Positions 1 to 64,000 of a stretch of DNA of 64,000 bases are shown here, piece by piece. Positions within the stretch are counted from its first letter, which is position 1. Every line of letters starts with the position of its first letter. Below the pieces are notes generated by a model that saw only the letters and a list, made by a program, of their open reading frames with translations, searched no databases and was not told the DNA's origin. The translations under genes were made by a program, and so were the position numbers. Source of the stretch: Nereocystis luetkeana (Eukaryota > Sar > Phaeophyceae > Laminariales > Laminariaceae); the NCBI GenBank assembly GCA_031213475.1, contig JARUPZ010000002.1, forward strand, positions 4,535,049 through 4,599,048, read 5' to 3'.

Positions 1-400
1 CAGTTCCATGGGACTTCAATGCGAGCACTACAGTCCCTTGGAAGTTCCATATGGGACTCCCATGGGAGCACTACCCCCCCATGGAAGTCCCATGTGAGCA
101 CTACCCCCCCATGGAAGTCCCATGGGAGTCCTAAGTGCTTCCATGGGACTCAATCTCTCCAATGGTGCTTCAACGGGACTCCCATGGAACTTCCGTGGGA
201 CTTCCATGGGACTTCCATGGGGCTTCCACGGTGTTTCCATGCGACTGCTGTGGGACTTTCATGGGGGTGCATTGCTTCGGCGGGGCGTCCATGGGACTCC
301 CATGGTGCGTTATGGGAATTTCATCGGGCGTCCATGGTGCTCCATGTTAAGTCCATGGGGCTTTCATCGTGCTTCCCTCCTTGGGGATTTCTATCAAAGC
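1..400. repeat. degenerate 11-bp CCATGG minisatellite
   Basis: Units close to CTTCCATGGGA recur every 11 bp, most clearly at 185-245, and become more irregular on both sides. The invariant part is the palindrome CCATGG. Several frames stay open across the block (up to about 130 codons), but they read only the repeat in different phases, so I do not call a gene. The block runs off the left edge of the window. Related 11-bp arrays lie at 15.3-15.9, 17.05-17.3 and 17.83-19.25 kb. Confidence 0.85.
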
Positions 401-1970
401 CCCGCCAAAGTATCGATATATAGAAAGTACGTTTGGAGTCCGGTTACGCCTAGGGCCCTGTCCACGCCAGCCTCTACTCCGCAGACAGCTACGTATACAT
501 ACATATATATCGTTTTCTGACACTGGTGGAGTGGCATCGGGTTGAGAAAGCGAAAATCCGCAGTCGCACAAGGTTTGATGGAAAACCCTTGGGCGTTCTC
601 GTGGCCAAAGAGGAATATTATTTAGTACGTAGGCTCGTGGCATACAGCATGGGCGCACCAACAAGAAATACCTAATAATGTGTTCAAACCTTGGGACATT
701 TTTTGTGACTCCATCCTTTTGGACATCCTTGAGCATACCCATTTACATACATACCTGGTGTTATTGTTTACCGCTCGCCGCTAAGCACGATTATTGGTGA
801 ATCTAATGTCTTAGCATCCCTCGAGAAACGAGCCTGGTGTTCTTACAGTAGTATTATAGCGTGCGTTTCTTTTTTTGGGGGTCTATAACTGTAGTGAGCG
901 ACATTGTCGGGGGTTACGTCGGTTTGTTGACTGTTGAAATAGTGGCATTAGATACGCGGGTGGTGAAGCTGGTACGGGTGCGTCATGAGTTCGTGTATGT
1001 ATGAGTTGGTCAACCCCAGTCCAACTGCAGCCAACCCCAGCTTTTCCTCCGACCCAACATATCCGGACTGGAAACCGGCCGGCTTAGGGAGCCTCCTCGT
1101 GCGGTGGTTGTTCCCGCGCGGTCTTTTCCATACCAGCCGCTATACCAGCCGCTACTCCACAGACAGCTATTATTGCTAGGAGTATTATAGCTCGGTTTTC
1201 TACTTGTCCTTTGGCGGGCGTTTACGTAGCCAAGAAGAGAAAAAAACATTATTATTATTATTATTATTAGTAATGTGCTATTAAATAATAGCATTCCGAC
1301 AATATAGCGTAGATGCCATTCCAATATAAAACTTTATTGAAATGTCAAAGACGACCGGTATGTCCGAGTTTCTTCCCGTACGTAGCAGGTATATTGCTAC
1401 GTAAGGGTGGGGGTGGATGAAATATATTAGTTGTTGACTTGAAGAAGCTACTACGTGTGGATTAATACATTGTGGCACAGAGGGAAACGATACCATAATA
1501 AGTAAGTGTCGGGGGGGGGAGGGATGGTGGGTCGATGGGAAAGAAAGGAGTGGAGAAGGAACGCCTCCTTCAAATTGTCTCGGTGACTACACAGGTCGCC
1601 ATTTCGAGGAGGGTGTCACGCTTCAAACTCCAGGTTAGGGGCCGCCAGGAAACGAGAAGGAGCAGGGAGGGGGGGAGGGGTGGCAGACCCACACCGATGG
1701 CGTGGGGATGGAGCTTGGATGAGGCTTAAGATTCAAGAAAATAACGTAAAGAGCACATATATATCGAGACGGAGGAGGGAGCAGGGACAACAACTGGAGT
1801 ATCGTAGATTAAGCATGGCGGAAAGTAGACATAGCTAGACCTTGTGCATAGGTTTCCTTTGTTCCCGTGGTATTCTTCTTCCAGGAATGTTTTGAGCGAT
1901 CAACGTTGAAGCTCATGCCGCACATTGTTGGATGGCGAGCATAATATCAAAATAATACCTGTGGTACACA
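401..1970. other. anonymous sequence, no gene recognised
   Basis: I see no coding signature on either strand. It holds a short TA-rich alternating stretch near 490-510 and an (ATT)n tract at 1248-1269. Confidence 0.5.
1248..1269. repeat. (ATT)n microsatellite
   Basis: Seven uninterrupted ATT units preceded by an A-run. Confidence 0.9.
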
Positions 1971-2003
1971 CCAGGTACCTAGCACCTGGTATGATACCTG
2001 GTA
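1969..2003. repeat. cluster of TACCWGGTA-type motifs
   Basis: Three copies of the short motif lie within about 35 bp: two imperfect (CACCAGGTA, CACCTGGTA) and one perfect TACCTGGTA at 1995-2003. It is the first dense cluster of a motif scattered through the non-satellite parts of the window. See the findings for evidence that it is gained or lost as a unit. Confidence 0.8.
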
Positions 2004-2115
2004 TTCCAGTAGTACGTATAGTCCGTGCAGAACTGTAACTCCAGTACGGGTTCGACTTCGTAGTATATAACATTGATATATACCTTGTGTTCTAAGGCAT
2101 TTACATTGGGTAGGA

Positions 2116-2153
2116 GATTGATTAACATTTTACCTTTAGCCCAACGAACTAAG
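2116..2153. repeat. direct repeat, copy 1 (partner at 2618-2655)
   Basis: A stretch starting GATTGATTAAC and running through TTTAGCCCAACGAACTAAG recurs about 500 bp downstream with a handful of mismatches. A shared TTGGTCGTGA follows each copy further on, so this may be the best-kept part of a longer, diverged duplication. Confidence 0.7.
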
Positions 2154-2617
2154 ACGTTAAAAATGGCGTCGTCGGCAGGACATGTGTCGTTGGTCGTGAG
2201 TTCGAAGCTCACGTCCACCAAGAAAAACGCTTTTTGAAAAGAGAGTTTATTTCCTTATACTGTATCAAGAATCTGAAAAAATACTTCTGGATCCCCAAAA
2301 GTTGGGACCACGTCGACACGTATGATATATGTCCGGTCCGTTCCAGGGGGGGGGTGTTATGAGTAGTAGCTAGCTATAAGGCTTAGATTGGGTCGTTTCA
2401 GGGGCGTCCTTGAAAAAGAGAAAACGACACACCACACCCCCAGAGGTCGGGATGGGAAACCGTTGCAACCGTTGTCATAATAACATGATGAATCACGAAA
2501 AAAAAAAAAAAGGATAATCATTATCTTCATTTTTCACTTGGTTCTATTAATAATAGTAACTCTCCCCTCCCTATCAATCTGGGACGGTCCACATTTTTTT
2601 TCCGGGCGCCCTTGGGC

Positions 2618-2655
2618 GATTGGTTAACCTTTTATCTTTAGCCAAACGAACTAAG
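2618..2655. repeat. direct repeat, copy 2 (partner at 2116-2153)
   Basis: Second copy, starting GATTGGTTAAC. Between the copies are a poly(A) run near 2498-2511 and a G-run near 2347. No gene is recognised in 2010-3090. Confidence 0.7.
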
Positions 2656-3092
2656 GGTACATGTATGTCGAATTGAAAAGTACAAAGGCCTTGGTCGTGA
2701 TCGCCTCCTTGGGTAAAGGGGGTTGGATACCGTCAGGAACACAGATAGATTCAATGTACGCAGTCAGTACAGCGAAATAAAGGACTGCTTGAAAAACAAA
2801 ATCGGGTAACCTTGGGCATGGCGAAAGGGACCGTTTCTCGGCCATTCTTGTTGGGAGGGGAAATCGTTAACCAGGTTCTCTGCAAAAAAAGGTATACTCG
2901 TACAGAAAACGTCAAGCGGAGATCTCTCCAAAGTTTTGGTCGGACTCGAGTTGCGAAAAGTGCACCCCCGCAACAAAGGTATGCGTAACGTTTTCGCTCT
3001 ATGTATACGTATACCGACGATAAAGATGCAAAATAATATGCTCGAAATAAAAAGCCATTATTCTACCGATGACCGTGTCATGTACAAGGCGT

Positions 3093-3189
3093 TTAACCCC
3101 TTTAGAACCCCAGTCCCGTTTTGGGGACAAACTACTTGAAATTTGACTGGTTTGTCCCCAAAACGGGACTGCGGTTCTAAAAGGGTTAA
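3093..3189. mobile_element. piggyBac-like MITE with TTAA flanks, copy 1
   Basis: An almost perfect hairpin. The left arm begins CCCCTTTAGAACC and the right arm ends GGTTCTAAAAGGG. The arms run about 40 bp inward through AGTCCCG and TTTGGGGACAAAC and leave a loop of only about 15 bp. TTAA abuts both ends (3093-3096, 3186-3189). TTAA target duplication with termini starting CCC is the hallmark of piggyBac-type elements. At under 100 bp this is a non-autonomous derivative. Other copies lie near 3259-3343, 51982-52068 and 56098-56194, with half-copies near 36.2 and 38.45 kb. Confidence 0.8.
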
Positions 3190-3258
3190 TTAACCGTACT
3201 TTCAAATAAATGCCAGGTCACACACCCCCACACGGAGAAAAGCGGAGGGGGGGGGGGC

Positions 3259-3343
3259 AGTCTCCCCGTTTTTGGGGACAAACCAGTCAAATTCCGAGTA
3301 GTTTATCCCCAAAAAAACGGGACTGCGGTTCTAAAGGGGTTAA
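3259..3343. mobile_element. piggyBac-like MITE, copy 2 (left arm eroded)
   Basis: Same family as 3093-3189, with the loop in the opposite orientation. The right arm is complete, ending GGTTCTAAAGGGG then TTAA. The outer left arm is replaced by a G-run (about 3248-3260). It lies about 70 bp from copy 1, so the two may form a nested or local-hop pair. Confidence 0.7.
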
Positions 3344-3344
3344 C

Positions 3345-4679
3345 AAATTCACCTTCACGGGCCAAGAGTAGGATCATCTACGGCAGTACGTATGAAAAGT
3401 ACTAGAAGTGACGTTGTACAGCAATACAGCAGTCAGTCGGAAGACTCCGAGGCTCCCAACGTGTCAGCCGAATGAAGGGAGTAAAATGCTTGCTTGCGGC
3501 GTGTGGTTTGACATGTCGCTGGGCCGGTTTTAGAAACGTCCCTTTTGGAGCCGAGAATCGCGTGTACCTGTTGTAGCTGGATATGTAGCGCTTTTTGTAG
3601 TGCGAAATCACACCCGCCTCCTCTCTCGTTGATGCCGCTCGACTCCTCAACATGCCTACCCATCTCACACAAGTCCGCAGCAGCTCCCATACAACAGGAG
3701 AAACACCTTACCTTCTCGTCTTTCGTATGAAATTATATCGATACGAGTATGAAGTATCACATCATACCACAGGACGAATTATTCTGCCTTGCAACTGACT
3801 GGTGTGGTACAAACAGCGTTTGTGTACCATGATCGTATTGTGCCGGCAGGTCCCCCTCGCACAGAGGCCGACCGCTAATCAACATCGTTTGTGATTGGGT
3901 GGGTTTTGCTTCGTAGCCTGAAGAACACCGGGAGGAGAAAAGTCTGTCGCAGAAGTCTGAACTGACCAGTGTCACAGTTATCGTCTGATACGTATTATAC
4001 CATGGCACCTTCCGTTATGTATACCACTCGCACTGCTATCACACGCACTTTCTACGTGCGTACACGTACGCATGATGGTGAGTGTTCCCGAAATATAGCT
4101 TTCGGCGATTTCTTTTTTGGGTGCATTTTACAAAACGCTGTCTCACCGCAGAGAAGGGATTGATGCATGCCCGTCCCGGCTCTTGTCTTCCCGACCCGCG
4201 GACAAAAAAGAGGGACTGCGACAGCAAACTAACTGGTAGGTGGGGCCTCTACTGTCTAGGTTACCACTGCTGTGTGTGCACGCCTTCAAGAAGAGTGTTG
4301 CGGTCTTGTTGCTGGTGGTTGCTGGTGGTGTTCTGGGAGGGGGGGGGGCAGAATACAAAATGCGCGAGCTAAAGCAGCCGAGTCTGGGCGCCTTGGTGGG
4401 AATTCGAAAATCGAAAATTCAAATTTGAAATTTGAGACTTACTTGATGGAATCCACATTCATGTACTACACGGGTTTCATGTTGCATGCAGACCTCACAA
4501 AAGAGCGGGTGGATAACACGAATGGTCCTCATGTGTACTCCTGCCTGGTACACAGTAGTATAATGGTGTGTACGTGAACTGTTTCTACATGTCATTCTAA
4601 CATGATATTTATCCATAAACCGGTATGCCTCGCGTAGATGTTCTGCGCCACTTACCGGTATTACTGCAGTATTGGCACC
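3345..4679. other. anonymous sequence, no gene recognised
   Basis: No convincing coding region. It contains a G-run near 4340-4348 and a small self-complementary AT-rich stretch at about 4400-4440 (GAATTC, CAAATTTG). Confidence 0.45.
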
Positions 4680-4689
4680 TACCTGGTAC

Positions 4690-5690
4690 ATACGTACGAA
4701 GTAGTGTCCATCTATCTGCCGCATACGAAAAGCGCCTGAGATTTTCGGCAGCGCTCAATGACCAAGTCATCGCTGTACCGTGTTGTGGCTGAACACTCTA
4801 CGGTACATCACCGACTCTCGGCTATATAGTACTACATGCGTATGACTCAGAATGGTTTTCACCGTGTCAAGGGTTCGAGATTTTGCATCACATGATCATA
4901 TGGCGTACCGAACGTCGACCGATGCACCCATCGGGCCCGGGCAACGCCAACCCCGTCATTCTCCCGACATAAACTACGGCAAACGAGTAGACAACAGCAA
5001 AAGCAGCAACACCCCAAGGAGCAACAGAATGATTGCAACCATCAGAGCACTTTTTTTGTCGCCGGGGTCAAAGTACACAATCCATGAGCTCCAATCCATG
5101 GTGGCCGGAAAAATTTAGTGGAGAAACAGGCAGCGCCTCCGTACCGAGCCACCGTAGCGGTGATCGTTGTTGAGTGATTTGGTTTCGGGCGACGCCTGGA
5201 CCTGTCCAATAGAACAAACTGCGGGAGGGGAAGGAAGTGACGAGGGAAAGGAGGGAGGGGGGGCAGGGGGGAGGGGCATTTACCCAAGAAGAGGGTGGGA
5301 ACATGGGTGGACGGGACCCCTCCATTTCGAAATCCTAGAAGAAACTGGGCAAAAGGCCCAGGCCCCGGCCTTCTAGCACCTTTAGGAGCATAAAAAAACA
5401 CGTAAGGTACCGAGCTTTCCACATTCTTCTGCGGACTTTGCATCCTTTGTTTACTACTAATAGTTGAGTACCTGGTATGTATGTCTCAAACGGTGCTTCG
5501 AGTAGTACTAGTAGAAGGCCTTCCGTTTGGATTGACTTCCGAGTACATTAAGGGGGGCTTTGCGCGGTGTTTGGCGTTCCAAAACGGACTCAGAACGCCT
5601 GCCTTTTACCCGTCACACGTGGCCAACCGACTAACCCCTCAAACCCCCTACAGACATACAGGCAAAAGCTCCCGCTAGAGAGAGGGTATT
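4690..5690. other. anonymous sequence with a purine tract
   Basis: No gene recognised. Positions 5221-5295 are almost pure purine (G and A) on the plus strand, a candidate triplex-forming or G-rich tract. A perfect TACCTGGTA lies at 5469-5477. Confidence 0.45.
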
Positions 5691-6115
5691 CTAACCCTCT
5701 CGAAGGTGTTTCGACCTGAACAACTGACCCGCTTGTAGCGGGTGTTATCCCCCACGACCCGCTATAAAATAATGGAGGGTTTACGCGTCCACCCTCCAGA
5801 GGGCAATAATATGAAACAATAACACCAGATCCCTCTGGAGAGTTTAATCGCACAAGCAACTCTCCATGTATGTATATACAGAGAATAATTCCCCTTGGAG
5901 GGTGAAATCCTGATATCCTCTGAAGTTTTAGTGATACAAAGAAACCCTCCAAATGGAACGGGGTTGAAAACAAGCTCTATACGTATCCCTCTAGAGGTAT
6001 ACACGTCCTCGGCAAATAAATGTAGAAATAACCCTCCGGCGGGGTCAATCAAACCTAACCCTCCAGCGGGGGAAACCCATACACCTGACGGGTTTAATTT
6101 TAATTATAAACGGAA
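5690..6115. repeat. field of short CCCTCC/GGAGGG hairpin motifs
   Basis: Variants of a short dyad (CCCTCCAGAGGG, CCCTCTAGAGG, CCCTCCAGCGGGG, CCCTTGGAGGG) recur roughly every 30-60 bp, usually next to AAC or GTTT. Several single motifs can fold into 4-6 bp hairpins. The 182-codon plus-strand frame that starts here simply reads through the field and the AT-rich DNA beyond (6115-6400), so I do not treat it as a gene. Confidence 0.6.
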
Positions 6116-6403
6116 CTCTCCAGCTGCAACAAGACCGAAGAGGGGCACATTCGGCTCGCCCTCTATCTACAGAGCGGTTATACCAACTTGCCGTCATCGA
6201 GAAACTTGTTTGCCAAAATTATTTACTTGCGATATAACCTCCAAATACAATATATACCGTCGTATGTATGTGAAATTTAACAGGAGGCAAAATATCAGGA
6301 CCGTTCAATTTCACCTCATTGGAAAATATTTCACTAATATTGAAAGAAAGCTGTCCAATAATAACGGTCCAAAAATATCAGGAAAAATGAAATTTACAAA
6401 TTT

Positions 6404-6802
6404 AACAGACAAATCGGAAAAATGGGAACGAAACAAAAAATGAGAACGGACGTTTTTTTTTAGAAAGCAAACCAATTGTGTACAACTCCAAGAAAAAAAG
6501 TTGACAGTCCTGTGGGGCTGTACAGCAGCCTTCGAATGAGCTGTCGCTCAGGCTGGAAGTCCTCGACATCGCCGCGGTAGCCAGCATCTATCTAGAGAAA
6601 TCACAATAGAGCCAGCGTATATCGCTTTTTGCGCCCACCCGAAGGCACGAGATGGAGCATGATCGTTCTGACGAGCTCCTCTCACAGGGCTGGCCAAGGG
6701 GTTTCGCAGGATCATTTTGGTTATCTGATACACCACATGGTTCTGGAGATACGGCTTGGTTCTCATTTTAGGCTTCGTTCCCATTTTTCCGATTTGTCTG
6801 TT
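6404..6802. repeat. inverted-repeat pair, 45-bp arms
   Basis: The sequence at 6404-6449 (key part AAATCGGAAAAATGGGAACG) returns in reverse complement at 6758-6802 with few mismatches. About 310 bp of unrelated DNA lies between. It could be a fold-back element or two copies of a dispersed repeat in opposite orientation. I see no target-site duplication. Confidence 0.65.
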
Positions 6803-6979
6803 ATTTGGGAAAAAATCCCACAAGCAACATGGAAAACAAGCTCTCCGACAAAATCGGCCCAAAAACAAACATATTGATTAACGAGGGTGAGCTGGGCGTG
6901 CGTCTCTAGAGGCAGCGACTTCATCACCTAACACATCAACGGGGTCGTACATGCCAAGCCCTCCGAAGATTAAAACCTA

Positions 6980-9370
6980 AACACCTTCTGGAAGGTATAG
7001 TTACTACGGTAGGCAAGCGATTCAACAACGCTCCAAAAGCAGATTCAACAAGAACCTACGGTGAGACTTGAAAGGGATCGCAGAAAGGCATTTCGTCGAA
7101 ATATCTGAGTGCTGCTCCACCACAGCTACGAACTGAAGGTCGATCGTCTTAGTAGCACGAAATAGAGCTCTAACAAAATGGAAGTGTATGTCGATATGCT
7201 TACTCCGAGCAGAGCTAAGGGGGTTGTCAGCCAACGCGATGGTCCCCTGGTTATCCTCGAAACTTCGGACACATGATCCGCTTAGCTCTGGACAAAAAGA
7301 CGGCATCACTCCGCCGTAAACAAAGCTCCCTTCGCCCCTTCACCCAGGGCGACGTACTCTGCTTCTGCTGTGGACGACGTAGTACTACTTGCTCAACTGA
7401 CGGCCGCACCCCTCAGGGTTATTATCACCCCCGATACCGAGCGCCTATCGTTCCACTTATCAGCATAATCAGCCTCACTAAACGCAGTAAAACCCAATCC
7501 CGAGCCCCGCACAAACGTCAATCTAAGCTTCTGGTCACATGAAACCTTCCAGGCCTCTCGGTAGGGTTGTGGGTATGGCGCGCCACAGCACGCACAGCGT
7601 TCGAGGTGTCCGGCATCGTTATGGCCGACAGCCACATCAAGCTGCCCACAGCCTCCTGGTGCGGTCAGTCTCTTCCGCGGTGTCCGACTTGTGGCGCAAA
7701 AAGTACACCCATGTTTTCTGTGAAAAGTGATCGCACACGATCAGAGTATACCGCTTCCTCCCGACAGACTCTATTACCGTAGGTCCACTCAAATCCACAA
7801 AAACCCTCCCGAGCTTCTACTCTGCTCGTGTGTGCGTGGACTGTTCGATGCTCTTGCGCAGACCCTCCGTCATGGGCCACGCTGTGCACTCCAGTAGCTC
7901 TCCCTCGAGGACGATTCGTTGCTGCTCCGCGGTCTTGCGGGGTAGGACCTCGTGAGGGTGTCTAGCGGCGCAGGGGAAGTCGTTGATGTCAATCGCGCAC
8001 TTACTTGTTGGACAGTTGCCCCGGGGCGAGTACAGTACAGGTCTTTCCCCTACTACTGGGGTCAATCCGGTAGCCGTAAAGACTGTCAAGGGAACCACAG
8101 AACGTAAACACGATCGAACGCTTTTACTGAGTTTGACTACAACCCTCGTGGGGCGTCCTTCGAAAGTGTGGCCGTTTTTAACGAGAGTGGGCAGGGAAAA
8201 TAGGTGGTAGCGAAGGTCCGGCACGTGCGCAACGTTGGTTAACAGCACTTGCACGAGACCGTTTCCGGACAAAAAGAGAACGTTCACGTCGCCGTATTAT
8301 TTGGTCGATCGAGTAGATCCATCAACGATGCGCAGTTTGCAGTTGACTTCCCGATATTTGAGCATGCGGTCTGCTGAGGGCATAATGCGAGTAGACGCGC
8401 CACAACCGCAGATCCAGCTTTCGTCTACTACGTGCCAAGCCTACTCCCCTTCCCACGAGCCACCACTGCACTCGCCAGTCTCTTCGGCCTTGAAAGTTGA
8501 GGTGTGGACCGTACCTACTTCTTGGTCGTCGTTTCTTGCCCCAACCTCGCTCGCCACCACCATGACAGCCTCGTCCTTCGACGTGAAGCAGACATCAGCA
8601 GCGTGCCCACTTCCGTCGCATCCACTGCACGGCTTTACCGTGCAGTTTGCAAGCCGATAGCCCTTATTGCTGCATTCGAAGCACCTCCTTACCAAGGTAC
8701 TACCTTCGGCGGTTTTGGCGCTACTGCTGTCACCACCAGCAGTCCCGACGCAGTCACCACCGGACTCACCGCTCAAGTATGCACCCCTCTCTCCAGCCCT
8801 CGCTGGCTGGTCTGGCTGGTCCTTTACCGGGCCGTTTTCGACAAAAACAGCAGTTTCCCCTCGTCCCGTTGCTACGAAACTACGCGAAGCAATATCCCGT
8901 AAAATCGTCTAATCCCCTGCTGTAGTGTCTCGTACAGTAGTGGGTACTGCCCCTCGTGAGCTCTCTCCTACAGCTGCGCTACCCTCGATGCTGCCGGACT
9001 CCGATCGACCAATGCCTGTTTCAACAGCAGCAGTAGTCTCTCGTACTTCAGCGGTGGGTACTGTCCCTCGTGGGCTTTCCCCTACAGCAGTGGTTCCTTC
9101 CTCTGCTGGGGCCTCTCGTACAGCAGCGCTGCCCCCAGCGCCACCGGGCTCCGATCGACCGTTGTCCCTCATGAACTCGGAGATCATGCTCCTCATGGCG
9201 TTCATCATTGATGCTTGCCTTTGCTCCAACGCCGGTTTGACCTCGCGTTGTAGCTTTGGAACTTCACCGGAAGGATCGTGCTCTACGTGGGCCGACCTCA
9301 CCGAAGATATCCTTGGCTTCTGGAACACCAGATCTCAAACGTTCAAGTCACTATCAATAGTGTGTTCGTA
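6980..9370 (-). mobile_element. Ty1/copia LTR retrotransposon fossil (broken)
   Basis: Internal part of a Ty1/copia-type element, read on the minus strand. From 5' to 3' of the element I recognise a gag-like stretch (about 9.33-8.91 kb), a zinc-knuckle region (about 8.78-8.44 kb), the protease-to-integrase junction (about 8.29-7.82 kb; NVAHVPDLRYHLFSL is typical of the GAG-pre-integrase region), and RNase H in two blocks (about 7.64-7.39 and 7.31-7.02 kb; DNQGTIALADNP and ARSKHIDIHFHFVR are family hallmarks). It is clearly broken, with several breaks, and much of the polymerase cannot be recognised. I found no matching LTR pair on the flanks, so it is probably old and 5'- or 3'-incomplete. 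Confidence 0.85.
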
Positions 9371-10412
9371 GAGTCCAAGCCTAGATGCCCTGACAACCAC
9401 GTGGTTCGATGAGATTCTTTTCAATCGTTGTATTGGAGGACAGAGGGGGGGGAGAGAGCGCGGAGTGCTCGAACTCTCCTCATGAGCACACGGTAAAGTT
9501 CATGATAACGCCCGCGAAGATATACGCAACCATCTACAACTTGTAATCGTCGCTGCTGGAACGATCCAAACAAGGACTCAGCGCCGGTCACCCATATCCT
9601 AAAAATCGATTGACGCCAACGATCATGACAAGTCTCAACACCGCTCCCCTCCCTTATCCGGGAGTGCCTCTACGAAGATAGTATCGCCCATGGAAAACGC
9701 CACGAATCCGCGCCCATCCTCCCTTCGCTGATCGCAGCAATCCTTCTTCCGGTCAATTGATCACCGAATGCCCTATACTCGGCGATATCGTCACGTGCCC
9801 TACCGCTCTGTTCCCCGCCTTCGAGAATGCCGCAAAAGCTCTAGTAGTTGTGTCACGTTGCGCATGCTGCATCACCGCAGATATCACTCCCCACCACCCT
9901 GACCTTTCTCGCCACCCAAACCACAAGCGCAAGACAACCACCCAACACGTACCCAAAGGCCGCCTCGCTGTCGGAGTCTACTGGAATCTGCCTGACCGCG
10001 TTTTTTAACATACCTTTGTTCTGATGAGAATCCGCGCCAGGTGCCCCAATTTGGCGCTCAAACCGAGGGTCCTCTGCCAACCATCATGCATCAAGCTAGC
10101 GAGTGCACAGCAGTGTACACGCTGGCAGATGATCCCAGTCTGTCGTCGCATTCACCAGCCCACCCTGCCCGTCATTGTGGGAATGCGAGGGTGTATGGCC
10201 CTACCACTGCGGTCATGCATGACATTAGTACATCCCTCCCCTTACCCCGCCCCTGTTCTCGATAGTCATGTATGTCGTGGATCATGAAAATATTTTCGTA
10301 CTCTTCAACGTCCCCTATTGGTGACACCCGTAACCCCAGAACATGCCCTGCTTGTTGCTATGGGAAAAAAATCACTCTACTACATGCCCCGTCTGCCGCC
10401 GCCTTTTCTTAC
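9371..10412. other. anonymous sequence; possible small membrane ORF on minus strand
   Basis: No recognised family. On the minus strand a frame at about 10080-9853 reads 75 residues with a hydrophobic stretch (FGYVLGGCLALVVWVA). It could be a small membrane protein or a downstream exon of the minus-strand gene fragment at 10.4-12.0 kb, but nothing decides this. Positions about 10180-10255 look like a diverged relic of the 3' end of repeat B (ATGCGAGGGTGTATGG, GTCATGCATGACAT) followed by C-rich DNA. Confidence 0.35.
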
Positions 10413-12025
10413 AAAGCCTCGTCAAATTTACCTGCACTAAAATGGTTTCCGTATGCGAGCTCTGTCGTCAGGTCTTCGCCTGGCAGCACGTCAACTGGAA
10501 CCCCCGCGCGTGATGTGCTTAAATTTTTCAATTCCCGGAAACTTTTTCTTGCACCCGAAGAACGCTTCCACGGCTCCGGGCTACTATGATGTTTGTCAAC
10601 GACCCGCCCAGCCATCGTAGCACTTGTCCCTACGTCCCATATCAACCCCCCCCCGCCTTCCCCCCGATCATTCGCTACAAAACGTTTCCGACGGTTGTGT
10701 CTAAAACTCTTCAGCAATCGTTCGGCTGTATCCGTCTTTCCACCTACTTTCAATAACAATCCCTGTGCTACCTGCTACCTGCCCACGCCCTTGCTCGTCT
10801 AAGCGTTGGTCGGTCATCGCATATTTTTTCGACAAAGCCACCGACCCTAAAATCTATCCCCCGTCATAGCTCAGCACCCAACCCAACCTCCTCTCGATGG
10901 TCCTCGTCGCGGGTACCTAAGTACTGCTGCTGGTTGCTTGTTAGGTTGGCTCCGTTGTGCTGCGGAACCCGTGCCCTCGATTTTCTTGTTGGCTTGTCGT
11001 CGCACTCTCTCCCTTCTATGCCCCCCTTCCGACCCCACGACATGCCCCGCTCTCTTCCTTATTTCGTTTCCCCTTACGTCCCCCTTTTCACAGAAGGAAC
11101 GCGTCGCTCGGTAGTTTGTACAAATCATCGCCCCGTGTACTGGCTGTACGCAAGAAGTCGCAAGGATAGGAGGCCAAACTGCTATCGTGTTTGTACCTGC
11201 ACGGATTCTCCGTTTGTGGCTCGTGTTGAAGACACGCGTCATACTAGGTGAGGTCATAGCAGCCCCCACTTCTCCCTCTCCGCTCCCTGCCCGCCCCTCC
11301 TCCCACCCTCCCCCGATTCCGTTTCTACCATCCTCTTCCCAACCCACCCCCCTTCCTACGTACCACCCCCTCGCGGTGGTCTCCCCCCCGCCCCCGCCCC
11401 CCTTTCCTACTCCGACCCAAACGTCGGACTCCTCCGTGTGCACTATTTATTACCTGGTAGTTGGGTTGGCGCCAACGAGATCCACATGTAGATCCGTTCG
11501 ATTGGGAGCGGCGGCATCGAGCCTACCTTGCTCGGGCCGGGAACGGGATTCCTGTTTCCTGTTGCAGCAGAAGCCCCCGCTGGGTCATCTCTTCCGCCCA
11601 CTCCTGCAGGTCCTCGTTGAAGTATTTAACGAACGTTAGCTGGAACCGCCTCGAGACTGTCACCAGTGATTTATGTGTATGGAAAATCTGCACGCTTTGC
11701 GCGACTACCCTGAAACGTTCTGACAAGTCGGCCGACCGTCGCAGTGACGCTTGCCCGTCCCGCTGGTGCTGTCCGCTAAATACTGCGCGAGAGTAATTGT
11801 CAGTAGAACAGCAACTCTACCCTATGGCCCAGGATACCTGCTCCCCCCCGTTCCCCTCGCGCCAAGGGGCTCCTTCTGCGCGAAGTCCCGGATATCCACT
11901 CAACACGGCGATGCCAATTGTTGCGTCTCCTCTCGCTCATTACTAAAAAAAACAGCGGCCAAACTCACTGCGTCCACCGTTTCAAACGGCAGGGGCACCC
12001 CGCTCCCGCGCACTGCTGCCCAGAC
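10413..12025 (-). CDS. probable three-exon gene fragment with TPR-like motif
   Basis: Three minus-strand segments bounded by splice-like sites keep one reading frame. They are 12025-11969 (ends before GTGAGT; VWAAVRGSGVPLPFETVDA), 11639-11527 (after TTCCAG, before GTAGGC; contains FVKYFNEDLQEWAEEMTQRG) and 10547-10413 (after GTGCAAG, before GTAAGA; ends LAYGNHFSAGKFDEAL). Intron phases agree (0, then 2), and the introns would be 329 and 979 nt. The final residues match the first helix of a tetratricopeptide repeat (G-N-x-x-F-x-x-G-K-F-x-E-A-L), a protein-interaction fold. The family is otherwise unknown. The frame could instead stop right there, because TAA overlaps the last donor. A SINE abuts the first segment at 12026, so its 5' edge is unknown. 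This is an inference from signals and composition; it could be a decayed gene. Confidence 0.38.
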
Positions 12026-12227
12026 TTTTTTTTTTTTTTTTTTTCCATCCCATTCATTATCTTCGCACATCTTCTTCTCTCTCTCCTTCCAACTCGTAAC
12101 TCAGATCCGGGGTCACATAGCAGGCTCTTCTCCCCCCTTCCCGCTACGGTACGTGCCTTCATTTTTATCGCGAGAAGATTTCAGCCTTTTCTTCCCTCGT
12201 CGACTCGCATCGAATTGTGCCTACCCA
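12026..12227 (-). mobile_element. SINE copy, 5'-truncated
   Basis: Minus-strand copy of the SINE seen full-length at 44714-45073. The poly(A) tail reads as a T-run at 12026-12044, and the body runs to about 12227. Over about 180 bp the two bodies differ at only one position I can find, so both are young. The tRNA-like head is missing here, as in ordinary 5' truncation. A possible target duplication is GGGCAGC on both sides, with a few extra bases next to each end. The insertion abuts the first segment of the minus-strand gene fragment. Confidence 0.85.
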
Positions 12228-13030
12228 CTACCATGTTGTGGCTGCCCTGTTCCGCCAGGCTACCTTCGAAACGGGGGGAGCTTGCGATATCTCCCTCACA
12301 ATCCCGTACCCCACCCCTCCCCACCCGGCTGCGGCCCGAAGAAATGAAAGTTCAGCGCTCCACCCGCCCGCCCCCGAAATTCCTGTGTTTTTTGCGCTCC
12401 GCTACCAGTGTCCCCTACTGCGGCCTAGTGCTGTGTGAAGTGTCTGCCCTATCCACCCACCCTAGGACTGGGTCTGGGTGCCTCTGCTCTTCCTGTGCTT
12501 GCCACCGCTGTAGGTCCGGCTTCGACCTTAAAACTCCTGCCTCCCATGAGCTCGCAGCCCCCGCCCGTCCAACGGGCGCCCCACCCAGCTGCGTTCGTTA
12601 CCGTGGCGATTACCCCCCTCGAGTATACCTTCTCCCCCGCGCCCCGCCGACCTCCGTTTGTCCGCTCCCGCTTATGTTGCTGCGGACCTGATTGCTGCCG
12701 CTGCCACTGTCCCGATGCTTTCGACCCCCCCCCCCTCCCGCCGACAGATGTGCCCGTGTGGAGAAGCAATAGAGAGTAGAACTCACATACCAGGTATTAA
12801 TATTAGGAGAATGTGCAGTGTACAAGGAGGAACGGGATGTATGTGTAGGAAGGGAAGATGAGGGAAATACACGAATGTGACATTGACGAGTTTGATACAC
12901 TAGATAGCAGCAAGAAAAATGATCGCTATCCTAGGAGATAGAGGGTGACCACAGGCGGCCAAACAGGAAGGGGACAAGACTAACAAACTATTATGTGTAA
13001 TATGGGGAAACAACGTAAATAGGAGTAGGA
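12228..13030. other. C-rich anonymous sequence
   Basis: Strongly C-biased on the plus strand. Frames are open on both strands for up to about 110 codons, but their composition (proline, arginine and glycine) follows the base bias. A segment near 12650-12720 (GCTGCGGACCTGATTGCTGC) resembles one at about 13140-13195, suggesting a diverged dispersed repeat. A perfect TACCAGGTA lies at 12788-12796. Confidence 0.4.
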
Positions 13031-13130
13031 ACGGTGTTCCGTTTCGAAAGGGATGCTTGGTCAATGGTCAAATTACTAAGGCAAACAACAAATGAGGGCG
13101 CCCCACCCCGCCGCCCCCCCCCCCCCCCCC
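13030..13130 (+). repeat. repeat A with 3' poly(C), copy 1
   Basis: A segment with the core GGTCAATGGTCAAATTACT followed by AACAACAAATGAG and a long C-run (to about 13130). The same order, core then C-run, recurs at 59823-59891 (plus) and 35046-35126 (minus). The 5' part CGTTTCGAAAGGGATGC is shared with the 35-kb copy. A constant 3' C-tail on dispersed copies suggests a retro-element end, but no coding part is visible. Confidence 0.7.
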
Positions 13131-13277
13131 TCCAACCTTCTTGCGTGTGGCCCTGCTGCTGTGGTGGCGGGCCTAACTGCTGCTGTTACCGTGGGTACGC
13201 CGCCTCATCCACGATGCATGGTACGATAAGGGTGCAGCTGATCTTTGCCGAAGCTCCTCACTCGAGGAGCTTCTTTT

Positions 13278-13389
13278 TATTACGGGGGGGCATATTATAT
13301 AGGACCAAATATAGTTAGAAAAAAGGGGAAATATATATATAGGTTTTGGTATGTGATGTAGGTCCTGCTTACTATGGTCCCCCGTCATA
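13278..13389. mobile_element. TTACGGGGG MITE, diverged copy
   Basis: About 112 bp bounded by TATTACGGGGGGG and ACTATGGTCCCCCGTCATA. The inner part matches the two better copies at 28892-29002 and 39043-39153 (AGGACCAAATATAGTTAG), but with more mismatches. Right-arm bases GGTCCTG..TACTATGGTCCCCCG are retained. Confidence 0.7.
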
Positions 13390-13680
13390 TCAATAAGTTA
13401 ATCCCCGACCTTGAGAAAAAGTGAATGCACAACCCGATAAACAATACCGTGACCTACATACGTATGTATCGAAAAAAAAAGGAAAACGAGTCGATTTCCT
13501 ATAGACAAGGCATGTCTTATTGGATACTTTCGCAGGTGAGGAGCCCCCGTCAGTCGGAAAACGTTTTGGCCAAAAAGTGCTACCCCTAACGCAGCACGCG
13601 TCCTCCCCAGCGTGCCCCCTTCCCGTCCCTTCTGCCCCCCCCGCTGGTGCTTCCGCCACTGCAGTGGGCGTGACGGGCCC

Positions 13681-14367
13681 CTATTACGGTGGCCCATAAT
13701 TTTGTATTTTTACTTGTGTCTTCCACATAACTGTTTGGTAGGCTATCATTGTCTCTTTTTTAGTGACATAAAATACCAGAAAATCTGTGCATCTGGACAA
13801 ATTAACTCGAGCAAAGACACACAGAGACCCCTTTAATCCTGGGTTAGGATACACGGAAAGCTGAGGACTCCAACTCTCCAACGGTGCTGCTTGTAGCCGA
13901 AAACATGGGGCTGCAGATGAGGCAGAGGAGATCGAGAGGGGTTGAGGTCCCCTTCTTGGAACGTTTGTATCTCAGGAACGACCGCGATTCTCGAAAAACT
14001 ATAATTAGAGTACCACGGCCCAAATCGTGAGCTTTCAGGTGATGCCAAATACGTATCTTTCCTAGCAGAATGTGGATTAGGGCCTTATCCCCCCTTGAAA
14101 AATAGTATGTTTTTTACCCATCTCTCCCTCACCTAAAACCGTATCATTTCGGCCACACGTAGAATCGTTGGAAAGCTGATGTCTTCAGCTTTCCATCGAA
14201 CCTATCGGCATTGTTTAGATGCCCCTCTGTGTACCGGTGTGATCGAAAAATGGTTCAGATTCAAAACCGTCCGCCATAAAAAGATGTAAATTTTCGGCCC
14301 TAAAACCATTTCCGAGATGGACCAAAAGCTGCTTTGAGGGGTTATTTATTAAGGGCCACCGTAATAG
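13681..14367. mobile_element. 687-bp non-autonomous DNA element, CTATTACGG ends
   Basis: The left end CTATTACGGTGGCCCATAAT and the right end (reverse complement CTATTACGGTGGCCCTTAAT) form a 20-bp terminal inverted repeat with one mismatch. The first nine bases match those of the 111-bp MITEs, so the two may use the same transposase. If the flanking TA is the target duplication, the true ends are TTACGG. The interior has no recognisable coding sequence. It includes a short self-complementary stretch near 14170-14200 (GAAAGCTGA / TCAGCTTTC). Confidence 0.65.
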
Positions 14368-15029
14368 TAGCCCGCAACTGCTTGTGCGGCTGCACGATAC
14401 GGGGCGTGTTCCCACTGCACCCCCGTCTCGTGCGCATGCGCATCCGAACTCCCTATCCCCGACCATGGGAGCCCTGGCCGTTCGTTGAACTGAAAATTGC
14501 GTTCCTGGTAAGAGGCGGAGGAGAGACATGGTGTGTGAGATGGGCCTGTGCATGTCCCCTACGTATTTAGGCATAACCCTCGCTGACGACCTTGCGGCGC
14601 GCGAGCTCCACGACCCGGTATTGATGTATGTCCTGACGTGTGTCCTCCCCACCCCGGCGACGTTCGAAGGTCTTGCGAAACGTTCACCCTACGTAGTATG
14701 GTGCTACTTCCTATCACCAGCGTGAAGCCGGGCACGTTGCCGTTGCCACGTCCTGCCCCCTCCATGTCCACTGCGTCGCTGACCGCCCCTTGCCCTCGGC
14801 CTGCTCCGTACCTCAGGTCTGGAGCGCCCCCTGCCTCCTCAATGGTCTCCTCCTCCCCCCCCCTTTGGCGGTTGATATCCGGATGGTCCCATCCTGAATT
14901 TCCCACGATTCTAACGGCTCTCAACTGAACTATTACCAACAGCATAGGGCTGCCATGGGCGGGCAGAAAATATCATGGAATGCTACGGTGCAGCGATGGG
15001 ATACCACTTTTTTCTGTTATTTTATTCGT
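14368..15029. other. anonymous sequence, no gene recognised
   Basis: Both strands have open frames of 80-145 codons with no recognisable motif. Confidence 0.4.
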
Positions 15030-15185
15030 CGATTTCACTTCCCCGCTTAACTCGTAGGAGTTCTGGGCAAGCCGTGGTCACAGGTGTCGTCCCTTCTCCA
15101 CCCCGGTACGTGCATTCATTTTTATCGCGCATAGGGTTCAGCATTCCCACTGCTCGTCGGTTTTTATCAAATGTTGCGAGCTCAC
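15030..15185 (-). mobile_element. old, diverged SINE copy
   Basis: The block CGGTACGTGCATTCATTT followed by TTATCGCG matches the body of the SINE at 12.0 and 44.7 kb in minus orientation. Weaker matches lie on each side (AACTCGTAGGAGTTCTGGG; TCAGCATTCCC). There is no poly(A). It is much older than the other two copies. A still weaker piece may exist at about 38970-39035. Confidence 0.55.
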
Positions 15186-15299
15186 GCTCTCGCGCTTTCC
15201 GTTAATCAATGTTCATGCAAGAAAAAGTCCATACGAGTATGCACTCGGTGGGACTGCAACCCACAAAACTGATCTTGGCAGGCACGCGGACCACCTACC

Positions 15300-15935
15300 A
15301 AGCCACCGGGGACGCCGGCATGGGATACCATGGTATATCCATGGGACTGCTACCATGCTGCAATGGAACTGTCATCACTTCATGGTACTATGAACTGACA
15401 TGGACTGCCATGGGCCTGTAGTGAGATTGCTATGGGACTGATATGGCATTCATTGAGATGGTCAGAACAACCCCGTGGCACCATGGCAACTCCAATGGGA
15501 TCTCCTTGGCACCATGGCACTCGAATGGCACATACATGATACCTGGGCGTGCCATGGTACCTTTAGTACTTTTACGACAACGTCATGTCACCATGCCACT
15601 TTCATCTGGGATGGCATGGGTCTGCCATAGGACTGCCACGGAAGTGGCATGTGCGTCTCATGGACTTGATCACACTGTCATGGGACTATTATTGACTGCC
15701 GTGGCACGGTGAACCTGTCATGGCACTGTCATGGCCCGTTCATGGAACTTTAACTATATATGCAGGGGAGCACCATGGACTGACAGGACACTTTCGGGAA
15801 CACGGAACTGACGTGGAACGTTCATGGCACTTTCATGACACCTCCACGGTATTATGTCCATTCCATAACATCTCCATGGTACCGTGATATCTCCATGGCA
15901 CTTACATGACGTCTGCATGGGACTGTCGGGGACTA
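15300..15935. repeat. degenerate 11-bp CATGG minisatellite
   Basis: Units such as TCATGGCACTG, CCATGGGACTG and TCATGGAACTT recur mostly at 11-bp spacing, again anchored on CATGG. It is less regular than the 17.8-19.25 kb array. Open frames through it are repeat-encoded. Confidence 0.8.
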
Positions 15936-15944
15936 GGGGTGCCA

Positions 15945-16560
<616 letters not shown>

Positions 16561-17049
16561 TACGTATATACGAGCACTTGTTTCGTTGTTCGGTTTCAAA
16601 TTTGAGCGGCGGGCGATTTCCGATTTTGTCATTTTTGTTTTCCTGGGGGCGCTATTCCGCTCCAGAATTATTGGAGCAGGTTCTATGACCGCGGATACTA
16701 TTCTGGCGATAGATCACCAACAACAACGCTTGAACTGAAGCATTTTACATATTACAGAATATCGCATTAGTCCGAGATGATGTGCTACATTGTAGCCCAG
16801 TCATGTTATGGTTGACACCCCGACGATAAAGAACTGCACGAACCAACGCTCATTCAGGGTACAACGAAGGGTATTAACCGTTTGACGCTTGTAGTTCTCT
16901 CAGCGATATGTAATCGAAATTCACCCTAGCCTCCATTCGTCAGACTCGCTTGACGACCACAAACGGGACCATATGCTCTCCGGGTACTCGGACCTAGTTC
17001 CGGTCCCCTGAAAAGCTCGCGTTCCAGTTGGCGAGTGCGAGTCTGAGCT
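16561..17049. other. anonymous sequence, no gene recognised
   Basis: No coding or repeat signal that I can name. Confidence 0.4.
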
Positions 17050-17300
17050 CCAGAATTTGGCGGGTAGCACCCCGACCATGGACTGCCATGGGCTGCTGCC
17101 ATGGAATGATATGGAACGCCATGGGATTCTGATTGTATCCCATGGGACTGACTTCCATGGGGTTGCCAGGGGGCTGTCATGGGCCTGCCTTGGCTTCATG
17201 GGATTGCCATCCAGCTGTCGTGGATTGCCACGGTCGTTTAGTAGGATTGTCATGGGACTGACATGGCACTGAATGGCACGTTCGTCGCAACCCGATGGCA
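17050..17300. repeat. short 11-bp CCATGG array
   Basis: Variants of CCATGGGACTG/CCATGGGATT with roughly 11-bp steps. It is a small, eroded member of the CCAYGG family. Confidence 0.7.
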
Positions 17301-17369
17301 CTATGAAAACTCCAATTACACCTCCACTACTAGAGCACTTTAACGGATCTTGAATGGTACGCCAAGGTT

Positions 17370-17790
17370 TCAGACCCGGACCAAGATTAAAGCTCGATCC
17401 GGACCTCAGTCCGAGTCCTAGCCTCAGCCGTATCACCACCCCAAGCCCCCAACCCCAGCCCCAGTATCAGACCCAGTTGCACTCCCAGCCTCACCTTCAG
17501 TGCCAGACCCGCTCCTATCCTTGGCCCCAGCCTCCGCTCCAGCTCTAGTCTCAGCCCATGTCCAACGTAGCCTCATATCTAGCCCTACTGTAGCTGCAGT
17601 CTTTGCTCCAGCCTCAGCCCCAACGTCAGCCTTAGACCCATCCCCACTGCCATCCGCAGCCGTAGCCCTAGCCCAGCTACAGCCCTGGCCCCGGGTCCAG
17701 TCCTACCCCAAGCTCCGATCATGTCTCTTACCAGGCCCGACCCCATAGCCAACCCCAGCTCCAAGCCCCAGAGCTTCAGCTTCACAGACC
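17370..17790. repeat. CAGCCC/CAGTCT hexamer satellite, block 1
   Basis: Degenerate tandem hexamers such as CAGCCC, CAGTCT and CAACCC. G occurs almost only in the CAG of each unit. Related blocks are at 19.3-19.6 and 26.93-27.83 kb. Confidence 0.85.
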
Positions 17791-17829
17791 TTACCTAGTC
17801 CGATATCTGTTTGTATTTCGCTGAATTTC

Positions 17830-19250
17830 CGTGGGCATCCCTTGGGAGGCATTCCCATTGGCGACCCACGAATGACCCACGGACTACCAATGGGCTACCC
17901 ATAGGACACTCATGGGGCTCCCATGAGGTGCCCATGGGCAACCTATGAGGCTACCCCCATGGGTGATCCATGGGCACCCCACGGACCCCCCACGGGCAAT
18001 CCACGGGCTATGCGTGGGCTACCCACGGACACCGCATGGGGTGGCCAAGGACATCTCGTGACGCCCCACGACACACTCCATGGCACCCACGACACCCCAT
18101 TAACATCCTACGGACACCCCACGGACACCCCACGACACCCCACGGATACGTTATGGGCACCCCTTGGACACCCCACGAACACCCCGTCGGTTGCCCACGA
18201 ACAATCCACCACAACCCATGCACACGCCATGGACAGCCCATGGGCTGCCCATTGAGACTTTCACGACACATCACAGACACCTCACGACACACCACAGGCA
18301 ATCCATGGGCGACTCGTGGACAACCCACGCACGAACATCCTACGGGAGACCCATGTGCTGCCCATGTACAACCCACGGATACCTTGTGTACACCCCACGG
18401 ACACGTCACGACACCCCACGAGCCCCCCACGGACTCCGTATGGGCTGTCCAAATACACCCCAATACATGCTACGAACGCCCTATGGTCTGCCCACGGACA
18501 CCCCATCACACCCGATGGACACTCCAGGGGCTACACACGAGCACCCCATGAACACCACATAAAAACCTCACGCACATTCCATGGGTGCCTCATGGCTCCC
18601 CCACGAATACCCCATCGGCTGCCCACGAACACCCCATGGCCTGCCCACGGACACCCGACGACACCCCAAGGACATCCCATGACACCTCGCTAACACTCCA
18701 TGGGCGCCCCATAGACACCCACAGACCCCATGGGCACCCCATAGACACCTTATAGACTACAAACGGACACCCCATGAGCGCCCCATTGACACCGCATAGA
18801 CATCTTACGAGCGATCCATGGGCTGCCCATGTGCAGCCCACAGGCACCCGACGGACACCCCACGGACACCCCACAACAACCCTCGGGCACCCCAGCGCCG
18901 CCCCATGGATACCTCGCGGACACCCCGCGGGCTGCCCACGGACACCCCGTGGGCGACTCATGGACACCCCACGGACACCCCATGGCCTGCCCACAGACAC
19001 CCCACGACACCCCACGGACACCTCACAGACACACCATCGGCTGCCTACAGACATGGCAAGGATTGCCCACGGACACTCCACGGACGCCCCACAAACTGCT
19101 CGCGGACGCCTCATTGTCGCCCCATGGAAAACCCACTGGCACCTCATGACACCCCACGGGCACCTCGCGTGAGCTGACTACAGGCACCCTACGGATACCC
19201 CACGGACAACGCACGAACAACCCTTGACACTCCACCGACACCCTATGGGC
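17830..19250. repeat. 11-bp CCACGGACACC minisatellite
   Basis: About 1.4 kb of tandem units near CCACGGACACC and CCATGGGCTGC, phased at 11 bp with local losses. The core CCAYGG links it to the arrays at 1-400, 15.3-15.9 and 17.05-17.3 kb. Frames of 100-190 codons open on both strands (PTDTP-, WGVRG-like) are translations of the unit. Confidence 0.9.
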
Positions 19251-19289
19251 TGCCCGCGCATCAGCGCCAACAACAGCCCCATATTCAAT

Positions 19290-19600
19290 CCCCAACTATT
19301 AATACAACCCATCACCAGCCCCGGTCCCAGTCCCAGTTCTAACCCACCCCTTGACCAGCTAAACTACCTGTCCCTAGATCGAGCATCGACCCCAGTCCTA
19401 GCCTCAATCCAAGCCCCAGCGCTGGCCCAGCACCTAGCCCCGGCCCGTGCCCTAGCCCCAGCCCGGTCTCGAACCAACCCCTAGGCCTAGCCCACGCCCA
19501 CGCCCACACCACAGCCCAAGATCAAGCCAAGGCTCCAGCAATAGATGCATCTCCAGTCCCAACCCCTGCTCCAGCCCAAGTCGCACACCCGGCCCAAGAC
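19290..19600. repeat. CAGCCC hexamer satellite, block 2
   Basis: Same degenerate hexamer as 17.37-17.79 kb, grading into the CCCCTA array. Confidence 0.8.
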
Positions 19601-22600
19601 AATTCACCTGCCCCAACTACCGTTACTCCTGCCCCGAACTCTCGATTACACCTAGCCCTACCCTTACCTCTACCCCCACCCCAACTCCTAGTTCAACTAC
19701 CCTACCCTAACTCTTACCTCAATCATACCTACCCCAGCTGTCCCGATCTCACCTGCACCGATCTCAACTTCTGTTTATTCTACCCCTACCCCCTACCCCT
19801 AGTTTTACACTTGCACCTACTCCTGCACCTACCTATCCCCTGCAACTTCAACCATCCCTGTCATACACCAACTGTCACTACCCTTACCCCTACCTCAACT
19901 ACCCTTACCCTTGCGCCTACCTCAACCAACCCTACCTCAACTACCGCTATACCTGCCAGAAAAGGCCGACTTCTGTATCACTTACAATCAACCCAACCCG
20001 TACCCCGACCCCTACGCAAGCCACTGCCCCATGTTCTACCCCTGGCTCTCACCCTACACCAACTACCATATAAATATTACTCGAGTGACCCTACATCAGC
20101 TACTTCTGGCCCTAAACGTGCATCGACTACCCCTACCCCTACCCTTGCGCCTAGGTCTAACTGAACTACACCTGCTATATCCCAACTACCACTACTCCTA
20201 CCCCTACATCAACTACCCCTGCCCCTATAGTACTCCTACGTCATTTATACCTACCCTACCTCAACTACCACTTCCCCCACCCAAATAATATATTCTACTC
20301 CTACTCCTGCCTCGCCTACAGCTACCCCAGCCCCTACCCCAACTCATAGACGCCAACCATTGCCCCACGCTCTACTCCGGGCATTTCCCCTATCTCAGCA
20401 AACACCTAAACCTAACTCGGCTGAAGCTACATCCACTACCCCCGGCCCTGACCGTAAACCAACTACTCCTAACATTTCCCGTACCCCTACCTCTGCACTA
20501 GCTACCCGTACCCCTACCTCAACTATCCCTACTCCTACTCAAATCTGAACCTCTAATGGTACACCTACTCCTAACAAAACCTCTACCCCTACCCCTACCA
20601 CTGATCCTACCCCCACCTCTACTTGGGCTACCCATACCCCTACTTCAACTACCCCTAGCCTTACCCTTACCCCTAACCCTTACGTCTAACCCCATCCCTA
20701 TCGAAACATACCATATACATACCCTTACTCAAACAATCCCCTACTCTAACACCACCCCTTACCTCGATCCCTACCCTTGCTCCACCTCTCCACCTTTTAC
20801 CCCAACCCATAACCCTGCCCCTACCCTTTTCCCGTAGCCCCACCTGTACCTCTACCCCTACCCGTACCCCTTCCACTAGCGTTACCCCTAACCTACTATT
20901 ACCTCAACTATTCCTGTCCTTACCCCCTACACGTACATCTGCCTAACCCCCCCGTCCCTCAACTCCTCCGACCCCATCCCCACAGCTGCCCCTACCACTA
21001 CCTCTACTTCAGCCACCCCATCCCTAGCCCTACGGCTACCGCTACCCCTATTCCAATCACCCCAACCTCTGCCCTTTGACCTATCTATACTTACCCTCGG
21101 TCCTCTCTCAACCACAATACCTTCACCCCTAAATCCACCCTAACCCGTACCCATACCCATACCTCAACTACACCTAGCCCTACCCCGACCTCATATAACC
21201 CTACCCTACCCCATCAACCACTCTCCCTACCAAAATGAACGCTATTCCAGCCCCAACTACAACTACACGAACTCCTACCCCAACATTTACCCAACCATTT
21301 CCACTCGCCCCACCCCCAGCCCTGACTCTGACTTACACATACCCCTCACTCTACACCCCAGCCCCAAGCTTTACCACAACCCATCCTTCTGACCCACTCA
21401 CCTCTATCCCTACGCCTAGGTCTACTACTGAATCTATCCCTATCTAAACTACCTGCCTCAACTACCCTGATTCCACCTCCTATACCTACCCCTTCGCCGA
21501 TATTTACACCTCCCTTCACTCCTACTCCTGCCCCTACCCCTACCCCTAACCCCACCCCTAACTGCACTATCCATACCCCTAAACCTACCGCTACTCATGC
21601 CCCAACTACACCAACCCCTACCCCTATATCAATTCCTCACCGTGCTCCTGCCCTTGCCTCTACACCTTCCCCTTGCCCTGACGCTACCGATACCCGTGTA
21701 CTCCTACCCACACCCATACTGCTACGCAACCTAAAAACGACAACCCCTGCCCCATATTATACCCTGCATCTACCTCTTTATCCCTACCTTTGCCCGTGCA
21801 CCTACCCCTAGGCATACTCCTACTCCTACTGTTACCTCACCTATTTCCTACCCTTACCCCTCCCCTTACCATGACACGAACTCCAATGTAACCTTCCCCT
21901 TCCTCAACTACTCTGACCCATTCCCTACATGTACCCCCGAGCCCATCCCTACACCTACCCCGATCCGCCTACCCTTATACCCCTGTACTTTCATCTACCG
22001 CCACCCCTGAACCTACCCCTACCTCTATCTCAGTTACACCAACCCCTATCTCTAACCTATACCCCTACTCAATCCCCCTACCCCTACTAATACCGTAATC
22101 ACACCCCCGATCTGAATTACGCCTATCCCTGCCCGTACTTCCACCCCCACCCCTATACCTACCCAGACATCCTTACCCCCAAACCCCTACTAATACCCCT
22201 AGCTTTATTACCTCCCCTAGCTTTACTACTACTCCTACTCTTACATCAACTACCCCCTACCCTTACTCTTACTCTTACCCTTACACGGACCCCCACCAAG
22301 CCTGCTCCTCCATCAGCTACCCATATCCTATACCCTATGATACAATTCCCGCTATGCCTACCCCTAATCCTACCTCAACTACCCTTACCTCAAGCCCTAT
22401 ATCGGTACTCGTACCCCTACCTCTAGCCTTACCCCTACCCCCAATGAATTCCTCAACTATATGCCCCTATACCGCTTCCGCTTCGTGTACCTCTACCTAA
22501 CATAAGCCTTCCTTCATTCCTTCATTACCATAACCTTACTTCCTACACCACCCCTATCTCTACCCCCAGGAAACCTAAAACTATCCCTACCCGTATGCCT

Positions 22601-25600
22601 TGTGATATTCCTAGCCCTATCTCTACTTATTTATTCCCACCCCTCTGTTTTATGCCCACCCCTAGCCCTAGCCTCACCTCTACCCACGCTCCTACTCCAA
22701 CAACCCCTACCGTCATACCTATGCCTTCCACTATATCTACCCCTAGCTGCCTCAACTACCCTGGTCTCACCCCTACACCTACTCCCATGCCCATCCCTAT
22801 ACTTACCCCAAACACGACCCCTGATCTTACCTGCCCGTACCCCTGCCTCAATCGTATATACTCTTAAACCTACCGCTACTGCTACCCCTAGCACACTAAC
22901 CCGTGCCATTTCCCCATCACTCTCCGTACCCCGACCCCTTGGCCTGCCCATATCTCTAACCCTTTCCCTATACCCCAACCTGCACCCACATGCCTTCCCC
23001 TATCGCTACCGCTGTCTCAAGATAAAAAATACTACTACCCTAACCCATACATATATACTTCTATCCCTACCCTTACACCTACCTCTACCTTTAGTCCTAC
23101 TCCTAGCCCTAGTCTTACCCCTCCTCCTACTACTAGCTCAACAACCCCTACATCTACCCATGCACCTAGCCCCTAACGCCTGCCCGAACTCAAGTATGCA
23201 TAAATATGCCCAACTCTACTTCTGCCCCTACTATGCCCCTCCCTACCCCTACCTTTACGTCTCTATTCCTACCCTTCCATCTACTCCTAGCCTTACCCCT
23301 ATCCCTACCCCCATTTCCACCACCCCTACCCGCACCCCTAATGCTACCATTGTACATCCCTCGCGTGGCCCACCCCTTCCGCAGCTACCCTGACCCCACC
23401 CTCCACACCTACCCCTACAGGAATCCCTACATCTACCCTACCCCTACGCCTATCCTTACCCCTACCCCTATGCCTACCTCAACTGCAGCTATCCCTCAAC
23501 ACTACCGGTATCACGATCTCATCACAACCAACTCATACCCCTACACCTACCCGTACTTTCACCTTTACCAATACTAATACCCCTTTGCCTGTACATATCC
23601 CTATCCCTTTACCCCTATGCCTATCAGCGCCCCTAGCTTCGCCCCTACGTTCAAGCACCCCTGCCTTTACGGTTACTCTGTTACCTCTGCTTCGACCACT
23701 ACCACCCCTACTCCTATATCCCTTCCCTTCGTCCTGCCCCTAGCGCTATCTCTACGCCTACAGCTATTTCAACCCCAACTACCACTACGTTTACCCCCAC
23801 GTCTACCTACCCCTACCCCTATACCCCTAGTCCTACACCTACCACTAGCCATACCCCTGATCATAACCCTACCTCAACTACCCCCCCTTACCCTACCAAT
23901 ACACGTGTACCCACACCTCCCATAACTAACCTGATCCCACCCCCTACGCCTACCTCCATGGTCATTCCTAAACCTACCCAAACCATTATACCTACTGCGA
24001 GCTTAACTACAGCTACCCCTAAAGCTACCACTACCCCTACCTCAACGAAGCCAACCCGTCCACCTACACCTCCCCGTGCCCCCACCCCTACCCTTACCCC
24101 TTGCCTTCCTCTATCTTCACCCTCACCCCTATCCCTGCATCCCTACACCCATCACTACGTGCACGTCACTCACGACCCCTACCTCAACTGCGCCTACCCC
24201 TACCCCTACTTCTCCCCCTAACCCAAACGCTACCCCTGCACCTACACCAAACCTTACCTCTACCCCTACCCCTAACCCTAACCCTACCGCACGTCTACGC
24301 CAATACCCGTACTCCTTCCCATGCCCCTAGTATTTTCTTCTGATTTTACTCTCAATACAACTGACCCTACCGTTACCGCTACTCTTACCCAAACACATAC
24401 TCCCGCCCAAACCACTCCTCCCTAACTACCTTGACTCCACACAGTACAACTATATCCCTACCCCTGCCCCTAACGCAACTACTCCTGTCCCTTCTCATTC
24501 TGGTTATCTTACCCCTACTCCTACCCCTGCCTTTATTCCCCTACTCCTAAACCTACTCCTTGCCTTTCTCCTACTGCTATTCCTACCTCACCTGCCCCTA
24601 GCGTTACCCATACCCTTACCCTCTCTCGTACCCTCACCTAACCTACCTCTTCATCAAATACCCTGACCGCACCCCCTACGCAAACTCTTACGCCGACCCC
24701 CTACTTCAACTACCTCTAACCCTATATCCCTACACCACTACCCCTACCCCTGTCCTTGCCCCTACCCCTACTCCTCTCTCAACTACCCCTACCGTTCCCC
24801 CTACCCCTACCGATACTCCTACACCTACCTCTATTTGTACCTCCACCCCTATTTCTCCTCTTTTACACCTACCCCTAGCCTTGTTCCTAATCCTTCTCTT
24901 CTCTCAACTACCCATACTCCAACCCATACTTATACCCCTTCTCCAACCCCCACTCCCACCTCTAATCCTACCCATACATATCTCCACCTTTCCCTACACC
25001 TAGCCTTTCCTCTACCCCAACTCCTACCTCAACAATTCCGACCTTCACCGATACCCCGACCCCGACCCTTGCTCTTTGCACGCAACCCGACCAAACTAAC
25101 CTCTCTCATTTACCCTGATCCCAACCGCTACACGTCCCCCTGTGCCTACTCCTAATACTACCGCGCCTACCGCTACCCTATACGCCTGCCTATAGCCCTA
25201 CCCCTAACCTGAACCACTATATCAACTACATGTGCCCCTACTCCTACCCCTACTCCTAGCCTTACCCCTGCACGCACCCCTACCTCAACGACGCCTACTA
25301 CTACCTTTAAGCCTAGGACTACGCCTATTCTTACCAAACCTACCCCTTCCTTATCTACCGTGACCACACTCCCTTACCCCAGCCGCACACTTATCCCTAC
25401 CCCTACCCCTACCACTCCCCGTACCTCAGCTACGACTACCACCCACCCCAACTTCTACTTTTACCTCTGCCGCGTTACCCTCACCTCTACCCCAACCCCT
25501 TGCCTTGCCCCTATCCTACTTCCACTTCAATTACCCCTACCCTTACATGAAACCCGACCTATCATATCCCTTCCGCAACTACTCTGGCCCCACCCACTAC

Positions 25601-26125
25601 ACATACCCCTACCCCTACCCCTACCCCTACCTCAACTACCCCAACCCATATACGTACACCTTACCCTACCCCTACCCCTACCCTCACTCCTACCACTATT
25701 CCTATTTCCACGCCTCTACCCTTTTCCTGAACCCTTACAGCTGTCCCTGTCATATCTACCTCACCCCTGCCCCAACCGCTACTCCTGTCCCAACCCCCAC
25801 CTAGCCTATGCCACCTCTCCCTCAACTGCCCTGGCCACACCCACTACCCCTTGCCTTGGCTTTATCTCAACTACGGTACCACTGTACCTAGCCCTACCCA
25901 TACCCCTTCCCCTATTCCTACCCTTACCCCCACCTATCTCCCTCTCCCTACTTCTACACACCTACCCCTACTCCTACCCCGACACCTACCCCGACACCCA
26001 TCCCTACACCTATTGCTATACTTAATTACAATCACCCCTGCCCCAACCGCTACCTTTGCTCATACCCTTACATCGTATACCCAAGCGCCTACCTCTACCT
26101 CAACTACCCTTGCCGCGACACCTTA
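19600..26125. repeat. 6.5-kb degenerate CCCCTA hexamer array
   Basis: Tandem hexamers near CCCCTA or CCCTAC with the recurrent variant CTCAACTACC, giving a looser higher-order pattern of tens of base pairs. The plus strand is very poor in G throughout, and the minus strand carries TAGGGG-like runs. The unit is one base from a telomeric CCCTAA unit. All long open frames here (up to 263 codons; P/T/L/Y-rich) are repeat-encoded. Repeat B splits the array at 26.1 kb. Confidence 0.95.
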
Positions 26126-26136
26126 CCCCCCCCCCC

Positions 26137-26644
26137 ATAGGTTGGGTTGGCGTCGGTTGGCAACGACACTGTAAAACATGCCGCTCACTACGTGAGCTAG
26201 ACAACCAGGGTACCGTTTTTATTTATTTTTGGCGGTCGCCACAGCTGGTTGTCGAGTTAGATCATTTGTGCGAGGTTAAGAACCTTTACTCCGCACAATT
26301 GGGAATGATCATATCACGTAGTGTTCATGGTAAGGCACCCAAGAGGCAGTTACATAGTACTCCCATTGCTATCTCTGGAAATGCCTACACCGGAAATTAA
26401 ATCAACTCATTGAAGCTGTCGTCCATATGCAAGTCCGCCTGACAAGCGGTTCTTAGTAGGATGCAGCTCACCCTTCATGCGACTCGCCGGACACCTCACG
26501 GCGCTTCGCGCTTGGTGCAAACAATATCTGCCTGGTCGGTGAAAAGCCGAGATGCTCCGTCCCGGCATTGTAGGGATGCGAGGGTTTATGGTCATACGAC
26601 TACGGCCATGCATGAGATCGAGTACATATCTCCTATCAAGTACA
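26137..26644 (+). mobile_element. repeat B, long copy, inserted in CCCCTA array
   Basis: A 508-bp non-satellite island. It starts near GGTTGGGTTGGCGTCGGTTG, carries TCCGCCTGACAAGCGGTTCT and GGCGCTTCGCGCTTGG, and ends GAGTACATATCTCCTATC. A C-run lies on each side (26126-26136; 26645-26652). A similar copy lies at 35156-35627 (minus), and 5'-shorter copies at 59892-60114 (plus) and 60471-60689 (minus). No coding capacity is evident. The shared 3' end with variable 5' ends looks like retrotransposition, and every clear copy is bracketed by C-runs. Confidence 0.75.
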
Positions 26645-26900
26645 CCCCCCCCTACCTCAACTACAGCACCTCCTACCCCTGCCTCTGCAGGTACCTCTAC
26701 AGCCATCCCTATTCCTATCCCTACCCCTAACGCTAACCCTAACCCCACTTCTGTACCCGTCGCCGTACCTGTACCCTATGCCTTTACCCCTACCCCGACC
26801 TAGGGTTATGGGCCTCATTTTACCCCGATAGAGTTATGGGCTCCTTCACCCCTACCCCTTCACCCTAACCCCAACTACCCCTACCCCTACTCGTAACCCA
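26645..26900. repeat. CCCCTA array, continuation after repeat B
   Basis: The hexamer array resumes directly after repeat B, interrupted near 26800-26840 by two copies of TAGGGTTATGGG / TAGAGTTATGGG. Confidence 0.85.
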
Positions 26901-26929
26901 CCCCAACTACCTCTACGAATACTAATATC

Positions 26930-27830
26930 AATGCCCCTGCTCCTACCACTACCCTCACCTCAGCTGCAGCCTCGACCTCGATCCAATCTCCAGCCAGAGA
27001 TACACTTACATCGCCACTTTCAGCCCCAGGTCCAGACGCAGCTCCGGCCCAAGTCCTATCCACAGCCCTCGCCCCAGCTCTGTCTTCAGCCTCAATCCCA
27101 CGTCACAGCTCCAAACCCAGACCCAGCACGGGACCCAGTCAAAGCTCCGGCCCAACCGCCAGCTCCAGCCCCAGTTCAAGCCCCGACCCAAGCCTCATCC
27201 CCAGTCTCAACCTCAAGCCCCGGCCCCAGCCCCAATCTTAGTCCATGCCCCAGTCTCAGCCCGAGCCCCAACCCCAAGTCAAGCCCAGGTTCAGCGCCAG
27301 TCCCCGCGCCAAGCCTAGCCCCACACCTAGCCCAAGTCCTAGCCCAGATCCCACCCCCAGTCCCAGCCTTGACCCAAACCCCGCCCCGGGCCCCGGTCCC
27401 AGCCCTAGCGCCATACCCAGACCCAACCGCATCTCTAGTTCCAACTCGAACCCTAGCCCCAGACCAAGCTCCAGCTCCAGCTTCATCTTCAGCTCCAGTC
27501 GCTGCCCCAACCCCAGGTTTAGCACCCACCCAAGCCCCAGCTCCAAACCCAACCTCAGCACCAGCCGCAGTGCCAATCCTCGCGCCAGTCCGAGCTCCAG
27601 TCCCGGGCTTAGCCCGAGCCCAAGCCCAAGCTCCAGTGCCCGATCCAATTCCAGCTCCAGCCAAACCCGAGCCCGGCCCCGGCGCCGGCCGCAGCTCTAA
27701 CTCCAACACCAAATCTGGCTTCACCGTCTGCCCAACCCCTGAGTCTTGCCCTTGCCCCAGCCCCAGCCCCAGCTCAAACTTCAGTCCTAGGCCTAGCTTA
27801 TGTCCCAGACTAAGCCCTGATCCGAGCCGA
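26930..27830. repeat. CAGCCC/CAGTCC hexamer satellite, block 3
   Basis: About 900 bp of degenerate CAGCCC, CAGTCC and CAAGCC hexamers. It generates the longest open frame of the window (365 codons, P/A/S-rich), with matching frames on the other strand (G/A/L-rich). Neither is a gene. Confidence 0.9.
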
Positions 27831-28194
27831 GGGATTTGGCGCTTGTTCTATTCCAGCCATCTCCGTGGTCCCCGAGTGGGATTGAGCTGCAGCCTCGTAC
27901 AAATCGAGCGGGACCGTCGGAGATTTGTGATGAGGTTGCGGTATTTGACGCGTCGATCGGGCGTCACTGCAGTCGAAAAAACAAATCTGGTGCTGTACAA
28001 CAAACTATGCACCCGTGCGTTACAGTAGTGGACTGCCTGCCGAGCATCGCCGACTTTCCCTCGCGGGTGCGCCCGTAATCTTTATGCAAGCTGTGTATGG
28101 TACTTCAGACGGTGGTAGTGTCGTAGCGTCCAGACCAAGGAGACCTCGAACATTGGGCTTGATCCGACATCGGCGAGACGCACGTTGTTTCTTC
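27831..28194. other. anonymous spacer, no gene recognised
   Basis: Ordinary-composition DNA between satellites. No motif recognised. Confidence 0.35.
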
Positions 28195-28312
28195 GGCAGC
28201 GCCGGCCGCAGCGGCAGTGGCAGCAGCAGCAGCGGCGGCAGTGGCAGCGGCAGCGGCAGCGGCAGCGGCAGCGGCAGCGGCAGCGGCAGCGATGACAGCG
28301 GCGGCGCTGCGA
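28195..28312. repeat. (GGCAGC)n hexamer repeat
   Basis: About twenty units of GGCAGC and variants (AGCAGC, GGCAGT). The G/S-rich plus frame and the L/P- or R/C-rich minus frames are repeat-encoded. Confidence 0.9.
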
Positions 28313-28891
28313 CTCTGCTTCCACTAGTGGAGGCAGACGCCAGAGTACAAACTGCGAACCTAGGTTGAATAAAACAATAAACGGCATGTTCGCGTGCCGT
28401 CATTTTAGCCGTCACACAGGGCATCAATGACGACAGCGACAGCAGCACTGCTACCGGTAGCGTTTCGTCGTATGATACTGCTGTGGCACACGCATTTCTT
28501 CGAATACGCTTCATGATGCTTCGCGCTACTCCTTAGCCTCTCTCCATATTACGTGTGCGGAAATCGTGTAGGGCGTGCACAACACAATACCCCACAGAAC
28601 GATGACTCTCCTTTATACCCGCTTGTGTACGTATGTCTTCCACCATTTGACAGAAAGACTTGAGGGTGCCTGAGGCTCAAAAAGCATGTTCGAATCCAAT
28701 GAAAGTCGTGGTCCGGCAGACGGTGAGTAAGAGAGAGGGAGCCCGTCGGAAAGCAATCCGGTGTCGCTTTCGTCGTCGATCTCCCCCGGGTCGCTGGCAG
28801 GGGCTCGTCTTGGTCAGGGTTTGCTGGCTTGGCACGGCACCTGATTTCGGTATGAAGATCATGAGCGCGCGGACTGAGAACGACAACTACT

Positions 28892-29002
28892 CTATTACGG
28901 GGGACCATAGTTAACAGGACCTACGGTATACATAAAAACCTATATGTTTAACAATTTTTACTAACAATATTTGGTCCTGTTAACTATGGTCCCCCGTAAT
29001 AG
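28892..29002. mobile_element. TTACGGGGG MITE, best copy
   Basis: 111 bp with 30-bp perfect terminal inverted repeats, starting CTATTACGGGGGACCATAG. The interior is AT-rich. The terminal palindrome keeps the target duplication ambiguous; TA is the simplest reading. A second copy at 39043-39153 has its interior inverted, showing independent insertion. Confidence 0.85.
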
Positions 29003-31849
29003 CTAAACTTCAACTTCGAAGCTCAAGACCGGAAAGAAGAAACGATACTACCAGCAGCGGACGAGGAAGGAGGTAACACCTGCTCTTAGACCTATGCCAA
29101 TGGTACAGCGAAGTTGCAATAAAAAGTTTGAATTTCAAAGATACCCGCCAAATTTTTTCAGAACACGCTTCCTATGGGCCACCTAAAAAAAAAAAAAAGT
29201 TCCTAACTTTTGGAAAAGCCCGAAAAAAGCAAATCTGGGGCCGATGTTGGGCCAACATCGGCTTGAGAAAAACTCAGGCCGATCTTTGGTTCGAAGCGGC
29301 GAGATTCCGAGTCCTCGACAGACATCGATCAACAAAACCAACGATTGCGTCATGAATTCTGAACGGAGTGCGCTCGTTAGGGGCTCCGACCCACCCTAGG
29401 GTCACTGTCTTCACACCATGGCCGGTGTCATGTGGCGGGAGCTGACCAGGCGTGTGATAAAAAAACATTTGGGCGCTGGTTTGCACCAAACAGAAGACAA
29501 AACTTCTCCATCCGTCTCGAATGGCAAAAAATAGTCTTTTTTTCAGGTTTGGGAGGATACCGTACGACGCCGCCGGCAAGTTCTCGCCCCCTAGACATTG
29601 GATCCGCCTGATATCTTCGAGGCCGTCATCTATACTCGTTGGGCTTGCCAGATACCGAGTGGGTTGGCCGTGGGCTGAGCTATGTCGAGATCGAGGGTCG
29701 ATCGTCGCACGAGCTGGTTTCGATCACCGTGTTGACAATTTGCGACCAGAAAAACACAAATTGCGCCGCCTGCAGCCGTTGGGGGAAAAAAAAAGAAAAA
29801 ATCAAACATTTTTCTCTTTTTTCCCCACAGGGGCGGTACGAGAAATTTTTCGGCTGTTTTTTTAAAGCCATATATTTGAAAAAAAACTTTTCAACTTCGC
29901 GTTTCCATTGGCATAGGTCTTACAGCACCATGTTCGGCCCTCCCCCGTTACCGGGGTGATCTTGGTTGTACAGGACGGGGGAACTACAGCATTCCTTTTT
30001 TTAAGGTGGCAGATCTGGCAATTTTCCTGCAGCGATATCTACATCTCCGGCTTGAACTGGTTGGCAAATAACTTATCACCTGGCGCGGTCACGCGTGCTC
30101 ATTTTCTTGACGAGGATGGCGGGGAGGTAGCATGTGCGAGGCGTTCGCACCATTTCAGCGATGCAAAACGTTCACTAGATCAACAGAAACGCCACACCAA
30201 AATATACAGCTGGAAAAGAACAACAAGACGCGGTACGGCGCCAAGCACAACGCATTCTTGTTTAGTTTAATGAATGCGAACCAGCAAGCAAGGCAGTCGG
30301 GCGGGAGTAATCAAGCGAGGCACGCCATCGCGTGGTGGGTGTTGGACAAGACGCGTTGCGTTGCATGTAAAACCGTCAAAGAATCCCCCTATTAGGAAAA
30401 TCAACGTCTAAGTCCTTCGTCAAGGGTTGTATCGCACTACCATATGTGCAATAAAGTTATCAGAAGCCTGGATGATGTGGTCGCTGTAGTAATTGATTAT
30501 TTCCGCGGAAAACTCCCAGTTTTCGACGCGTGCCGCGTCAGGGGGTAATTCATTTTCGTCGAAATATATTATGACTGACTGGCCTCCTGAAGTAATAACC
30601 TGCTAGATTTCGTCGGGAAGACATTCGGAAGTTACTACACCATTCGTCACGAACTTAAGGTCATGGGGGATATTCGTCGAGTTAGCACTTTCCTTTTTCA
30701 TTTCGACGTCTGATTTAGGGTGAGTCGCATAGATCCTCCAGTGATGAGCTTCGGAAAAATTTGGGCGCGTCCGACCCCGGCCGTGGCGTGCGGGGTTTTT
30801 TCTGTAACCCTTGTTTTTTTAGACTATAGAGCTTTCCCGGGCGCACCGTGTACTCTTGTTCATTCGGGGAAGGATGTGAGGCCGACGGGTCCGGAAACAA
30901 GTTAAAAAATATATATATATATATATGTCGTAGACTTCATGGAAACACGGTGATCGTGCGGTCCGGGTTTAAAAAGAGGCATGTATGGAAAGAGTTGTGG
31001 GAGTGGATTTGTGTGAGATAAAAAAAGAGAAAACAAAAAATGAGTCATTTTCTGGGCTGCGATAACGACCCGGAAAACGCCCCGAGGCCGGGTAGACCGC
31101 TCCATACGTATTGTTGCCTTCTCGGCTGCTTCCCGGCCGCGGTAGAGGTCGCGCCTGCGACCTCCCCAAACTGTACCAGACCTCCCATAGGAGTACGACG
31201 CTGACCTTGCTCGCGCGTCGAACTAGCGCTCCGGTGTGGTCGATTCGACGTCGATGGCCAGTGACACAGCTAAAACGAACATCACGGAAATATTTCACGC
31301 GGATGTTTCAACTAACTGCAGAAGCAGTGTCATGCCATCGTCGCGGAAAGCGCCGGTCTCGTAGCGAAGAAGAGAGGCTACGTAGGGCATGCGTGAGGAA
31401 GCACCCTATCCGGATTCATCAAGGAGGAGTTGAATTCCAAGGCGCGTAGAGACTGCTGCCCCAGCACTTCGGAATACGGCCAAAATCGGGCCGAACGAAG
31501 GAGTACAGAGCGGAGGAAATTCACCGCTTGGGAAAAGCGAAAGATGGAGGGGAGGAAACACGCAACTTCGAAAAGGCCGATGAGACGTCGGAGGTATCGG
31601 AAGGGCAGCTCGGAAGCTACGTGTAGATGCGACGGCTTGGCCCGAAAAACTCGTCCCGCATACGTTCAGCTCCCACACACTCGCCTTCAAGGCTAGGAAT
31701 GGCATAGGCCACCGTGGAGTATTTCACAAAGTATGCCAAGACTTAGGCTGTGACGCCATAGGTCACTAGGAAATTATACGTAATGTGCAACACTCTTACG
31801 GTGGCGGCAACACTTTTACGGCGGCGGGCCGAAAAAAATATCTGGATCA
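29003..31849. other. anonymous sequence, no gene recognised
   Basis: It contains a perfect 11-bp hairpin with a single-base loop at about 29241-29263 (GCCGATGTTGG and its complement), A-runs, and an (AT)n tract near 30908-30926. Frames of about 100 codons occur on both strands without recognisable motifs. Part of 31.1-31.85 kb may be the unrecognised 5' region of the following LINE. Confidence 0.4.
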
Positions 31850-34800
31850 GACCACGGCAAGCACGAAAGCAAGGGGACCCACGGCGTAGGAGTCGCTGTT
31901 AGAAAACCTATCGTGGCGGGTTGGATAAGGGCTGTCCCGTGGTGAAGTACTCAGTGCCAGAGTGATGAAACCTCGCGTCCAACTCGAGAGCAGTCAAACG
32001 CTGTGTCAATTGTCCTGGAATGTGCCCCTACAGAAGAGAAAAGCCAACCCGCGAGAAACATCACTTTCGGAACTCAGTCGACTACGAGATCACCGGGGGT
32101 TCCAATGGAAATCGCCTCCTTATCCTGATGGATGCGAATGCTCGTACCGGCACACTCGAGAACGAGCTTACCGGCACTAAGGTGCAGGGTGCATACAGGC
32201 GTCATGAGGTGAACGAAAGCGGAGAGCGACTACTCCCCCACGCAACAGACAACAAGCTTGCACTCCAAAATACGTTTCTCGCCACACCTGCTGGCGTAGA
32301 ATCCTACACGCTTCAGTCCCCGAAAATGGAAAAGGGCCAGGGCCAACTGGATTACATCCTGATACGCCAAGCTGATAGGCGCCTCGTTCACAAACGCACG
32401 GTACGGGGATTATCAGAGGAGCTGCATAAATCATACCATAATCTCGTGGTCGCCCGCAATCTACTCTTGGGTTGATTCACACCGAATTGTCAGAAGAGAG
32501 CGAGCAAGAGACGGAAATATATTGATATACAAGGGTCGGTGGCAGACTCGAATCTCCGAGCAGAGTTCATCAAGGATAAAGCGGCAAAGATTACCCCCCT
32601 TCCCGCCCGGCAAATCTCTCAGCGCCAATGACGAGTCAGCGGTGCTGGCGGAGACCTTGCTGTTGACCGGGGCGCATCGGGCGCCTCCTATTGGGTGTGA
32701 TGCAAAGACCGAGGGGTTGGCGTGCGACCGAGAAGGAAAAGACGGAGTTACATACGCGATGGCACGAGAAAGAAAACGCGAGGAAACGTCTCCGCGCTAC
32801 TCCGAACGATCGAATTCTAAGAATACCCATTACCACCAATCAGCTCAAACGCACGAGGGCGGCAGCTGTGCAGAGGTTCTTCGAACAATGTGGCAATCAA
32901 CTCGTAGGGCGTATTCCAAGAGGCTACCAGGTTGTCTTCTGCAAGCATGTTAAGGGGATCGATGTGGAAAGGCAAAGAGCGTTTAATTCGCTGTAGGCCA
33001 AGGACGAGGAAGATATATTGCTGCGAGACGGAGGCGTCATGCGAGAGCGCTGGGTACGGTGGTTTCATAAACTGTTGAACACCAACTCACTATTCCTCAA
33101 CCCGACTGCCGTGGAAGAGATTCTAGTTTGGAACCCGTGGAGGCCGCTGGACGACGCCCCATATGGGTACGAGGTGGCAGAAGGAATCCGGGCGATGATG
33201 AACCAAGAGACGGTTGGGCCTGCAGCGAGGAAGAAGAAAACCCCTCTGTTTATGTGTTTTATGCACTTCTCCAGAGCCTCTGACTCCGTCTTCCGGACCC
33301 TCCTGTGGACTGTACTAACTCGCTTTGGCGTGCCACAGAGGATTTTCGCCGACGTCCGCCAATTCCACAACGGAATGCAAGCATGCATGCGGCTGGAGGA
33401 TGCCAATTGCTCTGGTATGCTTGACGTAGGGTCTTCGGCAAGGGTGCGTGTTTACGCCTGTGCGTAACTATATCGGGCCGTCGGTAACTCTTTTTCCGGC
33501 CGTAATTCAATGGGGGTTCCGCGGAATCACGGACCCCCCCTCCTACTTTGGGGGGGGGCGCTGTCAAAGAACACGTCACAGCGCACAGTACAGCACCTAC
33601 ACACAGCACAGCACAGCACGCCAGCGGCAGCAGCTCGCACACATGGAGGACGGCGGTTCCTCCTCCTGGGGACCAGGCCGTGCATCTTGTGCACACACTG
33701 CAAGCCATCATATAGTAAATAGTAATATAGTAACACCCAAGACGACACCGCTGGCGCCACAGCAGTGGTGCAGTACGCTTGGTGTCTTCAAAGCTTCAAA
33801 TGGTTGTGACACGCACAGGCGAGACACCGGTCAATTTTGAAGTGTTGGGGGCTGTGTTGGGCTTCATTTGCGCTCTTTCGGGCGCTTTCTTGAGAATACT
33901 GGCAGTACGGGGCCCCTTGGTGTTTCGGGGCCCCCGGTGTAGCCGTAACTGCCGTACGTAACTCCAAATGCCCCAGATAGGCAATTTCCTGTAAGTAATT
34001 CATCCCAACCGCGGTAACCGACATCACTGTGTTCGACAGGTTGTTCGCGGCGGTGATGTGCGTGGCCGACAAATACTTCATCGCCGATGCAGTCACCATG
34101 GTCGTGCAACCCCAACGAAGGAAGGAAAAGGAGTAGAAGAGGGAGGAGGCGCGGGCCAGAAAAGTCCACGGGAAGGGGAAGGAGTAGGAAGCCCAGACGT
34201 TGTGGGGAATGCTGTACGCTGACGACGCGGGCATTGTATATCTATCAGCAAGCGGATTTGAGAGGATGATGACGGCGATCGTAACTGCGTGGGCGGCATC
34301 CGCGCATACGGCCTCGGAGGCCAAGATGGAGATTGCGTGCCTCAAGACGGAAGATGTGGGACACACCTTTGCTGCAGCCGGCCAGGTATGCAAACAAAAG
34401 GTCTAGTTTGCGCACTCGGGTGGAGCTATCCGCTCAGACAGAGCTCTCAGTATCGAGGCAACGGGGCGACTCCAGAGGGCATAGTCGTGCTTCTACCGGT
34501 ACATAACGTAGACGCTACTACTGCTGTACGGGCACGTCACGTGTTGCCCGAACAAGGCTGCTCACAGCGGCCTACGGAAGGTCCACCACAGCAAGCTCCT
34601 CCAATGCCTTCCGCTGGTGGAAACGGAGGGAACGGAAGCGCGAAGACCGCACCCCATATATCCTTACGCCGACGCACTTGTCGAGGCATACCTCAAGAGC
34701 ATTGAGACGGCGGTGCACAGACGAAGGATACTCTTCGCGGTTTTCGTGGGACGTCCGGGAGAGGAACACCTGACGACGAGGGCGATGTTTGGGGAGATGG

Positions 34801-35000
34801 CGGGTAAGAAGGGCTACTCCCGGCGGACAGAAGAAGATTCGAAGCGCGCCTCGAGGAGGATATAAAGCAATTCGGCATCAGGTCTGGGTGGTTGCGCGAG
34901 GCAGCACAGGAGGCCGGTACATGGGTTTGACGGGGAGATGACGAGGCGAGGCTTTCAATGCGGAAATGACGCGACGCGGAAAGGGGGAGAGCGGTTGTGT
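31850..35000 (+). mobile_element. decayed APE-type LINE (non-LTR retrotransposon)
   Basis: Plus-strand endonuclease then reverse transcriptase. Endonuclease (about 31.86-32.45 kb): HGVGVAVRKPIVAG, then LLILMDANARTG (catalytic Asp/Asn region) and GQGQLDYILIRQADRR (domain end). RT (about 33.0-34.4 kb): RWVRWFHKLLNT, LFMCFMHFSRASDSV, FGVPQRIFADVRQFH, then RQGCVFTP and, past an insertion, WGMLYADDAGIV with the YADD catalytic box. C-terminal segment (about 34.65-34.98 kb): YADALVEAYLKSIE and FGIRSGWLREAAQEAG. The match is to the LINE proteins often mislabelled craniofacial development protein 2-like. The element is dead: the frame changes several times, roughly 100 residues between VGP and ARKKKTPLF are missing, and 33463-34026 is an insertion. 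Confidence 0.9.
33463..34026. mobile_element. 564-bp insertion inside the LINE reverse transcriptase
   Basis: The LINE frame reads RQGCVFTP up to 33459 and resumes as VFDRLFAAV from about 34030, where an uninterrupted LINE would continue directly. CTGTG lies at both junctions (33458-33462 and 34027-34031), a possible 5-bp target duplication. The insert has a C-run and G-run near 33530-33555 and no clear terminal inverted repeats. Its family is unknown. Confidence 0.65.
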
Positions 35001-35045
35001 AACCCGCGACAATTGCAACCGTGACACCAACCGCTGACACCAATG

Positions 35046-35126
35046 CGTGCAGGGGGAGGGGGGGGGGGGGGGGCGTACTCATCCGCTGCTTGCCTAGTCA
35101 TTTGATCATTGACCACCGCGCATCCC
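35046..35126 (-). repeat. repeat A with poly(C), copy 2 (minus)
   Basis: The plus strand reads a G-run (35051-35074), then the complement of the repeat A core (ATTTGATCATTGACCACC) and GCATCCCTTTCGAGACGG. On the minus strand the order is core then poly(C), as in the copies at 13.05 and 59.83 kb. It lies just past the 3' end of the LINE. Confidence 0.7.
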
Positions 35127-35155
35127 TTTCGAGACGGAGCGGGGGGGGGAGGGGG

Positions 35156-35627
35156 TACTCGATAGGAGAGATGTACTCAATCTCATGCATGGCCGTAGTC
35201 GTCCGTCGCATCCTTACAATGCCAGGACGGAGCATGTCGGGTTTTCACCGACCAGGCAGACATTGAAGGGTGAGCTGCATCCTACTAAAAAACGCTTGTG
35301 GGGCGAATTTTTGAATGGATGACAGCTTCAATGAAATAATTCATTTTCCGGTGTAACCACTCCCAAAGACAGCTGTATTGTTTAGCTGCCTCTTGGGTGT
35401 ATTACCATAAACACTACCAGGTACGTGATAATATCATTCCCCTTGTGTGGAGTAAAGGTGTTTCATCTCGCACAAATGATCTACGTCAGTAATAAATAAC
35501 TAGACCACCAGCTGTGACCGACCGCCAAAAAATATAAAAGCGGTGCCCTGGCTGTCTAGGTCAAGTAGTGAGCGGCATGTCTTACAGTGTCGTTGCCAAC
35601 CGAAGCCAACCCGAGCTATACACAATA
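35156..35627 (-). mobile_element. repeat B, long copy (minus)
   Basis: Reverse-complement copy of the 26.1-26.6 kb repeat. G-runs (C-runs on the repeat's own strand) lie at both sides (35141-35155; 35628-35633). It lacks the segment around GCGCTTCGCGCTTGG present in the other copies, so it carries an internal deletion. At 35415-35423 it has TACCAGGTA where the 26-kb copy has only TA (26319-26320). Confidence 0.75.
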
Positions 35628-35639
35628 GGGGGGCATCCT

Positions 35640-38600
35640 GCCAAAAAAGCTTACGTCTGGGTATGGTCATCATCGTCATACCGCATATCTTCAAATGTCC
35701 GTGCGTAGTTCGCGTGGGGCTGCCCTGACTTCCTCGCCAGCAGTGCCTAGGTTTAGTTTTTTTTTGTTTTACGTTTCCTTTTTACTCGTGTCCGTTGGTT
35801 GTGTTTTTCTCTTCGCCACCTCCCCCAATGCCAGCGAGTCAGCGAGCCTGGGTATTCCCTTGCGTAGTCTCTGGTTTCATCTGTTTTTACATCGTGTGTC
35901 CCCCCTTTTTTATTCGTTTCATTCGCTTTACCTTGGGATGCAGTCCCCTTGGTTCATGTAGCAACACGTACAATGCAGGTATTTGATGCGTGCATACGCT
36001 GATCGCGTTTTGAATTGTATTATATTGTCTGAGGTGTACTATCAATGTTTGGTTCACTTATACATGTGTCTTGCTTGTTGCATTTTTCCTCAAGGTGTCG
36101 TTCCACTCCAGAGGTGCCGGAGCCTGTCTTATGGCTGCGGGCTAAATTTTGGTGATGGGTCAATTCCCTCAGAACCGAATCCGCGTTGTTGGGGACAAAC
36201 TGTTCAAATTTGGTGTGGGACACCTGGTAGGTTTTTTAATGGATGAAAAGGTGAATGTAAAGCCACACCAACAATAACAACCCCAAAAACAGCATCGACA
36301 AGAACAATAGGGTCCCACCACCGCGACCCTGAGCAAGGTCTCTTAGATGGCGCGTGAAAGGAGAGCTGCGTAGGCAGGGGTGGCAAAACCGCTCGATTCG
36401 TGGGTGAGTAGTCCGCCCGGCGCATCCTCATATGATCGAAAAAAAAACGTGTTTATTTATTTATGATGCAGAAGGTTGGGGGGGGGGTTAAGTACGTGAA
36501 GGATGCAAGGCGCACGCGCGCGTATCTTCCATCGAGTTAAAACACGACACGTCTGCCGCTCGTATTCTACGTTTTGTTTCGCGATCCCCTCTGATTCCAC
36601 CTTCAAAAAACGACCCGAAATATATATTTTTGTTTTTGAACGACTGTCTGTTTCGACTCTGACCCCCTCCGCATCAAAGCGGGATGTTTTCTGACTAATT
36701 GCGTCGTTTTTTTACCGCCCGGAAGCAAATCTTGTGCACGCCTGTACTGAGCTCGTTTTCTTGTTCTTAGCGTAAGACGGCCTTATCAACAACATCAAAA
36801 CGAAGCCAACGTGGCCAAGCTACCGATGGCGTGTTGTTGTACGGAGAGCAGGAACGAGGGAGAGCGTACTACTTGAGACACGGAGACGGGCTACGTGCAC
36901 AAAAATGTCTGGCGTTTTCTCTAGGACTGGAGCGAGACTGAATAACTTTCCGACAAATGCTGTGCTCATTGCGTCGGGCCCAACCCTCATTGCGTGGCAA
37001 TCGAGTGTAGGCAACGCCTACGAGCCTTCTGCCTTCTGCGCCAGCCCATCTACAGAGTAAAGTTTGCAATCGACGGATCAGGGTGTGTCTTATCCGCCCC
37101 CCGAGAGCATTGGAACGAACCGAATGGAATATTATTTGCCGCATGAATTGGTGTTGGTTTGTTGTGGGAAACGAATAGATTCAGTGCAGCCCGAGAAAAA
37201 CAGTATATCTAGGAAGAGGAAAAAGAAGTGTTGCACCCCTTTCTCTCGTTCGGGAGGACCGAGCGGCCCGACCGAACGGGAAGCAAATAGCAGATTATTT
37301 TGATGTAGATGGACACCACCGAAGATGGGTGTGGACACCAATTTGCCGTGGCATGTGCAAAAGGTACCGTTCGTGCCGATACGGCTGGCGAGGCCCAGGA
37401 TTCTGCATGGACCCAAACACGGTTTTTCATATAGAAACGGAACGAATCGCCACGAGCAGCCTCGCTCCGTTCCGCTCGTCCCCATGCTCTTTGGTGGGAG
37501 TTAAGACACGCCTTCACAGGCAGAAACTACGCTAAATGCGCGTGCACCCGACGATTTTTTTTTCCTTGCGGGGTCAACCCCTAGCGCCTCTCATTTACCC
37601 TTCCGAGATAATAAAATGGAAGTACCCACGTCTGCGGTTTTCATGGCCCGAATCGTGTTGCTATGTCGTTCCTTCACGCGTCTTCAATTCCTGTTTTTTT
37701 GCTCGTCACAATTATGCGAATTGACAAACCCTGCGCACTGTCAGATGGCAAACATATAACGTAATAAAAGCACGTGCTATCGTAGCAAGATGATTTTCGA
37801 GACGTATCCCGGCAAAAAAAAAAACTACCGATCGCCTTCTATATTAGGTGCGGTATTTCAAGGGTAACCCTAAGGGTAACGACAGCGCCGACGAGTCTTA
37901 CCTTGCGCCGCGACGAACGCTCGTCCCGTTGTTCCGTTTCCTCATTATTTGCGACTTTTTTACTCAACCTCCGTCAACTCCGAGGTCGGGGTGCTCGCTT
38001 TGTTGAAGGGATCGTGCTGTTTGTTGAAGCGCGGCCGTGCCGCTATCTGCGTCGCTTCCGTTGAAAAAATCCGATTGCACTGCCGGAGTGGCCGACGCCT
38101 GCGCAGTAAATAAACCAGGCAGGATGCGATACATATTCGTGACAGCTCGTAAGGAACAGGGAGTTATCCCTTCAACAACTCATACGGTTTTCCTTCCTGC
38201 ACCCTTGGTCTAATTCCACGTGGAGCCTGGACAAGGCCGAATACAGGCTCGAATTTTTGCACATAATAATAAGAAAACACTTGAAACAAAAAAGTGAAAA
38301 TCACATTGAAATTAGTGTAGGACATGCCCCTGTCTCACGTAAGGAATTGAAGCTTGGCCCGAAACAGGAGTGTCTTGACTGTGTGAGAACTGCATTGTGA
38401 AGAAATAAAATTTCGTGAGATGTTTATTCCAAGCTAATTTTACCCCAAAACGGGAGTCCGATTGTAAAGGGGTTATGATAGGCAATGTGAGGTACTGTGC
38501 ATTGTTGAGTCAGTAAAAAGAAAAGGGCGACTCGACCGCAGCCTCGATAAGGTTCATTTACCCTGCAGTGGACGGAACGGAAAATAAATGAGAGCGAGAG

Positions 38601-38642
38601 GGGTCGAGTAAGTTTGTTCCTCTTGTGAGGCATCTATACGTC
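35640..38642. other. anonymous sequence, no gene recognised
   Basis: It contains half-copies of the TTAA MITE near 36160-36215 and 38430-38475 (CCCCAAAACGGGAGTCC; TAAAGGGGTTA). A T-rich frame near 35.7-35.96 kb encodes a hydrophobic stretch but has no family resemblance. A G-run lies at 36478-36488. Confidence 0.4.
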
Positions 38643-38888
38643 CAGGAACAAAATACCTACCAGTAGTACCTGGTATTTGTATAATACCGGCAATTATTAA
38701 CAAGGATATTCAAGCGGTCCTAACATTCGCTAAACGGAGTGGCACGTCGCAGTAGAGCGTAACCGACATGACGCAGGAACAAAATACCTATTTGTATATT
38801 ACCGGCAATTATTAACAAGGGTATTCAAGCGGTCCTAACATTCGCTTAACGGAGTGGCACGTCGCAGTAGGGCGTAGCCGACATGACG
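38643..38888. repeat. two-copy tandem duplication (131 + 115 bp)
   Basis: Copy 1 (38643-38773) and copy 2 (38774-38888) start CAGGAACAAAATACCTA and agree except at a few bases. The one length difference is 16 bp. Copy 1 carries CCAGTAGTACCTGG plus an extra TA exactly where copy 2 has a single TA (38789-38790). Confidence 0.95.
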
Positions 38889-39042
38889 CAGGCAAAGCAC
38901 GTTTTTCGTTCGTTTTGGTTGTAGCGCGTTTACTTTCCACCTACACCGTTACAGCAGGAGGTTTTACCCTCAGCGGTCTTCTGGGCAACGAGCCGTGGTC
39001 ACAGCTGCGTTCCCTTTTCCCTCCCCGGTGGTTGTCGTCATT

Positions 39043-39153
39043 CTATTACGGGGGGCCATAGTTAACAGGACCAAATATTGTTAGTAAAAATGGTTAAATA
39101 TATAGTTTTTCATGTACGCCATAGGTCCTGTTAACTAGGGTCCCCCGTAATAG
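39043..39153. mobile_element. TTACGGGGG MITE, second good copy
   Basis: 111 bp bounded by CTATTACGGGGGGCCATAG and its complement. The interior is that of 28892-29002 in reverse orientation, with about 10-15 percent differences by eye. Confidence 0.85.
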
Positions 39154-40739
39154 TCGCGCATGCACAGGGGCACATACACAGGGTTCGGGATTCCCATACA
39201 CGGCTCGTTCGTTTTCATCGGTGTTGAGCAACCTCGCGCCATCCTGGCACTCTCTGCAAGGGAAGAAGACTCACAAGCAGCGCATCATGCGACCGATAAC
39301 GCCGGACGAGGTGCAAACGATCCCTCGCAACTGCCAGCAGGGAGGGCGACAGTCTGTCCAACAGAATACCGACGGCCAACCTCGTTGTTGGCCAATCTGT
39401 CCAGGTACATAAAAATATGTAGATAAGTGCATGCTGTGCAGAAATTTACATGCTTTTACTGCGCGGATACTGATAGAGTAGGGTATATAGTAGTAGCTCT
39501 CGCTATTATGGGAACTCGCCCTGGTTGGTTTTGTAACTGTCGTCAACTACTACAAACAGTGCCCTTGTGGGCAGCATGAGAAAAAAGAACAAAGCCGGGG
39601 ATTACTTGTCGGACGGCGCGGACCTCCCGCTTCAGAACTCGTCGTGTAGGATCTCCAGCTTCACACAGAGCTCAAAAGCGAAGGGCTCGCCTCATGTGCA
39701 GGACGGGTCGGCATACAGCTTTGTGCGGGGTGGGGGTCTTGTTGGTCAAGGCTCGTCTTTCGGCCGCCCGGACGTTTTTTGGAAAAACGCCACCAAAATA
39801 TGTGGCGGAGCCGCGCGATTGCCCCTGCCGACCTCGAGCCCCCCAAAGGGTTAGGGTCAGGGTTAGGGTTAGGGTTAGGGTTAGGGTTGGACCTGGGGTC
39901 GGGTTGGTCCGGGCCGACATGCAAAGGTAAAACTGACGTCACACGTCCTGCACGAAGTTTTGTGCAGACCAGTCCCGCACATGCCGGAAGCCACAAGTAA
40001 GGCATGCCCTACAAGGGCTAGGTGTTCGAGTAAGTTATCACTTCGTACCAGGCATATTATTGGCCTATTTCATAGCATCGCTCGCCGACGTGGAGGCAGC
40101 CAAGGGGGTTTCACCCGCTCTCCCGCGCCAAAAAGCACCACCACCAGATGTTCTATTGAAACGCGAAAAATGCAGATAGCAAGCAGCTTGTCGGGATGCA
40201 GTCAAGAGCCGACAGGAGAAGGGGTACGAGGCTGTCGGTATCCCCCCGCCAACCCCTCTGGGACCCCGAGGTAGACACCAAGACAATGGTTGATATTTTT
40301 GGGGTTATCAACCATTGACTCGTCTACGATGAGCGTGAGCGCCCAGCAAACACGGGTAGGGGCGAGGTGCACCGCAACCGTCCCGTACCACCCCTGCACG
40401 CAACTCGGACTATGGCCGTAAGGGGACATCTGGGGGACCTCCCCGGGCTTCCTATGGGATTTGGATCTTGGGGGTATAACAGAGTATTGCTGCTGTAGAG
40501 CATCGCGCACAGAAGTCGCTCTGTTTCGGTTTGGTCTTCTGCTAATTGATAGCTTGCGTCTCTCTCGGGCCGTACAGCTATGCTGGCGGGGTCTGCCATA
40601 GGACGCCGATCACTGTAACCCTCCAATCACACAGTGCCCGTTGCTGTAATCGTCAATATGTATCGTCATTTTTCTCTTCCGGGGTCTCAAAAATTTTCGC
40701 ACGGTGCACTATCTCTTAGCCCATTTTGCCACAAAGTAT
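39154..40739. other. anonymous sequence with interstitial telomere tract
   Basis: No gene recognised. It contains the TTAGGG tract (39848-39890) and a small hairpin at 40285-40316 (AATGGTTGAT and its complement around a 12-nt loop). Confidence 0.4.
39848..39890 (+). repeat. interstitial (TTAGGG)n tract
   Basis: About seven tandem TTAGGG-type units (variants TCAGGG and TTGG at the edges), G-rich strand on plus. This is the telomere repeat of many eukaryotes, brown algae included. As a short internal tract it may mark a healed break, a fusion scar or telomerase repair. Confidence 0.9.
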
Positions 40740-40925
40740 GTTGATTATTGATGGATAGTTTGCACAATATCTGGCGGCCGGCAACGGCCATCGATGGATG
40801 CTGCTCACAGGCTGCTATTGCGGTGGATAACGTAGGCACGAGTATCGATGGGTAGCTTGCACAATCTTCCCGGTAAAACGCTGACAACCGATGGGCACGC
40901 TTCACAATGTACTAGGTCTCGATGG
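40740..40925. repeat. degenerate TCGATGG...TTGCACAAT repeat
   Basis: Two fairly good copies of a unit near TCGATGGGTAGCTTGCACAA (40746-40770; 40846-40868), and weaker pieces at about 40788-40810, 40888-40910 and 40918. Confidence 0.6.
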
Positions 40926-43900
40926 TGGGCTATGTCTACTACAACGAGGATCGATTTCAGGATCCCAAATCCCTAGTCTATTGTTATCAGGCTTGCCATC
41001 CGACAATTTGCAGCTTGAGCTTCCGCGTTGACCACTCAAAACATTCCTGAAAGAAGAAATCTCCGTATACGAAGGAAACCTACTCGTATACACCAAGCCT
41101 ATCTACCTTCTATGTCTACTTCCTTTTACGTTTCATCTACGGCACTCTGTTGTCATGACAATACGAGAGTATCCAAATATATTGTCGACGACAATATCTA
41201 TCGATAGGCACGTTCGGAGTCTATTGCGGCCGAAAAAATGTATCGGCAGATGTTCCCTTCGTCTAAAGTCGGAGCACTAAGCTACTTTGTTGAGTCTACT
41301 GTCGTAGATACTGTGCATTATGCATGCAGGTGGTTGCGGCTACACCTTTTTGTTTTGAGCCGAAAATGCCCGATGAGTACACCTACTGTATATATAGTAC
41401 AAGTGGGTGGACTATGCCCAGCCGCCATTGTAGCATGAGTTCAGGGTAGCACTACTGTACAACAGCAGCATCTACAATGATACGTGCACGAGTATAGATA
41501 CCAATTGATCGAAGGCAGAAACTGAAAAGCTAAAACCCCGATTAGATCTTCACACGGCGCCGCAGGACCAGTGGAAGCAGCACAAACGGCACCCGCTCGC
41601 ATCACTCAGAGAGCTCACGTGGACGATCGCGCGATATATCTGATATACCACACATTACTCGTGTCATGCGCCCGAACGGGCTGAACGCAGCACCGCCAGT
41701 ACCGGTCTGTTCCACTGTGATATGGGATACAAGGCGCTTCGCTCCGCGGACGGCGTACGCCGCCCGCTACGCTCGCTCAGGAAGGAAAAGTACATAAAAT
41801 TATGTGAGGCGGACAGAGGTCCATGATTGAAAGCAGTTTTTTTATTATTGTAGTTGCAAACTGGCGACTTGACGATTCCAAGAGTCCCGCCGCCATACTT
41901 CAGGAAAAAGCAGCTCGGGCGCCACATACCCTTCGCCCGCTACGCTTGCTCGCGAGGAAGAAGAGTGGAACGGAGCAGAGGCGGCCTAAACAACAAGGCG
42001 GAAACAGGCGATTTGTAAATGCCAAGAGCGTTAAGCATGCTCCATCCAGGAAAACAATCCGAACGCCTCATGCCGTACGTACGAAAATGCCCCAGGTAGG
42101 GTACTTACTTTATTGTTTTGATATGCTCTATGTACGAAAGAGAAAGCACAGCACGGCGCGGCAGCACCGCAAAAACAATGAAAATGAAACCGAATTTCCG
42201 GAAAGAGAAGAAAAAAAAACGTCCCCTATCATGTAGGAGTAATAATTTTCGGCCTGATTAGAACACCTTGCACCGGTCAAAATAAAAGGGCATAAAAAAA
42301 ACGAACAGCAGATCTTCTCTCTCTGCCTCGTACGCCGCCCGCCCCTCTCGCGACCACCTCGACGCTGATCCGGTCCGGGTAAAACTGTCCTCCCTCTCTA
42401 CCACAGTGAGCACCGTCGACCGCGTCGCGTTAAGCCCGGTGCTTACCGTGGCCGTCGTTCGCCAGCTCGACAATGTTGGTGCCCACGCTGCATAGCTCTC
42501 TCTCTCAACTTCAGCTTGGTCGCAAAAATAAGCTCCGCGTGAATACTATCTTGCAATCCCGAACAACGCTCATAGACTCAATTGTACATACTATCTCCAA
42601 TTCCACATAATATGGGGGCCAGACAGAGCGCCCATTCATGCTTCCCTCGTGTCTCGAGACACACGCGACGCCTAGCCACGAGTACGGCGACCGCGCTCCT
42701 TGCAACCCCCCGCCCTCTACCCGCCAGCACCCGCTGACACCTACGACGGCGCCGGGCTCGCCCGCGGTGCCGTGCTTCGAGTACCCGCACGCACACGAAA
42801 CGAAAGACAAGGGAAAAACGAACCGAAAGTGCCAAAAAAAATGGAGAAGAAAGCAAACAACCAACCGCTGGGAAGGCCCGGCAAGCAATCGAAGGAGAAG
42901 TTGTCCAAGTGGGAGCTCTGAGAGGCCAGGGATGTACCACCAACCGAGCACGCTCAGAGAGTGAGATGTCTGTAAGCACCTCTACCTCGCGATTCAGCGT
43001 GGGGCCGAAACACGTCGGGAAACAAAAATTGAATGTGTCAAGATTGTGGTCCAAAACATTTCGAGGCACCCAGAAAACCGATGCCGCGCCCCGGGTCCTG
43101 GCACCGGGACTAACCCTTAGGATATTGGTGCCCGCCCGCAAATTGCTGGTTCCGCCCATCCAGGCACTACGAATGGTTCATGCGTCGTTTACGTACACGC
43201 GCGCGTTTGGGATGTACGCTGCTTCTTCTGTGGCGACCGCCACTCGAAACAGACATGGTACCTGGTAGAACCTAGAACCAACTAAAAACGAACAGGTTCC
43301 ACACAACGTGAAGGCATTCAAATTGCGTTCAAGGTACTCGTACTACTGCTGCTGTACCGTCCGGAAGTTTCGGGCAACCACCTCTGTCACCGCCACAGAA
43401 GCCGCTGCTGACTGTCGTACAGAGGCGCGGTGTAGCTATAATTGTCGCACACTGGCTGCGGCGTCCGTGTCGCGCGCGCCGATGCCTCTTTTATACACCG
43501 CTCACCTTTCTTGGTCAGCATCGTTCGTGGCTTTGAGTTGCACCCAGCGGCGGAGTGCCTGCGGGCGAGGTCGAGATGATCTTTCGACACACAGCTACCT
43601 GAAAATTGAGAGCGTCGAAAAACAGCTACTTTTACTGAAGCCCTGAGTCTCGCTCTTCTTGCGTCTTGCGGGTTTCGCGGTGTACGGGCACCCCTCACGA
43701 GGCAAGGGCTAGGCAGTGCAGCTATGCAAACTGCCAGGTATCCTTGTGCGTGGGGTCCCAACGTGAATAAAATCTACCAGGTACCAAACAATCGGCGGAT
43801 CGTGCGGTTTCTGGAGGCCAGAGGACAGGGGACAGGGGATGTATTTTTATATTCATCTAAAAACAAAAGTAACGCTCAGCAACTATGTGAAACCTCGTTT

Positions 43901-44046
43901 GATTTTTATTAAAAAGGTTTGTATATGACAAACAGAGAATGTCTGCGGAGGGTATGCTTGGGGAGATTTGACGACGCTTAGACGCGTGCTGGGGCGGCAG
44001 TGTCTTGCATCTCTCTCCCTCTGGCTTTTGGTGTTGTGGACGTCCA
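40926..44046. other. anonymous sequence, no gene recognised
   Basis: Open frames reach 193 codons on the minus strand (about 42.58-43.16 kb), but the opposite strand is also open and I see no family motif. CGCCCGCTACGCTCGCTC (about 41760) recurs at about 41936. Perfect TACCWGGTA motifs lie at 43259-43267 and 43775-43783. Confidence 0.4.
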
Positions 44047-44067
44047 TGTCTTTGAAGGATGCCGTCA

Positions 44068-44153
44068 CGGCTCTTCGCTCGCTCAAGGCCGAGCTTGAGG
44101 CCACACGAAGATCCAAACTGGAGCTGGAGGTCGCGCACCGTGGATTGGTTCAG
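44068..44153 (+). CDS. possible coiled-coil exon
   Basis: Exon-like segment preceded by a pyrimidine-rich stretch (CTCTCTCCCTCTGGC) and followed by CAG|GTGTGT. It reads AVTALRSLKAELEATRRS and LELEVAHRGLVQ, with heptad-like leucines. LKDAV just at or before its start also occurs in the last exon of the coiled-coil gene at 60-64 kb. It might be an upstream exon of that gene, which would need very large introns, or a decayed fragment of a relative. There is no independent support. Confidence 0.25.
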
Positions 44154-44713
44154 GTGTGTGTTTTCGCGGTTTTTCGAAAACAACTGGCTTCCTTTTGGTC
44201 ATCGTCTTTATTTGCCATCGACTGTCGAGCCTCCCGGCGCGCGCCATTACATTATATACGCAGCCGGATTAATGCTGCGAGCGTAGTTGAGGTCCAGCGT
44301 GCACAGGAAACAAGCCGGGCAACAGCGGTTCCCCTTTTTATTTCGAGCTCTGTTTCGAACCATGCGACGAATGGTGCGTGCTGCGCAAAAACACGTGCTC
44401 CCACAGACTTCATCTATAAATACTCGTATCCAAGCAGCACGTGTTTTGTGGTGAGGTCGAACGTCACCTCCATACGTAAGGAATGCACGACAGAGGAGCT
44501 TGTGAAAACAGTTTGCCCGCGCCCCGCAACCCGCAGCCCATCTAAGGTGTACGAGTAGACGTGCGCTTGCAGAGAGTAAAAATCATAAATTCCGTGTACA
44601 CTATTTGTGCGCACCGATGAGACACATCGAGGACACCATTTTCGCACGAAATCTCCTCACGTTAAATACTAAAAATATACTATCAACAGCAGTGGTCTGG
44701 TGGGTATCAGAGC

Positions 44714-45073
44714 CGGTCGCCCCGGTGGTTCAAGTGGTTAACCTCGAATTCTACTTGTTTGAGTCCTGGGTTCGAGCCCCAGGTGGGTCGGACTTTGACT
44801 TTATTTGCAAAAATAAAAAAAGGGATTCAATTGTTGAGAGCGCCTTGCAGCGTGGGTAGGCACAATTCGATGCGAGTCGACGAGGGAAGAAAAGGCTGAA
44901 ATCTTCTCGCGATAAAAATGAAGGCACGTACCGCAGCGGGAAGGGGGGAGAAGAGCCTGCTATGTGACCCCGGATCTGAGTTACGAGTTGGAAGGAGAGA
45001 GAGAAGAAGATGTGCGAAGATAATGAATGGGATGAAAAAAAAAAAAAAAAGAAAAAAAAAAAAAAAAAAAAAA
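44714..45073 (+). mobile_element. tRNA-headed SINE with poly(A), full length
   Basis: About 360 bp. The head has a Pol III A box (TGGTTCAAGTGG, 44726-44737) and B box (GGTTCGAGCCC, 44769-44779) 43 bp apart. A unique body follows (about 44840-45034), then an A-rich tail with one G (45035-45073). Flanking TATCAGAGC (44705-44713) and TATCAGTGC (45074-45082) look like a 9-bp target duplication with one mismatch. The body is nearly identical to 12026-12227. Transcription would start from the internal promoter, and mobilisation needs a LINE in trans. Confidence 0.88.
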
Positions 45074-45136
45074 TATCAGTGCGACTCCGGCTGGAAGAGA
45101 GTTTCGTTTCTGTGGGTTGTGTAGCAATACCTGGTA

Positions 45137-46185
45137 CTCGTTTGCTCAGCAGGGAACGCAAGGGTTGACATGAAGCGTACAGGAGCTGGGGTCGCACTGG
45201 CAAAGCCGGGGCCTTATAATGTCGGCCTCCGTCGCCCGGCGAGGCGAGAAACGCCGCGGTCACGTGTGCCTACTACTGTGCCAAAGGTCGAGTCAGAAAT
45301 CGACGCAACAAGCAATCAGTAATAATGCTACCAGGTACAGAGTACGTATCAGAGTGACTGCTGGTGTGCCCGGTAGTCTGTACGTAAGGCCCAAGAACAA
45401 AAAATCGTAACGAAATGACTGCCAGGTATGTACCAGGGTGTGATGCAAGTATTAATAGTACTGCTGCTGTAATCTGGAGTGTGTACCAGGTATATCGATA
45501 TGCGTGTATACAACTGCCGTAGTATGTGTATGTATTGTAACGTACCAGGTAACAGGTAACAAGAACGCCGCATTCATCTTTTGGGAGACTCTCCCTATGT
45601 ACGTGAGAAATATGGATTCAGAAATCGTCCTGAGCGGCGAGCAGCACACGAAATCCTATATAAGAGCCCCCTTGCTCAAAGTTGCTCCAAAGTTCTTATA
45701 GGGAGTCACCTATATACCGGTGAAGGTTCCAAGAGCAGAGATTTCGATTTCGATCGCCGTACGTACGAGATCATAAAATATCAAGGTACCTGGTGTGTAC
45801 CAGGGACCCACAGATAAAGCGTTTTCTAGTTGGCATGCCGATACTGCAACTGCTGCACGTACTGACTGCTAATATCGTACTCACTGCTGTAGCTCTAAAC
45901 GCCCCCCCCTCTGTCCTTGGAGGCACCTGCTGCTGCTGCTTTCGTCGGTCGTTGTGCGACTGGCGAGTGGCATTTCGGTTTAACATCATGTAAGTATAAA
46001 TGCCTTGTTGTGTCGATTTCCGACTCGACCTTCGGCACAGTAAGTAGTAGGTAAACGTGACCGCGGCGTTTCTCGCCTCGCCGGGCGACGGAGGCCGACT
46101 TTGTAAGGCTCCGGCTTTTCCAGTGCGGCCGCAGCTCCTGTACGCTTCAGGTCAACCCTTGCGTTCCCTGCTGAGCAAACGAGTT
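45137..46185. repeat. large inverted repeat, about 176-182-bp arms
   Basis: Arm 1 (45137-45312, starting CTCGTTTGCTCAGCAGGGAA) returns in reverse complement at 46004-46185 with roughly 85-90 percent identity by eye. The 690-bp spacer is rich in TACCWGGTA motifs (45329, 45484, 45543, plus imperfect ones near 45420 and 45789). It could be a fold-back element or two opposite copies of a dispersed repeat. No terminal duplication is visible. Confidence 0.8.
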
Positions 46186-46334
46186 ATGTGCGCATTGTGT
46201 CTTGCGCAAGACATCGTGAGAGCTTTTTCGCTGCTGCTCTCACGCTACCTCATCGCCGTAGTGCAGTCCGTGGTCGCAGGACGGACTCCAATCTATATTT
46301 ACCTGATGCCGGTACACTATACTTACGAGAGTCC

Positions 46335-46740
46335 CCTTCGGGATGTGTTTAACTTGAAGTCCCGGGGGTGCCGCAAGTTGGAAAGGGAGAGAGAACACAG
46401 GCGTTCGTACGTGTATGAGCCTTGAGGGTTGCTGGTGGTGCACCGCTGGTGTTGCCGCTGCTGCACTGCGCGGGCGCTTCTGAAGTTCCGAGGAAGCGTG
46501 GTCTGTGTTCGTCCAGCTAGATGTTTTTGTGTTCGGGATGGTACGCACGCATACGCGCAACATACCCACAGAAATGCCGTTGGTGGGGGGGGGGACCTTG
46601 AGGTACGGCTGCAGTCGTGCAATCCCTGCCACAATGCCCAAAGCTCACGGCGGGATGAAGGTACACATCAACAGACAGCACAGCAGTCAAAGAAGAAAGA
46701 TCAATAAAAGAAAGCTGAAGGCGCACGTCTCTCCTTGAGA
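46335..46740. repeat. diverged direct duplication, copy 1
   Basis: It starts near GATGTGTTTAACTTGAAGTC and includes AAGTTGGAAAGGGAGAGAGA. It pairs with about 47205-47635, which keeps the same order of blocks. The final part (AGCTGAAGGCGCACG) matches the end of copy 2 (AGCTGAAATTGCACG). Confidence 0.7.
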
Positions 46741-47204
46741 GTGTGTTCTTGGTTTGTACTGCTTTGGGGCCCTAGGATGCCCCTCACTCACGCACGCGCA
46801 GAAGCGCCGTCCGCGGCTGTCTCAAAGGAAAAAACTCGAAGAGTGGCTGCTGTTGTACCGTGGCTTGTCTACGAGCCTTCAACGGCTGCTGTGTGGTACT
46901 TGAGAAAAAGCAGCAGGGCGGAACAATAGTGAAAAAACTGGGGAAACAACTGATATTTTGGGGGTTTCCATGGACCTGCTTGGCCCTGGCTCGGCGGAAA
47001 GCAATCCTTCGAAAAGAGCCAGCTCGCCTCGACTTTGAAGGCCTAGAGCACGCGCCACGGAGCCCGATCGAGACCCAGCGTGTGGTGTACAGGCGGGCCC
47101 CCTGCTTGCGCCGCAGCCGAGAGCGTGAGAACAGACCCGCGGCTGGGAAATAAAAGGTTGCCGATATTAAAAAAAAACGTGCATTTTGTACAAACAGACG
47201 AATG

Positions 47205-47635
47205 GTTTCCCTTTGGGATGTGGTTGACTTGGAATCCCGGAATGTCGTAAGTTGGAAAAGGGAGAGAACACAGCAGTAGGCGTTCCTGCGGGTGTGTATT
47301 GATCTTGTGTCGGGTTCGCTTGCTGGTGTGCCGCTGCTGCTGTCCTCAGGACCGTTCTGCGCGGGTGCTTACGAAATTCAGAGGAAAACTGTAGGTTCCT
47401 TCGAATGACACGCATACGCACACACTTCTGCACATGCACACAGGCAAGCACCGTCCGTGGCTGTCACCGAGAGAAGGCCCTTGACATGTGCCTGCCAACT
47501 GCTGTGGCACCCGTGGCTGCTACAAAAGTATGGAGGATGCCATACAGATACAGCAGAGGCAGACAGCAGAGCGAAATAATTGAGCACACAAAGCTGAAAT
47601 TGCACGCTTCTTCTTGTCGGTGTTCCGAGCTCCTC
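47205..47635. repeat. diverged direct duplication, copy 2
   Basis: Partner of 46335-46740, starting GATGTGGTTGACTTGGAATC. The DNA between (46740-47205) also shares GCACGCGCAGAAGCGCCGTC-like words with the interior of this copy, so a third, more eroded unit is possible. Confidence 0.65.
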
Positions 47636-47639
47636 TATT

Positions 47640-48900
47640 AGCATCCTTTAATAAATAACCCGGGTACCCCTGGCGAGGCTTGAGAGTAGTTTGAACACAG
47701 CGTTGGCGGTGAAAAGTTGACACGATAAGGCCTATGTCGTGGAGCAATGACTTATGTTACGCCGGTATCGTTCCTTTGCCGAGTTCCGGATAGTACAGCA
47801 GCGTGCGTGCGTACTTGTTCGTTCCTGTTGTTCCCTCCGGTGTAGTGGGAGTCGAAACAATGGTATCGCCCCCCCCGCGGCCGGTGCTCCCTGCGTACCG
47901 CCAGCCCCCCCCCTTTGCTACCACAGCAGTGGGTACAGCAGTATTTCCGAGTGTGGGAGCGGCTTGTTGCCCTGAGGCCTGCATCTGTAAAACGAACAAA
48001 AAAAGCCGTTGCATCGTGTCTCGCATAAACTCCTCCTCGATCGGTGGTGGTGGGTGCGCTCCGCGTGCTGGGGATCAGCCCACACTCGCTTGGATACCAC
48101 TTGCATGTTTCCACCGCGCTCTCGTATTGGGGTCAACACGCTTGAAATGTGACTGGGGGAAAAAAATCAGAGTTCTGCGTAAAAGGGTTATAAATAGCTA
48201 TACTCTGTTTGCACAGCAACAGCCAGCACGTATGGTTCTCCCCTCTACAATTGCCGTCGCACCACAGTCTAGACCCGTTGCGGTAAACGCTTCCATTGAA
48301 GGCACGGATGCATACATGATACTCTCTCGTTTGTGCCCGGGTTCGTCGAAAGTGTCTTCGTCTCTGCTATGGTTCGTCTGTGTGTGTTGTTGTCGAGAGG
48401 AGAGCGAAAATCGCGCCTAATGGAAGGGAAGAAGCCGCCTCCGACCTTCATATTTTGTCCGTGGGACATGTTTTTCTTACGTACATGCATATTAGTTTTT
48501 GTTTATATTCTCCGGCGGGCGGGTATGCATATGCCAGCAGCGTATTATATTGAACACGTTGGGGTCCCCCAAGATTTACAGCGACCAAAACAGTGGTTGG
48601 TGACTTTGGTTCGATCAACCATCTACGAGCAGCGGGTACGGGTAGGACCATGTTGCTTGCGGCCTTGCCGTTTCGACTCTTTGCATTGTAACTCGGGAAT
48701 ATCAGCTCGCATCACGCGGTAGCCGTTGCTGTGATCGCCACCATTTATGGACAAGTTCCTCCCTCTGGGGTCTCTCAAGTGGGTTATAACTTTTTCTTCT
48801 TTTCTGTTTTTTTTTTTTTTGTTATCCTCCGGCGGATTGACAAAAATAAAGCTCGAGCTCACCACACTTTCACATTCAGATTTCGTGCGGTGTATTAATT
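47640..48900. other. anonymous sequence, no gene recognised
   Basis: No supported gene. The 205-codon plus frame (47.8-48.4 kb) overlaps open minus frames and has no family motif. Confidence 0.4.
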
Positions 48901-49041
48901 TTAACCCATAGCTCCCGTTGGAACAGGAGAGCAGGCTGCTGTTTCCGCTTTTAGGGGTACTACACTCCCATCTTGGGAGAAATCGCTATAGAATTAGTGT
49001 AAAATGTTTGGTTGTGTGCACCGCAGTACTAAATGGGTTAA
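48901..49041. mobile_element. possible second TTAA-flanked MITE
   Basis: 133 bp between TTAA at 48901-48904 and 49038-49041. Termini CCCATAGC and (reverse complement) CCCATTTAG share only the first few bases. The architecture parallels the piggyBac-like MITE, but the interior differs. Confidence 0.45.
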
Positions 49042-50780
49042 ACTAAAGCTCACCACGCTCCTTCATGTCGTTTTGGAAGAGTGTTCCATTTCGCATCTGT
49101 TGTACCGCGCTGGACGAAAACTGTAAGCACGTTGGAGTCTGAACTTGATGCCCAAACGGCCGTTGTATTCCCGTCCGGAATGGTGTCAACAGTACGCAAC
49201 GGTTCTTGTATTGCAGTACACAACGGCGCTGCTGCTGTGGCAACGGCTTTGTGGCTGCCGTGGCCTACGGACGCGTGAGCTTGTCGACCCGCCCTGATCC
49301 TCTTGGAAGGATCCGATGCGGCGGAGATAGCCGCCCGGGGGGAAGGAGATCCGGGTGTAATGTGTGGGAATTGATCGCCCACTAACAAAGAGCCAGGTTG
49401 TGCATGCCGCCTGCCCACCGAACTTCTTGGTCCAGTTCCGGTCCACCCTATATGCCCGTCGCGGCGTTGGTGTATCGCCGCCCACACCAACAGCCTACGT
49501 ATATATGTATGCATATCCTAGCACCGACAGAAGTAGTTTTTTTTTTCTCGTACACCCATGGACATTTTTTTTGCGGTGCTGGTGCTCTTCGTGCGTATGT
49601 ACGGAGCTGCGGGCAGTCGACCGTTTCGCTCTCAGCCTCGCGGAGGAGGGTGTGTCAATCTATCTGAGCTTGGAGGGATTAGTTCCGGGTGGGATGAGGG
49701 TGTGCCAATGCTAAAAGCGAGAGCAGGGTGGTTGGCGGATAAGAAAACAGCGACAGCGCAGCAGAAGCAGTACCAGGGAAGTAGACTGTCCGCACGGCTA
49801 TTGATCATATTGCCTCGCGAGAGTTTATTTATCTATTGCTTTAAATGTGCAGCTTGCTAGTGTTTCCTGGCCGTACATGGAACATGGTATAGTTCCGTCG
49901 ACCGCCCGGCTCCCGCTATGTGCATCCTAACCCTGCGCCCACGTGATCCAAACGGAACCTGGGCCCTCCAATCTGATCTTGGATGTGGATTGCCGGCAGG
50001 GTTTATTTAGAGCGAATGGATTATTCATACTTGCACCATAGCCGCAAAATCAATCCTTGAGGGCCAGCCAATAACGAAGTACCAGTAGGTGATACACATG
50101 TGTGTGTGTTCTTCACATTAAACCGTTCTTTCTACCCGTTGACATCGTAGGTGATACACATGCATACACACAGTAGGTGAACACCAGTACTAGATACTTG
50201 AATAAAGCCCATGCTGTTTCATCCCAATCACAAAACGAGCCACAACATAGTATTTTATGTATACATGCCTAATTCCTCATGGTATAAAATTCACCCACGA
50301 TTGGTCACACAGAAAAAATGAACAAAAAATTGGCTTTTTTTTTTTGTCCTGTCTTGTGTCCAGGACTTTGTTTTTTCGGGGCTGTGGAGGAGAATTCGGC
50401 CCTTTTTTTTCAGTCGATAAAAACGTGTCTTACAAGACACGGCCGTTTGTGGGCGTCGAACGGTGCAAGTCGGTGCGTATTTTTTGTGCGGTAAGTTTTT
50501 TATTCGAAACGGTGCGGTGCGGTCCTGTTCAAGGCAAATCCTATGTGCGTGAGAAAAAAACGCACCATGAAAAGCCTTGCAAAAAATGCGCCACAAGACT
50601 GAAGTTCCGTCCACCTCCGGTATGGTCGGTGGGACGGACGAATGTATCGCTCGATACGTCCCTTTTTCGGCGCTAAACTCGTTGGTCAGGCGGATCAGAT
50701 TGTATTCGGTTCGCCTTTAGCTTTCAAGATGCGCGTCTGTTTTTGGCGTTTTGAGCCGACAGAGTCTTCCGACACCGCTC
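49042..50780. other. anonymous sequence, no gene recognised
   Basis: No coding signature. GTAGGTGATACACATG recurs at about 50084 and 50148, a short local duplication. Confidence 0.4.
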
Positions 50781-50787
50781 AGAATTA

Positions 50788-51147
50788 GCCCAGAGTCTGT
50801 CGGAGGGGCAATTCGCTTCTCCAGAGGCGTGGTTCGACTTTTTGCCGACGGTTTATAACCGGACCAAAAATAGCCCCAAGTTGCTCGACGTTAGAAAATT
50901 GGCCTATTTTCTGATTAGGAGTTGCGAACACAGGTTGTTTGGGTTAGATTTCTGTTCGTCGGCAACAATGCGGAAGGTCCTTTGCCAGCCTTGGCAGACA
51001 AAGCATCCCGAGAACATGGTGAGGTCTTCGAACTGCGCCGGTGGAAAAGCGGATCTTTGCGTGGAATATATCTCGAGATACTAAGTAAGACCCATTCCGA
51101 GAAACGCACGGCCGACTCCGTCGCTTTGCGGGGGGCGCAGAACATCT
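50788..51147 (+). CDS. unassigned exon-like open frames
   Basis: Two overlapping plus frames have protein-like composition. One follows TTAG at about 50788 and reads QSLSEGQFASPEAWFDFL, then SPKLLDVRKLAYFLIRSC. The other follows AACACAG at 50936 and reads VVWVRFLFVGNN, then RRWKSGSLRGIYLEIL to a stop at 51147. The LFVG and RW..G.L pattern vaguely recalls ribosomal protein S2, but it is too weak to name. It may be a gene remnant or chance. Confidence 0.22.
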
Positions 51148-51149
51148 GA

Positions 51150-51980
51150 TATTGGCTGTAGACCCCACATCGGACCGTATAAATACAACCGCTTTATCAC
51201 CCGCCTGAAATGCACAGACATCTATTAATACACAAATGCTTTACTTTCTTTTTGGATCTTTGTAAAGATAGTATATACCTCCGAAGTGCTGTACGTGCGT
51301 ATGGTATGGGAATCTCATATCATATATTAGCATACGCAGAAATAGTCAATCTGGTCCAAAACTAAACGTCAGCGAGGTACGTTGTTGTTCATCTGGCGTG
51401 GGTTGTTCTTAAACCTGAAAATACGGTCAAAACGCGCATCTCCCGGCTCAGGTTTCGAACACGGAGGCGTTACTTGTGAGAGGGTTTTGAAACCCGCAAA
51501 GTTGGTCTACTTTTGAAGATTGTCGTTTGTACCTGGTACATTTTTTCGAGTCGGAGGACGACCGAATCATGTATTCACTCCTCACGATACATGTGGCCAT
51601 TAGGCGAGAGGCATCTGAACCCGTTGTTGTATCCAGGACGTATTTATTGTAGGTCGCAAAATTGGCGTTGTCGTTTTCCGGGAAGTATATCGAGGAATTG
51701 GTCTCCCGAAAGAGTGAGATGCCGATTCACGTTAAAAAATGTCATTTTTTTTCTCTTCAGGTGAGCAGTTTATCTTACGTAGAATACATCTCTGGCGATC
51801 ATTTATTGGGACATGTTATCCTACGAGTGTAATCTTGAATAGCTCTGACGAGAACTTGCTGGGTTTCGCCCGAAACTGACAGCAACGTCAAAAATCGAAC
51901 TGCGTCCCTGGAAAAAATGAAACGGGTGCAGGTGCCCTCCCGCACACCGGATGACGCCAGATATCATGGGAAGCGCGTAA
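51150..51980. other. anonymous sequence, no gene recognised
   Basis: No named feature apart from a perfect TACCTGGTA at 51530-51538. Confidence 0.4.
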
Positions 51981-51981
51981 G

Positions 51982-52068
51982 CCTTTTAGGACTGCAGTCC
52001 CGCTTTGGGGACGAAACACTCAGAACTTGAGTGGTTTGTCCCCAACACGGATATGCAGTCCTAAAGGG
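51982..52068. mobile_element. piggyBac-like MITE, eroded copy
   Basis: Hairpin CCTTTTAGGACTGCAGTCCC ... complement TGCAGTCCTAAAGGG around TTGGGGACGAAAC / GTTTGTCCCCAA. The TTAA flanks are lost and the arms have drifted together (AGGACTGCAG instead of AGAACCGCAG). Confidence 0.75.
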
Positions 52069-52685
52069 AAAAGCTTGGTTCTGTCGTTTCCCGACTCAAA
52101 ACCGCGTACATCTATATACCCTGGCACGTGTTTTACAATTTCGGACCGAAAATGGTGTTCTCAAAATCCTGTTTCGTACAAGCGATTTTCGTAAGACACT
52201 CGAAAACATTATGGTATTTTTCCTCTTTTCTGCAAAAAATGCGTAAATCTGGTTACTATTTCCCTACTGTAGGCGTTGTACTTCCCACGGCACAATTTAC
52301 ATCGACGGCTTTCGGGGACTCTTGGTGTTTGCGATCACTAATTTATCGGTAGTGTACTCAGTAGTTAGTGTGCATTTTTTCCGATTTCAGAGTCTCTCCA
52401 AAAAATGATGGTGACACGAGTTAGATTGTTATCGTCGAAAGCCGTTTTTGCCCTATTAACAGTGTGTATCACATGTACGGGATAACCAACTTTTGCGATG
52501 CTATTGGAAACAGACAGTAGCACAAGTGCCTTGAGCTTGGGATAGCTTTGCTGTGTAACACCTTTCAAGCGGCTGTATATACCTCGCTAGGAACATGAAA
52601 TGAGGCGTTGTGTTGCCAGGACTAGTTCGCCCTTTTGTGCGAACGCTTTTTATTGCTGTCGGTGGTTCATACCAGCTGGTTCATA
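52069..52685. other. anonymous sequence, no gene recognised
   Basis: No supported feature. Confidence 0.4.
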
Positions 52686-52857
52686 CAGGGCCTGGGTTCG
52701 TTTTTTTGTTCGTATTCTCCGAGGAAGCAAGGTTTGCCAAGGGTCGAAAGGTCTTCCCCAAACCGACTGGCATCCCAACCTCGTCAAGAAGCGAGCATCT
52801 GTTTGGGCCTTGCCAAACTCTTGCGCCGTCATGTTTTTTTTTCGAACCCAGGCCCTG
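52686..52857. mobile_element. 172-bp fold-back element, CAGGG termini
   Basis: Perfect 15-bp terminal inverted repeat CAGGGCCTGGGTTCG (52686-52700; complement 52843-52857). The pairing continues imperfectly inward (GCAAGGTTTGCCAAGG against GCAAGAGTTTGGCAAGG). CAGGG ends are common in hAT elements, but I see no 8-bp target duplication, so the class is open. Confidence 0.55.
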
Positions 52858-53201
52858 CGTGAGCTCCGAACTGCTACGGAAAGCTCTCGAAAAAAGGACG
52901 AATTACTCCTGACGACACAACTTGTTGTTGCAAGTTCCCTGCGAGATACAGCCACCTGAACGGTGTAAAAAATGTTTCCGCAATGTAGCTTAATGTTCCC
53001 GCTACTAATAGTCAGCATAGGCATTGCCCCGATCCATGTTACACAATTTCGCTTTTTTTTATGTCGGATGTTGTTGCGAAAACTGGGAAAAAAATGTTAC
53101 GGTTCGCACATAAATCCCTGGAGGCATTCGCTCTTCGGGGACACAGCACGATCCATACAGTTACAGGGTTGAGACTATTGCGCGTCTCCCCGGTCTCCTC
53201 C

Positions 53202-53304
53202 GTTGATCGAGATCCATCGACGACACCGACAGTCGTTGACGAGACCGACGGCCGTTATCGAGAGCCGTTGACGAGACCGACGGCCGTTATCGAGGACCGT
53301 TGAA
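53202..53304. repeat. 32-bp tandem repeat
   Basis: Two near-identical 32-bp units (53234-53265, 53266-53297; core GACGAGACCGACGGCCG), with a diverged unit before and the start of another after. Confidence 0.85.
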
Positions 53305-54240
53305 GTGGGGATGAGCTATAATTTTCTGCGATATATGGGGTGCCATTCCAGTCTGGGACGGCTGACACGACCTGTCGCAGCGTTAAACAGGCTCGAACTG
53401 GGGAGTGCGAAAGGCGGATTGAGACAAGAGGACGGGGTTGGTTACAGGGTGAAAGTCGTCGCAATGCGTAGCGCCGAGGGGAGCTAGGAAGGGCAGGGAT
53501 GGCGGCGCAAGGTCGGTCGCCCACGCCAAGTATGAACACGGGTCTCTACCCACGTATAACGGCGACGACTCTGCTATTAAGCCGCGCGAAACAGTGCGTT
53601 CGGGAGAAACTGCAAGAGGGTTCGTTGAAGGTGTCCGTACCTCTTGCCTAGTGTATCTCCCTGCCACGCATGCGCCTGTCAAGGGGTCGTCGAGCACGTC
53701 CGACTGCCCTCGCGATCGATCGTGTCGGTGACAGCGTAAATATTTGGCCACAAGAGGCCGGTTGCTCGTATGCCACGCACTCCACTTGAAAACTGATACA
53801 GGGCGCATCGAATGCGAGCATCCAATGAAAAAGGGCCGACAGGCGGGAAGCACCAGGCGGCAATCGTCGCAGGCATCAGGTGAAAATAGGAAATACGCCA
53901 GGCAGTAAATGAACATCCAATAATGTATGCAACACATGAAAAACATTGGTATCTATGTTGGAATATGATGGCATAAGATGGCATAAAACAATGTGTATGG
54001 AAAAACACAACGAAAATCGCATATACATGATACTATCGTGGTGCGGTGTATCATTGTTGATTTTTTTTTTGTCCACGAGTTTTGTCATTTTTTCCGGACA
54101 ACGTTCGTAAGGTTTAATTTTTTGGCGTTTTTCCAAAAGAGCCCTCATAATACTGGAACCGCACGCGCGCAATGATAGGTTTGCACTGGTATTGTACTGC
54201 ATCTAGGAGGCGTACAAGTTTATAAAAAAACGTACGAGCC
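53305..54240. other. anonymous sequence, no gene recognised
   Basis: A 187-codon minus frame (53.95-53.38 kb) is open, but it overlaps others and has no recognisable motif. I do not call it. Confidence 0.35.
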
Positions 54241-56060
54241 AGATAATTGTATCACGTCGTTTGGGTGTATGCCAAAGCGTACCAAGCGATATTGCACTGC
54301 TATTAATAGCTGTAGTCGCGAAACGCTATACTAAGACGTGCCAGGAAACAGGTACTCGTGACATGGAGCAGCCGCGTACAAAGTTATACCCAAAATCGTA
54401 TCAGGTAAAGTACGGCGGCACTCTGATATCGACAAGGGTGCACACAAAAACGTACCAGGCTGTGTAGAGACCCGTACGAGGTGTGTTATGTAAAGCAGTT
54501 ACCAATGGTATTTGGAGCCGTAGATAACACAATCACGTAAGTGTGACATCAGGTACGTACCAGGTATAATTAATACCAGGCAGATGTTTACGGTACCCCC
54601 AAACAGGTCGGTAGATTATGGAAAGTCGTTTTGTGTACCAGGTATGAATTTATGTACGATCATAAAGCAGTACGCATCTGGCACCCTGACATATGTGTAT
54701 GCAATTACGTCCCATGTATTCTACAGCAGTTACCAGTACCTGGTGCGGTACACAGAGTAATTTGTCCTAAAACTGAGTTGGTAAAGTAACCCACCAGCCA
54801 GGTACTACTCGTACTTCTTCAATTTTTCAGTATTTAAAACGTTCGGTAGTAATGGATTTCAAGTCCTATTAATACCAAGTACCAGAATCGTTTTACAGCA
54901 GTTGGCACCTTGACTATTAATAGTACCAGGTAGTAAGGATACGTTTATGCTAAAAGTTATCTGATGGACTGCACTCTAGAAGTTTCTCCAAAAGCCTCAA
55001 CCGCACAGGTAAACAATGTACCTGGTATATATATATATAACATTCGTATGTATGTACGTAGGTACAACGCTGTGTTCAGTAAAAAAAATATACAAAAGCG
55101 CTTACCACTCTGTCCCGAGGCACTAGAACCGTTTGTATATTAAAATTACATTCAAATGATCATTATATCTCGGGACGGATTTTAGTACCAGGTACCTGGT
55201 ACATGATACCGGTTTCATACGAGGTAAATTACTGCTGGAATATTTGGAAAGTCGTGAAAGCCGTACGATACAGGTGTACGTACAGTAGATACACGGGTGT
55301 GTGTTTGAAGTAAAGTTTAGTAAAAAAGGACAGGGTAAACTGCTGTGGTGTGATGATGGAAATACAGGGGCGGGCTTATGAATGTTTATTATTAATAGTA
55401 AAGTTTATTAAATGCACTATTATTAATGGTACAAGTTACATGCTGTAAAAATGGGAGAGCCGTGAAAGTGGTACATTTGTACGTATAGAGGCAAGGGTGT
55501 GTGTAGTAAAGTTTACCCAAAAAGGCTTAGTATGAAGGCGAAGCGGTTCTGGTATGCCAGTACGTACGTAAGTAGAAGGGTGTTTTTAGAAGGGATATAT
55601 ATTCACTCTGAGGGGCATCCGGGGTACAGAATACCCGAGTATGGTCAAAACAAGTGGGCGTGGTGCCCAGGTACCTCAAGAGTTGTTACCCTGACCTGCA
55701 GTAAACACACCCCTGTGTGCAAGTATATAGGGCATCGTTCATGTTACCAATATGGCCGTCAATATAAGCCATGTTTTGTATCTGATATCGATAGAACGCG
55801 GGGGTTTTTGTCCACTGTCAGGGTGATATGTATACGTTTAATATATATATGTATATATATAATATATTTTGTGTGAAAAGTACGAAAACGTAATGGCACC
55901 GCGTAACGTTCTACTGCCGGCGCATTCTCGTTGCCTACCTACAGTTACACCAACGCACTGCGGTAAAACTTGCGGTTCATCCCCTTGACGACAGGAGTAA
56001 CAACTCGAAGTACTATTAATAGTACTACAGTATTGTCAAGGACGAGGGAACGTATCGGGA
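54241..56060. repeat. AT-rich degenerate repeat region dense in TACCWGGTA
   Basis: Loosely repeated phrases recur, for example GCCGTGAAAG followed by a GTACGTA, GGGTGTGTGT and AGTAAAGTTTA series (55238-55340 and 55446-55530, about 206 bp apart). There are six perfect TACCWGGTA motifs (54558, 54636, 54924, 55019, 55186, 55193) and three ATTAATAGTA motifs (54916, 55391, 56015). No gene is supported. Confidence 0.65.
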
Positions 56061-56097
56061 ACACAGGCAGTAGTGACGACCGTCTATGGCGTTTCGC

Positions 56098-56194
56098 TTA
56101 ACCCTTTTAGAACCGCAGTCCCGATTTGGGAACAAACTACTTGAAATTTGACTGGATTGTCCCCAAAATGAAACTGCAGTTCTAAAAGGGTTAA
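56098..56194. mobile_element. piggyBac-like MITE, good copy
   Basis: 97 bp including TTAA on both sides (56098-56101, 56191-56194). Arms CCCTTTTAGAACCGCAGTCC ... CTGCAGTTCTAAAAGGG, with the central ACTACTTGAAATTTGACTGG as in copy 1. Confidence 0.85.
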
Positions 56195-57430
56195 GCTCGT
56201 AAGTGCATGCTTCGAGGTGTGTATGTAAAAACCGGCTTCACGAATGAATAAAATTATACGTGTACGAGTAGTACCATACGTACACTTCCTGCGAATTACG
56301 GGAACGGCGGCGTGCTACCGCAAACCGTCAAATCTTACCACGTGCTATATTACGCCAGATACCACACACTTGAGGTGAAGTTCGGACCCGAATTTTTCAT
56401 AAACAGGGGGGGGGGGGGGTGCGCAATGAAAATGTTGCCCTTGGAGATGTCTCGACGAGACCTTTCCATGGACGCATCGCTCGGTGTTGCACTCTCCTCG
56501 TCTGTTGAGAAAATCAGCTTACGAAGAAGTTCGTCGGAGGGGGTGTGTTATCCTGCGTGCTATACGGTGCCCACCGTGTTTTGGCAAAAAACGATTTCCC
56601 GCAGGTTGCGACACGCGACCAAATACGTCTGTTTTTAAAAACTTGAGCAACGATGCCTCGCACGCACCCCTTACTAGCCCAAGTGGCTCTCCCCCCCCCC
56701 CCCCCCCCCCGCCCCCCGTGTGTAGCTCCTACCAAAAGGCAATAATGCGGTGTTATCGAGGTGGTACTATTTAAATGGGAAGAGCGTGCAGCAGGACAGT
56801 TATGTGACCATGCCCCACTCGTGTGATACATACGTGCAGCTTCCTTCCGTGGCGTTTCGGACACGGCGAAATATGTTATCGTGTACCCGGGAATCTCGAG
56901 TCGAGTCGTGTCGCCGACGTCCCCCCCTCTATCCTACAATCAAGCGAAACCCCAAAGGCGTTGATCGCGAATTGGAATGTGCGTGAAATTTACTGCTGCG
57001 CTGGACTGATTCGAGCGTGCGTGCGCCCCACCCCATCCCTCTCGCCGTTTGTTTTGTTCCAGACCCCGCGTCATCCGATCAGGATGTCCTCTCAAGCGGC
57101 AACGCTAGCGCGGTGGGGACACCATGGAGTGTTGCTCAATCCGCACGGTTGTGATATATAGGTCGTGCCTTATCCAGTACAAGGCGTCGACGGACTGATG
57201 TCGGTGCATTTGGCGCCAGCAAAATCGGTGCCGCCGCACGTGGTTTCCACGGAAAATGCGGTGGCCGTGGCTATGGTCGGCGGCACTCACGAATGGACGG
57301 CGTTCCGGCGGGGGTAGTGAAGGCTCTCTGTAAGTTCCTAAGTGTGTACGCTTCTCGGAAGGCGTTTTTCTGCAGGGGGCGGCCTCTACGGCAATTTGAA
57401 GTGGGGTGAGCGTGGGCAGTGTACGTATAG
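56195..57430. other. anonymous sequence with G- and C-runs
   Basis: A G-run at 56406-56418 and a C-run at about 56690-56716. No gene or repeat-B/A sequence recognised next to them. Confidence 0.4.
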
Positions 57431-57544
57431 TTGAAATATGTACCAGGTATGTTTCTTGATGGGAAGGGTGTGTGACTTCAGTGTATCGTTGTAATGTTTT
57501 AGTCCACTGGATTACTTCCTTTACCAGTTCACTTGCTGTGTAGT

Positions 57545-58190
57545 ACAACGTAGATTTGGGTAGACACCCGTAACATACTACCAGGGTATTGGTTCTCGGC
57601 CCGTTAAAATACTTTCTGTACCGGTGTACTGATTAACGTATGATACTTGAGCGTCGTTTTAGGAAAAACACCTTTCTGCATTCTCTTATTTACTACCAGG
57701 TATATGCCTTTACAGGGTAGTTTGGGGTAGGCGCCCACTGGTCCAATCCGATAGATTAATTTTCTGCACCGGTTTACTAATACCAGGTATACTACCACGT
57801 ACTGTAGTTTTGGGTAGACCCCCCACGGTTTAATCTCGATGGATTAACCATGTACCGGTTTTTCCGGTTTCGTGCGATGCAGTTCAGGTGGTAGGCATCT
57901 ATTGGTTCAGGTGACACGTGATGGTTCAATGGCGCGGTCGGATGGATTGCGGATCTGCTCGATCGAAGTTTTGGGTGCACTACCTAAGGGCTTAATGAGT
58001 GCAACAGTTTTATGACTCTGTGATGTATTCATTGGTTTACTTGTGAAAGTACGTCGTTAGTCACAGTAGGTAGAGGCACCTATGGGTTCAGTGTATTGGT
58101 TTACTGGCTTATCCGGACGGATGATTCTATACATACCGGCTTACTGGTTTGCCGCGAACGTAGTTTGGGGTAGATGCCTGCCGACGGCGG
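57545..58190. repeat. degenerate tandem repeat, TTTGGGGTAG unit
   Basis: About five to six diverged units of a sequence near TAGTTTGGGGTAGGCGCCCA, then TGGTTCAAT, CGATGGATTAA and TGTACCGGTTTACTGG. Unit starts are near 57551, 57717, 57801, 57885, 58060 and 58156, with uneven spacing. Perfect TACCAGGTA motifs lie at 57694 and 57781, the second inside a unit. Confidence 0.65.
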
Positions 58191-58289
58191 CGGTGGTGGT
58201 GGAGGCGGTCCATCTGGTTTCTGTGTGGTGCTGGAGTGTTTGCACGCCTCAGATATAACATCTACAGATAGATCATTGTCTACATCTTG

Positions 58290-58425
58290 GCCTGCCGTCG
58301 ACAGATGTTGTGCAGAATCTGCGTGTCGTGGTGCGGGCCCAACCCAGGAAACCCGTGCCCTTACGGCAGACCATGCAGATTGCACGGCTCCCACGCAGCA
58401 ACGTGAGCCCCTGCTGTAGATCACA
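58290..58425. repeat. dispersed repeat C, copy 1
   Basis: Contains CCCAACCCAGGAAACCC and GCACGGCTCCCACGCAGCAA. It shares the same word order with 62517-62620 in the third intron of the coiled-coil gene. Confidence 0.55.
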
Positions 58426-58592
58426 CAGATCATGCAGATGAGCAATAGATTATCTATCTACCTGTTATCTCAACTAAAAAAGGTCTTGTCTAGGTCATGA
58501 AGTGGGAGTCAATGATTTGATCTCGAGAGGTGTGAAGTGTTTCTGGGGTTAGGGATCATGGAGGGCCATGGCCAGTCGCGCGACGGGACGGA

Positions 58593-58620
58593 TCGGGTCG
58601 GGTCGGGTCGGGTCGGGTCA
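58593..58620. repeat. (GGGTC)n tract
   Basis: Five pentamers, embedded in a wider G-rich region (58560-58770) with scattered CGGGTC and GGGCCGGG variants. Confidence 0.85.
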
Positions 58621-58770
58621 GGAGGTGTTCCAAATCTTCTGGACCGGGTCAGGTGGGGTCGGGAGATGTTGAAGTGTCACGGGCGGGGTTGGGTGGGTTC
58701 AAAAATCTAATGGGTCCGGTCGGGCCGGGCCGGGAGATTTTCAAGCATCTTGATAGCTCACGGATCGGAT

Positions 58771-59819
58771 CGGGTCGAGTTTTGTCCCGTGAAATACGGG
58801 TTTTCTCGCGGGCCGGGTCTTGCCTCCTTTAGTACGGCATGGAAGCAACTGCTGTAGGCGTCTGTTTCCATGAGCATCAAAAGCATACGGGTGTCTTGCC
58901 AAGTCCGAGTGTGGACAGGGACATAGCACTGGGTAAGTGCGCTGTTCAGTGACCGCGCCTTTTGTGCAGGGATTTTCAGGTTGGCATATGGCAGTTTTTT
59001 TTTCATCAGGTGCCTGGTACTGGTATGATTTATTCCTCGGTGGGGCTGTTTATTAAGGGACCCAGCTTCGTGTTTGCAGCAAAGTACAACCTCCCTGCGG
59101 CTGTCATGATCCGCGCGTCAGCAGGAGCAGCCTACAAGAAGCAGCGGAAATGGCGCGTAACGCCGCAGTTCGGTTCGAGGTTAAGACATTATTATTAATA
59201 GTAACAGTGTCTGGTGTTTGACGTCGAAACTGCAGTACCAGATCGTCGAAACTGCAGTACCAGGTACGTTCCAAGTGAAGCACCACAGTAGCACTTTCGT
59301 GCTACGATAGACAGCAGTGACATCTTACGTCGCCATTTCCATGACAAGGTGTGAAATAGCAGAAAAAACATGTCCAGAAATTCAAGATTCCGTTCCCATT
59401 AGCATTACCATCGGTTTCTTCGCCACAAGCTGTATTTTGTAGTAGGTCCCCAATTTCAGATAACGCTAGGGTTTATTCTCGTAGCGTTGCTAGTAGTAAG
59501 AGGTTGGATCGATAGCTGTATCGGTTTTGCGTTGTGCGAGTAAAGGAGGTGCTCGTGCGTGCGTCTACTGTCGCTTCCGGGGGTGTCACTCTCATCAGCC
59601 GGATCAGGTATCTCGTAAAGGTATCTCGTAAAGGTGCAGGAGTCGCGTCTCTTCGAATCGAGTTCAAAGAGCAACACTGTCACGAGTATTACTGCTGTAA
59701 TTGCCTGCGGTACCAGGTAACTGTTATCCTAGGGTTCGTGTTTCGGAACTATGTTCATGTCCGAATGGCCGTTGGACATAAAACGGTATAGCGGCGGTAA
59801 TCCGCGCCATTTGACGGTA
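58771..59819. other. anonymous sequence, no gene recognised
   Basis: No supported gene. GTCGAAACTGCAGTACCAG is tandemly duplicated at 59224-59262, the second copy running into a perfect TACCAGGTA (59258-59266). Another lies at 59711-59719, and ATTAATAGTA at 59194-59203. Upstream exons of the coiled-coil gene may lie here unseen. Confidence 0.4.
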
Positions 59820-59891
59820 TAGGATGCGTGGTCAATGGTCAAGTGACTACGGTAGTGCAAGCAACAAATGAGCCCCCCCCCCCCCCCCCCC
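59820..59891 (+). repeat. repeat A with poly(C), copy 3
   Basis: GGATGCGTGGTCAATGGTCA, then AGCAACAAATGAG and 19 Cs (59873-59891). The C-run is shared with the left side of the next repeat B copy. Confidence 0.75.
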
Positions 59892-60133
59892 ACTCATCCA
59901 CGCTGTCATGCGTATTCAAGTCCGCCTCACAAGCGGTTCTTCGTAGGACGCAGCTCACCCTCTTCGTGTGACTCGCCGAACACCTCACGGCGCTTCGCGC
60001 TTGGTGCAAGCATGGCCTCCCTGGTTGGTAAAAAGCCTACGCGCTCCGTCCGGGCCTTGCAGGATGCGAGGGTCTACGGTCATACGACTACGGCCATGCA
60101 CGATATTGAGTACACCCCCCTCCCTCCCCCCCC
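59892..60133 (+). mobile_element. repeat B, 5'-short copy (plus)
   Basis: It enters the B consensus at AAGTCCGCCTCACAAGCGG and runs to ATATTGAGTACA, followed by C-rich DNA (60115-60133) that also forms the pyrimidine tract before the splice acceptor at 60156. Confidence 0.75.
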
Positions 60134-60156
60134 GAACATCGCCGCAATCCTATCAG

Positions 60157-63100
60157 GAACTCCGGATCGCCAAGACCCGACCGCCCAATAGCAGCGGTGG
60201 CAACGATGACAGCGCGTCGGCCGGGGAAGGGGCGGCCGGCAACTCGGACGCACACAGCAGTGTCGGCGGCCTGAACAACGGTCATTGCGCCGCACCAGGT
60301 CCCGAGGATGAGCTCCTGGGTGCTCGAAACGCCGCGAGTGGGGCGGAGGATGGACGGAAAGCGCTAGAGGAGGAGGCGCGGGGGCTGCGGGAGGAGCTGG
60401 CAGCGGCGAAAGCGCGCGCTGAGGTATGTGTGTGCGTACGCGGGAAAGGGGCGGGGGGGGGGGGGGGGGGTTGTCGATAGGAGATATGTACTCGATCTCA
60501 TGCATGGCGGTAGTCGTTCGACCATAGACCCTCGCATCCCTACAATGCCGGGACGGAGCATGTCGGGCTCTCACCGACCAGGCAGACATTGCTTGCACCA
60601 AGCGCGAAGCGCCGTGAGGTGTCTGCCGAGTCGCATGGAGGGGTGAGCTGCATCCTACTAGTAACCGTTTTTGAGGCGGGCTTGGATATGGGGGGCGGGG
60701 TAGTCATGCCCGAGCAGGCAGACGTTGGTTGCTTGCACCAAGCAAGCGCGAGGCGTTGTGGGGGTTTCACCGACCGGGATGCACGGGTGGGCGCTTGGGG
60801 GGCCAATAGAGCGCAAACGAATGGGAGGTGGGATTAGAAATGGGCGATTTGAGGGAGAAATGCCCTGAGTGGTGATCATAGATCTGGCGGTCAAAAAACA
60901 CTCTTGGGTGGTGACACTGGGAATGGCAGTTTTGAGGACAGAACATACCCTTGGGTATTGATAATCGAATTGGCGGTTTTGAGAACAGAACACCCGGGGT
61001 CGTGGTCGTTGACACCCCAAGCGTTGCCGATGAACGTAGTGGTTTGAGGGCATGACACTCTCGGCGCTGCTACGAGAGGGGGGGGGGGGCCATCACCATG
61101 CATGACCGGGGATATATGGGAGTTGCCCGTAAGATGTGGAGCGCTACTAGGCAGGAGAGAAGACGTATTCTTGCTCGAATGTTATGTTCGCGGGGATGAT
61201 CTGTCGGTATGTGTAAGAAATGGGAGACGAGGAAGAAACGATCGACGGGGATTGGGCGGCAGAGAAGGCCTTCAAAGTAGGTCCGAATATTGCTTACGAG
61301 GTACCAGGTATGGTACAGCTTCTTGTACGGCGTGTGCTCAAAACTTCGTGGTAAAAACGACAAGCACCTTGAGGGTTCGGTAAGGTGCAGGGGAAAAAAT
61401 AGGGCACGGGGAGCGCCATAATACACACCCAATTGTATAGTAAACTCTTAGTGCTGCTTCGCTGCCTGGACTGCACGTGTTTTTCTAATTGCAGCAGCGT
61501 CACGCCCTTTCGCATCCAATTCCCGAACCCAGGAGGCTGCGGCGGCGTCCCGTCAGGAGTTGCGGGAGGCGTTGGCTGCCCGAAATGAAGCGATCGGGGC
61601 CAGCGAGAACGCCTCTGCTCTGTTGAAAGCCTCCGAAAGCGAGGCGTCGAGGCAGGAGGCCAGGGCCGCAATGGCGGAGGAAAAGCTTGCAGGGTAAGTA
61701 CAACGAAAAACGCCGTCTTCTTTTTTTTTAGGTTCCTGGCTGGAGTGTTTCTGCTCGCAGCGTACCATATGTATCAACCCCGTGGAGCAGGGTTTCACCT
61801 GCTTTCGACACACGATTGTCATAGCAGCCCTCCTTGTGTTGGCGACACCCACCGTGACTCAGAGCAGCTGCCCGAAGCCCTCTTGCGAGTATAAACCTGG
61901 CACTTGCTGCAGCGTCCAGACTAGTACTTCGGTGCCACACACATACATATATGCACCTACTCTTCCGTCGTCTGGCGTGAGACAAAGACGTGCTGCTCTT
62001 GCGTGGGTAGTTTGGCGTGACGCACACGTGCTGCTCTCCTATTTGGCGTGTTGTCAGGGCTGAGGAAGGTGCAGACGCTTTGCGCAGCCGCCTAGACTAC
62101 AAAGAGAAAGAGCTGGAGAGCGCGCAGGGGGAGAGGGACGCTGCCAGGGCTAACGCTAGCGGCCATGAAGGGGGCGGAACGGAGGACAGCGCGCCTGGCG
62201 AGGACGGAGATGTAGCAGAGTTGGAAACCGAGGTGAGGTCGGCCATTATAAAGCTGGAAGACGTTTTCCGTTCCAGACAACTGTCGCCTCCCTGCTCATC
62301 TTTGTGATGATACTGAGTGCCTGGCAGTGAGTAGGGCCCGAACCGCATTCCTTGGGGGCCGTTGAGAGCCAAGTGTCGCTTTCTGTGCCTGGTATGTTCC
62401 AGGTGCTGCAGTCAAGTGTATTTCAACTATGTAACACGTCGGGCAGGTCACGACCTAGCTGTAGACCACGATTTAGATCATCTATAGTTATTTTTAGAGC
62501 CTGCCGTTTTGTGACGTGGTGTGCAGGATCTGACCAGAAACACAGATCCAACCCAGAAAAAACCCACCCTAGAGCCCATGCAACATGCGGAGTGGACAGC
62601 TCCCACGTGGCAACATGAGCTAGGTAGATGGTACAGTTCAGGAATATGTCTGCCTTGACAGGATCTAGACCATGAAGTGAAAGTTGATTGTTCTCTCGTA
62701 CTTGCCCGATGTGTCAGCCGTTTCGTGGAATCTGGCTGGGCCCAAGGCGTAAACAGCCCCTCACGAGACCCCCACTAAGCCCGCTCCCCTAACGCCGCTA
62801 TCGCTGCAACACTGCGCGCGCTGCGCGTGACCGATGGCTTATTTTATCTCTGGGACGGGTGCTGGAGCAGCTGAGGCTGGTTCGCGAAGCGGTAGCCGCT
62901 GAGAGCTCCACCCCTCCCGAGGCGACAACGGGGGCGTCGGCGGCGGCGAGGGCGGCAGCGGTGGCGGCGGTGGCGGCAGACATCTCGGCGGCTCTGGAGG
63001 TGACGGCCTTGAAGGACGCGGTGGCTTCCACCACCCAGTGGGCGAACAGGCTCCAACAGGAGCTGGAGACCGCTGTTGAGGAAAACCTCGAATTGCGGGG

Positions 63101-64000
63101 TTCGTTTGAGCGCGCGGAGGCAGAGCGAGAACGCGCGGCGAGAGAAGCAGAGGTGGAATCCAGCAGGGTGTTGGGCACTCTGCGCGCGCAGAAGGAGGAG
63201 GAGGTCGGGGCGCTCAAGGGGCGCTTGGCGCGCGCGGAGAGGGCGGCGGGGGATGCTGAGCTGGCCGCCGCTGGTGACAAAACGAGGGCCGAGGAACACG
63301 CCTGCGTGCTTGAAAAGGCAAATGCTAGCGAAGCCGCCCTCAAAGTCGCGCTTGAAAAAGAACAGGCTAGCGAAGCCGCCCTTGAAAACGCGCTTGAAAA
63401 AGCAAAGGCTAGCGACTCCGCCCTCAAAAAGGCGCTTGAGAAAGTACATGCCACGGACTCCGAGCTTGAAGGCACGCTTGAAAAGGCAAAGGCTAGCGAC
63501 TCTGCCCTTGAAAACGCGCTGAAAAAAGAAAAGGCTAGGGACGCCGAGCTTAAGAGCGCGCTTGAAAAGACAAAGGCCAGCGACTCCGCCCTTAAAAGCG
63601 CGCTTCAAAAAGAAAAAGCGAGGGACGCCGAGCTTAGGAGCGCGCTTGAAAAGTCAAAGGCCAGCGACTCCGCCCTCAAAAGCGCGCTTCAAAAAGGAAA
63701 GGCGAGGGACGCCGAGCTTAAGAGCGCGCTTGAAAAGGCAAAGACCAGCGACTCCGCCCTCAAAAGCGCGCTCGAAAAAGAAAAGGCCAGGGACTCCGAG
63801 CTTGGGAAGGCGAAGGCTAACGGCTCCGCGCTAGAAACTGCGCTCCAGAAAGCAAAGGCTAGGATAGTGGAGCTTCGCGCAGGGATGGCCGCGGAGGTGA
63901 AGACCCTGGGAGAGGTCCGTCGACAGGCCGCCTCAGACAAGGAGAGCAAGGCGAAGGAGGTCTCCTCCTTGCGCGAGAAATTGGAAGCGCTGAGCAAAGA
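60157..64000 (+). CDS. coiled-coil protein, four visible exons, both ends open
   Basis: Exons 60157-60423, 61533-61693, 62058-62232 and 62871 to beyond 64000 join in one frame (phases 0, 2, 0) with GT..AG introns of 1109, 364 and 638 nt. The visible 1733 nt give about 577 residues. Exon 1 is mostly disordered (G/S/N/A-rich) and ends in a coil (EEEARGLREELAAAKARAE). Exons 2-3 are helical (ASRQELREALAARNEA; SRLDYKEKELESAQGERD). Exon 4 is a long heptad coil, then 14-residue repeats (63309-63863), then a plainer coil. I see no catalytic or membrane motif. It is probably a structural or scaffolding rod, but the family is unknown. The start codon is not visible, and the first acceptor (CCTATCAG, 60149-60156) was chosen because the frame upstream runs into repeat B. 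Introns hold repeat B, a tandem repeat and repeat C. Confidence 0.75.
60471..60689 (-). mobile_element. repeat B, 5'-short copy (minus), in intron 1
   Basis: Reverse-complement copy with G-runs on both sides (60453-60470; 60690-60700). It starts 47 nt after the donor at 60424. A further fragment of the same repeat (AGCAGGCAGACGTTGGTTGC) follows at about 60713-60765. Confidence 0.75.
60830..61050. repeat. degenerate tandem repeat of about 46 bp in intron 1
   Basis: About four units near CCCTTGGGTGGTGATAATCG, then TTGGCGGTTTTGAG and GACAGAACA. Two adjacent units (about 60900-60992) are clearest. Confidence 0.7.
62517..62620. repeat. dispersed repeat C, copy 2 (intron 3)
   Basis: GTGGTGTGCAGGATCTGACC, CCAACCCAGAAAAAACCCAC and ACAGCTCCCACGTGGCAACA match 58290-58425 in order. 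Confidence 0.55.
63309..63863 (+). repeat. 42-bp coding repeat (14-residue coiled-coil unit)
   Basis: Thirteen to fourteen consecutive units with consensus LEKAKASDSALKSA, exactly two heptads each. From unit 6 two types alternate: LEKEKARDAELKSA-like and LEKxKASDSALKSA-like. This makes an 84-bp higher-order repeat, a sign of recent unequal exchange. Unit 12 is shortened by four residues (EKARDSEL runs directly into GKAKANGS), which shifts the heptad register and could put a skip in the rod. Confidence 0.9.

What the first reader, a model, noticed from the sequence alone, without database searches (positions are those of the whole stretch)
1995..61310. TACCWGGTA: a hugely over-represented TA-bounded motif
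By eye I find 25 perfect TACCAGGTA/TACCTGGTA sites: 1995, 4680, 5469, 12788, 35415, 38667, 43259, 43775, 45128, 45329, 45484, 45543, 51530, 54558, 54636, 54924, 55019, 55186, 55193, 57441, 57694, 57781, 59258, 59711 and 61302. About 0.5 is expected in 64 kb at equal base use (two 9-mers of 262,144). None falls in the satellite block. The form is TA-CCWGG-TA, a near-palindrome between two TAs. With the paralog comparisons reported separately, the best reading is insertion or excision at TA: footprints of a Tc1/mariner-like element with ends starting CC(A/T)G, or a tiny mobile hairpin.
Basis: partly seen in the sequence, partly recalled or inferred. Interest (0 to 1): 0.9.

Follow-up and report, generated by a model that had tools for sequence, protein, structure and literature searches.

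The report
Genome peppered with transposon excision scars
The 9-letter motif looks like the scar left when a jumping gene that lands at TA leaves again; this algal genome holds about 180,000 copies of it, roughly one every 2,500 bases, although the jumping gene itself was not found in the small part that could be read.

Summary
The 465 Mb genome has 182,395, against 1,744 for the reversed pattern.

The motif is an indel, not an ancestral word. In paralogous repeats 7 bp switch between TA and TACCWGGTA: 19 of 52 comparable sites (about 8 distinct repeat positions), against 9 of 264 control words, 6 of those abutting a scar. One TA of a repeat family is bare in 219 copies. In 28 others it carries 15 canonical inserts (8 CCAGG, 7 CCTGG), 9 length variants (CCGG, CTGG, CCAG, GG, CCAGGG, CCATGG, CCTGCGG) and 4 compound ones; no substituted 5-mer. 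Sites share a target preference, A/T at +/-7 from TA (86% vs 50%).

This is what break repair after cut-and-paste excision would leave. A 5-nt overhang CCWGG pairing with itself except at the middle base would explain the free W (inferred). It works like a Tc1/mariner footprint. I do not file it as one: 5 nt exceeds the 2-4 bp stated in PMC7913693, and no intact element was recovered. Tc1-type and pogo-type domains exist in the genome; most of those loci were not read.

The parts
1995..2003 (.). TACCTGGTA scar
   Evidence: half sites ending at 1977 and 1991 beside it
4680..4688 (.). TACCTGGTA scar
5469..5477 (.). TACCTGGTA scar
11451..11459 (.).
12788..12796 (.). TACCAGGTA scar
35415..35423 (.). 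TACCAGGTA scar inside a dispersed repeat; the window copy at 26137-26477 has a bare TA
   Evidence: of 8 aligned copies (72-77% identical) 6 show a clean 7-bp gap leaving TA, 1 a 7-bp gap with a changed base, 1 (L003:1344-1527) also has the scar
38667..38675 (.). TACCTGGTA scar
43259..43267 (.). TACCTGGTA scar
43775..43783 (.). TACCAGGTA scar
45128..45136 (.). TACCTGGTA scar
45329..45337 (.). TACCAGGTA scar
45484..45492 (.). TACCAGGTA scar
45543..45551 (.). TACCAGGTA scar
51530..51538 (.). TACCTGGTA scar
54558..54566 (.). TACCAGGTA scar
54636..54644 (.). TACCAGGTA scar
54924..54932 (.). TACCAGGTA scar
55019..55027 (.). TACCTGGTA scar
55186..55201 (.). tandem scar TACCAGGTACCTGGTA (sites 55186 and 55193, 7 bp apart, with different middle bases)
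57441..57449 (.). TACCAGGTA scar
57579..57588. TACCAGGGTA, a length variant also seen at the test TA; whether it is a scar here was not tested by paralogs
57694..57702 (.). TACCAGGTA scar
57781..57789 (.). TACCAGGTA scar
59258..59266 (.). TACCAGGTA scar
59711..59719 (.). TACCAGGTA scar
61302..61310 (.). TACCAGGTA scar

Best explanation
Each TACCWGGTA is the scar of a cut-and-paste excision. A transposon inserted at a TA, duplicated it, and later left. SHOWN: some sites are TA in sister copies and TACCWGGTA in others, a 7-bp step; the step recurs at one TA in many copies; it occurs in tandem; at that TA there are length variants but no substituted 5-mer; the sites share a symmetric preference. 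INFERRED: that the same holds for the sites without an informative paralog (25 of the window's 26); the element's ends are CCAGG...CCTGG (or CCTGG...CCAGG); the transposase cuts at the tip on one strand and 5 nt inside on the other; the two flanks keep 3' overhangs CCAGG that pair with each other at C-C-x-G-G with an A/A (or T/T) mismatch; repair or replication turns that mismatch into A or T, which gives W; trimming, fill-in or slippage gives CCGG, CTGG, CCAG, GG, CCATGG, CCAGGG and CCTGCGG. Reinsertion at the TAs of a scar makes tandem scars. The source is probably a low-copy TA-specific DDE transposon of Tc1/mariner/pogo type, active over a long time.
For: Genome count 182,395 vs 1,744 reversed control; S-centred only 10,882. 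Paralogs: 19 of 52 comparable sites have a bare-TA copy (grouped by hand, about 8 distinct repeat positions, since many rows are copies of one family); control TA-N5-TA 9 of 264, 6 of them abutting a scar. Of 24 distinct 7-bp indel positions 18 are TA-bounded and 16 are CCWGG. In 24 copies of one family one TA is bare in 18, CCTGG in 4 (one with 9 further bases) and CCAGG in 2, scattered on a tree of 23 of them; the 97%-identical L010a and L024 differ. Genome-wide that TA is bare in 219 places (control 6); 40 places match TA-N(0-30)-TA (reversed control 24): 15 canonical, 9 length variants, 4 compound, 12 unrelated or bare-like. CCATGG form 3,002 vs 623. Target preference: A/T at -7 86% vs 50%, A at -6 44% vs 25%, T at -1 9% vs 18%; TACCWGGCA (n=17) and TACCWGGTG (n=16) keep A/T at -7 (82%, 81%). 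10 of 100 neighbour distances are exactly 7. PF01498 (Tc3-type HTH) 24 matches and PF03184 (pogo-type DDE_1) 28 in the genome. Precedent: 3-nt 3' overhangs become the footprint in Sleeping Beauty (PMC7827188, passages); non-canonical footprints are known (PMC3770610, passages).
Against: No element with CCWGG ends in the 232-243 kb scanned, and no CCWGG inverted repeats at the pogo-type loci read. PF13358 gave 0 matches (control rang in 3 genomes); PF01359 gave 0 (control rang nowhere, so uninformative). The scar is 5 nt, longer than the 2-4 bp stated in PMC7913693 (passage). 20 of 52 comparable sites had only motif-bearing paralogs and 13 only unclear ones. The presumed decay forms TACCWGGCA/TG do not keep the A at -6 (24%, 25%), and TACCGGTA (39%) and TACCNNGGTA (44%) lack the A/T at -7, so not every short variant in the genome need be a scar of this enzyme. 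The star-like tree does not separate repeated gain from gene conversion.
Confidence: 0.87

Rival explanations
1. Programmed elimination scars: germline-limited TA-bounded inserts (IES-like) are cut out during development by a domesticated transposase, and the assembled DNA is the processed form, which is why no insert is seen.
For: No intact insert in the sequence scanned; very many sites; recurrent use of one TA.
Against: I know of no such process in fucoxanthin-bearing algae, and IES excision as I recall it is precise, whereas here the repair is variable. One-substitution derivatives are in excess, so the sites span a range of ages, which an ordinary transposon explains.
Confidence: 0.05
2. 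A tiny mobile unit: the 5-7 bp themselves are inserted at TA, for example by a transposase that joins short end-oligonucleotides or hairpins.
For: No longer CCWGG-ended insert was seen at these sites in the sequence held; tandem units occur.
Against: The length variants at one TA, with no substituted 5-mer, are what joining two broken ends gives rather than copying a fixed unit; I recall no enzyme that inserts 5 bp.
Confidence: 0.05
3. A functional or ancestral word (protein site, methylation site such as CCWGG, spacer) kept by selection, with TA-only copies being losses.
For: CCWGG is a bacterial methylation motif (recalled); the word is widespread; 20 of 52 comparable sites show only motif-bearing paralogs.
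Against: Bare TA is the majority state at the tested site (219 vs 28), losses would have to be 7-bp deletions between TAs, and the preference at +/-7 has no place in this model.
Confidence: 0.02
4. Tandem-repeat slippage or an assembly or library artefact.
For: 10 of 100 neighbour distances are 7.
Against: 90 of 100 neighbour distances are not 7; the middle bases differ in 4 of 9 tandem pairs (2 of 6, 2 of 3); the same TA is hit on many contigs.
Confidence: 0.01

Closest known systems
Tc1/mariner excision footprints (Sleeping Beauty and relatives)
   Same: TA target; footprint equals the 3' overhang left at the donor site (PMC7827188, passages). That the SB footprint is TACWGTA, with the same mismatched middle, is recalled
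   Different: Here 5 nt (CCWGG); PMC7913693 (passage) gives 2-4 bp; source element unknown
Stowaway/mariner footprints in grasses
   Same: Repeated gains and losses at one site and several distinct footprints with 1-4 bp TIR fragments next to TA (PMC1925063, abstract and passages)
   Different: There one intron with elements still present in some sequences; here 182,395 matches to the word and no element seen
Rice DNA-transposon excisions
   Same: Inventory of excision repair outcomes across a genome (PMC4423477, abstract and passages)
   Different: There 8 of 94 excisions left just the duplicated target, with flanking deletions and filler common; here one short product dominates (15 of 28 events at the tested TA)
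Mariner-Tc1 families of the brown alga Ectocarpus
   Same: 17 families, 11,912 copies, mostly non-autonomous (PMC12477816, passages)
   Different: The words footprint and excision do not occur in its main text; whether Ectocarpus carries TACCWGGTA scars was not tested

Membership tests
Tc1/mariner (TA-specific DDE transposon) footprint | Insertion at TA with TA duplication | tested here: met
   TA in empty copies, TA...TA in scarred copies
Tc1/mariner (TA-specific DDE transposon) footprint | Scar consists of terminal element bases with imprecise end joining | tested here: inconclusive
   The spectrum fits, but the element's ends were not seen
Tc1/mariner (TA-specific DDE transposon) footprint | Footprint of 2-4 bp | tested here: not met
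   Main product is 5 bp (CCWGG) between the TAs; the 2-4 bp range is from PMC7913693 (passage)
Tc1/mariner (TA-specific DDE transposon) footprint | Intact element with terminal inverted repeats starting CCWGG | tested here: inconclusive
   None in the 232-243 kb scanned; records of 3-10 kb, apart from the window, would miss long elements
Tc1/mariner (TA-specific DDE transposon) footprint | Related transposase encoded in the genome | tested here: inconclusive
   PF01498 24 matches and PF03184 28, both with silent controls; PF13358 0 (control rang in 3); PF01359 0 (silent control); none linked to CCWGG ends
Tiny mobile hairpin | Fixed unit of constant length inserted as such | tested here: not met
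   9 length variants among 28 events at one TA
IES-like programmed elimination | Insert present in germline DNA and absent in processed DNA | not testable with these tools
   Only one assembly; no germline/soma reads

The most novel reading that the evidence does not exclude
The scars come from a developmentally programmed, genome-wide excision system (a domesticated TA-specific transposase with a 5-nt stagger) in a fucoxanthin-bearing alga, so that the assembled chromosomes are the processed form and inserts on the scale of 10^5 exist only in an unsampled germline state. A milder form is a transposon so prone to excision that nearly all of its insertions recorded in this genome are already gone.
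Probability: 0.06. Interest if true: 0.95.

Novelty: new variant of a known kind. Interest (0 to 1): 0.76.

Why it matters
In the studies I saw, excision scars are examined in small numbers (94 excisions in PMC4423477, one intron in PMC1925063). Here about 180,000 candidate scars sit in one genome, so three things become countable in nature: how often a transposon came and went, which TAs it prefers (A/T at +/-7), and how the host repairs one defined break (share of canonical versus trimmed products). It also suggests that element copy number can badly under-report transposition. A 7-bp gain per visit is a source of frameshifts and indel variation that repeat annotation would probably not see.

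Tried and rejected
Full element by inverted CCWGG ends: 733 end pairs scored, the top 25 printed; the best were scars inside larger inverted repeats or chance, plus one 29-bp palindrome in L008. 92 half sites read for a shared continuation: none seen; TACCWGGCA and TACCWGGTG among them look like decayed scars. Scans for TA-bounded inverted repeats gave MITE families with other ends (of 192 rows the top 60 were printed). The 14-bp end suggested by one compound scar (L035) has no second exact copy in the sequence held. Other 5-bp W-centred TA-bounded cores: 103 for CC, next 11. Pogo-type loci L053-L056, L064 and L057/L058: no CCWGG inverted repeats; the L053/L055 difference looks like an internal deletion in L055. 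Redundant contig C479 is identical to C15 over 9,460 bp, so it gives no polymorphism test. A second light-harvesting query gave no PDB match (its frame may have been wrong). Viral contigs with the tandem word: 9 stretches, not followed. Paper searches for the motif or for genome-wide scar fields: I saw capped listings, nothing on target in them (in one search, 217 papers hold a 9-mer and 15 were listed, none by its title about such a motif).
Full report
Observation. Expectation is 0.5-1.0 under Markov orders 1-4 and 5.0 under order 5, which already contains most of the word. The window is ordinary for its genome: 182,395 sites in 465 Mb, 1,744 for the reversed pattern. The middle base matters: the C/G-centred word has 10,882 sites (control 1,899), an excess of about 5% of the A/T-centred number, which point mutation of older scars could give (inference). 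In 229 kb no other 5-bp W-centred TA-bounded core comes near it (103 vs 11).

It is a 7-bp step at TA. Blasting each site with its flanks against the sequence held gave clean 7-bp gaps in which the paralog has TA. Window site 35415 is one: of 8 aligned copies (72-77% identical) six have TA, one a 7-bp gap with a changed base, and one shares the scar. A stricter count over 284 kb in 50 records (75% identity or more; 35415 does not appear among its rows) found 155 sites, 52 with a comparable paralog: 19 have at least one bare-TA paralog, 20 only motif-bearing or unclear ones, 13 only unclear ones. The rows are not independent: 28 of the 52 come from repeat copies fetched on purpose (27) or a transposase locus (1), and the 19 reduce by hand to about 8 distinct repeat positions. 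Control: of 264 other TA-N5-TA words with a paralog 9 have a bare-TA copy, and 6 of those abut a scar. Among indels of 3-120 bases in such alignments, 24 distinct positions have length 7, 18 of them TA-bounded and 16 of those CCWGG.

The same TA is hit again and again. In 24 copies of one repeat (L010:6350-7050 and relatives, 85-97% identical in the listing) a single TA is bare in 18, CCTGG in 4 and CCAGG in 2, and the scarred copies are scattered on a star-like tree of 23 copies; L010a has it and the 97%-identical L024 does not. Genome-wide the bare form with exact flanks occurs 219 times (control 6). A two-flank pattern found 40 TA-X-TA places (reversed control 24): 15 canonical (8 CCAGG, 7 CCTGG), 9 length variants, 4 compound, and 12 unrelated or bare-like. 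So 28 of 247 such copies, about 11%, carry a scar at this one TA.

Repair, not mutation, probably made the variants. Among inserts of length 5 at that TA none is a substituted CCWGG, while 9 differ in length. Later decay would give substitutions too; if half of such changes were substitutions the chance of none in nine is 0.002 (the half is my assumption). CCATGG, which would be CCA plus TGG without overlap, is also in excess genome-wide (3,002 vs 623), as are two-base-centred forms in the sequence held (20 vs 4).

Target preference. Pooling both flanks (206 flanks), the base 7 from TA is A/T in 86% against 50% for all TA, the base 6 before is A in 44% against 25%, and T is avoided next to TA, 9% against 18%. 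TACCWGGCA (n=17) and TACCWGGTG (n=16) keep the A/T at -7 (82%, 81%), which suggests decayed scars, but not the A at -6 (24%, 25%). TACCGGTA (39%), two-base-centred forms (44%) and TACGAGTA (49%) lack the A/T at -7, a result against treating all short variants as products of one enzyme. The excess of one-substitution variants over the control (109 minus 27, against 104 intact) suggests about 8% mean divergence per site (rough).

Tandem scars. Ten of 100 neighbour distances are exactly 7. The two middle bases differ in 4 of 9 tandem pairs (2 of 6, 2 of 3), so not all are simple duplications. Reinsertion at the TAs of a scar explains them.

Mechanism. In Sleeping Beauty the first cut lies 3 nt inside the element, the flanks keep 3-nt 3' overhangs, and end joining leaves a footprint identical to them (PMC7827188, passages). 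If the cut here lies 5 nt inside an element with ends CCAGG, the two flanks end in CCAGG-3' and pair at four of five positions with A against A in the middle; fixing either strand gives A or T. This one assumption explains the word, the free W, the 8:7 split at one TA and the trimmed forms. It is an inference; the stagger was not observed.

The source. No intact element with CCWGG ends appeared in the 232 kb, which hold about 104 scars; searches agree. Elements longer than the 3-10 kb records would be missed outside the window. Transposase searches: PF13358 none (control rang in 3), PF01359 none (silent control), PF03184 28 matches (silent control), PF01498 24 matches (silent control). Five of the latter are above the cut-off with open frames of 409-489 aa, and several share equal scores on different contigs, which suggests a young Tc1-type family. 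The PF01498 family is my first suspect; that is a lead, not a result.

Organism. 68 light-harvesting matches and a match over all 156 residues to a chain named FCP17 of PDB 9ygv (318 bits; next 188, also an FCP) make it a fucoxanthin-bearing alga; a second query, possibly out of frame, matched nothing. Ectocarpus has 17 Mariner-Tc1 families (PMC12477816, passages), and that text does not use the words footprint or excision.

Verdict. It works like a Tc1/mariner excision footprint. I do not file it as one: the 5-nt length lies outside the 2-4 bp stated in PMC7913693 (passage) and the element is unseen. The scale and the missing source are the surprising parts. I saw no report of such a scar field in the capped listings, which cover open-licence papers only. 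On rereading my calls I mended several statements (independence of the 19 sites, order-5 expectation, results against decay forms, number of pogo loci read); none required a change of odds.

Noticed in passing
window 3090-3189 and 56095-56194 (also 51974-52073): Palindromic short elements TTAACCC...GGGTTAA (the third copy more diverged), TTAA-ended, looking like piggyBac-type MITEs.
   Followed up: no
window 28893-29001, 39044-39152, 13277-13389: About 105-bp hairpin MITE family (TTACGGGGGACCATAG ends, TA-bounded) in many fetched records; the copy at L054:2249-2363 carries a CCWGG scar where 10 of 16 aligned copies have bare TA, 6 unclear.
   Followed up: partly
window 6403-6803 and L019:6786-7192: About 400-bp TA-bounded element with identical 16-bp inverted ends ACAGACAAATCGGAAA.
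   Followed up: no
sequence held, 229 kb: TACGAGTA/TACTCGTA is above expectation (44 vs 5.4-11.5) and TACAGTA/TACTGTA too (82 vs 25-42); TACGAGTA, TACTCGTA and TACAGTA were each seen once as a TA-bounded indel. Possibly scars of other TA-specific families, without the +/-7 preference.
   Followed up: partly
L008:422-450: 29-bp palindrome TACCTGG-15 bp-CCAGGTA: a scar with filler, or a very small element.
   Followed up: no
G000:C29:3890863-5049588: Thirteen PF01498 matches, most spaced 82-90 kb, the first five on the + and the other eight on the - strand: looks like a megabase-scale inverted array of ~85-kb units.
   Followed up: no
L057 and L058 (G000:C2 and C809): 5.28 kb identical on a chromosome and an unplaced contig, with a DDE_1 match bearing 3 TAGs that recurs in five places; no TACCWGG in its 5.5 kb.
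   Followed up: partly
window 19390-26012: About 6.6 kb of diverged CCCTAC/CCCTACCTCAAC satellite, plus an AGGGTT telomere-like run at 39847-39888.
   Followed up: no
window 7817-8293 (-): Weak Pol_BBD match (2.3e-5; 25.1 bits, cut-off 27): perhaps a remnant of a copia-type retroelement.
   Followed up: no
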